From contig NC_092665.1 of assembly GCF_032118995.1 (NCBI RefSeq), positions 12,380,512 to 12,444,511 on the forward strand: a stretch of 64,000 nucleotides of DNA, written 5' to 3'. Numbering within the stretch: the stretch's first letter is position 1; every line of letters begins with the position of its first letter. The translations under genes were made by a program, and so were the position numbers. Of this stretch, positions 1 to 64,000 are shown piece after piece. The notes below the pieces were generated by a model, which worked only from the letters and a program-made list of their open reading frames with translations, did no database searches and was not told the origin of the DNA. The stretch is from Asterias amurensis (lineage: Eukaryota; Echinodermata; Asteroidea; Forcipulatida; Asteriidae).

Positions 1-3000
1 CTCGATCAACCCTTCTTCAGCCTCCTTTTGGCTTGTTTGTTTCCAGACCCAATTACGCAGCATTTGATAGATCTGCTCTCTGACGTCATTTGGATGGTCA
101 ATTGGATATGTGTCAACCTGTGCAATTTTAATGCCTAAAGAAGTGCCGAGTTGCTTCCAATCTTTTCCCATATTCTCAGCTACGACTCCTAACATCTCAT
201 TAATGCCTGATGCATCGGATATTGACTGATGTTCCGGTGACTGGCTCTTGCTACCTGCTCTTGGGGATGTGGGTATATAACCTATATAAGAAGAATGACA
301 ACCACACAAAGGGTTTTATCGTAAAATAAAATAAAATAAAAACAAAAAACATGCCTGCCGCAATGTGTTACTTGTTTCAACGTGTTGCTGGATGACATAA
401 TTCATGAGTGGAAGGTTTACCTGAGGTTTGTGGCATATCAGTCCTGTCTGCCTCAGGGACTCGTAGTTTCTTCTCATCAACTCCTGATGAATCCGGTGAC
501 TTCTCTTTGTTACCTGCTCTTTGGAATGTGGGTTCGTAACCTACGAAGAAGGTGTGACAACACACAAAGGGTTTTATTGTAAAATCTTACTAACAAAATA
601 ACATGCCTCTAACAAAACAACCTGCCTGCCGTGATGTTTTACTTGTTTCAACGTATTGATGACATAATTCATGATTGGAAGGTTTACCTGAGGTTTGTGG
701 CAAATCAGTCGCTGCTCCAGGAACTCGTAGTTTCTTCTCATCAACTCCTGATGCGTCCGGCGACTTCCCTTTGTTACCTGCTCCTTGGGATGTTGGGGAA
801 TAACCTACCAGAATGACAACCAAAGGTATCTTCAAATAATAAAATACTGCAGCTGCAATTTATTTTGGTACAAAGTATTGCTGGCATAATTCATAATATT
901 ATTATTTATAATATCTTTCTTGTAAGATTAACCTGTAAATATTATTGTAAAATCAGTCCTGTCTGTAGCGTAAAAACACCGGACACTATTGGTAATTGTA
1001 AAAGATTAGTCTTCTCACTTGGTGTATCTCAACATATGCATAACATAACAAGCATGTGAAAAAAACATCCTTGTCACATAAAGTTGTGTGCTTTCAGATG
1101 CTTGATTTCGAGGCCTAAAAATCTAATTCCGAGGTCTCGAAATCAAATTCGTGGAAAATTACTTCTTTCTCGGAAACTACGACGGTCACTCCAGAAGGAG
1201 CCGTTTCTCACACCGTTTATACTATCAACCTCTCCTCATTACTCGTTACCAAGAAAGGTTTCCTGCTAATAATTCTTTTGAGTAATTACCAATAGTGTCC
1301 ACTGCCTTAAATGATGGACTTTGTTTTTGTAAGAATGTTATGTCAGCCACTATCTGCTCACTGTGATACGACAAGTCAAAACAACTGATGATATTGATAT
1401 TAAATAAAATGAAAAACTGTGTTCAAGATTTAAACCTCTTGTTCTCATGTTATATTTACACAATACCAATGCAGATAAGGGTCAATTAAAGCAGCGCCCA
1501 GTTCGTGCCTAATAAATACACCACTTCAAGATCGTCTTACCATTAGGCCTAACTTCCCCCTATCAGTCTGTCCCTCATTTGTTATCGTGATATTCATATT
1601 GGTAATAAAAGAAAGAAAACAAACCAAAACCAAACGCAAATCCCATGATGCGCTGACTGCTTTTGTCATCAATAGTATTCAAGTAAGAAAACATAGTATG
1701 TCGCATGCACGGATTCCTTTTTCTATACAGAGAGACGATTATAATGATTCCTTATTATTACAAAATCAAACCATTTTCTAACCTGGGATCCTTGCAGCCA
1801 AATCTCGACGACCTATTTGAGCCAAAGCACTTCTCAACCATTCCCCCGCTTCTCCGTCATCAGCTTGCTGCTCACTCAACCAAGAAACTAACATCTGGTA
1901 AGCCTGTTCTTCTGGGTTGCTCTCAGCGAAGCGTTCAAACTTGCCAATCTCTGCTGGTCCGAACTTAAGCTTGACTGCGAGTTGGCGCCAGTCCTTGCAG
2001 AGGTTTACCGCTAAAGTCCGAAGCAGTGTCTTGTCTACTGCTTTAGGCCAAAACATTTTAGAGAATGAAACACTAATGAACAATCTTATATGTAATATTA
2101 ATGTCTGTCTCAAATACTGTTACATGTAAGAATGCAAGAATGTTAGATTTTTGTAAAAACAAAATAAATAAATAGGGATTGGAATTCCTATAAAAGTAAA
2201 GATTCCTTTTCCATCTTTAACGTTGGTTCTAGAATGTTATCTGCACACTCGCAAAATTCCTAGCGCAAAATGAACGCGCCCGCCGTTCGGGTAAGTTTTA
2301 GCTACACTATTTTTTACCGGAAATTGTCTCCATTAGCTCAAGAGTAAGAACTTTTATTTATAATAGCTTACAAAATGACACAATAACCAAACATATTGAT
2401 CATAACACCACCAAACTCATCCAATTCTCATAGCCATTTTGCATCATTGTTTCATGCAAAAGACAACAAATAATATTATGAAAAATCCAATGCAGCGTGA
2501 ACAAAACAATGTCACTGAGTTTAAGATTTCGTTAGAATAATTAATGTTCCTCAGTTTCATTTTATTGATGATCAACTAATAAAAAGGGCCGAATTTCATT
2601 TGACTGTGTGGAGAAAAACAACACACGGACTGACACGTCATGAAAATGCACTTTACTCACGTGTTGGGGCGCCACCAAGCAAACCTTCTGCTAGTGTTAG
2701 ATCAATGTTTGTCTCCGGTTTAATGCCAAGATCAAGAAGAGTCAAAGCGTCACACAACTGGGAAAATAAAGGGGGGAAAGAATTTTTTTTACACTTATAA
2801 GAACGATAATCCTTGAGTTCTCGTAGTCTTGCCTAGATTATTAACCGTTGTTTTCAGAACGGGGTTTCATCTTTGGTCTATATCTTCGCAAAACAATTAT
2901 TAACTGTCTTTTTAATATTGTTTCAAGATATAATACGAGCCGTCGTTTTAACCGTCCAGTATTTGTTCTCCTATCTTAGTAACCTTTGTAAAAATAACTC

Positions 3001-3932
3001 TTGGTCCCATCTTGTCCCTTCCCCGAAGTGAGATTAAACAAACCACTTTGATTTATTTCGAAAAATGTAAAAAAGCAAAGGTGAACGGTTTATCAATCAA
3101 AATTTGTATTACGTAGACCATACCTTGAACCTTTTATTGTTTGTGTACAGATTTTGCAATGCGGGACGAATGGCCAACTTCCTGTGAATGGTGTCTTTCA
3201 GGTCGGAGACGGTTGTTTTATGATCGAGTCGTAGACAGAGGGTTTTGGGGTTGATGGGCGTCTTGATAAAGATCTGTATCATGTGATGAGTGTCTTTGCT
3301 TTTATGGGATGAGGCTTCGTCTCTGTAGAGATCAGAAATTGAAAATTGTACGGGTACGGTTTACCTCAAATACTCAATAAATAGTAGAAAATTAATTTGT
3401 TCGTAATAACAATGAAACTTAAATAATAGGTTTTAGACATAACATTTCGAATAGAAATTGAGCAGAAAAGCATTAATATTTATTTACGGACCTTCTTTTA
3501 TTTTAACAAAAAGTCTTTTTGTCTCACTGACATAAGTTATTGCATAAAAAACAATCATCGCATCAAGCTCTTTAAAAATGAGCCTAATTTGGCTCTGGTG
3601 GCAAAAGTTTGGAACTCCTTGAAAACTCCAAAGTGGGCCATTCTTTTACAGCCTTTCTTCTAGATGCTCTGTTTGAGTGAATGCACTATACAGTACCTGT
3701 TTGTTTGTGCTCCGCATTGTTCTTTGCCCAATGATGAATCTGACGTGTTCGTCTTGGTGTCTTGATGCTGTCCCGATGGATTTGTTCTCTCTGCTAATGC
3801 AGACTTAAAAGCCGCCTGTCTACTCTTCTTGATTTTGTTTTTCCTCTCTACTGGTTTTGAGCGGGAATGATCATAGACGACCCTTAACCTCTTCCGGTCT
3901 TCATACCACTGTTTTAGAGATGGCTGAGACAT
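1..3932 (-). CDS. Ubiquitin-like plus double death-domain protein, 3' end outside window
   Basis: Exons, in transcript order: 3932-3697, 3322-3124, 2757-2661, 2037-1783, 804-688, 540-421, 281-1 (continues left). All joints have GT/AG borders and consistent phases. The start is ATG at 3932 (MSQPSLKQW), followed by a basic Lys/Arg-rich stretch. Exons 2-3 give a ubiquitin-like fold (starts MIQIFIKT; ends with the L-x-DLGI and LLGG-type pattern). Exon 4 is a full death domain (KDWRQLAVKL, EEQAYQML, ALAQIGRRDL). Exons 5 and 6 are near-copies of a Ser/Lys-rich linker. Exon 7 starts with the same linker and continues into a second death domain (GKDWKQLGTSLG, EQIYQMLRNW), cut by the window edge. Family knowledge: death domains mediate homotypic assembly in apoptotic and immune signalling. 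A cytosolic adaptor role is inference. I cannot name an orthologue. The exact N-terminus is uncertain because upstream exons may exist. Confidence 0.85.
345..862 (-). repeat. Tandem duplication of a linker exon with its flanking intron
   Basis: Two direct copies of about 260 bp (roughly 345-603 and 604-862) each contain one phase 1-1 exon (421-540, 40 codons; 688-804, 39 codons) plus the same intron sequence (for example GAAGGTTTACCTGAGGTTTG beside each donor). A third, degraded copy of the intron part follows near 860-905. The exon starting at 281 begins with a related linker, so there are three linker modules in total. The high similarity of the non-coding parts shows a recent duplication. 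Because the exons are symmetric in phase, gain or loss of a unit keeps the frame. Confidence 0.85.
971..1310 (-). mobile_element. MITE family A copy
   Basis: Family A is the dominant repeat here. It is about 340-400 bp, bounded by TTAA, with ends reading AAAGGCAGTGGACACTATT and, inverted, AATAGTGTCCAGTGTCTTTAA. In the middle is a short palindrome around GAGACCTCA / TGAGGTCTCG. It has no coding capacity. Strand '+' is used for copies starting with GGCAGTGGACACT. This copy lies in the intron between death domain 1 and the linker exons. Confidence 0.8.
2661..3322 (-). other. Ubiquitin-like domain split over two exons
   Basis: Exon 3322-3124 encodes the beta-hairpin and helix (MIQIFIKTP, LCLRLDHKT, VSDLKDTIHRKL), and exon 2757-2661 the last strand, ending LTLAEGLLGGAPT. 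The beta-grasp pattern is clear although the identity to ubiquitin is low. The Gly-Gly is followed by more protein, so this is an integral Ubl domain and not necessarily a processed modifier. Confidence 0.8.
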
Positions 3933-4032
3933 GTTGGTGGCGCTTCGGAATGTAATCACTGAAGAGAGATATGCTCAATGTTCTGAAAATGGAATTGAGC
4001 CACAATTCATCATCAGTTTGTATGAACTTTCA

Positions 4033-4426
4033 TTAAAGGCAGTTGGACACTATTGGTAATTACTCAAAATATATACTAGCATAAAACCTTTCTTGGTAAC
4101 TAGTAATGGGGAGAGGTTGATAGTATAAAACATTGTGAGAAACGGCTCCCTCTGAAGTCATGTAGTTTTCGAGAAAGAAGTAATTTTCCACGAATTTGAT
4201 TTTGAGACTTCAGATTTAGAATTTGAGGTCTCGAAATCAAGCATCTGAAAGCACACAACTTCGTGTGACAAGGCTGTTTTTTTTTCTTTCGTTATTATCT
4301 CGCAACTTCGACGACCGATTGAGCTCAACCTATCACAGGTTTGTTATTTTATGCATAAGTATGTTGAGATACACCAACTGTCAAGGCTAGTCTTGGACAA
4401 TTACCAATAGTGTCCAGTGTCTTTAA
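4033..4426 (+). mobile_element. MITE family A copy
   Basis: Full-length copy just upstream of the Ubl/death-domain start exon, with both ends and the internal palindrome. Between 4427 and 5119 I see no gene and no clear repeat. Confidence 0.8.
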
Positions 4427-5119
4427 AAGAATTCCGTTGCAGACAAACGATGCGCAGCCGACCGTACAGCGCTAAAAATTGTAAACCTTGCATTCTGAGC
4501 CCCTGTATGTTTTATTGAGCAAAAATTTACGACAGTTTTGTAAGTATTTTGTTTTTGTGGAAGAAAAAGCGTCAGTGATGCCCCAGGGCTCACGGAAGGA
4601 CCCCGGGAAGTTTTCGTGGGTTAAGGACGGCCTCCTTTGTTGCATTCCCAGCTCATATTCCCAGACGTTAATCATTTGATTGTATGTGAAAGTTGTTTAC
4701 CTAACAAGTCTGAAAGAAAATGTGTTTTTGTGAACTTCAGAGTTATTGCCAAGGCCGATCCCAGGTACAATGGAGGAGGCTGGTACGCTGAACCAAAAAT
4801 ATGATTAACATGAAAATGACCAAAATTACATTCCAAACGTGTTATTATTTGGGTACACATTGATGGATAGAATGAAAAGGTGGATTTATGATTTTGCTAT
4901 TTCATGTAGGCCTATGCCATTTTCTTTTGGCGTTCTAAACTTAAAACTGCTAAATATTTTCCCTTACTGTAATCTCTTAAAATAAACAAACAACACAGTA
5001 GCCTAAGTTTATTTTGTTATATTTATATTGGCGACCAGTTTGGCCTGCGCTGTGTGTCGATTTCGACGAGTGTTTTTAAGTCTGGGGAATTATTTATCAC
5101 CGAGTGAGAGGATCTTCCT

Positions 5120-5502
5120 TTAAAGGCAGTGGACACTATTGGTAGTTACTCAAAATAATTATTAGCATAAAACCTTACTTGGTAAAGAGTAATTGGGAGA
5201 GGTTGATAGTATAAAACAGAAACGGCTCACTCAGAAGTAACGTAGTTTCCGAGAAAGAAGTTATTTTTAAAGAACTTGATTTTGAGAACTCAGAATTAGA
5301 ATTTGAGGTCTCGAAATCAAGCATCTGAAAGCACACAACTTCGTGTGACAAGGGTTTTCTTTCTTTCATTTTTATCTCGCAACTTCGATGACCGATTGAG
5401 CTTAAATTTTCACAGGTTTGTTATTTTGTGCATATGTTGAGATGCAGTAAGTGAGAGGACTGGTCTTTGACAATTACCAAAATAGTGTCCAGTGTCTTTA
5501 AG
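5120..5502 (+). mobile_element. MITE family A copy
   Basis: Both TTAA-bounded ends are present and the internal palindrome is intact. It is a close relative of the copy at 4033-4426 in the same orientation. Confidence 0.8.
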
Positions 5503-5844
5503 TTTCAGTCGACAAACTCATGCTATTGTTTTGTTAGCAGACAAACAACCATGAAAACACCAAAAAGGTACGTTGAACGCGTGTCAATGCTGTTTATTGC
5601 TGTAACATCCAGTTCCACTTTTCAGTGACGTCACCGTGTCGAGTCAAATACCCTTCCGTCAAATGATGTTTACCTTTGGTTGTAGGAACCATTCGATTGG
5701 CATAAATCTAAATAAATCTAGATGTAGAATGTAAACTAAAATTAACCTGTGAAATGTCATGATCGCGTTTTTGAGATTACCACCAAAACTCCAGAGCGTG
5801 ACCAGGAAGGATCACTCCTATAAGAACACAATCAATAGGAAGCG

Positions 5845-6209
5845 TTAACGACACTGGACACTATTGGTAATTGTCAAAGACCAGTCTTCTCTTGTTGTGT
5901 CTCAACATATGCATACAAAAACAAACCTGTGGAAGTTTGAGCTCAACTGGTCGTCGAAGTTGCGAGATGACAATGAAATAAAAAACACCCTTGCCCATCA
6001 CACGAAGTTGTGTGCTTTTAGATTCTAAATCTGAGGTCTCGAAATTAAATTCGTGGAGAATTACTTCTTTCTCGAAAACTACTTCACTTCAGACGGAGCC
6101 GTTTCTCACAACGTTTTACACTATCAACCTCTCCCATTACTCGTTACCAAGTAAGGTTTTTTGCTAAGAATTATTTTGAGTAACTACCATTAGTGTCCAC
6201 TGCCTTTAA
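5845..6209 (-). mobile_element. MITE family A copy
   Basis: Opposite orientation to the preceding two copies. Both terminal sequences are recognisable. The stretch 5503-5844 between copies shows no gene. Confidence 0.8.
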
Positions 6210-6251
6210 GCGCTTTTTTAATTTAAGTATTGTTGTTTTTTATATAAAAAG

Positions 6252-6930
6252 AGAAATCTTGTTTCATAACCGCAGTACTGCAAAGTTAAATGTTTCTCAA
6301 AACGTATCATACCGTCCAAAGCGGCTGTATTTCCTAACATTAATGTTCAGAGGAAATGTACACAGACCCTGACACGTCACTATTACTGGCATTAAGCCAA
6401 ACCATTCTTTATCCTACTGCAACCATTAATTTGTAAAACTTAGCAGTAAACAAGTTCAAAGACAAGCAGCCATGCGGAAACAGTCTGTAAAGGCAACTCT
6501 GAGCTTAAACCGATCAAGTTTGCAAATTCAGTATACCTACACGTTGTAGTTTGAAACCTCAAGACAGAGGAGTCCTAATTTTGTTATTTAACTTGCCATG
6601 TTGACAAGTTGTATCTTCAAAGGCAAATATATTTTTCCATAACCACGTCAGTACTTCATGGTGAAATGTTTGTTAAAAAGCATCATACTATCCAAAGCGG
6701 CTGTATTTCCGAACACGTAAGGTTTTTTTTGCCATTTATGTTTAATGGAAACTCACACAGACCCTGGCACGTCACTATAACTGGCATTAAGCCAAACCTT
6801 CCTTTATCCTACTGCAACCATTAATTTGTAAAACTTAGCAGTAAACAAGTTCAAAGAAAAGCAGCCATGCGGAAACAGTCTGTAAAGGCAACTCTGAGCT
6901 TGAACCGAGTCTGCAAATTCAGAAGGACCT
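6252..6930. repeat. Two-copy direct repeat, period about 380 bp
   Basis: A stretch beginning near 6252 recurs near 6640. Shared blocks include CCAAAGCGGCTGTATTTCC (6316 and 6696), CACAGACCCTG with the following CACGTCACTAT, and a long nearly identical block from TACTGCAACCATTAATTTG to GGCAACTCTGAGCTT. No convincing exon or transposon end is seen, so the nature of the unit is unknown. Confidence 0.75.
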
Positions 6931-7314
6931 TGCATGTCACATTGTAGTTTAAACCCAATAAGATGATGTTACCTCAAAAGGCCCGACAGTATAAATTCAA
7001 CTCCCCATGTTGCCAAGTTCAAATGCGGCTTCAGAAGGCCTCTTTAGTATTTTAAAAAGGGAGGAGCGAAAAGTGTTTTGTTTTTTTTTCTTCAAAAAAA
7101 TCTTCCAAACTTCAAATCTCTCTGAAGAGACAAACAGCACAGTCAGTTTATTATAGTTTCGTTATTTACACACTTAAAAAAAAAAGGTGGGTACTGAAAG
7201 TGGTGGGCACGGTTGTTCTCCTTCTGAGACAATTATAGTAATAATAATGCACAATTTGTGAATATTGTACTGATTGTTATGAGTAGGCAATGTTTTGTTT
7301 ACCAGTTGGTGAGT

Positions 7315-7668
7315 GTTAACGAAACTGGACACTACTAGAAATGGTCAAAGACCAATCTTCTCACCTGTGAAAATTTGAGCTCAATTGGTCGTCGAAGTTG
7401 CAAGAAAATAATGAAAGAAAAAAACACCCTTGTCACGCGAAGTTGTGTGCTTTCAGATGCTTGATTTCGATACCTCAATATCTAATTCTGAGGTCTCGAA
7501 ATCAAATACGTGGAAAATTATTTATTTCTCGAAAACTGCGTTACTTCAGAGGGAGCCGTTTCTCACAATGTTTTATACTATCATCAGCTCTCCATTGCTC
7601 GTTACCATGTGAGTTTTTATGCTAAAAATTATTTTGAGTAATAACCAATAGTGTACACTGCCTTTAAA
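7315..7668 (-). mobile_element. MITE family A copy
   Basis: Copy with both TTAA-type ends; slightly shortened near the left end. 7669-8000 holds no recognised gene. Confidence 0.75.
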
Positions 7669-8000
7669 GAGATTCTATGTTCAATTCATGGGTCCAAAAT
7701 AAATCGGTCTCAGTCGTGGGGTGATTATAAATTACCCTCTGTCATTTGGAACACTGAGACTCGGTTTTTTACTCACCATCCCAACTACAAGTTAATCGTA
7801 ACCAAAACACACGATAAAGCTTTAGTTTGGTGCATAGTTAAAGGTTATACGCGGACCAAATAGATTTAGACGACTTGTGTATGTTGTCATTACATTAACG
7901 AGACAATTATGTTTTCTACTTTAAATGGCAAACATTTTGTGAAATCATGTTTTTTCCCTCCTTTTTATTTTTTTATCTTGTAATTTTTTATCCATTTGGA

Positions 8001-8131
8001 TAACTTTCCGTATGGCGCCACCACTTTTTCACTCATTTTTACAAAAAGGGATATCTCATTGAGGTAAATAAGATACTATATTATTTCATATCGAATGAAA
8101 AAGTGGTGGCGCCATTCGGAAACTTTTCCAT
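8001..8131. mobile_element. Short foldback element
   Basis: Inverted arms of about 40 bp (GGCGCCACCACTTTTTCA against TGAAAAAGTGGTGGCGCC) around an AT-rich centre. It looks like a small non-autonomous MITE. Confidence 0.7.
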
Positions 8132-8272
8132 ACATTTTATTAAATTAATTTGTTTGTGTGTAGGCCTACATGTAGTTATTTTCACTGCGATACCCTAACA
8201 AAATGTGAACATTATTTGAATGAACATTTATTTTTGGTTTGTGTTACGGATGATCATGAGAAGGTTACTTAC

Positions 8273-8400
8273 TTGTATTGACTCAAAACTGCCGCTGAAA
8301 TCGAATGAAGTCGGCCATACAGACGACGCCAACACCACCATGTAAAGCAAACTGGTAGACCTACACGTAGCCCTATATAGGACTCTTCCTCTGTCCACAG
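8273..8400 (-). other. Candidate 5'UTR exon with small upstream ORF
   Basis: On the minus strand a strong donor (CAA|GTAAGTAACC) ends an exon-like stretch at 8273. An ATG at 8341-8339 opens 23 codons up to that donor. Joined to the acceptor at 3959-3960, upstream of the Ubl/death-domain start codon, the frame would close at once in TGA. That fits a 5'UTR exon carrying a uORF. The 5' end of this exon and the join itself are inference. Confidence 0.35.
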
Positions 8401-8717
8401 ATACAATACGGAAGTAGTAGAATACGAAAGTAAAAGGCCGCCTGGGCTCTGCCTACATGTAGCCCATAGGTTGGAGCCTACAGTAGCTAACTTTGAACAT
8501 CATAAGGCCCTTCTTCGCTCTCAAATCATTCTTGGAAATGCTGCATTAAACGTTAACCGAGAACTGCTCATCTCCGCGGGAATGTCGTTTAGTCGGTACC
8601 TCTCTTTTTCTTCCACTCTCTCTCTTATGCCAATGTGTTGTCCACAACTAACTTTGTATGCCCTGACGAGCGGGGGCTTATTATTAACATATTGGGTGTG
8701 CCTAAACCACAACGATA

Positions 8718-8729
8718 TGCGCATGCGCA
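8718..8729. promoter_or_regulatory. Palindromic NRF1-type motif
   Basis: TGCGCATGCGCA is a perfect match to the palindromic NRF-1 binding motif found in CpG-rich animal promoters. It lies about 380 bp upstream of the candidate first-exon ATG on the minus strand. Function is inferred from motif and position only. Confidence 0.35.
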
Positions 8730-9150
8730 CCACTCACAGAAGACTTTTGGGTTCGTTACAATAAGGAAAAAAGACGCAGGTTGACCATATTTAACACCAC
8801 AATTATGTTTATCGTCAATTGCCGGCATTCCAGTACATGGAACTCGTTTACTGACTAATCATGAACTATACGTCTCTAAAACGCATTGATATACGGTTAT
8901 TATTCATTATATAAAATGCGCTAAAGAACTTGTTTTCATATTATTTATTTGTTTGGATTTGCAAATAGGAATAAGCAGGCAGTGATTTTACAATACGTAA
9001 AAACTGATAGATCTGATTCAAAACAAATGTTGAATTACTTCACGATAACCAACTGAAGTTCCTACAGAGAGTCTGCGAGAGGCACGCCAGAAACCAATCT
9101 ATCCTCATCGTAGCCTCAACATCTGACGTCACACTTCGAGACTCGTGAAT

Positions 9151-9688
9151 AACGCCAGAGACCGGTGTCAGATGCAATTGTGTCCGCCATGCAATACTGT
9201 CCGCTCCGGACACTTTTGCATATGCAATCGTATCCGGGGCTATGCAAAAACCGTCCGGTGATCATGTACATGACTGTACTTTACATGTATGTGCGCGCGT
9301 ATATAAGTGAGCGTGCATGCACTGCACCTACTTATATGCAGCATGAATATTCACGTATTTTATGATTGCAGCGAATACCCAACGGCCGAACATTTCCCAT
9401 GTCATTCATGACATGCACTTAGCTTGTAAAAAAAATGGCGAACATGTTCCGTCGACCAAGGGCGTTTTATTTACTGCAAGGACGGTTTTGCACGGGGCAG
9501 ACACAACTGCATATGCAAATGTGTCCGGCCGGACACAGTTGCATTATGCAGCAGCGTCCGGGCGGACACGATTGCATATGCAAAACCGTCCGTCGGACAT
9601 TATTGCATATGCAATACTGTAATACTATATCCGGATAGTATTGCATGGAGGACATAATTGCATGCGACACCGGCCTCCAGCTGGCGTG
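9151..9688. mobile_element. Long inverted-repeat element full of TTGCATATGCAA-type motifs
   Basis: The ends form terminal inverted repeats of about 50 bp (GCCAGAGACCGGTGTC against GACACCGGCCTCCAGCTGGC). Inside, blocks of TGTCCGGxxGGACA and TTGCATATGCAA alternate repeatedly, creating many small nested palindromes. No protein is encoded. It sits inside a longer repeat whose flanks recur without this insert near 22985-23110. Confidence 0.7.
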
Positions 9689-9989
9689 TACATGCACCTT
9701 TGACCTACATTCATTTCACATAGAGAGCGCAGTCAATTTTTATGGCGGACGTGATATGTGTACTGTTTGGGCATCTATAGACGATGTGACCTCTGACGTC
9801 ACACGAAAACCATAACATGATTCGCGCGCATACCGCCGGGCAAAACCTTTGTGTTTTGGCAGCCAGCTAGAAAGTGTACGCCATCTCACCATGACTACGT
9901 GTCTTTTTTGCCCGGCGAAACATGACGTATACAGTGTTTTTTCAACAGAGGGCGTTTTAAATGTAAACGTTGGTCACATCTCGTCTACT

Positions 9990-10226
9990 GGTGCATTCGA
10001 TAAGCTTCCCTGGGTCGACCCCGCAATGCTCACTCGGGTGAGCCCCCGACAAGAGTTAATCGAACGATCACACTCGCCCTCTCGTGGTGACGTCATGCAC
10101 CTCAGGTCAACCCATAAACCAACTCCACAAGAAGGGCACTGGGGGCTGACTCAGGTGAGCCCCGTCAAAGCTATTCGAACGAACTGGGAAGACCGGGTCG
10201 ACCCAGGGAAGCTAAACGAACCCGCG
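9990..10226. mobile_element. MITE family D (foldback, GGGTCGACCC ends)
   Basis: About 237 bp. The ends read GCATTCGATAAGCTTCCCTG and, inverted, CAGGGAAGCTAAACGAAC, next to GTCGACC blocks. Related copies are at 21468-21708 and, as a half, at 26520-26624. It causes a 148-codon open frame that I regard as non-coding. Confidence 0.75.
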
Positions 10227-10426
10227 GCGGTGTATGTCACTGCACGTTTATACAATGATATCATTGTATCCAATGGAATCATTGGATCGGAGTAGCAGGT
10301 ACCTGTCTTTAAGGGCACAGTCTATCCTCATCGTAGCAGAGGACGGTGTACCATAGGCTTTTAGGAGAAGCTTATTATGCACAATCATTCCAAAAAAGCA
10401 CAGTCATTTATCATTTTAGTTCCACA

Positions 10427-10562
10427 GTTAAAGACACTGGACACCTTTGATAGTTACAAAGACCAGTCTTCTCATTTGGTGTATATCACAACATAATGCT
10501 CAAAATAACAAACCTGTGAAAGTTTGAATTCAATTGGTCGTCGAAGTTGCTATATGAAAGTA
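10427..10562 (-). mobile_element. MITE family A fragment
   Basis: Only the end carrying AAAGACACTGGACAC and the adjacent sequence down to TCGTCGAAGTTGC remains. 10563-10820 shows no feature. Confidence 0.7.
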
Positions 10563-10820
10563 AATACTGTTCGTTGCGAATTGGTAGACATAAAATGGAA
10601 CCGACATGGTTCACAATCATCAAGAAAAACAAGAAGGAAACATCACCAACAAAAAGAGAATACACACCTACAGTATTTCGACATTGAGAACATTTTATAT
10701 TATTTGTGATATTATACATTTGCCTGTTGAGACATGAGATCTTAGAATCACAGTCATGAAAAGCAGTACATTTCTTTGCGTGTATAAAGTTCTGTAAGTC
10801 AGTTCGGTTTCGAGCAAAAC

Positions 10821-11158
10821 TATTCGTATATAAGCCTTGCTCAAGGCAGTCGAATTATTCACTCCGAAAAAAGACCGCTCGCCGCTGTATAAAAACCTAT
10901 CCGTATCGTAACATCGCACGACACGATGCCCCCGTACACTATCCGCATGCGTCGGCTGTCTACCTGACGGCCTCCGCATGCGGTTAGTGGTACGAGTGCG
11001 GATGACTTGTGTGCACAGTAGTCGTACGATGTAACATACGGGTGGTCATGCAGTGTGATCGCACGCACTACGCACAGGGTATATACGGGTGAGTTTACAG
11101 CGGCGACTTTTCGGAGCGAATAATGCGACTGCCTTGAGCAAGGCTATCCGTATATGTA
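10821..11158. mobile_element. Long-TIR element (GCCTTGCTCAAGGCAGTCG ends)
   Basis: Arms of roughly 150 bp begin GCCTTGCTCAAGGCAGTCG and end inverted as CGACTGCCTTGAGCAAGGC with minor changes. A second, larger copy with an extra central segment lies at 29602-30314. It is non-coding. Confidence 0.75.
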
Positions 11159-11860
11159 AATTTGTCTAATATGTTTCTGTATTTTGGTTCGAAGCAAGAT
11201 TACTGCTGAATCTGACCCAAGTCTAACAAAACAACCAATATATTGATTTTATTTATTTATATTAAGCTTATTTATTATTAAAAAGCTGATTTATATACCA
11301 GAAGTCCCTCTGTGGGTATGACTCCCATTTTCTGGTGATTCCAGATAACAGGTGAAGCCCTGATATCAAATTATAACCGATTAATTTGTCAATAATTTTG
11401 TAAATACCACCAAATTATTAAAGAAGAATCCATTCAGAATTGTATAGACCTTGTTATGCATATGACGTCATTTGAGTAGGGGCGCCCTCTACTAGTGGTC
11501 AAAAAGAGGCTGTTCATTGGCCAATCCTGTGCATTGTTTCATCATTGCTTTACCTCTATTAGATGGCGGTTTCATGACGTCTATGCTTAAGGTCTTACTG
11601 CGTCGTGTGTCCGATTTATGGCCCTTTTCGAAACGACTGGATTTGGCTTTGGATTCGGCTCAGGCTAGCTTGGCCCCGCCGGTTGATTTGACAATAATTG
11701 CGCGTGTTTTGCGTACGCGCTCAGGGCTTCAGACGAGAGAACGGAGCCTGAAGCCGAATCAAAGCCGAAAACGTGGTTTCGAAAAGTACCTATATGCATA
11801 AAAGTCTTACTGTGTCATGTGTCCGTTTTATGACGACACAAGATGTCTATCGACGCAGCT
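11159..11860. other. Intergenic stretch with a GC-rich inverted-repeat element
   Basis: No gene is seen. Around 11625-11795 a GC-rich inverted repeat (TTTCGAAACGACTGGATTTG against CGTGGTTTCGAAAAG, with GGCTCAGGCTAGCTTGGCC inside) resembles a degraded copy at 33950-34085. Confidence 0.5.
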
Positions 11861-14800
11861 TTACTTGCACTGGACGTCATTACCAGTCTCGGATGCAATC
11901 CAGGGGCAGTAGTTCGTAACTCGGTTGTGCATGGCAGGGTAGTTAGCATTACCGCATTCCCAACCCCAGCTGACTATGCCAACCAGTGTGGTGGATTTGC
12001 TGTGAGAACTCTCACTATAGCCTGTCACGAGAGGGCCTCCTTCATCACTCTGTCGATGAACATAATATACAGATATAAGAGATGTTAAATTTGCGTCGGG
12101 GATCAAGAATATAAATTTTGTGTTTTTTTACCCATACACCGATGTGTGTTAGCACTGTATACTCAGTATTTTCCCGAGTCCTGTGAAAACATACCATAGT
12201 CATGTTAACTCGGTGGGATTCGAACCCACGACCCTTGCGATTCTAGAGCAGCGTCTTATCTAACTAGACTGCCGAGGTTTCCCGGTAGCTAGAGGCAGTT
12301 CGAATCCTATGTTTTGGCAGCGGGTATCGCAATTATATAAGAGATGTTGAATTTGCATCGGGGATAAAGAATATTATATATTTTTGTTGTACCCATACAC
12401 CGATGTGTGTTAGCGCTGTATACTCAGTAATACCACAAGAGACAATGGTTCTGTTAATGTGCATCCCTCCATATAAAGTTTTTTCCCCTGCACCTAAAGG
12501 CAGTGGACAATATTGGTAATTACTCAAAATAATTATTAGCATAAAACCTTACTTGGTGACGAGTAATGGGGAGAGGTTGACAGTATAGAACATTGTGAGA
12601 GACGGCTCCCTTTGAAGTGACATAGTTTTCGAGTAATTTTTCACGAATTTGAATTTAAGACCTCAGATTTAGAATTTGAGGTCTCGAAATTAACCATCTA
12701 AATGCACACAACTTCGTTTGACAAGGGTGTTTTTTTTCTTTCATCATTTTCTTCCAACTTCATGACCAATTGAGTCCAAAGGCTTGTTATTTTATGCATA
12801 TGTTGGGATACACGACCAAGTGAGAAAACTGGTCTTTGAAAATTACCAAACGTGTTCAGTGCCATTAAAAAGTGAAATTCAATGCCGTCTTGGTTGAATG
12901 AACTGAAAATTCCCTATACAAAAATGTACAGACACGCATTTTGCGTATCACGTTCCATTTACTGCCATAAAAAAAACTACTCAACACATTTTTGAAAAAT
13001 GTCAGGCATCCATCATTGACTTTGCATCCCGAATTTCATCAAGTCAGGAATGAACCGAAAGATCCCTATACAAAAATGTACAGACACGCATTTTGCGTAT
13101 CACGTTCCATTTACTGCCATAAAAAAAGCTACTCAACACATTTTTGAAAAATGTCAGGCATCCATCATTGACTTTGCATCCCGAATTTCATCAGACTTGT
13201 ACCTAGCCATCATGGGTGGATTTCGCATGTACCCAAACTCTTATAAGCGAATAGTGAGACAGCATAATCAAGTGTATATGTTATTATAGGTACTCACCCA
13301 GCATGTGTCTTTTCCAGCATTGCTCTCCGTGCAAAGCATGTTAGATGTAATATCCACGTCTGAAAATCTAGAGTTACATACATCTCTGTCAAGGATCTCC
13401 AGCACAACCTGTTGAAGGTGGTCGACCCATCCACCGTCAGCTGCAGACAAAACAGAAAATAAAATAAAAATAACAAAACACAAATCATTGATTTCGTTTC
13501 AACCTAGCGCTTAAAAGAACACATTGCCTTGGATCGGACGAGTTGGTCTGTACAAAGCGTTTGTAACCCTTTTTTATATGCATGTGGTTGGAAAGATGTT
13601 GTACAGTAGAATACAATGATCCACACAAGTTTGCCTCGAAATTGCGTGGTTTTCCTTTTACTGTGCGAACTAACACGTTCGGCCATTTATGGGATTCAAA
13701 AATTTGACTCCCATAAATGGCCGACCGTGGTAGTCGACGATGTAAAAGGAAAACCGTGCAATTTCGAGGCATGTTTGTGTGGATCATTGTATTCTACTTT
13801 TACAACATCTTTCTACCCCATGTGCATTTTATAAAAAACGGTTACAAACGCTTTTCAAAGACCAACTCGGCCAAACCAACGTAACGTGTTCCTTTAAAGA
13901 CACTGGACACTACTGGTAATTGTCAAAGACCAGTCTTTTCACTTGGTGTATCCCAACATAATTAGCATAACATAACAAACCTGTGAAAATTTGAGCTCAA
14001 TTGGTCGTCGAAGTTGCGAGATAATAATGAAAGAAAAAAACACCCTTGTCACAAGAAGTTGTGTGTTTTCAGATGCCTGATTTCGAAACCTCAAAATCTA
14101 ATTCTGAGGTTTCGAAATCAAATTCGTGGAAAAATTACTTCTTTCTCGAAAACTATACGTTTAACACTTCAGAGGGAGCCGTTTCTTACAATGTGTTCTA
14201 GGCATACTATCAACTGCTCTCCGTTGCTTGTTACCAAGTACGTTTTTTTAGGCTAACAATTATTTGGAGTAATTGCCAATAGTGTCCACTGCCTTCAAAG
14301 ACACTATTGGTATTTACTCAAAATAATTGTTAGCATAAAAACCTACTTTGTAACGAGCAACGCGGGAGAGCTGTTTGTCATGCACTGGCCCTTAGATGCA
14401 CAAAATTACAAAACGGAACTATGCCAGTGTTGGTCACGTTCCATATCGTTTGATGGGATGTTGCCATCGCTTTCAACCGACCCCACCCCTACCCCCAAGT
14501 GGCTTACATGAGATGGAGCCCCAGCCGCTAACAAGCACTTCTGTTCCACTAGGCACGTCACTCCCAGACGAAGCGATTTGTATGGTCTGGATTGTATTAC
14601 TAAGTGGAACCGCCGTGTCCAACTCGATAAGGGCGAGGTCGCCATCCAGGGTGTTGTAGTCGAACTGTGGACTCAGGTGCCATGTTCCTTTGATGATGTG
14701 CGTACCAGTTTTATCTCCCAAATCAGTGTAGCCAAGTCCGACGTAGACGGGTCCGGAACTTAAAAATGGAAAAACAGTTTCCCATCATGTTGTATTGTGA

Positions 14801-17262
14801 ACCAGAAGAAAAATAAACGGTCTTTGAAGCTTTGCATGTGTGAAGAATAAGAGTTTACTATACATAGTACAGTTGCGGGTAATGGTACAACCTAAACATG
14901 TGGACAAGATAGCAGTACTTAATACCGTGGGTTGAAGAATGGTTTTTCGAGGTTTCAACCTCGTACAACGAGGCACGAGGTAAACAAACCTCGAAAACCT
15001 TGCTTCGACCCCACGGTATCAAGTACTGCTATGTACCGTGCAGTATAGTATCTATTATGCAGTTCGTGAGCGGGCCGGTGCTTGCGTAAAGAGCCTTGGA
15101 CATTGCTATACTCTCCGAATCTCCCCGCGATTCCCGCGGTATTCTCGCGAGACTGCTGGCCCCATGAGACTACTGCTGTCACGACTGCGATTCTGTTCAA
15201 AGTAGCCTTTAATCAAGGCGCATGCCGCGCAACCAGCAGTTCGCGCGATAGCAGTGATCTCGCGAGAGCACCGCCACAACTCGACTATCTCACCGCGGCA
15301 GACCACTAACGAATTGTCCACAAGTCTAGTACAACCGTGTGTCAAATCTCTTCAGAGAGATAGAGAGTGTTGGCTCTGAAAAAAAACCGGTGTGGTCAGA
15401 CGTCTCGACGTTTCGAACAGTATACTGAAGAAAAGTATAACTATAAAAAGTAAACATTGTGTTAAAGGGTCTATGTAACTTTTATAGGACAAAAAAACAC
15501 AATGTCCACAGATTTACACTAAACTTACACAGTTTGAAGATCATGATAGTAGAAAGCTTCCCTGAAAACATTACGTGCTGAGGTGCTGTAGTTTTTGAGA
15601 AATGAGTAAAACAATGTCATGACAATAATTTTCGTCTCATGAGACGAAAATTATTTTAATCATTTACAGACGTATTTTCATGACATTGTTTTACTCATTT
15701 CTTAAAAACTACAGCACCTCAGTAAGTAATATTTGAAGGGAACCTTTCCACTATCATTATCTTAAAACCCTGTAAGTTTAATGTAAATCTATGGACATTT
15801 TGAAAAGGTACCCAAATCCTTTAAGGAATTTGATGTATTGCATGATGAGGTATAAGTATGGTTTACGATAACTGTTATGTTTGAGATTACCATGTGGGTA
15901 TCTATATACTCGGTAGATTCTTTTGAGAAGTTGTCTATAGTGTCTGTTGACCTTTATCACGGTGTGGCCATCTTGATTTTACTTCATTCCAACTCATTGT
16001 AACCAAACTGAGGCTGGACGAATTAATAGTCTGGTACCATGTTTGCGCAATGAATGTTAGCATTCATTACTGTTATGGAAACAGGAACATGAACACAGCG
16101 TGATAAAGGTATATTGTACTTACTCGACGACACAATTTCCAGCCGATACCACCCACTTTGGATGAACAAGGGTACCGCTGCAGTAAGTATCGTAAGAGTT
16201 TGCCGAGTAGAGAATTGACGCATGGTAAGGGCGACTACCAACGGGAGCATCGCTGCCCCCAACAATGCGCTTAAAAGGCGGTAGCCTTCGTGCTGCTGTT
16301 AACCAAAAATAAAAATAAAAAAACGTTAAAATACACTGTACACTATTGGTTATTGCCAAAGACCAGTCTTCTCACTTGGTGTATCTCAACACATGCATAA
16401 TAACAAACCTGTGGAAATTTGAGCTCAATTGGTTTTTGAATTTATGAGAGAATAAAAGAAGAAAAGAATCGCCCTTGTTGCACATGAGTTGTGTGCATGA
16501 TTTCGAGACCTCAACATCTAATTCTGAGGTCTCGAAATCAAATTCAAATATTTTTAGTGAGAAATTATTTCTTTCTCAAAACGTGTACACTTTCAACAGC
16601 TCTCCATTGATTGTCCCAAGTTTAGTTTGAATGCTAACAATTATTTTGTTATGAGTAATTACCAAATAGTGTCTAGTGCCTTTAAAGACAGTGGACACTA
16701 TTGGTAATTACTCAAAATAATTATTAGCACGGAACCTTACTTGGTATTAACGAGTAATGGGGAGAGGTTGGTGGTATAAAACATTGTGAGGAACGGCTCC
16801 CTCTGAAGTGGAGTAGTTTTCGAGAAAGAAGTAATTTTCCACGAATTTGATTTCGAGACCTCAAGTTTAGAACTCGAGGTCTCGAAATCAACCATCTAAA
16901 CGCACACAACTTCGTGTGACAAGGGTGTTTATTCTTTTATTATTATCTCGCAACTTCGACGACCAATTGAGCTCAAATTTTCACAGGTTTGTTATTTTAT
17001 GCATATGTTGAGATACACCAAGTGAGAAGACTGGTCTTTGACAATTACCAAATAGTGTCCAGTGCCTTTAATACAATAACAGCGAAAGAACAATCAAACT
17101 CAAGGCATTTAAACAACACATGCACATTATGTCAAATTCAAACAAAGTATAAGATTCAATTGAACTAAAACAAAGAAATATATATGAGAAGTTTAGGGTA
17201 TGGCATTCTGAGTTCTTACCAAGGGCAAGCGAGAGGCAAGCGAGAAACACAGCAATCTTCAT
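11861..17262 (-). CDS. Secreted S1A serine protease homolog 1, catalytically inactive
   Basis: Five exons: 17262-17220, 16295-16124, 14758-14508, 13440-13298, 12049-11861, total 798 bp (265 residues plus stop). A signal peptide occupies about residues 1-16 (MKIAVFLACLSLALA), with activation site KR-IVGG at 24-28. The trypsin fold is shown by CSGTLVHPKW, DLALIELD, LVSGWGS and VGIVSWG. Of the triad, the His57 position is Asn68 (SAGNC), Asp102 is kept (Asp112), and Ser195 is Glu206 (SDEGGP). It therefore cannot be a normal serine protease. Cys pairs 42-58, 168-182 and 191-220 are kept, and an extra pair may involve the C-terminal ETGNDVQC tail. Asp189 is retained (KDTC). Exons are intact with good splice sites, so the gene looks functional as a pseudoenzyme. 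Binding or regulatory roles are known for other serine protease homologs; this one's role is unknown. Confidence 0.9.
12058..12450 (-). mobile_element. tRNA-derived SINE1, one full and one partial copy
   Basis: The tRNA-like head is read on the minus strand near 12205-12290 (box A TAGTCTAGTT, box B GGTTCGAATCC). The body continues to a tail containing CCCCGAcGCAAATTTAACATC that ends beside exon 5 of protease homolog 1. A second, partial tail unit follows at about 12330-12450. Both lie within the last intron of that gene. Confidence 0.8.
12494..12869 (+). mobile_element. MITE family A copy
   Basis: Nearly full-length copy in the last intron of protease homolog 1. After it, 12885-13185 holds a direct duplication of about 155 bp (ATACAAAAATGTACAGACAC occurs at about 12915 and 13067). 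Confidence 0.8.
12885..13190. repeat. Two-copy direct repeat, period about 152 bp
   Basis: The block CCCTATACAAAAATGTACAG through TGACTTTGCATCCCGAATTT is present twice in a row with almost no changes, indicating a recent duplication inside the last intron of protease homolog 1. Confidence 0.8.
13508..13896. mobile_element. MITE family J, large palindrome
   Basis: Arms of about 190 bp fold on a centre near 13700 (GGCCATTTATGGGA on one side, TCCCATAAATGGCC on the other). A half copy lies at 35948-36147. It occupies the third intron of protease homolog 1 and is non-coding. Confidence 0.8.
13894..14385 (-). mobile_element. MITE family A copy followed by a fragment in the other orientation
   Basis: A full copy (13894-14298) ends in GTCCACTGCC. 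It is followed at once by a truncated copy starting ACACTATTGGTATTTACTC (14299-14385) that stops just before exon 3 of protease homolog 1. Confidence 0.75.
14909..15033. mobile_element. Short foldback element
   Basis: Inverted arms of about 55 bp (AGCAGTACTTAATACCGTGG against CCACGGTATCAAGTACTGCT) around a GAGGTT-rich centre. It lies in the second intron of protease homolog 1. Confidence 0.7.
15462..15824. mobile_element. MITE family C, near-perfect palindrome
   Basis: Arms of about 180 bp fold at CGTCTCATGAGACG near 15644. The outer ends read TTAAAGG and CCTTTAA. It is non-coding and lies in the second intron of protease homolog 1. Confidence 0.8.
16326..17071. mobile_element. Head-to-head pair of MITE family A copies
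   Basis: A minus copy (16326-16685) and a plus copy (16681-17071) meet at a shared CCTTTAAAGACAGTGG junction, giving a 745 bp inverted arrangement in the first intron of protease homolog 1. Confidence 0.8.
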
Positions 17263-17511
17263 GATGGGACGAGAGAGTATTCGGGTGATGGTGCACAAAG
17301 ACTGGACAGCTCACAACAGTGGTAATAATCTGGTTGGACGCCTCTCCATTTATCCGTGTTTTCGAGCTCAAAGGTTTCAAATAATGTCGTGTAAAACGGA
17401 CAGATGTGGAGTCTACAATGATGATGGCACAATTAACTTGATAGGATATTATCAGAAAGTTTTTCGGTCATTAGATAACAATTTTGAACACAAAACACAG
17501 CCGACTTGCTT

Positions 17512-18009
17512 TTTAAAGACAGTGGACACTATTGGTAATTACTCAAGATAATTACGGGGGATGGTGGTGGGAGGGGCACTCACCAAAATATCACCATGAA
17601 TATTCTCACAGGAATCTCGATGAGGCCTGAACTTTAGTTGCAAACTTGTTATTAAAGGCAGTGGACACTATTAGGAATTACTCCAAATAATTTTTAGCAT
17701 AAAACCTTACTCGGTAACGAGTAATAGGGAGAGGTTGATAGTAAAAAACATTGTGACAAACGGCTCCCTCTGAAGAAAGGTAGTTTTCGAGAAAGAAGCA
17801 ATTTTCCACGAATTTGATTTGGAGGCCTCAGATTTAGAATTTGAGGTCTCGAAATCAAGCATCTGAAAGCACACATGCAACTTCGTGTGACAAGGGTGTT
17901 TTTCTTTCATTATTATCTCGCAACTTCGACGACCGATTGAGCTCAAATACACCAACTGCGAAGGCTAGTCTTTAACAATATTGTTACCAATAGTGTCCAG
18001 TGTCTTTAA
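17512..18009 (+). mobile_element. MITE family A: short fragment plus full copy
   Basis: A 45 bp start fragment (17512-17556) is followed after about 95 bp by a full copy (17651-18009). 17263-17511, upstream of protease homolog 1, holds no recognised gene and should contain its promoter, but I see no clear TATA box. Confidence 0.75.
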
Positions 18010-18239
18010 AAAGTTTGTTTCATCAGTCTGTTGAACTTTCACAGCATGCTGAACAATCAATCTATCTATCTGATGTCAACTTAAACAAATGAGTTGCAAC
18101 ATGCCTTAAGATAAGTCTCACATTGCGACATTTTTGGGCACGAACAACTTATCACTGCTTATGTAGTGGCATTCAAACCGATAAGTCAAAATAACAAAGT
18201 AAGAGACACTAGGTCTACGATTGCTATAAGCACAATCGC

Positions 18240-18470
18240 CCAAAGGTCATTTTGAGAGCGCCAAAGTCAAAAGTTTGTTCTAAGGCGCTGAGGCAGCGTT
18301 GAACGGTTTAGTAAGCTTGCTTGGAACAGGTGAGCTTTAAGGAGCGTCTTGAATGAGGTGAGTGAGCTGGGATTTCTGATCTGTGTAGGAAGCTTATTCC
18401 ACATACGGGGAATGATTTCTCTGCAAAAAAAATGAATAGCGAGTTCTTGGCACAACAAAAAGGGAGCAAG
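18240..18470 (-). mobile_element. LINE 3' fragment (non-LTR reverse transcriptase C-terminus)
   Basis: The minus-strand frame reads RMWNKLPTQIRNPSSLTSFK then LLKAHLF. This is the typical end of CR1/L2-type ORF2 proteins (LWNSLPxxIRxxxSLxxFKxxLKTHLF). It is followed by a GCGCC-rich 3'UTR remnant. Only the last 60 or so codons are present. Confidence 0.75.
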
Positions 18471-19606
18471 ACACTATTGGTAACTACTCAAAATAATTGT
18501 TAGCATAACAATTACTTGGTAAAAGAAAAGGAGAGTTATACAACATTGTGAGAAACGGCTCCCTTAGCGTAGTTTTCGAGAAAGAGGTAATTTTCTACTA
18601 AAATATTAGAATTTGATTTTGAAACCTCGGAATTAGATGTTGTGGTCCCGAAATCAAGCATCTGAAAGCAGACAACTTCGTGCGACAAGGGTGACTTTTC
18701 TTCCATTATTATCTCGCAACTTCGACGACCAATAGACCGATTGCGCTACCAATGTTTACATGTGATCACGTGAACTATAGTGGGTATAGAAAAACACAGC
18801 TACACAGTAAAGACATGGGAAGATTCGTACCGATGGACCATAATCGGCAGCCGTATTTTCAATAAATAACACTAACTAAAAACGGAGCCCTTTTTATAAA
18901 GTTGAATATTGTGACAATGATTTAAATCACTTTGTTGTTTGGTGTTCCCAGTAGTCTACTACAAAAGAGGTTTCTTTTGAGTGTATGGTTAATAGACTAC
19001 GTAAATTACTGAGGTTTGAGCGAGCTCACGCACCGTGGATTTTGCGTTATGCACGGCGGGAAGTTGGGCTGTGATATGGGAGATCGCGAAGTTGTCCGAC
19101 TCATAGCTGACAGCTATCCCTTCTAATCAAATATTTTGAGGGTGAAAATAATGATTTGCAGCTTCTTAATGAGATTTTTATTGAAAATATTGGCAGCAAA
19201 ATCATTACAATAAATTAGGCACTGTGAAACCACACTTTCCGTGCTCAAACACATGACATCGTGTGAAAATTCTCTTGGAAATTCCTATTTGGTGGAACTG
19301 TGTTTACCCATACTGGCATTGTTCAGCCACCGGTAAGGCATCATGTTACAAACTCCGGAATATTCTTCAGTGATTTCGAGAATTTAGTCCTTTTTTGAGC
19401 AAAAAATTGCAACCGGTAATCGTTTCTTTTTAACGCACGTTTATATCAGTAACGCCGTGTTTGTTTACATCCAATACCTACGGAGCGCAATCGGTCTATT
19501 GAGTTCAAATTTTCACAGGTTTGTTATTTTGTGCATAATATGTTGAGATACACCAAGTGAGAAGACTGGTTTTTGACAATTTACCAATGGTGCCCATTCT
19601 CTTAAT
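18470..19606 (+). mobile_element. MITE family A copy split by a nested TIR element
   Basis: The left part (18470-18730) stops after CTTCGACGACCAA, and the right part (19498-19606) resumes with TTGAGTTCAAATTTTCACAG. The missing joint is filled by a different element described separately. Confidence 0.8.
18731..19497. mobile_element. DNA transposon-like insert with TAGACCGATTGCGCT ends
   Basis: 767 bp. The terminal inverted repeats are TAGACCGATTGCGCT and AGCGCAATCGGTCTA, with further similarity inward. They interrupt a family A MITE. The TA at both ends suggests a TA target as in Tc1/mariner-type elements, though this is uncertain. No transposase frame is visible, so it is non-autonomous. Confidence 0.75.
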
Positions 19607-20012
19607 GATTATGGGGTCTTTTATCAATGGAAACACGGATCCTGCATGCTAGAGGTTTGTCAAAAAATAAATTGACAACCTCATTACAGAAATGTTTAAG
19701 AAAAGGGAATATCCAATTCAATTCAATTAATGTTTTCAATATCCCAAAAAGGGTAATTCAAACGCTTGCATACAGTAAAAAGTAGAAAAAATTGCTACTT
19801 CATAGCCACAGAGGACAAAACAAAAAGAGAAAACAACATGTAATGTACAGTAAACAATGTATTGTTTTTATTCAATGTTGGCACCTTATAGTTGGACTGG
19901 CTCCAGTTATTGTGAAGGGGTAGAATGGACCCAGATGATCTTATAAGAAGAAGCTGGTGGTGAGATGTACAACTTGGTAGAAGGTTAAATAAGGGAATCA
20001 ATGCGTGGTGAA
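19607..20012. other. Intergenic stretch, no gene seen
   Basis: AT-rich sequence with no convincing exon, transposon end or RNA gene. Confidence 0.5.
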
Positions 20013-20136
20013 GTGGTTTTCAACTAGTGGTTTAGTCCCAACGAGGCCTGGTTCTTGATATCTTACCGAGACGAAGTCGAGGTAAATTATAAAGAACCAG
20101 GCCTCGGCGGGTTTAAACCACTAGTTGAAAACCGAT
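20013..20136. mobile_element. Short foldback element
   Basis: Arms of about 50 bp (CAACTAGTGGTTTAGTCCC and GAGGCCTGGTTCTT, with inverted partners) around an ATATC centre. The following 20137-21180 shows no gene; the GC-rich part at 20230-20540 is unexplained. Confidence 0.7.
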
Positions 20137-21189
20137 TCAACACACTTTGATGCCATTCATAAATACCTTTTCGGTCAAAAACATCATCACTTTTTGGTCA
20201 TAAATTAAAATAAAGTAAGAAACTTCGTAAAACTTATCCGTTTTCCCGACGTCCTTGAGCTATGTACGTGTGTTGCATTTTTATGACTGAGACCGTTTTC
20301 GGATAATATTATTCTTCGTGCGCGTAGTTAGTCTCGGTGCAAGACGTTTCTCGTTTTCCTTTCACACACAGCGCGGCCAACTCACCAACAGCGCCCGCAT
20401 AGCCCGTAACGAGAAATGTTTTGCACCAAGACAAGCGCGTATAGCATTCGAAAACAAGCGGTTATAAACAGAGCCCCAGCTGGTCATTATCAACCGTTTA
20501 AACACCCCATCTGACGCGCTCTCCACCAAAAGGAATAGCGAAACTGTCTGAGTTAGTTATGAATGTTTTTTTAACTGCCCCTATAGGACCTTATTTAATA
20601 ACAAGTTTGCAACGTAAGTTCAGACCTTATCGAGATTCCTGTGAGAATATTCCTGGTGATATTTTGGTGAGTGCCCCTCCCACCTTAACCCCCGTCATTG
20701 CGAGGTCTCTGCCCCAGGCCCCAATGTGAGACTTTTGGTCAAATAGTTGCAGTAAACTTACTAGGGAACTTCACTGTTGTTAGAAATTTGCGCACGTTGA
20801 GAACTATACTTTACAACAAAAACTATTAATAATATAAAGTTTGCAACCGAAGTTTTGTGCTAAAGATGCGTGTCATTGCTTTATAAGTTATGTATCTGGA
20901 ACGTTGGTGATCTGCAACGTTGCTAACCGGTCACAAGGACCGGTAAAGAGGTAATGATATCTAAAATTATTATATGTTATCAATATAGAAAGTGTATACA
21001 TAATGCTATCTGCAATAAATGTTATCAATATGGAATGGAAACCAGCATCTGGAAGTTCCAGTTTGAAGCTGAGTTTATAATTAATAATGATGTTAAGAGC
21101 AGCTGATCTACAAGATTACAACAAAAACATTATAAACAACTTACTTGTTAAACTTCAATAGGTCTTTCATTTCCACATCTTAATGACAC

Positions 21190-21335
21190 ACATGGTTTTC
21201 TTTTAATAATAATATAATAATAAATAATACATTTATACTATGAGGGAGTGAATTCCAGAGTTCAGGAGATTCAACCTGAAAAGCCCTTTGCCCATAAAGC
21301 TTTTGAAGATTCGGGTATTTTTTATTCCGCCTAGA
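21190..21335 (-). mobile_element. LINE 3' fragment
   Basis: The minus strand reads LYGQRAFQVESPELWNSLPH, the hallmark C-terminal block of CR1/L2-type non-LTR reverse transcriptases. An AT-rich (TAAT-rich) tail follows at 21200-21235. Confidence 0.7.
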
Positions 21336-21467
21336 CAACAACATGAACATGCCTTAGATTTGCATTACTGATGATTGCTAACGATGGCATTTGAGTCGCT
21401 AACCCTTTAATCACACACTGATCGGTCACTCGTTCCTGAACTAATCGGGGACAGTTCTGACTCACTG

Positions 21468-21708
21468 TGGGTGCGTTCGATTTGCTTCCCTGTGTCGACC
21501 CCGCGGTGCTCATTCGGGTGAGCCCCTGAAAAGAGCTAATCGAACGATCACTCGCCCTCTCGTGGCGACGTCATGCACCTCGGGCCAGCCCCACGTGACC
21601 CCTTCAACATCCAAGGCACTTGGGGCTGACCGGGGTGATGAGCCCCTGGAATGACGTCAAAGCTATTAGAACGTACCGGGCAGATCGGGGAAGCTTATCG
21701 AACCCACA
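21468..21708. mobile_element. MITE family D copy
   Basis: About 240 bp, same structure as 9990-10226, with GTCGACCCC and GTGAGCCCC blocks and inverted TTCGAT/ATCGAA ends. Confidence 0.7.
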
Positions 21709-21854
21709 ATGATGCCTGGCGTGAGACACCGTTACATTGACATATACATAAACGGCATGTGTCAGCTCAGCGACGCAAGGAAGAGTTACAAACGAGATGA
21801 TGGTTTTTCCTCTTCATGGGTATTTATCTTCACTGTGCGGTATAGGCCTACCCT

Positions 21855-21965
21855 GATCCCAGGCCTGTACGCTTCGTTTTTGAAAGGGCAAGGGCACCAA
21901 GGCGATTTCTCCTAAGTAAAAGCCACCCCATGAGGATACTGTTGATAAGCACCAAGGGCAGTGGG
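21855..21965 (-). mobile_element. MITE family G fragment
   Basis: Reads CAGGCCTGTACGCTTCGTTT then GGGCAAGGGCACCAAGG, one end of the element that forms a tandem array at 52.8-54.4 kb. Confidence 0.6.
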
Positions 21966-22261
21966 AACGGAGGCAATCGCAATCGCTACCTCCGTAAAGT
22001 TTCAGACCTGCGCTCTGTGCCAACTGACAAAAACAACAACATCGAGCGGGGGAGGGGCTGGGATGCGGGGCCGGGAATCGGGGGAGCGGGGGAGTGCCAG
22101 ATATTGGTCCAAACATGTAGTCCTAATGTTATCAGTATAATAAAAAAAAAAACATGTAAACCAGCATCTGGAAGTTTCATGTTGAATGTGTTTTTATATT
22201 TCATCAGAGGGCGTGTGAGTCACAACACCGATAACTATTAACTGGTCAGTGTGCCTATGTC

Positions 22262-22463
22262 AAAGCTGTACCTGCTGGAACAAGCTGGAACAAGCTTCCA
22301 CGGCAAACTTCATATCTAGACATATTCAAGAAGAAACTAAAATCTCACTTGCTTTGATAGTTATCTTTTTTTCTTCAACTGTTTTCCCTTTTTTTTTGTA
22401 GGCGCTTTGATCGGGTGTTCTGGATATTAAGTGCGCCAAATATATGTATTATTATTATTATCT
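22262..22463 (+). mobile_element. LINE 3' end with ATT-repeat tail
   Basis: The plus strand encodes NKLPRQTSYLDIFKKKLKSH followed by a 3'UTR (GGCGCTTTGATCGGGTGTTC) and a tail of ATT repeats. This is a typical 5'-truncated CR1/L2-like insertion. 22464-22980 has no further feature. Confidence 0.7.
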
Positions 22464-22984
22464 CTAATTTTCAACAGTGCCGCCAACTTGAGATAGAAAT
22501 GATGGCAACTTCGCACAATAGTTGTATAAAAACTTTGAAAGTAAGAAGCTATAGAATTGTTTTACTTTTTAGACGTCTGAGATAATGTTTAAAGATTGTT
22601 TAATGTTTACGCGATAAAACTTTTGTGTGTGAGTCAGAATTTTCACATTTCAAAATGGTGGCCGAATAGATCCAAAAGACAATACTTTATTTTGTTTAAC
22701 CCCCACCCCCCGAAAAAAAACCACAAAATAAACGTCGCATCTATTTGCTTTAAATTGCCCCTTTTGTTGACTATTGATGTACACAACTAGTAAAAGACTC
22801 AACTTGTCAATATTTCGGAGCTATGGGGACCGAGAGTAAAGTAGGTTCAATGGTCAAGATGACAGTACTAAGACAGACTATCATGCAATAGGGGACAACA
22901 AAAGTACCGCTTAGGCCTATACAACATAATGGGCCTACACCCCTTGCATTGACCGCCATTGCTTATGGAAACGTGCACAGGTTA

Positions 22985-23290
22985 ACATTAGCCCGAATAT
23001 CTAACGTCACACTTCGAGGTTTGTGATTTACGCGAGAGATTTGCTTTGAGCCTGCGTCAATCCCCGTCCATACTCACCTTTGACCTTTATTTCACCTAGA
23101 GATTCGCAGTCAAATTATACACACATTATAATTTATAAAACAAATGCCACCGCCGCATGCAGACGACCGAAAGTGTAGCTGCCAAACATCACCTCGGACC
23201 AATCAAAACAAAGCTTACTTAACGGCACGTTTATCCGATGAAATTATCGTATCCAATGAAATTGTTGTACATTCTTTGATAATTAATTTA
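22985..23290. repeat. Relative of the repeat flanking 9.1-9.8 kb, without the palindrome insert
   Basis: Blocks AACGTCACACTTCGAG, CACCTTTGACCT, CACCTAGAGA and TATCCAATGAAAT match, in order, the sequences on both sides of the 9151-9688 element. The insert itself is missing here. Confidence 0.6.
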
Positions 23291-23294
23291 ATTG

Positions 23295-23637
23295 TTTAAA
23301 GGCAGTGGACACTATTAGTAATTACTCCAAATAATTCTTAGCATAAAACCTTACTTGGTAACGGGTAATGGAGAGCTGTCCATAGTATAACACATTGTGA
23401 GAAACGGCTCCCACTGAAGTAACGTATAGTTTTCGAGAAAAAAAATGAATTTGATTTTGAGACCTCAGAATTAGATTTTGAGGTCTCGAAATCAAACATC
23501 TGAAAGCACGCAACTTCGTGTGACAAGGGTGTTTTGAGCTCAATTTTTCACAGGCTTGTTATTTTATGAATATATTGAGATACATCAAGTGAGAAGACTG
23601 GTCTTTGACCCTTACCAATAGTGTCCAGTGTCTTTAA
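23295..23637 (+). mobile_element. MITE family A copy
   Basis: Both ends present; a central part is shortened. 23638-23950 holds no recognised gene. Confidence 0.75.
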
Positions 23638-23952
23638 GTTCAAAGTAAAAAAAAAACTGTATCCAATGAAATCACTGGTTCTTTAAAACCATAGCCTGTC
23701 TGCAGTTGTAGGGAACCAGTCGAGGGTGTACGCGCCAAAGTCTCAGCCAATGCTTTCATTTGACCTCAGTGAGACGGCTGTTGGGCTTGTGACGTCATGC
23801 AATGGGTCTACTGATGGTCAGAACGAAGAAACCAATGAAAGTGGGACACCAACGGATAGATTGTGGGACAGTGGTTTTAGAAGTTCCATCGGGCAGGATT
23901 TAATTTATAAACGAAATGGATGTCACGGGGATTATTATAATTGGGTCTTGGT

Positions 23953-24332
23953 ATTTAAAGGCACAGAAGAGGTTTAATAATTATCAAAGACCAGTCTTCT
24001 CACTTGGTGTATCCCAACATATGCATTAAATAACAAGCCTGTGAAAATTTGGACTCAGTTGGTCATTGAAGTTGCAAGAAAATGCTGAAAAAACACCCTT
24101 GTTGTACAAAATATGTTGCTTTCATATAGGAATAACAGGATTATGGCAAGTAGTCTATTATTATTTTAGTGAGAAAATTGAAAAATTGTTCTTTCTCAAA
24201 AACTACGTTTCAGAGGGAGTTTTTTTTTTTTGGCAATGTTTTGTACTATCAACAGCTCTCCATTGCTCGTTACCAAGTAAGGTTTGCTTATATATTTTGA
24301 GTAATAATACCAAACGTGTACAGTGCCTTTAA
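23953..24332 (-). mobile_element. MITE family A copy, diverged
   Basis: The ends are recognisable (TTTAAAGGCAC at the left, GTGTACAGTGCCTTTAAA at the right); the middle is degraded. Confidence 0.7.
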
Positions 24333-24559
24333 ATCAATTAAATTTGATCGTTGTTCTTTGAATCAGTGTCACCTTGTTTGATTTTTATTGCATCTGAGAA
24401 AGTTGATGTTCATTTGTCAGTTTGGAAAGTTTCGGATCGACTCAGTACAAATAAGGGGCCTACCAATCAAACCTTTTAGTTATGCATACAAATACTCTTG
24501 CTTGCTGCACTATAGCAACGGCATGGTCCGTAATCTTGGACTTAAATACTATTTTAACT

Positions 24560-25160
24560 TTGATATTGGAGTCGGAGCTTTAAACACCATTTTTTTTACG
24601 CAAAAAACTATGAGGTAAACAAAACTGAAAGGTACACAATGTTCTTTTTGCGGACAACAGAATAATATTCGCACAGTGTGTTTTTATTGCTCTTGCTACA
24701 TCTTTCGAAAATCAATAGTTGACTATAATTTTATTTCAACCATTTAAAGTTAACAATGAATACCACCACGAACTTGCAAGTTCACTTGTTTCCATAGACA
24801 GCTTTAAAGTTAATGCAATTAGCCTGGCCTTTACCAAATTTGTCTTTATTACATTTTCTTACCCCAAAAATTCAACAAATGTCAAAATCGTTTTTCAAAG
24901 TAAGACTTGAGCGCTTTTATGGTGCGTCTCAGGTAAGACGAAAGTCACCGTTGTGTGGCTTTTTATACGGAGACCAAACAAGTACAGACGGAAAACTTCT
25001 GGTCAGAATTTATCCGTATAACGGGGTCCCGTTTGGCCCGACACTTCTCCAGGTCCTTATAACTTGGAGTCGTGTCAAAATGACTCAGAAACGGGTCAAT
25101 TTGAAGCAGAATACCGCTTAAAAATCCCATTTTTAAAACTACATTGTGGGTCAGATTGAC
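24560..25160. repeat. 3' flank shared by protease homologs 2 and 3
   Basis: Blocks such as ATAACTTGGAGTC, AAAATGAC(A/T)CAGAAACGG and AATTTGAAGCAGA occur in the same order here and at about 31790-32010. They mark the duplicated unit extending beyond the coding parts of protease homologs 2 and 3. Confidence 0.6.
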
Positions 25161-25339
25161 CTAGAAGTGGGGCAGGCCCCCATCCAGGAAACCTACAATC
25201 CAGGTTATTATTATTATTATTATCATTTTTTAGAGTGTAAGGAATCATTTGTTATCTCCACCAATCCACACTTCTACTTTGACACTCTGGACAAGTTTGA
25301 TCAAGGGACTAAAGTTGACTATGGGGAGGGGGACTTTGG

Positions 25340-25450
25340 AACGCTAGGTGGCAGCAGACTTACCAGGTAAATTTCCATTTACGTAGTTCTTATCATGCGC
25401 ACATTACCGAGAACATTGGATTTTACCTGGTAAGTCTGCTGCCACCAAGC
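25340..25450. repeat. Inverted pair of GGCAGCAGACTTACCAGGTA motif
   Basis: GGCAGCAGACTTACCAGGTA at 25351 is answered by TACCTGGTAAGTCTGCTGCC near 25427. Single copies of one arm are seen near 26465, 33893 and 34380, all around the protease homolog genes. It is probably a small MITE. Confidence 0.65.
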
Positions 25451-25595
25451 GTCCCTAAAGGCTCCCAATGTCGACCATTGGGCGATTTTACCTGGTATAC
25501 CCAGAATGTATTTCATGCATAGGTAACCATTGAACACCGCCTAGTGGTTAACAACATGGTCGCTGATCGGACTTGACCCTGTACGACCCCTGTTC

Positions 25596-28500
25596 TTAAT
25601 TGCAATGGACATCTCCGCCTGTCTCGCTGTCAATCCAGCCGCAGTGGGCACTAACGCGGGTGTAGAGCGACGGGTCATCGATGGCCTGGCAGGCGTGACC
25701 TCTCACCGCTAAGCCTGCAAGAACCTCAGTGCCGACATAGCTGTTTTCGTCGTAATTGGTCACTGCAGGTCCGCCATCGTCACCCTGGTGATAAAAGCAT
25801 AAGTTATTTGAATTTTTTGGAAGTAATCAAGGCAAAGGCCGTGTCCGAAACGGCGACTTCAGCTACAGCTACGGCTAGATCAGCGCATCTGTCAGTGTTG
25901 ATGTTGAGTCAGACGCGCGCGATCTAGCCATAGCTGTAGCCGAAGTCGCCGTTTCGAACACGCCCGGCACTTCTGTGTTAGTGCCGTGAGTTCGATCCCC
26001 ACCACACACTCATGACGTCTGGATATCCCCCAAATGGATAGTAAAAAACACCAGTAGACTGTTAATCCCCGACAATTTTCCTCTTCAATTAATTAGGCCG
26101 TGTCCGAGTAAACCTTCATCACGGTGCAGCCGTCTTGCATTTCTCCCATTGTTATCGGTGTTACCAAACCGAGGCTGGAAGAACAAAATAGTTTGGTTCC
26201 TATTTTCAAAATGATTATAAGCATTCATAGTCTTAACGAGGATTATGACCAAAATAGAGAGGCAGTTGTGCAAAGTCTCCCGGACCTCGGATATGCAAAT
26301 GTGCACTTTTATAACAACAAAACTGTACTTCGCCTACATCGACAGTCTCTCTAAATAAGGGTCTACATAAGCATATTTTTATATATGCAGAAAGTTTCAA
26401 ACGATTGTCTTTAAAATAAAATACTCCCAGGTCAGAATGGAGGACTTTTGGGACGCTTGATGCCAGCAGACTTGCCATGTAAAGTTCCGTGCTGGCATGC
26501 TGAAAACTACAGGTGCATGCCGTCACCACGAGAGGGCGAGTGTGCTCGTTCGACTAGCTCTTGTCAGGGGCTCACCCGAGTGAGCACCGCGGGGTCGACC
26601 CAGGGAAGCTAATCGAACGCACCCTTATACATAAACAATAGAGCTTTTCGCAATTACCCATTGAGCAAGCACAAGTTGTTGAATGGGGGGCATGCTGGTC
26701 TAGCTAGGGATCAAACTTGACTGCTAGCTAGACCAGCGTGCGCCTCACTCGACGTATTCAGCGCACGTACCGAGTATTTGAGGCGGGGTTTGACCTATAG
26801 GCTGATGGCAGCTCTCTTACGTAAGTCACGAGCCTCGATGTGTGACGTCATATGTTCAGGCTATTACACATATCGCCACTAGAGGTGGAGGGGGCAAGGA
26901 ACAGAATCTCAGGTAGGACGTCAGAACCTCCTAAAGTCACATGGGGTAGTTCTGACAGTTTTGTTTATGCAAGAAAGTTGCCAGACACATAAGGCCTGAA
27001 GGCCACTTCAAGGCGTGGGCTACGATTTATTTCACAGGGGCCGTTGCTACCTATTCCTGTGGCTGAAACAGGGTTACCCCCTTTACAGTCCATATGTACA
27101 TGTATGTAGGGACATGTACATGTATGTGGAGTGTAAACAAATAAACAAAATTAATGACACAAGTTTGAACCAAAGTGTATAAAAGTGTAAATTTGTCCTC
27201 ACAGAACAGAAGTCGTGATCGGTGTGATCGCTGCATATCAGGGTATCGTCGACTTGGATGACGTACTGCTTGATACACACATCTATGTGGCTGACTGTGA
27301 TTAGGCTCTGCGCCAAGTCTACGGGCAGCTCGCCACCTTCTGCAGTGATATAAAAAAAAAAAAAAAAAATGGGTCAACAATTTTCCAGACAAAAATAATG
27401 AAAGTAAAAGTTCGGGCCAATAGTCAAAGTGTATAAAATCATAAAAACGTTGATGCTCCACCTATCACCATAGAAAAAAAGCCAAATATGAGATTGCAGT
27501 AAAAAAAAAAAAAAAAAAAACTAAAAACACATTAACACAGAATGTGTAGGTCCTATAACCATTGGCTGTCTTGCCTAAAAGCAGGCTCACTTATTGAAAT
27601 ACCGTACGTTGGTTTCATGATGTTTTGCTTGTTTTTTTTTTTTGTCGGGGTGTTTGTGAGTAGGTATAATACAGAGGATAATAAAATCAACGGTTCTGGA
27701 AAGTTCCACAGTTGGAAACATGTACAAAACCAATGGGAGCTTTTGCCAAAAAAGTTACGAGTTCAAACAAACGAAGGACACTAGGAGGTCCACGATTGCA
27801 GGCATATACATGCTTGTTTACGTTTTTTCTTAATAACTTACGCTTGGTTATTCCCCAGCCGCTCATGAGCATTTTAGTGTCAGCCGCTGGTGTACTGTCC
27901 TTTTTAGGCATGTTAATGATTTTTATTCTATCCGAAAGAGTCACCGGTGTATCCAATTCAATCAGGGCGATATCGTTGGCGAAGGCCGGGCTGGTGCCGT
28001 AATCGGGATGTCTGTGCCAGGTACCATGGACGACCACAGCTCCGTCAGAACTGTCATCTTTCAACAGGTTGTAGTATCCAAGCCCGGCATGTATATTGTC
28101 AGCGTTGCTTAGTTAAAAGACAGACAAGACAAAAACTTAGCTCGTTAAAGCCATTGGACCCTTTCGGTACAGAAAAAAAAAAGTTCACAGATTTACAAGT
28201 AACCAGGGTTTACAGAAGGTAGTGGTGAAAGACTTCTCTTCAAATATTATTCCATGAAAAGCTTTACTTTTTGAGAAAACAGTAAAACAATATCAATTCT
28301 CGATATCGAGAAATACGGATTTATTTTAAACAAATGTCATGACACGGCGAAACGTACGGATACAAGGGTGGGTTTTCCCGTTACTTTCTCCCGACTCCGA
28401 TGGCCGATTAAGCCTAAATTTTCGCAGGTTTGTTATGTATAGAAGTTGTGATACACGAAGTGTGGGCCTTGGACAATACTGTTTACCGAAAGGGTCCAAT

Positions 28501-30416
28501 GGCTTGAAAGTGTTGTGCTCATTAATTGAGCACCGAATTCAAACTCTGGTGTTGCTGATCAGCAGAGTGTGGGTTCGAATCCCCAGCCGTGACACCTGTG
28601 TCATAAAGCAAGACGCTTAACCATTGCTTCGTCCTTCGGATGGGACGTAAAGCCGTTGGTCCCATCTGTTGTGTAAACGCATGTAAAGTGCACAGTGCAC
28701 TTATCGTAAAGAGAAGGGGTGCGCCCCTGTTTTCTGGCTGGATTGGCAGCATATTGCGCCACGCACCATTTTATAATAACATAATAACAACAAATAAATA
28801 TATAAATGAAAAATAAATTTAAAGGCATTGGACACTATTGGTAATTACTCAAAATAATTATCAGCATAAAACCTCACTTGGTATAAACGAGTAATGGGGA
28901 GAGGTTGATAGTAAAAAACAGTGTGAGAAACGGCTTCCTCTGAAATGACGTAGTTTTCGAGGAAGAAATAATTTTCAACAAATTTAATTTCGAGACTTCA
29001 AGTTTAGATTTTGAGGTCTCGAAATCAAGCATCTGAAAGCACACAACTTCGTGTGACAATTATTGGGTGTTTTTTCTTTCATAGTTATCTCGCAACTCAA
29101 ACGACCAATCGAGCTCAAATATTCACAGGTTTGTTATTCTATGCATATGTTGAGATACTTTAAGTAAAAAGACTGGTCTTTGACAATTACCAATAGTGTA
29201 TAGTGTCTTTAAACCCATGAGTCAGTGTTGATTTAGAAAGAACATAGTAAATGACACACACCCGACACAAAAACCGGAGGTGAGGACCCACTTCGGGTGA
29301 ACTAGAGCCCCGCCACAGAACTGATCCAATGAACCGCTGCTGTACAAAATAGCGGCCATGTACGGGCGACTACCAACGGGTGCAACATTTCCCCCTGTCA
29401 AACGCTCCTCTGGCTGCCAGGCTGTAAAAAAAAACCTTATGATGATCAAAGAATTACTACATCGGACCTGATACTTCACAGAGACAGTGAAGGCGATTGC
29501 CTCCATGCCCCGTGGTTACTGCCCTGGTGCCCTTGAAATACTCCTTTACTGAGGACAAAAAACCTTGGTGCCCTAGCCCCATTTCAAAACGAAGCAAATA
29601 GGCTAGCCTTGCTCAAGGCAGTCGAATTATTCACTCCGAAAAAAGACCGCCGCTGTATAAGAACCCAGCCGTATTCACTGTGCGTAAAACCCACCCGTAT
29701 TCACTGTGCGTAACATCGCACGACACGATGCCCCCGTACACTAACCGCATGCGGAGGCCGTCAGGCCGACAGCCTTGTAGGATCTGTGTTGAAGCCACTG
29801 ACCTCATTTCTATAATAAGCGAAGAGTTCCCACGGTCAGCTCATTACCATAATGCCCGCGAAAGATGAGACATGTCTACATCATCACACACCACCACAAC
29901 GGACGCTCAGCGAGCATGATAGGCGTGTGTGATTGGACGTCAAAATGAATAATTCATTTGCCTCACATCCTGTGTTGTCTGATAGGTCTGACGAACGATA
30001 TACATATTCATGAGCTGCATACTAGCATTTCCTAGAGCCCCCCCAATTTCGTCCACTATTGGAATTTTTTCAATACAACACATTAAAACGGGAAGATACA
30101 GATCCGACAAGGCTGTCGGCCTGACGGCCTCCGCATGCGGTTAGTGGTGTACGAGTGCGATGACTTGTGTGAACAGTATTCGTGCGATGTGACAGTGTGT
30201 ATACGGGTGGGTCATTCGGTGTGATCGCACACACCATACACAGGGTATATGGCGGGTGGGTTTACAGCTGCGTCTTTTCGGAGCGAATAATGCGACTGCC
30301 TTGAGCAAGGCTACAAATAGGCCTGCTAAATTGTGACAGACTGCAGTAAACTGAATTCGGTATCATAACTTACCTAAAGCCAAGGCGATACAGGCGAGGA
30401 AAACGGCAATTCTCAT
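25596..30416 (-). CDS. Secreted S1A serine protease homolog 2, catalytically inactive
   Basis: Exons 30416-30374, 29421-29262, 28107-27842, 27339-27203, 25784-25596, total 795 bp (264 residues). The signal peptide is MRIAVFLACIALAL. The activation region is ER-LTGG (residues 20-25), so the usual Ile16 is Leu. Fold landmarks are FCGGALVHPKW, NDIALIELD, MLMSGWG and SLYTRVSAHC. The triad is Phe65 for His57 (TSGFC), Asp113 kept for Asp102, and Asp205 for Ser195 (GDDGGP). It is thus non-catalytic. Asp189 of the trypsin pocket is retained (DFCSGDDGG). The final exon is 189 bp in all three paralogues and carries an extra Cys pair with the tail ETGGDVHCN. The donor after exon 2 (GG|GTGTGT) is weak but phase-consistent. 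It is the closest relative of the gene at 32198-35499. Confidence 0.9.
25838..25966. mobile_element. Short MITE with GGCCGTGTCCGAAACGGCG ends
   Basis: TIRs of about 50 bp (GGCCGTGTCCGAAACGGCG, GACTTCAGCTACAGCTACGG and inverted partners). It lies in the last intron of protease homolog 2. Confidence 0.75.
26520..26624. mobile_element. MITE family D half copy
   Basis: Contains GAGAGGGCGAGTGTG, GGGGCTCACCCGAGTGAGC and GGTCGACCCAGGGAAGC in family D order. Intronic in protease homolog 2. Confidence 0.65.
26985..27095 (-). mobile_element. SINE2 body fragment
   Basis: The minus strand matches the SINE2 body at 53000-53130: GGCCTGAAGGCCACTTCAAG and CTGAAACAGGGTTACCCC. The tRNA-like head is absent. 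Confidence 0.6.
28147..28508 (+). mobile_element. MITE family B copy
   Basis: About 360 bp, starting AAAGCCATTGGACCCTTTCGG and ending CGAAAGGGTCCAATGGCTT as TIRs, with an inner CTCGATATCGAG palindrome. Other copies are at 61355-61735 and 63550-63755. It lies in the second intron of protease homolog 2. Confidence 0.75.
28510..28815 (+). mobile_element. tRNA-Leu-like SINE
   Basis: The partial head ends in GGGTTCGAATCCCCAGCC (box B) followed by GTGACAC. The body contains CTTCGTCCTTCGGATGGGAC and GGCTGGATTGGCAGCATATT, and the tail is AT-rich. The 5' part of the head is missing. Confidence 0.7.
28818..29213 (+). mobile_element. MITE family A copy
   Basis: Full-length copy directly after the SINE and before exon 2 of protease homolog 2. 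Confidence 0.8.
29500..29600. mobile_element. MITE family G fragment
   Basis: Contains GCGATTGCCTCCATGCCCCG and TTGGTGCCCTAGCCC from the family G consensus, in the first intron of protease homolog 2. Confidence 0.55.
29602..30314. mobile_element. Long-TIR element, large copy
   Basis: The same ends as 10821-11158 enclose about 710 bp. The arms (about 175 bp) run from GCCTTGCTCAAGGCAGTCG to the GGCCGTCAGGCCGACAGCC region. The centre (about 29780-30105) holds an extra segment with its own inverted AGGATCTGT / ACAGATCC borders. No transposase is visible. Confidence 0.7.
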
Positions 30417-30680
30417 GGTGGCTGGAAAGAAGACTAGCTTTCAGGTGATGCATGCAGGACAAGCTGTAACAATGTGGAGTGCCAACATGAAATATACACC
30501 CGTTTTATCGTACTTTCCAAGTCCAGGGTTCCACATTTCGTCTTGTCAACTAAACAGCTGGCCCAGCCGTCATTGGAGGAGGTAATCTGCCGCGCTGTAT
30601 ACGTGCGCAGATAGGAAATTGAGACAAGATATAACAAATGAATAAACATGTTGATAAATAATCTAGACCTAGTCGAGAAA
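30417..30680 (-). promoter_or_regulatory. Upstream region of protease homolog 2, duplicated at homolog 3
   Basis: From the start codon outward this region aligns with 35500-35765 (shared CTTGTCAACTAAACAGCTGG, CATGGTGGCTGGAAAGAAGA). The TATA position has degenerated to TATACA (about 30603-30598). Confidence 0.55.
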
Positions 30681-32197
30681 CAATTGTGACGGCATTTTGA
30701 TGTTTTTTGTTTTTTTGTAACAGATAAGCTCGAGCCGTAGATCTAGATCTAGATCTAAACTATCAGTAGGTCAGGATGAGAGACTTAGAGGTTGAGGAGT
30801 TGATGTTGGGGCCTTGGTTTTAGTCAGCAAAATGCTGATTTATAAGCAAAATCATCAACTCACACACAATATTGAGAACTCACACCGAGAAGTTCCTTCA
30901 ATCCCCCCCCCCCCCCAAAAAAAGAGCTGAGACATGAGATTTTTTCTTCCACTGTGAAAAAACGGCCCCGATAAGCCCATCCGGTATTCACTGCCCGCTT
31001 TTATATCCAATCTATTCAACCCGGTACATTCCACAAGAGAAACACTCTTCACTTAAGCACAAAATTTCCTGCTTCCGTAAGCGCCGATTCCTTGCTTAGC
31101 AGAGCTCTGAAATTCGGCCCTGGTTGTACAGAAATAGTGATATCATTGGATACAATGGGGATGTATTACAGTACGCCTACATGATGGGGGGATTGTATAA
31201 TAATACATACAATTATGTTTTATACATGACTTGTGTACTTACAAGTTGACTGCGAAATGAATGCGATCATAAACGGTATAGCACGTACAGTCACCGATGT
31301 CCTAATACACATTACTGAAAAACGCACAATAACATTTTCTTTTTCCCGGAAACCAAAATGCGTACTTTTGTCAATGTGGGGAGGTTTTTCAGTTGATCAC
31401 AGTCGTGTCTTGTGCCGGTGTGGCAGGAGATTCTGCGCCCCCCCCCCCCCCCCCTCTCCGCCCTCAATGTAATGAACTGTATACAAAAAAAAACCGTGTG
31501 ATAGCGCCCTCTGTTGAATCTTCCTCCTCCAGGGGACAGATTTCCCTGTACCTGTTTAGTGTTTCCTAAACTGTGTCGGTAGTGTGTCTCGCTTGTTTAA
31601 GGTGTATCTTTAAAATTATACAACACATTAACAGCTCCAGTTTCAAATTGCGATATCATGATCGGCCTACGTCGGAAAGAAAAGTGGAATGGTTCATTGT
31701 ATTTGGGAACAAAACACTAAAGTCTTTTTGTTGTCCCCCTTTTTTTTTGGGGGGGGATGTATTTTGGGGGATGGGGTAAGGAACCAAACATCATTATTTT
31801 AAGCAAAAACTGAAAAGTACACAAAATTACACGGTATGCGTTTTATTTATCTCTCTTGCAGATTAAGCATTTAAAATCACATTATAACTTGGAGTCTGTT
31901 TTAAAATGACACAGAAACGGTTAAATTTGAAGCAGATAAAAGACTTTAAATCAAAACAAGATTCTTTGTCAGCTTAACCCAGAAGCGGGTCAGACAGCCC
32001 GTGGGACAAAAAATAAGCATTTAAAACTTATGCTCATGACATCATTCGTCAAGGGCGCCCTCTTTACTTACCCAACATTCGATTCGATTCTGACCAGTTT
32101 TGTATTAATTAATACCTTTAATTTGTGTAGAGTGTTAGGAATTGTGTAATCTTCAGCAGGCCACACCTCTTTCTGACCATTCTTGGTGACTCTATTC
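30681..32197. other. Spacer between protease homologs 2 and 3
   Basis: No gene is seen. It contains a C-tract near 30904-30916, a partial copy of the GTAAGCGCCGATTC-type MITE E at about 31060-31126, a C-tract at 31437-31454 and a G-tract near 31749. From 31790 it holds the duplicated 3' flank shared with 24560-25160. Confidence 0.55.
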
Positions 32198-35100
32198 TTA
32201 ATTACATTGGACATCGTGGCCTGTCTCGCTGTCGATCCAGTCGCAGTGCGCACTAACGCGGGTGTAGAGCGACGGTTTGTGGTCGGCTTTGCAGCTATAG
32301 CCTTTAGCCACTAAGGCTGTAAGAACCTCGGTACCGTCAGAGCTGCTTTCGTCGTAATTGGTCACCGCAGGTCCACCATCGTCACCCTGGAAATAAAAAA
32401 CATAAATTGTTTCAGTATTATTACATTAAAGGCACGGGACACGTTTGGTAATTGTCAAAGCAGTATTCGCAATAATTAATTAGCAGGATACCAGCCGCAA
32501 AAGGTAGGCTACATATTTTGACGTAGCACTATGGCTGGTAACCTTATTCTGTTAGAAGCAAAATTGTTGTGGTTATAGCTTCTTTGTTTGTGCTTGAGCA
32601 GCTCTATGAAATTGGGGACAGTATTCTCAGCTGGTTGTATCACAACATAATTATCATAAAATAACAAAGTAAGAACCATTGTGCTTCGACAATTATCTTT
32701 ATGCCCTTAACTCGGACTTTATGTTAGTTTGATCCATTAATAGATAAATTTGACACAAATTCGGGATCATCCCGACCCATCAAGAATAAGGTCAGACGGG
32801 TTCAAAATACAAACTTAGGGCCAAACGAGTCATTGTGTATAGCATCTCACCTGACAAAAGTTGTTAGTAGAGTCACTGCAAATAATGGAATCATCCATCT
32901 GGATTTTGTCATAATGGGCGCGGCAAACACTTTTCAAGTCGCTCGTTGTAACTACCGTCTGTGACAACTCATGTGACAAGCCCCCGTCAACTGTGTAACA
33001 AAGTATAAAGGATTGGTTATTTCAGACAAAAGTTACCGAAAAGGCCTTGACAAAAGGCTAGACTGGAGAAAGGTTTTCAACTATTATTTGTTTTTGTGTA
33101 CAATCCATCAACTTACCCGCAGAAACTCCCCACCCACTGACGAGCATGGATGTTCCAATCGCTGGTTCACTGTCTTTTTTAGGCATGTTAATGGTTTGTA
33201 TCCTATCCGAAAGAGTCACCGATGTATCCAATTTGATCAGGGCGATATTGTTGGCATAAAACGGAGTGAAGCCATAGTTTGGGTTGACGTGCCAGGTACC
33301 ATGGACTATTTCAGTTGCATCAGAACTCTCATACAGGTCGTAGTATCCAAGCCCGACGTACACATCGTCACCATAGCTTTGAGAAAGACAATGTTAAAAA
33401 TGTTAGCTGGTGAAAGGGTGCCTCTTATATAGAATATTAGGCTTTGAGGTCTCGAAATCGAGCATCTGAAAACACACAATAACTTCGTGTGACAAGGGCG
33501 TTTTTTCTTCCTTTATTATCTCGCAACTTCGACGACCAATTGAGTTCAAATTTTCACAGGTTTGTTATTTTGTGCATTATGTTGAGATACATTTAGTGAG
33601 AAGACTGGTCTTTGGTAATTGTCAAAGACCAGTCTTCTCACTTGGTGTATTGACACCTTTGGTAATTGTCAAAGACCAGTCTTCTCACTTGGTGTTTCTC
33701 AACATAATGCACAAAATAACAAACCTGTGAAAATTTGAACTGTCCAGTGTCTTGAATGCGCCTCGGCACCTTGTAAACCCTAGAAGGTGCCAGCCCACAC
33801 ACATGTCTCATTAAATAATTCAAAAACCTGTCTTACAATTTGTATGTATGTCCAAGTACCTTGAATACCCACCCTATACGTGGGCTAGGTGGCAGCAGAC
33901 TCCTCAGCTCACAGGTAAATGTATAATGCTTCTTACAAAAATATTTTCCAAACCACGGTCTCGCCGCTATAGATTCGCGTCAGGCTAGCTTGGCCCCGCC
34001 ATTGTAATGACAATGTTGTTTTGTATACGTGCTAGTTTAGACGAGAGAACAGAGCCTGAAGCCGTCCAAAGCCGAAGCGAGGGGTGGGGGGGGGGGGGGT
34101 GGGGGTTCGTAAACAGTATTACCGAGAGCAATGGGTTTGCTTCGCTCGGCCCCAGCGGCCAGCGTCTATCCAGGACCGCTGGGATAGGCTAATCAGTTTG
34201 GGCAGATTCTTGACCAGGAAGTACGTCATGCGAACAGTGCATAGCAGTGTGAGCGTGATGCATGGGACTGAGCATTTTTCGGGATATACCAATGAGCGTG
34301 CTTGATAAGTTTGCCCATACCAGCGCCTTTGGTTAAGGCAAGGTGCTGGGGACGGGCGAATGGATTTGCCGGCATTTGCCTGGTAAGTCTGCTGCCACCT
34401 AGCGTCCTAAATGCTCCCAATTGAAACTTACTTGGCACATGTTGCGGAAGTGACGACCCAATCTTTGTGAATTAGAGCCCCGCCGCAAACTACCGACAGC
34501 TGATAATCGTCTCGTAAAATAGAAGCCATATACGGGCGACTACCCACGGGTGCAAGCTGGCCTCCTGACACACGCTTCTCTGGCTGCCAGGCTGTTAAAT
34601 AAAACACTCTTAAATATTAATCAAAGAATATTGTAGGCCTACCATTGAAGGTGTCCCAGGGAATTCTGTCAGCCGGAGATTCAGCACCCCATAAATTATA
34701 AGGGAAATAAACATGGGCTGGAGGAGGATGATTCAAAAGAGGGCGCTATCAGAAGAAGTTTGTACAATGTTTGGCATATGGAGAAGGACCGAACTTCCGG
34801 GGGAACATCTACTGCCACAAAGGCAACTACTCTTCAACGTTGGGTTTAATGTTTGAGAGATGTCCGCACATCGAGCAATCCAATTTATCATAACAAAATG
34901 GGCAACTGTGGGCGAACAGGGGGTTATAGGCGCCTTCCTACCAAACATAGCCCACTGTAAGCTAGCCCAACAACCTTAAGACGAAGCCTATAAGCCTGGG
35001 CTTAGAAAAAGCCTAATTTTTATATAAACAACAGATAGGCTTCAGGTCATGCATTCAACCTTATATGTTTCGGTTTGGAGTTTACGAGTGTGTAGCTGAA

Positions 35101-35499
35101 AGGCACCGTTTCATTTCAGGATAGAAAACCATACAATAAACGGTAGAAAGTTCAAGAATATTATTATTGAGGTGACATAGTCATTCGTCCTAACTTTATG
35201 CGACATTGCGTAATATGGGAATAGTGTTAAAGGTTTGGTCGAAGATCGTGATACGCGGTAATTACTCAAAAACTAACGACCCAAAGATAGGCCTTGGCCG
35301 GGAATCAAACGAAAGGGCAACATTATAGGCTTTTGTCAAGGCCTTCGCTGCTCTCCAAGCCACGAAGGCCTTAAAAAATGGCTTCAATGATGAGAGAGGA
35401 AGGCGCTTTACACACTACGTGGTCATAATGTCAACAAAGAATTAGGCTATACTTACCAAATGCCAAGGCGATACAGGCGAGGAAAACGGCAACTCTCAT
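32198..35499 (-). CDS. Secreted S1A serine protease homolog 3, whole triad lost
   Basis: Exons 35499-35457, 34591-34432, 33376-33117, 32990-32851, 32386-32198, total 792 bp (263 residues). The signal peptide is MRVAVFLACIALAF. The activation region is KR-VSGG (residues 20-25). Fold landmarks are VCGGALIHKDW, NNIALIKLD, MLVSGWG and SLYTRVSAHCDW. The triad is Thr65 for His57 (TSATC), Asn111 for Asp102 (ANNIAL), and Asp204 for Ser195 (GDDGGP), so all three catalytic residues are replaced. Asp189 is Asn (NNFCQGDDGG). The reading frame, exon phases and signal peptide are all intact, which argues for selection on a non-enzymatic function rather than decay. The C-tail is ETGHDVQCN with an extra Cys pair. 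It is a recent duplicate of 25596-30416 including promoter and 3' flank. Confidence 0.9.
32426..32700. mobile_element. Degraded MITE family A fragments
   Basis: The start AAAGGCACGGGACACGTTTGG and later traces (TGTATCACAACATAATTATC, AATAACAAAG) are family A-like but heavily diverged. They lie in the last intron of protease homolog 3. Confidence 0.5.
33440..33765. mobile_element. Rearranged MITE family A fragments
   Basis: A right-half copy (33440-33615) meets two short left-end pieces in inverted order, with AATTGTCAAAGACCAGTCTT repeated at about 33616 and 33664. This is a local duplication or inversion in the second intron of protease homolog 3. Confidence 0.6.
33950..34105. repeat. Degraded GC-rich inverted element and G-tract
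   Basis: GTCAGGCTAGCTTGGCCCCG and GAACAGAGCCTGAAGCCG match the element at 11640-11780. It ends in a G-rich tract at 34083-34106. Confidence 0.55.
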
Positions 35500-35765
35500 G
35501 GTGGCTGGAAAGAAGACTAGGTTTCAGGTGACGAGCGAAGGGCAACCTGCAAAATGTGGTGTCCCAACAAGAAATATTTCCCTGTTTTATCGTATTTTCC
35601 GAGTCCATGGCTCCACTTTGCGTCTTGTCAACTAAACAGCTGGCCCGACCGTTATTGGTTGAAAATAATCATCCGATGTCGCGTTTTATACGTGCCGATA
35701 GGCAATTTGGACAAGATAGATAGATTAATAAACATTTCGATAAATAATATCTAGACTAAGTCGCG
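35500..35765 (-). promoter_or_regulatory. Promoter region of protease homolog 3
   Basis: A TATAAAA box is read on the minus strand at 35690-35684, about 185 bp upstream of the ATG. The whole stretch is conserved with 30417-30680. The transcription start is not known. Confidence 0.5.
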
Positions 35766-35947
35766 ATATTAGTTATCATTGTAGTTACGAGAACCAAAGC
35801 TTTTGCTTCACTATAGGCCTAGACTTGACTTTATAGGCCATCGCCAGAAAATTTATGTTTTGTGATGCTCCGCATTCCCCACAACCTGTTTAGCGCGCAA
35901 CCACAAATCTCTGTTTGTATTTTTGTTAAGTAATGTTTTTTCCCTTC
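35766..35947. other. Intergenic, no gene seen
   Basis: AT-rich sequence without recognised features between the protease cluster and a half MITE J. Confidence 0.5.
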
Positions 35948-36147
35948 AAATTGTTTACTCCCATGGCCGACCGTATTAGTTCGCAAAGTAAAAGGAAAAC
36001 CCATGAACCACGCAATGTCGAGTGATACTTGTGTGGATCATTGTATTCTACTTTTAAAACATCTTTCTAACATTATGCATTAAAAACAAACGGTTACAAA
36101 CGCTTTTCAAAGACACACTCGTCCGATCCAATGCAACGTGTTCCTAA
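35948..36147. mobile_element. MITE family J half copy
   Basis: Matches the right arm of the palindrome at 13508-13896 (GTGTGGATCATTGTATTCTA, GGTTACAAACGCTTTTCAAA). The other arm is missing. Confidence 0.75.
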
Positions 36148-36680
36148 AAATTGTTACTGTGGAAACAAATAAACCTTGAACCAAGTTGGTATTCCGGCTT
36201 CGATCATTTCCCTTACCGAAATAATTCTCCAAAAGGAACATGTGCATATAATCGGCGTTATTAATAACGTAGTCTCATCTCAAGACAGCAACTGGCAGTG
36301 TTACGCCACAAAACCCCTCGGTGCGGAAAGACAAATAGGCGGGCAAAATAGTCAGCTCCATATTGTGGACGATAGAATTCAAAAGAATTCGAAAAGTTTA
36401 AGGAATAATCAATTTCAAAGGCTGGCGAAAACTTCAGGCATCGATACTCTGAAGACGAAGGCAGCATTGGCATGAGAAACCTCAACAAGTTTACACACAG
36501 TTTTAAACAAAGAATGAATCGTTTGATAAGTCCCATCATAATCACTCACAAATCTGTATGCAGCAATATGCGGTGTTTATAAACGCCTTTTGAAATAAAA
36601 ATGGCACGACTTGATCGTACTTTGAAAACTCTGCGTTTTAGTTATTTTAAGACAATCATGTATGGTGAGCTGTAATGGCG
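36148..36680. other. Intergenic stretch, nature unknown
   Basis: It carries 94-99 codon open frames on both strands but no recognisable domain, signal or splice pattern. I do not call a gene. Confidence 0.4.
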
Positions 36681-36684
36681 ACTA

Positions 36685-37072
36685 TGATAGTGGCAATTTA
36701 CTCAAAATAGTTGTTAGAATAAAAACGTCCTTGGTAACGAGCAATGGAAAGCTGTTGATAGTATAAAACATTGTGAGAAACGACTCCCTTTGAAATAACG
36801 TAGTTTTTAAGAAAGAAGTAATTTATTTCTCACTAAAATATTAAAATTTAATTTGAGACCTCATCATACAGCTGAGGTCTCGAATGCAAGCTTTCTAAAG
36901 CACACAACTTGTGCGACAAGGGTGTTTTTTCTTTCATTATTCTCTCGCAACTTCGACGACCAATTGAGTTAAAAATGTTCACAGGCTTGTTATTTCATGC
37001 ATATGTGGAGACACCAAGTAAGAAGACTGGTCTTTGACAATTACCGAAGAAGGTGTCCAGCACCTTTAAAGT
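36685..37072 (+). mobile_element. MITE family A copy (subfamily with ACGACTCCC)
   Basis: Full-length but diverged copy in the intergenic region between the protease cluster and ITFG2. Confidence 0.75.
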
Positions 37073-37288
37073 CACTAGTTATTCTGCAAGCTTTTTATCA
37101 AGATTTTAAAAACTATACATGTAATAATTTATTTACCAGTCCTGCTTCGCAACATCCTAGATAATAAGAATGAGATATGATTAAACACATGCTGATCTCA
37201 TTGTTCTTATACCATCAGATATGGGTCATGTCAAAACACCAGCTGAAGCTGAACAAGCAATTTAGACTGGGCCCGTGTCTTTATCCGT

Positions 37289-37473
37289 AAAGGCCCGGTC
37301 ACACAGGCCCCGATAACGAGAACGAAAACAATAACGATAAAAATGCACGCCTCCGATTGGTTGAATGAGCGTGGGCGTATTCTGCATTGAGCAATTCAAC
37401 CAATCGCGAGCGTGCATTTTTATCGTTATCGTTTTGCTTCTCGTTACCGGGGCCTGTGTGACCGGGCCTTTAG
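37289..37473. mobile_element. Palindromic MITE with GGCCCGGTCACACAGGCC ends
   Basis: Nearly perfect foldback of 185 bp with arms of about 80 bp. A diverged copy is at 46619-46810. The GGCCCGGTCACAC terminus recalls hAT-type MITEs known from many marine animals; the superfamily is inferred. Confidence 0.8.
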
Positions 37474-37793
37474 GGTACCTGCTACTCAGATGCTGTGATT
37501 CCATTTATTACAATGACATCATTAAATGCTACCGTAGCTGGGTTTGTTTTGATTGGTCTGCTTCACATCTAGTCTTGGTTCAAGACTCTCCTGGATTTGT
37601 CACAAAAGAGCGCGCACAAGTGGGGCTCTTGGGGCTGGCCGGAGGTGCACTGACGTCACCACAGGAAGGCTCACGTGGTGAGGTGTCTGGGTTTTTCCCT
37701 GGTTCGAGGACGAACGTGGGGTAATTGTGTGCCCACGTTCGTCATTTGTAGATAAAAAAAAAAAAACATCATTATGTAAGAAATGCCTTTCTG

Positions 37794-38030
37794 TATAGAA
37801 GAGTTTGCGGTAACACCATGTAATAACAATCTCTAAATGAGTTGGGGTGGTTCTGAAAAGAACCGTTGGGTTAACTCGACGTTTCGATCAGTATGCTCTG
37901 ATCGTCATTCTCCAGAAGACGATCAGAGCATACTGATCGAAACGTCGAGTTAACCCAACGGTTCTTTTCAGAACCACCCCAACTCATTTAGAGATTGTTA
38001 TTACATGGTGTTACCGCAAACTCTTCTATA
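37794..38030. mobile_element. Large palindrome with GATCGAAACGTCGAG core
   Basis: Two arms of about 115 bp, almost perfect, meet near 37912. The outer ends carry GAGTTTGCGGTAACACCATG and its inverse. A related, larger palindrome is at 55320-55797 and a single-arm relative at 38455-38600. The CAGAAGA...GAAACG layout resembles a degenerate hammerhead motif. Confidence 0.75.
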
Positions 38031-38262
38031 TCTTATCTCCACCATGCAAAGTTTCAAATCCTACTTGCCTTTCTGTAGTTGCCATGGCCTGGGCACACCA
38101 GATTAAGTTCAACTCAATTCATACTATCCATACTCCATACTATCCATACAATAATCCAGACTCTTGTTAAAAAAAGAAAAACTGTTGGAACAGTACATAG
38201 AATTGTAACAAAATCAAAGGCGCATAAAAGTGTACAAAAATAGTATATTGTTCTTCTCAATT

Positions 38263-41200
38263 TCAAGTTTTATCCTCTGTCTTGTTTCTTGCATGGTTGC
38301 CATAGAAACACCATTGGTACAGCTCCCGAAGTTTGCTGGTATCATTTGCTGAAAGAAAAAAGTACGGAGGAGATACAACAAAATTATTTAACCGTTTTGA
38401 CATAAACGGTGTGTTATTTTTTAGGCATTCCATGGTGAGGTATCAATGTATAACTTTTGTTTGCGGTAACACCATGTGTATATTTTCTACTGTGTAGATT
38501 TGGTTCCTTGAGAACTTGTCTTGCTATTTGTTCTGCTGCGACTGAGTAGATTTTTGAATTCTGAAGACTAATTTGCTCTGAAAAGAACTATTCTACTTTT
38601 TCAATCATGTGGAAGGTAGGAAATCGGTCTTAAAACCGATATAATGATTACAAAAATGGGAACAAGTAGGAGGGTTGATTACTAACCGTCAATCTTCAGC
38701 TCTTTCAGCTTCTCCTGAACTTTCTCGTTCTCCGACAGGACCTGCTGCAGATCCGAGGATGGAATTCTGGGTAATTGTACATTGCAGTAGAGATAGATGC
38801 GTTTGTTGAATGTAGCATAAACGAGGCACGGCCTGTTGGTGCCTGTAGTACTACTGTACTGACCTGTGAAATTTAAACATCAATTCCGTGGATCAATCTG
38901 TTTGTTGGTCACTTGGAAGATTGTATGTCCTGGGCCAAATTTCATTGTGTTTGTTACTCCAAAAACGAAAAACTTCTGAACATTTGACCTAGATTCAAAC
39001 CACTACCTTGCTGCTGACCACACCAGAGCTTTGGGGTGACGGCTCAGCCAGCTAGACGCCTCGACAACGACAGGCCACAAAAGAGTTATCTATCAATTGG
39101 AAGGCATACATACCAGCACAAAATGCACAGACGTTTTCCTGGAAGTGGAAGCGAACAGACTCTTGGCTGTGATCCACTAAGTAGGTCCAACCATCCCAAG
39201 CACAGACAACCACTTCATCCTGACCGTCACACTGTCATGAAAAACCACAAATATTTCATTTTAGATACGTTTAATTTCATGTCAACAACATTTAATACAA
39301 AGTGTGACAACATTGCTCAGTTAAACATACATGTAATGTACACTATCCAATTGTTGCACGCTGTGACTGGGTCCATGGCGTTTTGTACAAATACTTTCTC
39401 AAAGGCTAAATGACAACACAGCACATGAACAAGTATATAATAATAATAATAAATCAATAACAATAATGAAAACTTATAAAGCACACAACTCCAACAAAGT
39501 GCTCATGGCGCTATATAAGTGTAACCTAAATAGTCAAGTGAAAATACATGAATAGAGAGAGAGAGAGAGAATCAGAAAGCATTGGGTTGTTTTTCATAGA
39601 AATATGGAAATAAATGTGTCTCTGATTCGAATCTGAAATATGACGTCAGTAAGGGCCCTATCATGGTCTACATGCATGCACGTCATCAATCAATCAATCA
39701 ATCAATCAGTTTGTTGAATACTTACATTGATGTCAAATTTTGTCAGTGAGAAAAGCTGACGGTCAACCAGTAGTGACCAGAGGATTTTATCTTCTTCTAG
39801 CATCATTAAGGTGCCTGCGAAAACAAGAAACAATGAGTGACGATAATGAGGGAAAACAAATCAGCAACACGTTTTAAACAAAAAGTCCCCAGGAGAGGAA
39901 TTTGACAAGGCATATGTTCCAGAGCCTGTTGTCACTCTCTGTGACTGAAACAAAGTGATCTGTGCACGATACACAATGGAAAGTCTGAGTGGATAAAAAT
40001 GTCGGCCATCTGGCGGTCAGCAATTAATATGAATTAATAGAAAGTTACGTACGACAAGTCTATCAAAAAAGAACTTGCGGATGTACATGTCATCTAGGCC
40101 CAATGTCATAGCTCTGCTTACAGTAAGCGAATAATAGGCACTTACAGAAGCATGGAATTCCATGCTTACCTAATTGGTATTTCAGTGGTTGAAGGAAATT
40201 TCTGCCTGAACGCATACACGTGTGTACTCCAATGTTACTAGGCATTCTTCGCTCACACACCTAGCGCAGAAATGTAATTTGTTTGTTTGTTTGTTTGTTT
40301 GTTTGTTTGTTTGTTTGTTTGTTTGATTGATCTTCCCATCATCAAGGGAACTTTGCAAACTCCCACAAAGGGATATAAACGCCAAGCTGGCAACAGCCAA
40401 TCTCTCTCATACATATTAATTTTGGTTTTTACCCATACACCGATGTGTGTTAGCACTGTATACTCAGTACTTTCATGACTTTCCTGAGTCCTGTGAAAAA
40501 ATATCACAGGCATGTTACTCGGGTGGGATTCGAACCCACGACCCTTGCAATTCTAGAGCAGTGTCTTACCAACTAGACTGCCCTGCCGGGCAACCTCGGT
40601 AGTCTAGTTGGTAAGACACTGCTCTAGAATTGCAAGGGTCGTGGGTTCGAATCCCACCCGAGTAACATGCCTGTGATATTTTTTCACAGGACTCGGGAAA
40701 GTACTGAGTATACAGTGCTAACACACATCGGTGTATGGGTAAAAACCAAAATTAATATTCTTTATCCCCGATGCAAATTTAACATCTCTCTCATACAAAC
40801 GTCTGTGATTATGAATTACACATATCAAGAAACTGTGATTCAGTAACTACACAACAATACTTATTCTAGTCATTGTGAAATAAGTGGTAAGCTAGGGGAT
40901 TCGAACCCACAACCTTGTGATTGCAAGTCCAGCAGTCTTCTTGCCCTGTAAGCGAAGAATGCTGATCGCATTGGCAGAATTAGGCGGTAAGCAGAGCCGT
41001 GAAAAACGACCCTGATGTGAAGTGGCTAAAATAACAGTTAAGGTATCATGATCTATGTTACTCACCGTCTAGTGTACACATAGCCATTCTGTTCGGAACC
41101 ACATCGTCCGTGTCTTCAGCTACAAATAAAATGTATCAAATTACAAATTCACATTTTCGTTCAATGAAGACATGGTTCAGTTTTTAGATTTATCCCTCGC

Positions 41201-44200
41201 ACTGGAGGCCTTAAATTCTTGTATTATACTACAGTGACACCCTGGATCAAAAACAATCAGTTATCCAAATTCGTGATAAATAATTTATTTATTTAGCGCA
41301 CTTTCCATAAACATGTTCAAAATGCGCTTTACAGTTATTTTGTTAACAAAATAGGTGAGGTTTAAGCACTTTAAAAAAAAGATATTGACGGATAATTCAT
41401 TACGAAGAGATAGCAGTAGTTTATTCCACAGTATTTGAGCAGCAGCAGTGAACGCTCTATCACCAAGTGTGGGTAGCATCTTGGGAGATGGGTGGTTCAG
41501 CGTGATGCCTTGAAACGCCAGCGAAGGGAGTAGCGGGATGGTAGGGAGGAGCTAGACCATGGATGCATTTGAATGTGAGAATGAGTATTTTGTATTCAAT
41601 CTGGGACCTGGGCCCAACTTCACGGATCTGCTTATCGCCGAATTCTGCGCTTACGATCACGATTCCCCGCATAAGTCCAAGTGCCAAATTTCTGCACTAG
41701 CCTTTTAAAGCGTAGAATGCCTAGTAACGTGAAGTACGCACACGCAGAAGCCAAAATTCGCTGCTAACCTGTGAAATACGCTTGCCGTAAGCACAGAATT
41801 CCCTGCTTCCGTAAGCGCCGATTCTGTGCTTACGGTAAGCAGAGCCATGAAAGTAGGCCCTGATGGGTAGCCAGTTCAATTAACGTAAGATAGGTTTCAT
41901 GTGACAGAACTTGGATGAACCTGTGGCAAGACATGATTCTTACCCGACTGGCGTACTCTGCCGACCAGCTCCGTGGTGACATTAGAGTTTCGAGCCCTCT
42001 TATTGGAGATCGGATGCCACTTCACATAGGATTCTCCTTTGCTGCTATAATAATTTTAAGAAGAAGAAGAAAAACCATAAAGCATTGTTTGAAGGGAAGG
42101 AATACAAAATTAATGGCATGAAAAACCTTTGGTAAGAAACATACATCAGAGTTTGAGAGTATAAAGGATTTTGAGAAACAGTTCACTTTGAAGTACTGTG
42201 GTTATTTAAAGACACTGGACACCATTGGTAATTGTCAAAGACCAGTCTTCTCACTTGCTGTATCTCAACAGTGCACAAAATAACTAACCTGTAAAATTTT
42301 AGCTCAATTGGAAATTGAAGTTGCAATTGAAGATATAAAACAAAAAACACCCTTCTCCCACGACGTTGTGTGCTTTCAGATGCTTGATTTCGAGACCTCA
42401 AATTCTAAATATGAGGTCTAAAAATCAAATTCGTGGAAAATTGCTTCTTTCTTGAAAACTACTCCACTTCAGAGGGAGCCGTTTCTCACAATGTTTTATA
42501 CTACCCTATTACTCGTTCCCAAGTAAGGTTTTATGCTAATAATTATTTTGAGTAATTACATGTACCAATAGTGTCCACTGCCATGTCGCAGTTGCTTGCT
42601 TCGGGATAAAGAATAAAGTTTTGGTATTTCTAAAGTATACATCAATGTGTAATAAGCACTGCGTGTACACAGTGCCTTCCTGAGTTCTGTAGATACATGT
42701 AAAAACCACATGCATATTGTAACCATCGGTGTATGGGTTAAAACCAAAATTAATATTCTTTATCCCCGATGCAAATTTAACATCTATTATATCGTTACGG
42801 TACCCGCTGCCATCACATAGGATTCAAACTGCCTCTAGCCACCGGGCAATCTCGGTAGTCTAGTTGGTAAGACACTGCTCTAGAATTGCAGCAAGGGTCG
42901 TGGGTTCGAATCCCACCCTAGCAATATGCCTGTGATATTTTTCACAGGACTCGGGAAAGTACCGAGTATACAGTGCTAACATACATCGATGTATGGGTAA
43001 AAACCAAAATTAATATTCTTCATCCCCGATGTAAATTTAACATCTATTACATATTGTAACCCCTAACAAAAATGTATAAATGATTGACCTACCTATAAGC
43101 ACCACTAGCGACCTCTTCATCTTGAACTTTGACCCAGCTACACTGCAACTCGGCGTAATTACAGCCGGGTTGTGAGACGACGAGTTTCGGACGCCCATCT
43201 CGGTGCCGGCCGAGGGACAGAGAACCAATCTAGGAACAAGTGCAGAGGGTGAATCAAAGAATAAATTAGTTAAATACACGACAGATCTTGTTCAATACAA
43301 TGCCAGGAGCAAATTCATTATATTAAAGACACTGGACGCTATTGGTAATACTCAAATAATTGTTAGCATAAAAACTTACTTGGTAACGAGCAATGGATAG
43401 TAAACTCTGTTAGAAATAGCTCTCTAAAGTATCATAGTTTTTAAGAAAGAGGTAATTTCTCACTCAAATATTAAAAGACTCTCCAGGCCTGAAGCCTCTG
43501 TAGTGACTTATATTGCTATTTGTATTTGTCAGGCAACAGCCGTTTATTTTGGTACAGAAAACATGTACATTGTATATATTTGCTACATGCAACAGCAGTT
43601 GACTTTTTCCATGTGCTTCAGCTTTTTGCATGGGCAACGCCATCTTGTTTTATGAAGTCAACAGATAAACATGCATCATTTTATTGCTCCATCTTCGGTT
43701 TTATAACTTCAGTTAAGTTTCATTCAAAGGGTATTCAGGAAAACCCTATTTGGCCATTGCTAACACTGTATACTACATATCTTCGCTCCAAGTATTTTGA
43801 GGACGGATTCCAGCACCTTTTTCTGTGGAAAAGCGGAACAATTCTAAGTTGCAATTCGTGCGGTTTGACTCTTTGGAGTACGTGCGCTACATTCGTACAC
43901 GTTTTGACCATCGCTGTGATTCACCATTGGAAGAGCGGATGGTCATCTTATCAGTACTTTTACATAAGTAAATTGACAGTGTTTTACATTTACTTCACCT
44001 CTTACTAGGCATCTTTAAGCGCACACATTTGTACAACAAATGTATTTTTTCTTTATGATTCTCTTGCAACTGACCAATTGAGCTCAAATTTTCACAGGTT
44101 TGTTATTTCATGCATATGTTGGGATACACGAAGTGAACATACTATTCTTTGACAATTATCAAAAGTGTCCGGTGCCTTTAAGACATGTTGCACGCACACA

Positions 44201-47200
44201 AACAACACCCCCCCCCCCCTCCCCCTCAAAAAAAAAAAAAAAAAAAAAAAAATCAAACCAAAAAACAAACAACCTCACCTGACCATTTAGATGCCACTTT
44301 TGGAGCAAAACAAGTTTTCCGGGTGCAAATATGGAAGAGGAGTCCTGAAAGAAAATTGATACAAATATAACTAAAGAAATTTCAATGCAACTAACACTTC
44401 TACTTTATGTAAATGAGTAGACTTTTACAGTGAGTTGAAGGATAGTTTTATACCATTTAGGCCGACCTGCAAAGATTTTCTATGATGTGCACAGAACTAA
44501 CGATGTACACTGTCTATACGGTGTACAGTAATTCAATTTAATTTTTAATTTAATTCTAATTTTTTTTAAATTTAATTAGACTTTACACTGGCATAAAAAT
44601 ATAAATATACAAATCGTTACATAAAGAAACAAAGAAGCAAAATAGCTAAAAACACCAAGCCAGTGAGTGGCGAGGAGGAACAGGCGACCAGCACCTCTAC
44701 AAAGTCGTCCTGCCACAAAGAATGTCCCCTTATACCCACCCCACAGGTAAAAACCACCCATCCAACTGTTAAAAAAAAAAAAAAATTGTATCTCTTATTT
44801 CAAACTGTTACTGCCTGATATTGAGTGGTTAGACAGTAGGAGGGTTAACTGTGAACAATGTAGATGCATTCACCCTATGATAGCATATTGCATCTATAAT
44901 TTATAACAACGATGGATGATATCAATGGTCAGACAGTAAGAAGGTTAAGTGTGGGCAATATTAAACGCATTAACCACATGATGTCAACAGGCTAGCATAG
45001 TTTTACTTTACTTCAGAATCACATTGGATGATATTGAATGGTCAGACAGTAGGAAGGTTAACTTTGTACTGTGTGGGCTGTGTACATGTAAAGCATTTAC
45101 CACATGATATCATTATTGCTGTCATGGCATACAAACAACATCTAAAATTTGTGTTAAAATCAAAACAACAATGACTGAAATTGAATGGTCAGACAGTAGG
45201 AAGGTTAACTGTGTACCGTATAGATCGATCACTAAGATAACTGCTGGTTGGCGGCGCATAAATTTCTAAAGTACAAAATTCAAAACAAAAATGAACAAAA
45301 TTGGATGATCTAACAGTAAGAACATTAACTGTGTACTGTATAGATCATTCACCATGACATCATTTTTCTGGTTGGCAGCGCATCTATTTTTAAAATACAT
45401 TTTATTCAAAACAACAATGAATAAAAATGGATGACCAAACAGTAAGAAGGTTTACTGTGAACTGTTACACCATGCTGGAGGACAGTTTATCTTTAGGCCT
45501 ATGAATAATTAAAAACAACAATGGATGAAAAAAGAATGGTCAGACAGTAGGAAGGTTAACTGTGTACTGTGTAAATCATTCACTATGACATCATACTGCT
45601 GGTTGGCGACGCATCTATTTGTAAAAAGCATAATTCAAAACAACAATTAACAAAATTGGATGACCAAACAGTAAGAAGGTTTACTGTTACACCATGCTGG
45701 AGGACAGTTTATCTTTGGGCTTAAGAATTATTAAAAACAACAATGCATGAAAAAAAGAATGGTCAGACAGTAGTAAGGTTAACAAGAAAAGTGTGTTAGG
45801 ATCCAAGAATAAGAGTTGGGAATCAAAACCGTCAGAAATCAGAAGTCATTTTATCGGACTCACATTCGTTGCCGATGGTTGATTTTCCACCCAGCGATAA
45901 GCTTGTACGACACGATCTGTTTGTCCGACCACAAACTCCATTTTGCCATCGCCATCTGCGAATTAAAAAAAATTATAATCCCAATAATGATCCTAATCAA
46001 TAAAACAAAACATAATTTTTTTTATTTGTGACCCAACCAGACACTTCATTTCAAAACGCAAACCTTTTCAAATAATATTTTAGGCCTTCAATTTGCGGTG
46101 CGAACTTGACAGCACAACTCTGTTTTCGCTGAAGAGGAGAGTTGCAGGAGAGTTGAGCACAACTCAACCACTGCGAATTATTCAATGCGAATTTGTGACG
46201 TCAACATTTGTATCGCATTCGCATTTGCAGGAAGTATGAACCGGGCTACACACAGCCATCACAGCTTCCTCGTTCACCATTTCTGCGTCATTCATTCACT
46301 TTCGGAAATCCTGACGGTTGGCATGACTTTTCTTGTGTTTATGGCTAGCAGCGTGATGAAAATTGAAATGAAAAACGCTCTGAAGCCCAAAACTAAAACT
46401 TTTGATAACAGCTTCGTGAAATTGGGCCCAGGTCAAGGCTGTTGGGTCACTGACCTATATCTTCAATGAGCACCACTTTGATGTTGGCCGGTAGATGTTG
46501 GATGTGACACGGTGATAATCTGAATGGATCCTCGGACGCCTTTTTCTTCTCATCCTGTGGACAAAAGGAAATAGGAGTCGGATTAATTTGTAACAATAAT
46601 TTAGGAGGCTAATCATCCTTAAGGCCCGGTCACACAGGCCCTGATAACAAGAACGAAAACGACAATGTTAAAAATGCACGCCCTCAATTGGTTGAATGAG
46701 CGTGGGCGTATTCTGCGTGGAGCAGTTCAACCAATAGAATGCGTTCTCTTTGCGTCATGATCGTTACCATTTTCAGTATAACTGCAGTGTGACTTGTCCT
46801 TTACTCACAGCTAAGAGATGAACTGCGAAGGACGTGGCTACAGCGTGTTCAAGAAAGCAGGCCTGCAAGGGCACCTTTGGCAGCCCGCCACATCAACCCA
46901 TTATGACAACAGAGCACAGCCAGAGATCAAAAGTGTTAGCTTTTGAAAGTTTTTGCACTAGCACCACATGACTACTGTAGGCACCGTCACTATTTAAAGG
47001 GAAGGTACACGTTTGGTAATTACTCAAAACAAATATTTACTTAAAAACTGACTTGGTAAAGAGCATTGGAGAGCTGTTGGAGAGATAGTATAAAACATTG
47101 TGGGAAACGACTCCCTCTGAAGTAACATAGTTTTGGAGAAAGAGGTAATTTCTCACTAAAATAATAAAAGACTTCTAGCTAGAAGTCTTATATAGATAGT

Positions 47201-48034
47201 TCCCACATGACGTAAATCGGCCATCTTTACGGGCAATTTGGAACACATAGCCATGTGTTTTGCGCGAGAACGGTGCGTAGCACGCGCAGAATTCACAAAA
47301 CTCGTTGCCTGATTGGTTGGTAAACAGTGTGGTTGCGTTAATAAACTGAGCGCTTGACGCGCCTGCAAGCTTAAATGCAATTTGCCCGTAAAGATGGCGT
47401 CTATTGCAACTTATCTATTCCTGTCTGAAAGCACACAAATTCGTCCAACAAGGGTGTTTTTTCTTTCATCAATTTCTCGCAACTTCGATGACCGATTGAG
47501 CCCAAATTTACACAGGCTTGTTATTTCATGCATATGTTGAGATACACCAAGTGAGAAGACTGGTCTTTGAAAATTACCAAACGTGTACAATGCCTTTAAG
47601 GAGTCAAAATGCACACAAAAAACTATGGGTAAACGTCTCAACGCCGCTCGCCTAAAATGCACTACTGCACATTTATCCGGAGTGACGCAGGTTCAAGTTC
47701 CACTCTAGTCAAGTGTTTCTTTGTTCAACCCCCAAATAATTTAAAGTTTACCAAATCAGTTTCCGTTATAGGTTAATACTGATATTTGAAACAAAAAGTT
47801 GCATTCCTTTTAAGGTGATCCCCTGGCTGTGGCTTCCCAGGTTGTATTGAAAGCTTTGTTGTGATCCCTGGCTACACGGCAATTAACGATTGTATGGCTT
47901 CTGACTGCCACCCTAAACAAAGATATTGGCCAAATAGGTACGATTAGCCTATGAACATATAGAGTGAAATTTTCTTCTTGTTCTAGACCGGCGCCTTTGA
48001 ATGTCACACAGATAAACTTCGCTTTATAAATGCT

Positions 48035-48083
<49 letters not shown>

Positions 48084-50518
48084 TATTATCATCTACATTG
48101 GGCTTGATAGCTCAGTTGGTAGAGTGCTGGCACATTCATCAGGAGGTCGCACCTTCAAGACGTCCCACTTGAGAACTTTTTGTTCAACCCCCAACAACTT
48201 TTTTGTAATTATTTATGTTTACCGTTGACATACCTCATTGTGGGAGGAAGGATCAAGTGAAAACATGTGACATACACCCTCGGCACTGATGGTTACAAGG
48301 CAATTCTTCTTCATGCTGCATATATCGCCAATCCCGATGCATGATATCTAAACAGGGAGCAAAGACAAAACTTTTATCACATTCAGGTCGAATAACCCTT
48401 GGTAGTGTTATCACAGTCTTGTAAAATATGGCAACGTCTTGAATTTGTAGGATTTTATGAAAATTATGAACTTTTGTGCTTTGTTGCTTTAAACAGTGGT
48501 GACTAATCTATTTTCCGACTCCCCTGGTGTACCGATCACCCCTCATGATCTGCATGCTAGGTAGGGTTGGGTTAGAGATAAGCCGGTTCATACTTCCTGC
48601 GAATGCGATATGAATTTTGACGCCAAATAACATCAAATAATAATTCGCATCAGTTAAAATGTGCTCAACTCCTGCAAAACATTCGCAGCGAAAAACAGGG
48701 CTGTGACGTTGAAATTTTCTTCGCATTCCCATTCTAAGGAAGTGTGAACCGGGCTTCAGTGTTGGAAAATACGTTTGGGGTGTCCGAACATAGGGGTGTC
48801 GAAACACAGGGGTGTTGGAACCAAATTGTGTCAACCACTGTAGTGGGCTAACAAGAAATGACCTACCATGCCTAGATTAGAGCAGTTTGCCCATGGCAAT
48901 GTATTGCTTCCCTTGAATACAGTCAGTTGGCCTTCGACATTCGCTACAATCAACTCATTTTCCTGCAGGCCAAAAGAAAAAAATGGGGTCATTTATATCA
49001 GATATCTGCTCTAAAATGCGTACTCCTAGTCCTACTAGAACTATATGAGGTTCGTTCCGCTATTGTCTAGGAGATATCGGAACAACTCTCATCATACATC
49101 ATCATAGTCCTAGGGTAGAAGACTAGTAAAATGCAATATAGGCCTACAACAATGCGGTGATCATGGGTTCTAACTACCCGAGGTAATTGCGATAATTATG
49201 CCTCGATCCTCTCAACGGTTGCAGAGGATGGAGGGTTACGCATATCGTAGCCCCATATTTATTTGGCTCTAAAGCCAAGGGGGCCACTACACGTTTTGCA
49301 AAGTTGCACACCATGACACACCCCCCACCTCCCCCACGGGTGATTAAAAAGGTACCCTCCAGAGCCCAACGACTAGGACTATCACAACTATGTAGGTAAA
49401 AAGGAAGATTCAGAAGCTGTGTACTCTTGCTTGATCTTGCAGCTAGGTAACTGTAGTGGACATTGAAAATGCAAGCCTAAAGAGTTAAATTGTTGGTTTG
49501 TAAACTAAACTCAATTGAACAAGTACATCATGATGATATATATATGAGCTAGTTTTTACTACAAAAATAACAAATCACAAACGGAACGACAGCAGTCGCA
49601 GCGCAGAGGTCAGAGGGATGGACTCGGGCAGTGACCACAGGGGCTAGGAATGCCAGTCAGCTGCAGCGCAGGCAGTGCAGCTATAGCAATAAAAAAAAAA
49701 CAATAGCATTCATGCATTGGAATTCTGTCCACACCGGCCTTGTCGACGTCTAACTCAGCAACACCATGAGAACCATCACTGGCGCCGTTCGCAGTACAAA
49801 GACAGACTGGCTCCCAGCCCTGAGCAACATTGCCCCTCCAGACATCCGAAGAAAGGTAGCCACATCTAGGCTGGTCTGTAAGATCCGATCCAACCCTGAG
49901 CTCCCTCTCCTCAGAGACCTTGACTTCCACCCTAGGCCTAGACTTAAGTCGAGAAACCCAATCTGGTCCAATGTCCCGGACAGTGCAGCAACAGCAGAAG
50001 ATCTATGGCGCACACGGTGGCAAGACCACACCAACGTCCGACACAAGTTCCTGGTCGCTGACCTCACCATCCAACTGCCGGGAATGGACTTCCCGGGCGG
50101 CCATTGGTGCGTCTTAAACCGGTTTCGTACAGACGCAGGGCCGTGCCGCAGCAGCCTACACAAGTGGGGCTACCTTGCATCTCCCCTTTATGATTTGTGG
50201 AGAACCACAGACGATGCGCCACATGATGACGATGCACCACATGATAGACGACTGCCCACTCTCTCACCTTGATGGTGGCATCAAAGCCCTTCACCTGGCT
50301 GAGGACCCAGCCGTAAACCGGATTATGGACTTCAAAACGAGATCTACTACTAGCATACGACATCATCATTGCATGATATGATTATGTTTGATTGATTGAA
50401 TGAATGGGAGGGATTTACTCACATTGTCATTGTCCACATCTCCCAAAATGATTGCATTGGGAAACACATTTCCTGGAAAATCAAACTCCAAATGCTCAAC
50501 GAACACAACAGATCTCAT
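38263..50518 (-). CDS. ITFG2: ITFG2, KICSTOR complex subunit
   Basis: Thirteen exons: 50518-50423, 48962-48867, 48347-48234, 46554-46455, 45955-45864, 44344-44279, 43229-43093, 42044-41944, 41119-41066, 39814-39726, 39231-39114, 38863-38687, 38348-38263. They sum to 1326 bp (441 residues plus stop), close to the human protein. All splice borders and phases agree. Matches to vertebrate ITFG2 as I recall it include MRSV at the start, LGDVDND, GDGKMEFVVGQTDRVV, VVSQPGCNYA, MCTLDGTL, EVVVCAWDGWTYLVDH and RPCLVYATFN. Family knowledge: ITFG2 carries FG-GAP/integrin-alpha-like beta-propeller repeats and, with KPTN, C12orf66 and SZT2, brings GATOR1 to lysosomes to restrain mTORC1 under nutrient loss. 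The protein looks complete, and nothing suggests a pseudogene. Introns hold LINE, SINE, MITE and minisatellite sequence. Confidence 0.95.
38455..38600. mobile_element. Single-arm relative of the large palindromes
   Basis: TTTGCGGTAACACCATGTG, GAGAACTTGTCTTGC and TCTGAAAAGAACT occur in the same order as at 55320-55455. It lies in the last intron of ITFG2. Confidence 0.6.
39430..39540 (-). mobile_element. LINE or SINE 3' tail fragment
   Basis: The minus strand reads ATAGCGCCATGAGCACTTTG then CTTTATAAG and an AT-rich repeat tail. This is the typical 3' end of CR1/L2-like elements. Intronic in ITFG2. Confidence 0.5.
40103..40185. mobile_element. MITE family E fragment
   Basis: CATAGCTCTGCTTACAGTAAGC and a short inverted CATGGAATTCCATG centre relate it to the element at 41610-41862. 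Confidence 0.5.
40277..40325 (+). repeat. (TTTG)n microsatellite
   Basis: About twelve uninterrupted TTTG units in an ITFG2 intron. Confidence 0.95.
40425..40792. mobile_element. Head-to-head SINE1 pair
   Basis: Two SINE1 copies lie inverted to each other. Left, minus: 40425-40585. Right, plus: 40590-40792. Their tRNA-like heads face each other (box B GGGTTCGAATCCC in both) with only GCCCTGCCGGGCA between. The arms are almost identical, so the transcript could form a long hairpin. Intronic in ITFG2. Confidence 0.85.
41270..41640 (-). mobile_element. LINE 3' fragment
   Basis: Minus-strand frames read IEYKILILTFKCIHGLAPPY and GDRAFTAAAQILWNKL, both typical of the C-terminal part of CR1/L2-type reverse transcriptases. 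A frame change between them shows decay. The 3'UTR ends in AAAT repeats near 41278. Intronic in ITFG2. Confidence 0.75.
41610..41862. mobile_element. MITE family E (GGGCCC..CTGCTTA ends)
   Basis: TIR-like ends GGGCCCAACTTCACGGATCT and, inverted, GCAGAGCCATGAAAGTAGGC. Inserted into or beside the LINE fragment. Partial relatives are at 31060-31126, 40103-40185 and 57087-57150. Confidence 0.65.
42205..42585 (-). mobile_element. MITE family A copy
   Basis: Full-length copy in the ITFG2 intron between exons 42044-41944 and 43229-43093. Confidence 0.8.
42722..43052 (+). mobile_element. SINE1: tail fragment plus full copy
   Basis: A tail piece (42722-42788, ending TTTAACATCTATTATATCG) is followed by a complete copy with head GGTAGTCTAGTTGG / GTTCGAATCCC (about 42850-42925) and tail to 43052. 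The copy ends about 40 bp from an ITFG2 exon. Confidence 0.8.
43322..44182 (+). mobile_element. MITE family A split by an unidentified 530 bp insert
   Basis: The left part (43322-43480) and right part (44012-44182) match the start and end of family A. The centre (about 43481-44011) is foreign. It carries a 162-codon plus-strand open frame with no recognised domain. I see no clear terminal repeats on the insert. Confidence 0.65.
44813..45800. repeat. Degenerate minisatellite, about nine units of 100-145 bp
   Basis: Each unit contains GGTCAGACAGTAGGAAGGTT or a variant (near 44827, 44929, 45038, 45184, 45308, 45434, 45538, 45660, 45763), followed by ACTGTGTACTGTATAGAT and AAAACAACAATG blocks. 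It fills most of the intron between ITFG2 exons 45955-45864 and 44344-44279. Confidence 0.85.
46086..46257. mobile_element. MITE family F (GAACCGGGCT ends)
   Basis: Reads GCGAACTTGACAGCACAACT at one end and GCAGGAAGTATGAACCGGGC at the other. An inverted relative is at 48583-48757. Intronic in ITFG2. Confidence 0.65.
46619..46810. mobile_element. Diverged copy of the GGCCCGGTCACAC MITE
   Basis: The left arm matches 37289-37473 closely (AAGGCCCGGTCACACAGGCC); the right arm is diverged. Intronic in ITFG2. Confidence 0.7.
46996..47601 (+). mobile_element. MITE family A split by a nested inverted-repeat insert
   Basis: The left part (46996-47192) and right part (47423-47601) belong to family A. 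The insert (about 47193-47422) has inverted ends: CCATCTTTACGGGCAATTTG near 47221 and CAATTTGCCCGTAAAGATGG near 47378. Intronic in ITFG2. Confidence 0.75.
47640..47740 (+). mobile_element. SINE3 fragment
   Basis: CAGGTTCAAGTTCCACTCTAG (box B-like) followed by TTGTTCAACCCCCAA, the same junction as in the copy at 48100. Confidence 0.5.
48036..48089 (+). repeat. (TTA)n microsatellite
   Basis: About eighteen ATT/TTA units directly before a tRNA-like SINE head; possibly the tail of an older element. Confidence 0.9.
48100..48205 (+). mobile_element. tRNA-derived SINE3
   Basis: The head GGGCTTGATAGCTCAGTTGG with TAGAGTGCTGGC has a clear box A. Box B is degraded (ACCTTCAAGAC). The TTGTTCAACCCCCAACAACT body follows. 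It is not a functional tRNA. It lies about 30 bp from an ITFG2 exon. Confidence 0.65.
48583..48757. mobile_element. MITE family F copy
   Basis: Ends GGTTCATACTTCCTGCGAAT and, inverted, GGAAGTGTGAACCGGGCTT. Intronic in ITFG2. Confidence 0.7.
49700..50372 (+). mobile_element. LINE ORF2 C-terminal remnant, antisense in ITFG2 intron 1
   Basis: The plus strand reads TMRTITGAVRSTKTDWLPAL, SNIAPPDIRRKVATSRLV, LKSRNPIWS, VLNRFRTDAGPCRSSLHKWG and, after a frame change near 50185, CGEPQTMRHMMT and MIDDCPLSHLDGGIKAL. This is the well-known tail of non-LTR reverse transcriptases (NRFRT-x-C-x-LHKWG, CGxxQTMxHI). A stop and the frame change show it is dead. Only the last 220 or so codons remain. Confidence 0.85.
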
Positions 50519-51634
50519 TGCTGCTATTCAGCAGGTGGCACCATGGAGCATTGAGGAAGAAATGGAGCAACCAAAGTTCAATCACTAACTTCTTGCACAT
50601 TCAGCTCACTGCAGTAAGTACTTCATCAACAAGCAACAAGTGCACGAGTGACCGCTGAACTGTTTATGTCGTAGCGCCCTCTGTAGTTTGAGTTAGGTTA
50701 GTAATGAACAATATTATTATGGAAGAAAAAAGAAATCATCTTCTTAAAAAAAAAAAAAATTAAATAATCAAAGTAATCCAAAGGTGAAAATAGCGAGTTG
50801 ATTATCGTAGCAGACTGCGACGACCCCTTTTCTCCGCACAAGAAAATGTTTCCTCCATCAAAGCAAATTACTCTCTAAATTAGTGACAAATTGTGGATGT
50901 CTCAACCTCCTCCAGACCACTCGGTCAAAATCCTACTGTCATGTGAATGCCTGGTTTACTTTGTAGATTTTGGGGGTCCTGTTTATGTTTTTTTGTCTCG
51001 CACAACTCTTACTCTATGTCAAATAACAAAAGATCAATAATGTTAATACCAAAATTACTGTTTGTAAAAGCCTTAAAATAACTGTATACAGTCGATGACG
51101 TTTTTAAAAATTCTTCTAATGATGTATTTTTGTTGCTTTTATCAGAAGGTCACAAGGTGGCGCTATACAATGTGACCACTCAGATCTCATCATCATCTCT
51201 GCATTTCTTTCACACGTGTTTTTGTAAGCAATATATTGGGCTTTATATTGGGCTACTTCAAAGTCGCAATCCTTATCTTTTTCATTGTATTTTTTTTGAC
51301 AATCACCTTTAGGAATTCCTTTTGTTGCTCGTCTCTTTTGGGCGTTTATTATTCTCTCCATTGGGCGTGTTCATATTTACACGGGCCGGCTCGAGGGAGG
51401 AGGGGTTTGCGCATAAACATCACACAATATTGACTTTCTCAATCCACACACACGATGGCCAGTGACAGGAAAACGGGTTTGTTTTTCACAATAATCAGAT
51501 AATGTCGCCAATTTCGAGGCATTAAAGACCAGGATATTATAACCGATGAGTTTGCAGCTGACACTCAAAGCACACTTCCACGCACTGTATTTTGGATCTA
51601 CGCAGTGGAATTTGGAAAGGCATCAAATTCAAAG
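50519..51634. promoter_or_regulatory. Possible bidirectional promoter region
   Basis: The 1.1 kb between the ITFG2 start codon (minus) and a candidate plus-strand start codon at 51635. No TATA box or CpG-dense island stands out. The ITFG2 5'UTR should lie in the right part of 50519-50700. Confidence 0.35.
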
Positions 51635-54600
51635 ATGAATAAATTGGATGGTAAGTATAAGTAGGCTGGCCTATACAATAACACAGTAACAGTTTACAGT
51701 TAGTATTTTCTTGTGCATCCAGCCTGTTTAATTACACACAGTTCCAATCGTTTGTGATTGTGCTGTACATCGCCAGGCGGATGCTATTGTTAGGTGTTAC
51801 TGTAGTGTTAAAGGCAGTGGACACTAATGGTAATTACTCAAAATAATTATTAGCATAAAAAACCTTTCTTGGTAATTAAAGGGGAGAGGTCGATAGAGTA
51901 AAACATGGTTGTGAGAAACGGCTCCCGCTGAAGCGACGTAGTTTTCTATTCTAAAGAAGTAATTTTGCATAAATTTGATTTCGAGACCTCAGATAACATA
52001 TTCATTACTTCGAAAATGTCTAAAAAGTCCCCAAGAGTGATACATTGTATTCAGTCAGGACCAATCTGATCCCAGTGTATAACAGTATATCAGAGCTCGA
52101 CATTACCACTGGATCTTTGGCCCAAGGCCAGAGTTTTTAGTGTCTGGCCAGTATGCAATGACAGGACAAGTGGTTGTCTAATTATTGTTTCTAAAAAAAT
52201 ACTCCACCTCATCTTTAATTCTTAGGTCAAAATGCTCACCTGTTTGGCTTTGAGCCTGATGGGCCTAAATATCTTTCAATTTTGCTGAGTATGTGTGTTT
52301 TACTGATAAGATATGAGATAGGCCAACAGTGTATCTTCTTCAATAGTGATTGTTCAAACACAAAAAAAGTGTTATTGATACACTGTGTATATTAAACTAG
52401 ATTCTGTTCTCCTTTTTGTTCTGGTTTTGCAACACAAATTCTGGTCCATTAAAAGCTACCACCTTTACACAGGCTTTAAACTTCACTTTTTAACCTGGGC
52501 ATCCAGCATTTTTCTTCTGATGTAAGGGTCAGCACTTCTATATTAATTGAGGAAGGTGGAATTTGTATTGAAAACGTTACAAAGGGCACCACTGCAAAAG
52601 CGCATGACATCACAGCAAGTGGTAATTGGTGGACTGTGGGTTTAATTTCAGGCCCGACTATGATAATAAGCAGACACTCATTTTATATTATTTATATATA
52701 TATATCTTTTTTTTTTGGGGGGGGGGGGCAGAAAAAAACCTGGTGTCATCGGATATTCGAGTGCCATAGCCTCAGCTGGAGCCACCACCAGGCCTGATGC
52801 TTCATGGAGGCAATGAAGGCGATTGTCTCCGTGCCCCTGGTCATTGTGCGTGTGTCATGGCCGAGCGGTTAAGAGCACCGGACTCAAGCTCTGGTGTTTG
52901 ATCAACGGGTTCGAATCCCGGTCGTGACACTTGCTACATAAAATTGGGGAGGTAGTGCTTTCTGCGCTACCAGCCAGGCTTCGGACTGATGATACCCAAG
53001 CCTACATCCGTATGGACTGTAAAAGGGGTAACCCTGTTTCAGCCCTAGGAGTAGGTGGCAACGGCCTCTGGACAAAAATAATTGTAGCCCACACCTTGAA
53101 GTGGCCTTCAGGCCTTGTGTGTCTGGCGACTTGCATAAAAAAAAAAAAATTGCCTTGGTACCATTGAAATGCTCTGCAGTAGAAATTTACAATTTCCTCA
53201 TAGGGTGCCCTTTACCAAGGAGGAAATGCCTTGGTGCTCTCGCCCTTTCAAAAAACGAAGCGTTCAGGCCTGCATGGCGACTACAAACCTTAAAGCCGTA
53301 CAGGAATCTCTTTCCTCCATGTTGAAACTAAAGATCATCAAAATATAAATAGATACTTCACGGAGGCAACGGAGGCGATTGCCTCCGTCTTGCCATTGCC
53401 TTGGTGCCCTTAAAATGCTCCAGTAGAAATTTACAATTTCGTAGGGTGCCCTTTGCCAAAGAGAAAATGCCTTGGTGCCCTTGCCCTTTCAAAAACGAAG
53501 CATACATGTACATCCCTGAATAGGCCTAGTCAATCCTGTATAGAAACAATTGTGTGTTTATTTTTCAAAAGATCACGATCATGAACTGTCTCCTTTTTTT
53601 AATGTAAATAACTTATGAAATCAGTTCGCATTGTCTCTGACTCTAGTGTTAATGCTGTCATCACCACTTGAAGCCTTTTGAGCGACAGGAAAAGGGACTG
53701 GGAGGAAATTATTGCAGATTAACAGGAAGTAATTCAATTACCAAGAAACTTTCCATGGGATCACTTGATATTGAAGCTTGGCACGTTGCCATGCGCTTAA
53801 ATTGGCTTGTAATCCTGCATGCCGCACCGTCCATGTGTGGTATAGTACACAGGACTGATGCTTCACAGAGGCAACAAAGGCGATTGCCTCCATGCCCCCT
53901 GGTGATTGCCTTGGTGCCCTTGAAATGCTCGAAATGCTCTTACAGTAGAAATTCACAATTTCCTCATTATAGGTTGCCCTTTATACTAATGGGAAAATGC
54001 CTTATTTCCTGGCCTGGCATACTGTACCATTTTAAAAGTGTGATGTAGTGCAGGCCTGATACTTAGGCAACGGAGGCGATTGCCTCCATGCCCCCTGGTA
54101 TCACCTTGGTGCCCTTGAAATGATCTGACTGTAGAAATTCACAATTTCCTCATGGTTCCCCTTTATACCAAGGAGCAAATGCCGTAGTTTCCTGGCCTGG
54201 CATACAATGTACCATTCATATGTGATGTACTACAGGCCTAATGCTTCACGGAGGCAACAAAGGCGATTGCCTCCATGCCCCGTGGTCATTGCTGCAATAA
54301 GTATTACATGTATGCCTTGGTGCCTTTGAAATGCTCTGACAGTAGAAATTTACAATTTCCTCATAGGGTGCCCTTAATAGTCAAGGATAAAATGCCTTGG
54401 TGTCCTTGCCCTTTCAAATACAAAGTCCATACAGGCATGCAGTACACTGTGTTTTGAAAGAAGGGGCCTCAGAAAAGAATTCTGTTCAACCTTTTGTACA
54501 TGTACAACAAGTATTTTTTTTAAGGGGATTGAATCTTTGTGTGCTTGTAGTTTTGGATTTTTTTTTGCAAATTCCTAATGCAATTAAAAATTAAATTAAG

Positions 54601-55233
54601 GCAAGGGCCCAACACATGTAGGCCACTATACAAAGCTACACTGACCGTTGATGTTGTAAATAATGAGATTGAGTCATGTTGTATTGGCGTGTCATGGCCG
54701 AGTGGTCGAGCACACTGGTCTCAAGCTCTTGTTTTTCTGTCTCTAAATTAGCAGAGTGTGGGTTCAAATCCCATTCTTGACACTTGCTTTGTCCTTCGGG
54801 GAGACATTTAAACTCAGTTACACTTAGACAAAGACAAGTTTGCCCTGGTGTTCCTGGCAGTTGCTGCTGAATGCGCAGTAGAACCTTGTAAACTGTATTT
54901 AAGTTTTAAAACCTGTCTTAAATATTTCTTGTTGTTTAAGCGTCTGGCATACCCTTTTGGCTTAAACGTAGTGCACTGTTTAATCTTGATTTTTTGAAAT
55001 ACATTAATGAAAGTGTGATATAAACAAACAATTTTGACACATTTAATGTTGAAGGGAATGTGCTTTTTAAGTTTTAATGTTAATTGAGGCAATCAAAATA
55101 CAGCACTGTTGTGGGGTATTTTTTCAATGCCTTTTTCCCCTCAATTTTGTCAGTATTTCAGACTGACATTCTTTTGGAGGATGGCCGGCAGCTCTTGTGC
55201 ATGTTTGAATTTACAATCACTGAGATTGAACTG
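51635..55233 (+). CDS. Candidate 5' exons of an unidentified plus-strand gene
   Basis: ATG at 51635 begins MNKLD and meets a strong donor GTAAGT at 51651 (16 coding bases, phase 1). An exon-like segment 55154-55233 has a pyrimidine-rich acceptor (TTTTGTCAG), is open in the phase required, and reads VFQTDILLEDGRQLL then CMFEFTITEIEL, which looks like a real protein. The donor at its end (CTG|GTTTTT) is weak. No homologue recognised; both exons and the join are tentative. Further exons were not found within the window. Confidence 0.3.
51806..52006 (+). mobile_element. MITE family A, left half
   Basis: Starts TTAAAGGCAGTGGACACT and breaks off after ATTTCGAGACCTCAGAT. 52007-52690 shows no further feature. 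Confidence 0.75.
52848..53148 (+). mobile_element. tRNA-Leu-derived SINE2 nested in a MITE G
   Basis: The head GTGTCATGGCCGAGCGGTTA carries a Leu-CAA-like anticodon loop and box B GGGTTCGAATCCC, closing with GTGACAC, so the cloverleaf is nearly complete. The body runs to a 13-base poly(A) near 53136-53148. A short duplication (ATTG) flanks it, and the host MITE resumes at TTGCCTTGGTACC. It looks recent. It could pass a tRNA scan but is SINE-derived. Confidence 0.8.
53520..53855. other. Spacer inside MITE G cluster, no feature seen
   Basis: No gene, RNA or clear repeat in this stretch. Confidence 0.4.
54684..54900 (+). mobile_element. tRNA-Leu-like SINE, truncated
   Basis: The head GTGTCATGGCCGAGTGGTCG has a long variable region, then box B GTGGGTTCAAATCCC and a start of the CTTTGTCCTTCGG body seen at 28510-28815. 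Confidence 0.65.
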
Positions 55234-55319
55234 GTTTTTTTTTTCAGATGTTTTTTTTCAGTGACCAATCCCATATTTTGTCAAAGTGACAAATAAGCAA
55301 TGACAGTATTATATATTTG

Positions 55320-55797
55320 GTTTGCGGTAACACCATGTGTGTATCTACTTGCCAGGTAGAGTTGTTCTTAGGGAACTGTCTTGCTTTATTCTACTGCCGC
55401 GGAGTAGATAATCGGATGTTTGGGAGACTTCTCAGTTCTGAAAAGAACTGTCCTGCTTTATAACTATTACCAGGGCGGATGGTATAAAAATTAGACTGGA
55501 CTACTACTTTAGTTTATAGGATCGTAATAACTGTACTGCCGCGGAGTCAGTTCGGAATTGGTCTCAACGTTTCGACTAGCTTGCTCTAGTCATCGTCAGG
55601 AGACTGCCGACGACGACTAGACGATGCTGACGATGACTAGAGCAAGCTAGTTGAAACGTTGAGACCAATTCCGAACTGACTCCACGGCAGTACAGTTATT
55701 ACGATCCTATAAGCTAAAGTAGTAGTCTCAGTCTAATTTCTATACCATCCGCCCTGGTAATAGTTATAAGTTACCGCAACCAAATATATATTGATAC
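55320..55797. mobile_element. Large palindromic element with CTGACGA..GAAACG core
   Basis: The ends read TTTGCGGTAACACCATG and GTTACCGCAA. The inner 55458-55770 is a near-perfect palindrome with arms of about 150 bp. On the plus strand CTGACGATGACTAGAGCAAG then CTAGTTGAAACGTTGAGACC has the CUGANGA...GAAA spacing of a hammerhead ribozyme with a stem-II-like hairpin. Penelope-like elements are known to carry hammerhead motifs, but the link here is inference. Confidence 0.7.
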
Positions 55798-56237
55798 CCC
55801 ACCATGCAATGCCTCAAATCCTATAATGACAGTATTACAATAAACTGAGGCAATCAAGGTACATTGTACATTGTAGAATAAAGTTTGGTACCTCATACAA
55901 TTACTGACTGCTCCCCAGGTTCAGTTATGACAATGTGTTTTTAAAGCCCTGATAAAGTGATTTCATATCCTGTCTTTTACACAAACGAAACATAAGTTTG
56001 AGATTTTTTAAACAGGATGAGGTTAAAACTTCAAGTTGGGTTAGGCATGGTAATGCTGAACCCAAATAAAACTTGTCTCGTCATTGCTATCCTGTCATAC
56101 CATGTGTCAAGTTTTTTTTTTATAGAGTAAAAATATTCTTTTCAATCCTTTCTGTTGTTCAACCAACTTCAAAATAACTTTGACAAAGTAAGTAATGAGA
56201 GTCGACTGCATTGTAAATTTTTTTTTAAACCACTAGC

Positions 56238-56615
56238 CCTATAAACACTATTTGTAATACTCAAAACAATTGTTAGCATAAAACTTACTTAGTTACGAGC
56301 AATGGAGAGCTGTTGATAAAAAAAATTGTGAGAAACGACTCCCTCTGAAGTAACGTAGTTTTAGACTTTTGGGAAAGAAATAACTTTTCACTAAAATATT
56401 TGATCTGATTTTGAGAACTCGGCTGAGGTCTCAAAATCAAGCATCTGAAAGCACACAACTTGTGCGACAAGGGTGTTTTTTCTTTCATTATTCTCTTGCA
56501 ACTTTAACGACCAATATTGAGCTCAAATTTTCACAGGTTTGTTATTTATGCATAAATGTTGAGTTGAGATCAAGTGAGAAGACTGGTCTTTGGCGATAAC
56601 CAAAGTTGTCCCGTC
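56238..56615 (+). mobile_element. MITE family A copy, diverged
   Basis: Recognised from CTCAAAACAATTGTTAGCATAA, GAAACGACTCCCTCTGAAG and TTTTCACAGGTTTGTTATTT. The ends are worn. 55800-56237 shows no gene. Confidence 0.7.
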
Positions 56616-57086
56616 TTCAGAGATAATCAATGGTATGAACACAATCTGTCTGTCTTTAAAAAGGAAAGGCTTGCAGTTGTAATCTATATCTTTTAGGAGT
56701 TGTGGTGTATCAAAAGAGATTGCTTACAGTGTGTCAATATCATGATCATATAAGACAACTGTGTAAAATGAAAACCTTTTAAAATGGAAGCTTCCCAGAA
56801 TTTGTTTTACTTCAAATGAAAACCCTTTTTTTAAAAATGGAATGGAAACTTCTCAAATATTTCACTTTTGATACACATACTGTATCAGCTGAGTGTTAAC
56901 TTTATTCTTCATTTTCCAAATCTTTATATGTAAAGTCAAAGCTTTCTGCTGTTGTTTTTTCATGCTTTGAAAGGCATGTGCAGTGGTCTGGTGGTTTTCT
57001 TGATGTAGGACAACTTCAAGCTTATTAAAACGCTTTTTGGTATTGTTTTGAAGCTCAACAACACACTGTATGCATACAGGTGATCA
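56616..57086. other. Intergenic, no feature seen
   Basis: AT-rich sequence without recognised genes or repeats. Confidence 0.4.
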
Positions 57087-57289
57087 GGGCCCAATTTCAT
57101 GGCTCTGCTTACCGCCGAATTATACGCTTATCATCACCATTCGACCTTAAAAACATTGTTGACGTGAGAACTTGAAGTCTACCAACCCAGTCTTCACTGA
57201 ACTGTGGTTTATACAGAGTACATATACATGTAGCTATGTTCCAACAGATCTACACCCCTGGAAATGTATGCGTCCTAATCTAATCCAAG

Positions 57290-57321
57290 CCCCTACCCTA
57301 ACCCTAACCCTCGCCCTAACC
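57290..57321 (+). repeat. Short telomere-like CCCTAA tract
   Basis: Four to five imperfect CCCTAA units; an internal telomere-like patch, too short to suggest a chromosome end. Confidence 0.7.
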
Positions 57322-57543
57322 GCAGGGTGTGGATCACAAAGGGGTAATCAGACTATATAATAGTAACTAGTCTCAACACCTGTGACTGTGGAGAGTGGCA
57401 AACCATGGATGAAGAACATTTCATTCCTTGCGCAAAGGGACATCTCCTCATACCTGCCCCTATCCATTAGCAACTAAGAGTTATATGATGGTCGGTTCAA
57501 GGCTATACAGACACTGCTCACTCTTCAGTCATGTCAGTGTGCT

Positions 57544-57877
57544 CCATAGAAATAGAACCCGGAGAACGCTGAGCTCGACCACCCTCTGTGTCGTCTGTGG
57601 ACGCAGCGTATCAATACCGCGCATTACGCGCGTATGGCAAAATTATCATCGTGTGACACGCGCGTATGGCAAAATGGCAAGATGTCAGCGCACATAGACC
57701 ATTTCTAGTGTTTTCATTGGTCAATGATGATGTCATTGTATGGCAAAATTGTATGGCAAAATATTTTGCCATACACGCGTTACGAAAATGGCGTGTGCGC
57801 GTCCATAAAAATGGTCTCACAACGAAACCGCACGCACAATGAGACACTCAGTGTTCTCCGGGTTCTATTTCTATGGT
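57544..57877. mobile_element. MITE with CCATAGAAATAGAACCCGG ends
   Basis: 334 bp. TIRs of about 30 bp start CCATAGAAATAGAACCCGG and match inverted at the right end. The interior has repeated TATGGCAAAAT blocks, some arranged head to head. Non-coding. Confidence 0.8.
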
Positions 57878-57899
57878 GTGCTCACTACTGGAGGCAAGG

Positions 57900-58780
57900 G
57901 CAAGGGCACCAATAGATTTTCACCTTAGTAAAATTTACATTGTTGCTGCTTGGGGGAAGAAAAAACAGTCAAAACAGCTATGAATTTGGTGATGCCCTAA
58001 ATTCAAGGGAAATGAACTGTGCATCCGCCTCAGCTCACCAACAAATGATCTCACTGCAAAACGGGAGAAAAGTACTAGCGCACATGTTTAGTGAGGTCAC
58101 TTTTCCTGCAGACTGTTTAAGCCTTTTGTTGTTAGCCTATTCTTTGAATGTCATACATTGAGCTGTTGTTAAATTTATACACTCTTGGTTTTCTATTTGT
58201 TTACGTTGTGCTTTGCTGGCAAACCCAACTCCATGAAATATGGAGTGACTCAGCCGTGTTGAAATTGATCAGTCAAATATTTCTTTTTTTTTTTTTTTTT
58301 TTTTGGGGGGGGGGATGATCAATTTAAGATATTTCCTTGTGAGTTCAGAGTTGCAGACTTAATAAAAAAAAACGAAAACCTTTTGAACTCAGATGATGTC
58401 TGCTTGTCAAAAAAACTTAGCTGTGATGTTTTACAGAATGTGAACAATTCCTGCACTCCACTGCAACAAATAGTATTAGATAACGAACCTGTGGAATACA
58501 ATTCCCAAAAGTGCAAAAATTTAGTTTTGTATTTGTAGTGATGTACAGAGACTAGTCACTCTGCAGACCTGGGTTCAAAGCCCCTGGGACCTTGGCTTCA
58601 AAACTCCTGGGAACCCAGGTCCACAAGCTATTTTCCATGAATTTTCACCTTTGTCAACAATCATTCCTCTGTAAGGTGATATTTTGAAACATTTAAAGGT
58701 AGTCTAACTGCTACTACAAAAACAAACCTTTGTTATTGTCAGTGTTATATTGCAGGAAGCCAAACTATAAACTGTCGTTG
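57900..58780. other. Intergenic, mostly featureless
   Basis: Contains a T-tract and G-tract at about 58284-58315 and a weak tRNA-like box (CAGACCTGGGTTCAAAGCCC) near 58563. No gene is seen. Confidence 0.4.
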
Positions 58781-59062
58781 GTATTGATCTTTTACCGAGT
58801 AGCGAGCCATGGGTTAGTATTGATGACAAATCGTTATCGCTGCCCGAAACACGCATTCTGCCGTTTATGCAACAGTCACAGTGCGATTATCGTTCATGCA
58901 ACGGTCGTAAGGTAGCGCGTGGCAGCTTGCCACTGACTCACACACATACTGGGATTGAGGCTGCATGTGTGTACCATGGTCACCATCCCCGTAACTACAC
59001 CGCGCTTAACATTTACCGACTTTCTTTCAAGACTAGCTATGGGTGTGCACATGGTCATTAAA
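58780..59062. other. Balanced-composition segment of unknown nature
   Basis: The GC content is clearly higher than in the flanks. It contains AACACGCATTCTGCCG, GCAACGGTCGTAAGGTAGCG and GGTCACCATCCCCGTAACTA. Open frames of about 60 codons exist on the plus strand, but no domain, splice site pair or TIR is recognised. Confidence 0.35.
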
Positions 59063-59212
59063 TAAGATCTAAAAACAAAATACTCTGTGTTGAGTATTTG
59101 AAATACCAGCTAATATTATTGTTGAAACAAAGCTGTCGCCAGCCCGGTTTGCCCATAACTTTTTCACTGACTATCGAGCTTGACCAGTTACACCATGCAA
59201 CATGTAAAAGGG

Positions 59213-59393
59213 ATCAGGTCGGTATGCTTCGTTTTTGAAAGGGCAAAAAGGGCACCAAGGCATTTTCTCCTTGGTGACTAAGGCACGCTTGAGGAAACTG
59301 TAAATTTATACTGGATCATTTCAAGGGCACTAGGGCAATGACCAGAGGGCCTGGAGGCAATTGCCTTTGTGGCCTCCACGAAGTGTCAGGCCT
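59213..59393 (-). mobile_element. MITE family G copy
   Basis: Same consensus as the cluster at 52.8-54.4 kb, inverted. Confidence 0.75.
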
Positions 59394-59573
59394 GGGGGAT
59401 TACTGTAGCTTCATTTCGCTACATGTAGCTTCAGGCCAGAAGCCACATGGGCCACTTTGTTGCCCCTGGCATGCCTGGTCTTGTGCAGAGAGACTTCAAA
59501 AGTTTCCCATAAATTTTTAGATTTTCTAATGGGAGTGCTTTTTGCAATTTAAAGAGAAAATGGTCTTGCCTTA

Positions 59574-59971
59574 TTAAAGGCAGTGGACACTATTGGTAAT
59601 TGTCAAAGACTAGCCTTCACAGTTGGTGTATCTCAACATCGTATGCATACAATAACAAACCTGTGAAAATTTGAGCTCAATCGGTCATCGAACTTGCGAG
59701 ATAATAATGAAAGACAAAAAAAACACCCATTTGTCAAACGAAGTTGTGTGCGTTTAGATGGTTGATTTCGAGACCTCAAGTTCTAAATCTGAGGTCTCGA
59801 AATCAAATTCAGGGAAAATTACTCCTTTCTCGAAAACTATGGCACTTCAGAGGGAGCCGTTTCTCACAATGTTTTATACCATCAACCTCTCCCCATTACT
59901 CGTCACCAAGAAAGGTTTTATGCTAATAATTATTTTGAGTAATTACCAATAGTGTCCACTGCCTTCAAAGA
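59574..59971 (-). mobile_element. MITE family A copy, well preserved
   Basis: Both ends and the GAGACCTCA / TGAGGTCTCG palindrome are intact. 59972-60204 shows no feature. Confidence 0.85.
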
Positions 59972-60204
59972 TGAAAGTCCACTCAGCCGATTTTACGAAA
60001 TGCTAGATTAATCCTGACAATGTACATGTATCTCGAGTTACATGTAGGACGAGTAACCCGTCCTAACTTAGGATGGGTTCAATGTCCCCTAACGTCTATG
60101 AATACAGAACTAAAACTCTTCCTACAATAAGTCCGAACATTCATCCAAAGTTAGGAAGAGTTTGGTGAAATCAGCGGCTGGCCTGTTCTCTGCATTTTTT
60201 CCTC

Positions 60205-60339
60205 TCACTTTTCAAGTCCATATTTCATGTTTTTAAAGATGTTTTTGAACAATGAGCAGTCTGCCAGTGGTACATCACTTGGAGGGAATGTAGACTGCCA
60301 GCCCTTGGGTTTGTTTTTTACTTCATAGCCAGTAGACCT
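60205..60339 (-). CDS. Terminal coding exon of an unidentified minus-strand gene
   Basis: A good acceptor (TTCCTTTACAG, read on the minus strand) opens 44 codons ending in TGA: RSTGYEVKNKPKGWQSTF, PPSDVPLADCSLFKNIFKN, MKYGLEK. The residue mix is typical of a folded protein end, with no repeat character. The upstream exons must lie to the right, perhaps beyond the window; none was identified with confidence. I do not recognise the family. Confidence 0.5.
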   Translation of the reverse strand, partial: RSTGYEVKNKPKGWQSTFPPSDVPLADCSLFKNIFKNMKYGLEK

Positions 60340-60639
60340 CTGTAAAGGAATAAAACTAGTAATAGTTTCTTTGCTAATTGGCACACTCTATTTTCGAGCA
60401 CCATTTGACATTCAGAGGGATTATAAGTGATTAGCACACTTTTCCAACAAACCTAATACTAGGACCCTTTGAATGATATTTTTAAACACACACTCATCAT
60501 TTCAGGATAAACGGTTTCCATAAGCTGTCATTTAAAGCCTAATCAATTTTGATTTAAAATTTAAAATTTTGATTTAAATTATTTTGTTACTATGACATAT
60601 TTTGAAAAAAACATTGTCTCACTACCAAGCTGAATTACA

Positions 60640-60940
60640 TGTAAGTGGACCATAGAGCAAGGACTAAGCTCTATGGGTGGACTTACATGACATTCAACAT
60701 ATTTTAGCAGATTTTAGTGTGCGTGATGTAATAGCCTATTTTATAACACCCCTTGCAAGTATTGTGCCTGCTCATTGGTTTAGAGCGCGTCACATGACAT
60801 GTCTTAGTTTTGCTAGACGACGGCCGTGTGCTAGAGCGTCGGTTTGCCATGCGCTAGTCCGAAGACTAGCACATGGCGCCGTGCGCTAGTCCGACAGACT
60901 AGCACACGGCGTGCATTACCTAGACGTCCGTTGCGTGTAC
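60640..60940. repeat. Region of small inverted repeats (CGTGTGCTAG / CTAGCACACGG)
   Basis: GCTAGTCCGAAGACTAGCAC and GCTAGTCCGACAGACTAGCA are adjacent hairpins, and AGAGCAAGGACTAAGCTCT is a third. They are probably part of a degraded foldback element. Confidence 0.5.
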
Positions 60941-61142
60941 GAGGATGATAAATTAATAGTCTGTAACCATTTCAGATTGTCCGACACTACATGCAACACA
61001 GTAGGTAAAAGTGTTGGCAATCTGTGTTCGCGTCGTCCGTGGATTGTAGCATTCAGGTCTGTAACTTAATAATAATACAGGTTTTAGAAATGTTTGGGGT
61101 GTTATAAAACAAATATTGACTGATTTTACTCGTGCAATGGTT

Positions 61143-61258
61143 AAAAACTATGACTCCCTCGGTGATCCCCGGAGCGTTCTATTTTCCCTCGGCTTCGCCT
61201 CGGGAAAATAGAACGCTCCGTGGATCACCTCGGGAGTCATAGTTTTAACCATAGCACT
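61143..61258. mobile_element. Short hairpin element (CTCGGCTTCGCCTCGGG centre)
   Basis: Arms of about 50 bp (AAAACTATGACTCCC, AGCGTTCTATTTTCCC and inverted partners) close on GCTTCGCC, an almost perfect hairpin. Confidence 0.75.
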
Positions 61259-61354
61259 CGAAGCAGTCAATATTTGTATAATAGATTCAATGGCATAATA
61301 TGTAAAGTTGTTGCTAAAGCTCTTGCATTTTAGAAGGAAATAGTGATAACTCCC

Positions 61355-61735
61355 TTAAAGCCATTATACACTTTCGGGACAGAAAAAAAAAATAAAAAAT
61401 CACCTGGGTTTATAAATAACTTACAGTGTTTACAGAAAGTAATGGTGAAATAATTCTCTTGTAATACATGTAATATTATTCCATGAAATGCTTTACTTTT
61501 TGAGAAAACATTAAAACAATTATCAATTCTTGATAACGAGAACTACGGATTTATTTTAAACACGTGCCATGACATGGCGTAACGTGCGGAAACAAGGGTG
61601 GGTTTTCCCGTTGTTTTCTCCCGACTCCGATGACCGATTGAGCCCAAATTTTCACAGGTTTGTTATGTTGTGATACACGAAGTTGAGCCTTTGGACATTA
61701 CTGTTTGCCGAAAGCGTCCAATATGACTTTAATTG
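61355..61735 (+). mobile_element. MITE family B copy
   Basis: Matches 28147-28508 across its length (TTTATTTTAAACACGTGCCATGACA against the corresponding stretch); ends slightly worn. Confidence 0.75.
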
Positions 61736-61828
61736 TCTGTCACCTCTTTTGACCCTGGTTCAAAACCCCAACTCAGAACTGGAAACTTGTTATTCTGGAT
61801 TATTTGGTTTTCAGCTACTACATGTACA

Positions 61829-62428
61829 TTAATGCTGGGCGAATAGTGAAATTTTGTTATTCGGATACCGCTGGCCAACTATCCGAAATTAACCGGATAT
61901 TCGAATAGTTTTTTTTTTTTGCCGCCAGAGGGCGCTGTTCATTTGTGAATGAGATCTTTTGGGCGGATTGATATTAGTTTTAGACAGTGTCACTCGGTTC
62001 ATTCATAAAAATGACCGGATCTAATTTAAAGATGGCGATTTGCTTTTTCTTTTGATCGTGATTGACTCTACGTGAAGGAAAACTTTTGTAATCTTTGAAC
62101 AAATGACGTCAGAAATGTCATTGTTTTAACTCTTCACGGAGGTGAGCATAGTTAAATACTTAATATATGCTGTTTTATGCTGTCTTAATAGAAGTTTCAT
62201 AAGGATTCAGACAAAACATTCATATCAGTTGTCGCCCGACGTCCGCGGATATTCGGATATTAAAGAATATCCGGTTACTCGGTTGTAATTACAGAATTAT
62301 CCGGTTTGTAAATAGGTATTCGCGCCCTATGCGGATATCCGGTTAAGAAAAAAAAGGCATTCGCGGTTACGGATAGGAAAACCTATTCGCCATTAACCGG
62401 ATATTCGAATAATTCGCCCAGGCCTAAT
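61829..62428. mobile_element. MITE family H with TTCGAATATCCGGTTA ends
   Basis: 600 bp. The left end TAATGCTGGGCGAATAGTG and right end AATTCGCCCAGGCCTAATG are inverted. Internal CGGATATTCGAATA and GGATATCCGG repeats are frequent near both ends. The GCCGCCAGAGGGCGCTG inside resembles a CTCF-like motif. No transposase. Confidence 0.75.
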
Positions 62429-62559
62429 GTACATGCCATGTAGCTAATATAAATAGGCCTATCATGTACTTTGATTCTCCAACGGGATTTATTGTATAAA
62501 TATTTTGTGTTTTTTACATTGTATGCATGATTTGAAACCAAGGATGCCCCATAAGTGAA

Positions 62560-62760
62560 CTTTCACTGTACAAACCTTGATGACACTGACAGGTAAACAG
62601 TGGTGCTTGCTCTGTGAACCAGAAACACCAGGGTTAAACAAGTGAGCTCTGAATGCTTTTTGAAATGGGAAGTGGGAGTTACATTGGCCAATAAATGAGG
62701 TATTAAATTCCAAAATTTTGGAGCAGTACACAAAAATCAACAGACCAATTATCACATGAT
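62560..62760 (-). mobile_element. LINE 3' fragment, degraded
   Basis: The minus strand reads APKFWNLIPHLLANVTPTSH then FKKHSELTCL, an altered APxLWNSLPxxI...FKxxLKTHLF block. Frame changes show age. Confidence 0.55.
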
Positions 62761-63287
62761 GCAGTGCACATTGTACACAGAAATGTACATTATGTGCAAT
62801 TCCAAGCAAACATGGACAGGACACCAAAAAATCAAGTTTTTGTCACAACTTTCTTTACACCTAGAAGTTATAGCTAACATATGAAACCAATTTATTTTAA
62901 GTTGTTGACAAGGAATGAACCCAATTTTGCCAAAAAAGAATTTAGCTTGGGCTCCATGTAGGCCTTCATGTAGGCGTGGCTACATTGTCTGGAAAACTGG
63001 AAAACTGTAATGCGACTGACTGTATGCGACTGACCGTAATGCGACTGACCATGGTTTTGCCATGTACACGTATACCTTAAAGTTGAAGTTGCTGACCATT
63101 AATAAGTATCCTGTTGGATACTCGTGTAATAAGAGTTGTGTGGTACATGTACATAGTAACACTTTCGCAAGCTTTTTGATGTAGGAAATTTTTGAATTGT
63201 GACAAGTGTGTTTTTTACCATGTCCTTTTTGTGTAATGCGACTGACTGCTTTTTACGTTATAACATCCAGAGTACAAAGCCAACAAC

Positions 63288-63470
63288 ATTTCAGGCCTGT
63301 ATGCTTTGTTTTTGAAAAGGCAAGGGCACCAAGGCATTTTCTCTTTGGCAAAGGGCACCCTATGAGGAAATTGTAAATTTCTACTGGAGCATTTCAAGGG
63401 CACCAAGGCAATGGCAAGGGGCAATGGAGGCAATCGCCTCCGTTGCCTCCGTGAAGTATCAGGCCTGACA
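63288..63470 (-). mobile_element. MITE family G copy
   Basis: Complete copy, closely similar to the consensus of the 52.8-54.4 kb cluster, inverted. Confidence 0.8.
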
Positions 63471-63549
63471 TTTCTAATATTATCAATTCGTAGCATTGGG
63501 TGTCAAGTACAAATCAGTCTATAAACCTAGTGGAAAGAATATCTCACAT

Positions 63550-63755
63550 GACATGTGTTTAAAACAAAGCCGTTTTTCTCGATATCGAGAATTGGTAGTT
63601 GTTTTAACGTTTTCTCAAAAAGTAAAGCATTTCATGGAATAATATTTCAAGGGAAGTCTTTCACCATTACCTTCTATAAACCCTGTAAGTTATTTGTCAA
63701 TCCGTAAACTTTTAATTTTTATTCTGTTCAGAAAGTGTCCAATGGCTTGAAGGAC
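63550..63755 (-). mobile_element. MITE family B fragment
   Basis: Contains TCTCGATATCGAGAATTG, TTTTCTCAAAAAGTAAAGC and the end AGTGTCCAATGGCTTGAA. 63756-64000 shows no supported feature. Confidence 0.7.
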
Positions 63756-64000
63756 ACAACTACCACAACCAGGATTCGAACATGCCAACTATGGTTTGTG
63801 TTTTTAAAATCCAGGTTTCTTTTACAAACGTGGTCTGCAAAATTTGCAGACCTCGTTCAGCCTGCAAATGTACGGTGCCATTTGAGAGCTCCTTGTTTTC
63901 ATTTTTGTTTCCAGAAATTTATCTCTAAATTTATAACACTAAATAGTAAAAACATCCCTTAAAAAACCAATGAAGTCATCTGAGATCTCAGCACCAAGCT

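Follow-up and report, generated by a model that had tools for sequence, protein, structure and literature searches.

Haptoglobin is a vertebrate protein that keeps a dead S1A domain, and paralogues of this inactive type are known from insects, mites and mammals. Azurocidin is an inactive S1A homologue in some mammalian lineages (PMC7914634). The serine protease homologues (SPHs) of arthropods are S1A proteins with at least one catalytic residue replaced, and in the honey bee the Ser195 motif contains Gly in five of 13 SPHs (PMC1761132). The inactive serine protease paralogues of the scabies mite (SMIPP-S) form a multigene S1-like family without proteolytic activity that acts by binding; the S1 subsite is blocked, and inhibition depends on a site elsewhere on the molecule (PMC4031079). 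In magnetotactic bacteria, MamO contains a degenerate protease domain with non-catalytic roles in partner activation and metal binding (PMC4794232).

We analysed a 64,000-nucleotide stretch of DNA from the sea star Asterias amurensis (contig NC_092665.1, positions 12,380,512 to 12,444,511), called the window in the following, with three neighbouring S1A genes, A, B and C. Like the arthropod SPHs they have replaced catalytic residues, but residue 195 is Asp or Glu instead of the Gly of the honey bee proteins. Set beside these SPHs, A, B and C have Trypsin as sole Pfam domain, and no second Pfam family was detected at E ≤ 0.001. Azurocidin and haptoglobin resemble the sea star genes in having kept a dead S1A domain; they are vertebrate proteins and the likeness is one of kind. 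MamO differs in being bacterial and in binding metal at a surface di-histidine and not at an acidic residue 195. The nearest functional analogy, judged by its description, is SMIPP-S. This is a complement-binding mite family, whereas in the sea star family, apart from A, B and C, the catalytic triad is kept in 13 of the 16 full gene models. A comparison of C with solved structures matched 531 distinct sequences (E ≤ 0.001), with procarboxypeptidase A-S6, proproteinase E and trypsin as best-listed structures, and no SMIPP name occurred among the 60 of the 531 matches that were listed. Word searches of the open-licence literature revealed, among the matches listed, no serine protease homologue with a GDDGG or GDEGG motif and no inactive S1A protein in echinoderms. 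A further paper (PMC7815109) was set aside as a comparison because it concerns cysteine protease paralogues. The acidic residue 195 of three adjacent genes and the rebuilt cleft of two of them, B and C, are unusual compared with the S1 exons of this genome that were read.

Gene models and active sites of A, B and C

Splicing of the window DNA resulted in three S1A genes on the minus strand with five exons each. They extend from position 11861, the stop end of A, to position 35499, the ATG start of C, exactly as delimited in the first-pass annotation. The genes are adjacent, have one orientation and are located at 12.39-12.42 Mb of the chromosome. Using GT-AG splicing, the predicted open reading frames comprise 264 (A), 264 (B) and 263 (C) amino acids with no frame break, the intron phases are 1, 2, 1, 0 in all three genes, and each exon 1 consists of 43 bases and encodes the signal peptide. 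The predicted splicing has two caveats, a NAGNAG acceptor at exon 2 of A and a weak GTGTGT donor after exon 2 of B. Chymotrypsin numbers were assigned from an alignment of A, B and C with their relatives. In the following list the first exons are taken from the spliced models, exons 2 to 5 from the models and the codons, and the flanks from pairwise DNA alignment.

17220..17262, minus strand: gene A exon 1, start codon and signal peptide
16124..16292, minus strand: gene A exon 2, propeptide ends KR, then IVGG; Asn at 57 (SAGNC)
14508..14758, minus strand: gene A exon 3, Asp102 kept (GDLAL)
13298..13440, minus strand: gene A exon 4, Asp189 kept, Trp192
11861..12049, minus strand: gene A exon 5, SDEGG (Ser193, Asp194, Glu195) through stop
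30374..30416, minus strand: gene B exon 1, signal peptide
29262..29421, minus strand: gene B exon 2, ER, then LTGG; Phe at 57 (SGFC)
27842..28107, minus strand: gene B exon 3, Asp102 kept (NDIAL)
27203..27339, minus strand: gene B exon 4, Asp189 kept, Phe190, Ser192
25596..25784, minus strand: gene B exon 5, GDDGG (Asp195), VRG replaces Ser214-Trp215-Gly216, through stop
35457..35499, minus strand: gene C exon 1, signal peptide
34432..34591, minus strand: gene C exon 2, KR, then VSGG; Thr at 57 (SATC)
33117..33376, minus strand: gene C exon 3, Asn at 102 (NNIAL)
32851..32990, minus strand: gene C exon 4, Asn189, Phe190, Gln192
32198..32386, minus strand: gene C exon 5, GDDGG (Asp195), AKG replaces Ser214-Trp215-Gly216, through stop
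30417..30678, minus strand: 5' flank of B, conserved with the flank of C
35500..35766, minus strand: 5' flank of C, conserved with the flank of B

The Pfam Trypsin profile (PF00089, 220 positions) matched A over positions 1-220 and B and C over positions 2-220. The scores of 167.3, 135.9 and 134.5 bits (E-values 5.7e-49, 2.4e-39 and 6.4e-39), compared with a cut-off of 20.6, place all three proteins in the S1A fold, and each mature protein contains eight Cys. Profiles of exons 2-5 run against the whole window gave three matches per exon (E ≤ 0.01), one each in A, B and C, and revealed no further S1 exons in about 9 kb on either side of the cluster. These data bear out the earlier description of a cluster of three intact S1A genes, in which frames, signal peptides, exon phases and structural Cys are preserved.

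Alignment and codons identify the residues at 57/102/193/194/195 as Asn-Asp-Ser-Asp-Glu in A, Phe-Asp-Gly-Asp-Asp in B and Thr-Asn-Gly-Asp-Asp in C. The His57-Asp102-Ser195 triad of an active peptidase is absent in all three proteins (N/D/E, F/D/D and T/N/D), and the motifs SDEGG, GDDGG and GDDGG, each with an acidic residue 195, were confirmed as first annotated. Starting from an AGY codon for Ser, each of the observed Asp or Glu codons requires at least two base changes. The oxyanion-hole Gly193 is kept in B and C and replaced by Ser in A. Asp194, which pairs with the new N terminus in active S1A enzymes, is kept in all three. An Arg is located directly before the mature N terminus in each protein (KR/IVGG in A, ER/LTGG in B, KR/VSGG in C), and residue 16 is Ile, Leu and Val, respectively. 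The cleft of A has kept Asp189 and Ser214-Trp215-Gly216 and contains Glu219 and Ala226; the clefts of B and C contain VRG and AKG at 214-216, Phe190, and Ser at the place of Gly226. The mature proteins A, B and C have pI values of 4.40, 4.69 and 4.53 and net charges of -16.7, -16.3 and -16.6, and only L018 and L023 are equally negative among the 16 relatives computed.

Relatives in the genome and residue 195

Protein searches of the whole genome (491.5 Mb, 23 contigs) with A and B as queries showed that the relatives whose exons are most similar lie on the chromosome that carries A, B and C, at 10.74-11.15 Mb and 16.20-16.21 Mb. In the 20 stretches read there, 18 genes were recognised, and the other strand of L019 contained two short fragments. 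Full models were obtained for 16 of the 18 family genes; the models of L012, L021 and L028 were corrected by hand, and that of L012 contains seven Cys and ends in an unusual C terminus. The remaining two genes, L024 and L025, look broken, in contrast to the intact A, B and C. In L024 the frame is broken in exon 2, and an exon 5 was found neither in L024 nor on the same strand of the adjoining stretch L023. In L025 no exon 4 was found between exons 3 and 5, and the 4.9 kb read upstream contained no exon 2, which may sit further out. Apart from the 13 full models with His/Asp/Ser, L016 and L018 have Gln57 together with Thr195, and L020 has Gln57 alone. In the whole-genome searches with A and B, no nearly identical duplicate carrying a normal triad was detected.

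To judge the frequency of an acidic residue, position 195 was read in 67 other S1 exons or fragments, which represent a subset of the S1 genes of this genome. The residue is Ser in 61, Thr in three, and Asn, Ala and Gly in one each; Asp or Glu was found in none of the 67. The census consists of 45 further S1 exons (42 Ser, Asn in L057, Ala in L063, Thr in L068), the intronless genes L001-L004 (all Ser), 17 family exons (15 Ser, two Thr) and one of the two L019 fragments, which is exon-5-like and has Gly in a GDGGG motif. The 45 exons were drawn from a search in which 150 of 252 candidates were scored, which listed a part of its matches and favoured well-scoring exons, and other divergent genes may be missing.

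Several additional observations were made in the relatives. The Thr195 codon of L016 and L018 is ACT, and Gln57 occurs in L016, L018 and L020, which are located at 10.86-10.92 Mb of the chromosome. L019 is intact and groups with L016 and L020, and L018 lies outside this group; this pattern suggests gene conversion or repeated loss as candidate explanations. Gly193 is replaced by Tyr in L023, His in L025 and Gln in L026; the triad of L023 and L026 is normal. A replaced Gly193 together with a normal triad is reminiscent of human mesotrypsin. The two exon-5-like family fragments on the other strand of L019 are located near 7016 and 8949 and suggest a further remnant or a divergent gene. The intronless S1 gene L002 on contig C2 has Asn for His57 and a normal GDSGG motif. 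For exon 3 of L021 and exon 4 of L028 a GC donor was modelled at the conserved place.

Selection on B and C and the origin of the acidic residue

A scripted codon model was run for 14 gene pairs. For B and C it yielded dN 0.328, dS 0.691 and omega 0.475, and omega = 1 was rejected (2dlnL 15.4, one degree of freedom), which refutes a value near 1 for this pair. Six other family pairs with dS < 1 had omega values of 0.226-0.450, and L023/L026 had 0.126 at dS 2.05. Because omega of B/C is just above those of the six pairs, the constraint on these genes is at the loose end and may be relaxed. In the six remaining pairs, including A-B, A-C and A-L028, dS was too high; dN/dS for A was abandoned due to this saturation with B, C and L028.

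At the DNA level, B and C align in blocks of 74-81% identity over exons 1, 2, 3 and 5 and about 260 bases of the 5' flank, the flank and exon 1 forming one alignment of 320 columns with 80.9% identity. For exon 4, no DNA alignment passed the threshold applied. The only alignments between introns, of 189 and 77 columns, both lie in intron 2 and consist of copies of a dispersed repeat, which is also present in and near A. Copies of about 300-400 bases are located at 12495-12869, 16681-17071, 17652-17949 and 28818-29213 of the window, the last being 78-87% identical to the other three. The 3' flanks of B and C align over 120 columns with 73% identity, and the 3' flank of B matches an intron of C over 48 columns with 92% identity. 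A promoter common to A, B and C was considered and rejected, as B and C were the only pair with a long alignment among seven flanks. The 5' flank of C matched the flanks of L023, L026 and L028 over at most 31 bases (E > 0.04), no match to the flank of A or L027 was listed, and the flanks of L027 and A share a 35-base match (E 2.5e-11).

In a neutral simulation with substitutions only, the coding sequence of B was still open in 8 of 4000 runs at 0.345 changes per site, which is half of the B/C dS. At 0.1, 0.2, 0.5 and 0.69 changes per site, 422, 67, 1 and 0 of the 4000 runs were open. The run of 13 identical residues around Asp195 in B and C was discarded as evidence, because it was reached in 2737 of 20000 shuffles. 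As Asp195 is common to both genes, the simplest reading is that the ancestor of B and C was already dead and that the constraint therefore acted on dead genes. Because of omega, the conservation of exons and flank compared with introns, and the low neutral survival, B and C are very probably selected pseudoproteases, and A is probably one as well. The initial claim that all three are selected and not decaying is therefore supported for B and C, while for A the evidence consists of the intact frame and the Cys residues.

The origin of the acidic residue was analysed with a tree of 21 proteins, from which columns 57, 102 and 193-195 had been removed and L012 was omitted. B and C are sister genes (support 100/100). 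A joins them with low support (62/32, 66% of 200 bootstrap trees), and six alternative groupings of A or of B+C with active relatives were not rejected (p-AU 0.257, 0.432, 0.48, 0.132, 0.289 and 0.146). L016, L018 and L020 are located inside an 11-gene clade that excludes A, B and C (support 100/100). The triad was lost in at least two separate lineages beside active paralogues, A/B/C and L016/L018/L020, and for this reason the dead and active paralogues on one chromosome are a good place to test selection on the replacement of Ser195. Residues private to A, B and C were rejected as support for a single origin: there is one such residue, and single rows of the alignment share up to two with B and C (L016 two; L011, L013, L023, L001 and L004 one each).

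An ancestral loss of Ser195 followed by drift at His57, as first proposed, fits B and C with their common Asp195 and different residues 57; for A it was not established by the phylogeny. We consider the chance that the acidic residue arose in the common ancestor of all three as somewhat above even. The best tree unites A with B+C even without the triad columns, the genes are adjacent in one orientation, and every independent event would cost the base changes described above. The low clade support and the surviving groupings argue against it, as do the single private residue and the identity of A to L023, L026 and L028 (49, 49 and 48%), compared with 40 and 42% to B and C. With a real but smaller probability, Ser195 was converted to Glu in A and separately to Asp in the ancestor of B and C, the acidic residue being useful after loss of catalysis. 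This is compatible with the weakly supported tree and the similarity of A to some active genes, with the different residues and neighbours in SDEGG and GDDGG, and with the census, where six exons or fragments have lost Ser and none became acidic. It requires two rare multi-base changes in adjacent genes and is not called for by the best tree. Since the genes are neighbours and each replacement needs two or three base changes, we slightly prefer one origin over two. If the acidic residue arose twice, this would suggest that the former active site has been put to a specific new use.

Possible roles of the pseudoproteases

By analogy with the described systems, the most likely role of A, B and C is that of secreted, activation-cleaved, non-catalytic binding proteins. 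The signal-peptide exon predicts secretion, and a trypsin-like enzyme would cut after Arg15. The new N terminus would then insert against Asp194 and produce a fold like that of an activated protease which is unable to cut. In the compartment of the active paralogues such a protein could bind as partner, decoy or cofactor. As a whole, the explanation of A, B and C as secreted S1A pseudoproteases that act as non-catalytic binders appears reasonably probable, and a single origin of the acidic residue is compatible with it. Since the cleft of B and C is rebuilt (Ser214 lost, Trp215 exchanged for Arg or Lys, Gly226 for Ser, and Asp195), these two proteins probably do not bind in the way that a canonical substrate is bound. 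With Asp189 and Ser214-Trp215-Gly216 kept, although beside Glu219 and Ala226, A may still hold a basic ligand or inhibitor.

Other explanations are less probable. It seems unlikely that the acidic residue 195 itself is a gained function, reached twice independently, which would form a putative charged site for a cation or a basic partner in the old cleft. Such a site could consist of Asp195, Arg or Lys215 and the altered 57 pocket in B and C, and of Glu195, Asn57 and Asp102 in A. A recent inactivation, with A, B and C on the way to pseudogenes and the frames still unbroken, would agree with the slightly elevated omega of B/C and with the two relatives that look broken; we consider it quite improbable, because a dS of 0.69 and a common Asp195 indicate a long dead period during which the B/C frames stayed open, omega = 1 was rejected, few neutral frames survived in the simulation, and the introns of B and C diverged more than the exons. 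Errors of assembly or base calling in active genes have a very small probability. The data come from a single assembly, but each gene contains several independent substitutions, the codon changes involve more than one base, the frames are intact, and further changes are found at cleft residues.

Two observations concern other elements of the assembly. Window positions 37823-37869 (minus strand) and 37955-38001 (plus strand) contain an opposed pair of histone 3' stem-loops just above the Rfam cut-off. COX1 is present on contig C23. Read with translation table 9, this copy has AAA at Asn positions, AGA at a Ser and TGA at a Trp that are conserved in animals, which corresponds to the mitochondrial code of echinoderms and flatworms. 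Two more copies are located on the nuclear contig C5 at 658874-660214 and 675294-676634, on the same strand and 16.4 kb apart. This distance is about one mitochondrial genome length, and the pair suggests a tandem nuclear insertion or an assembly join.
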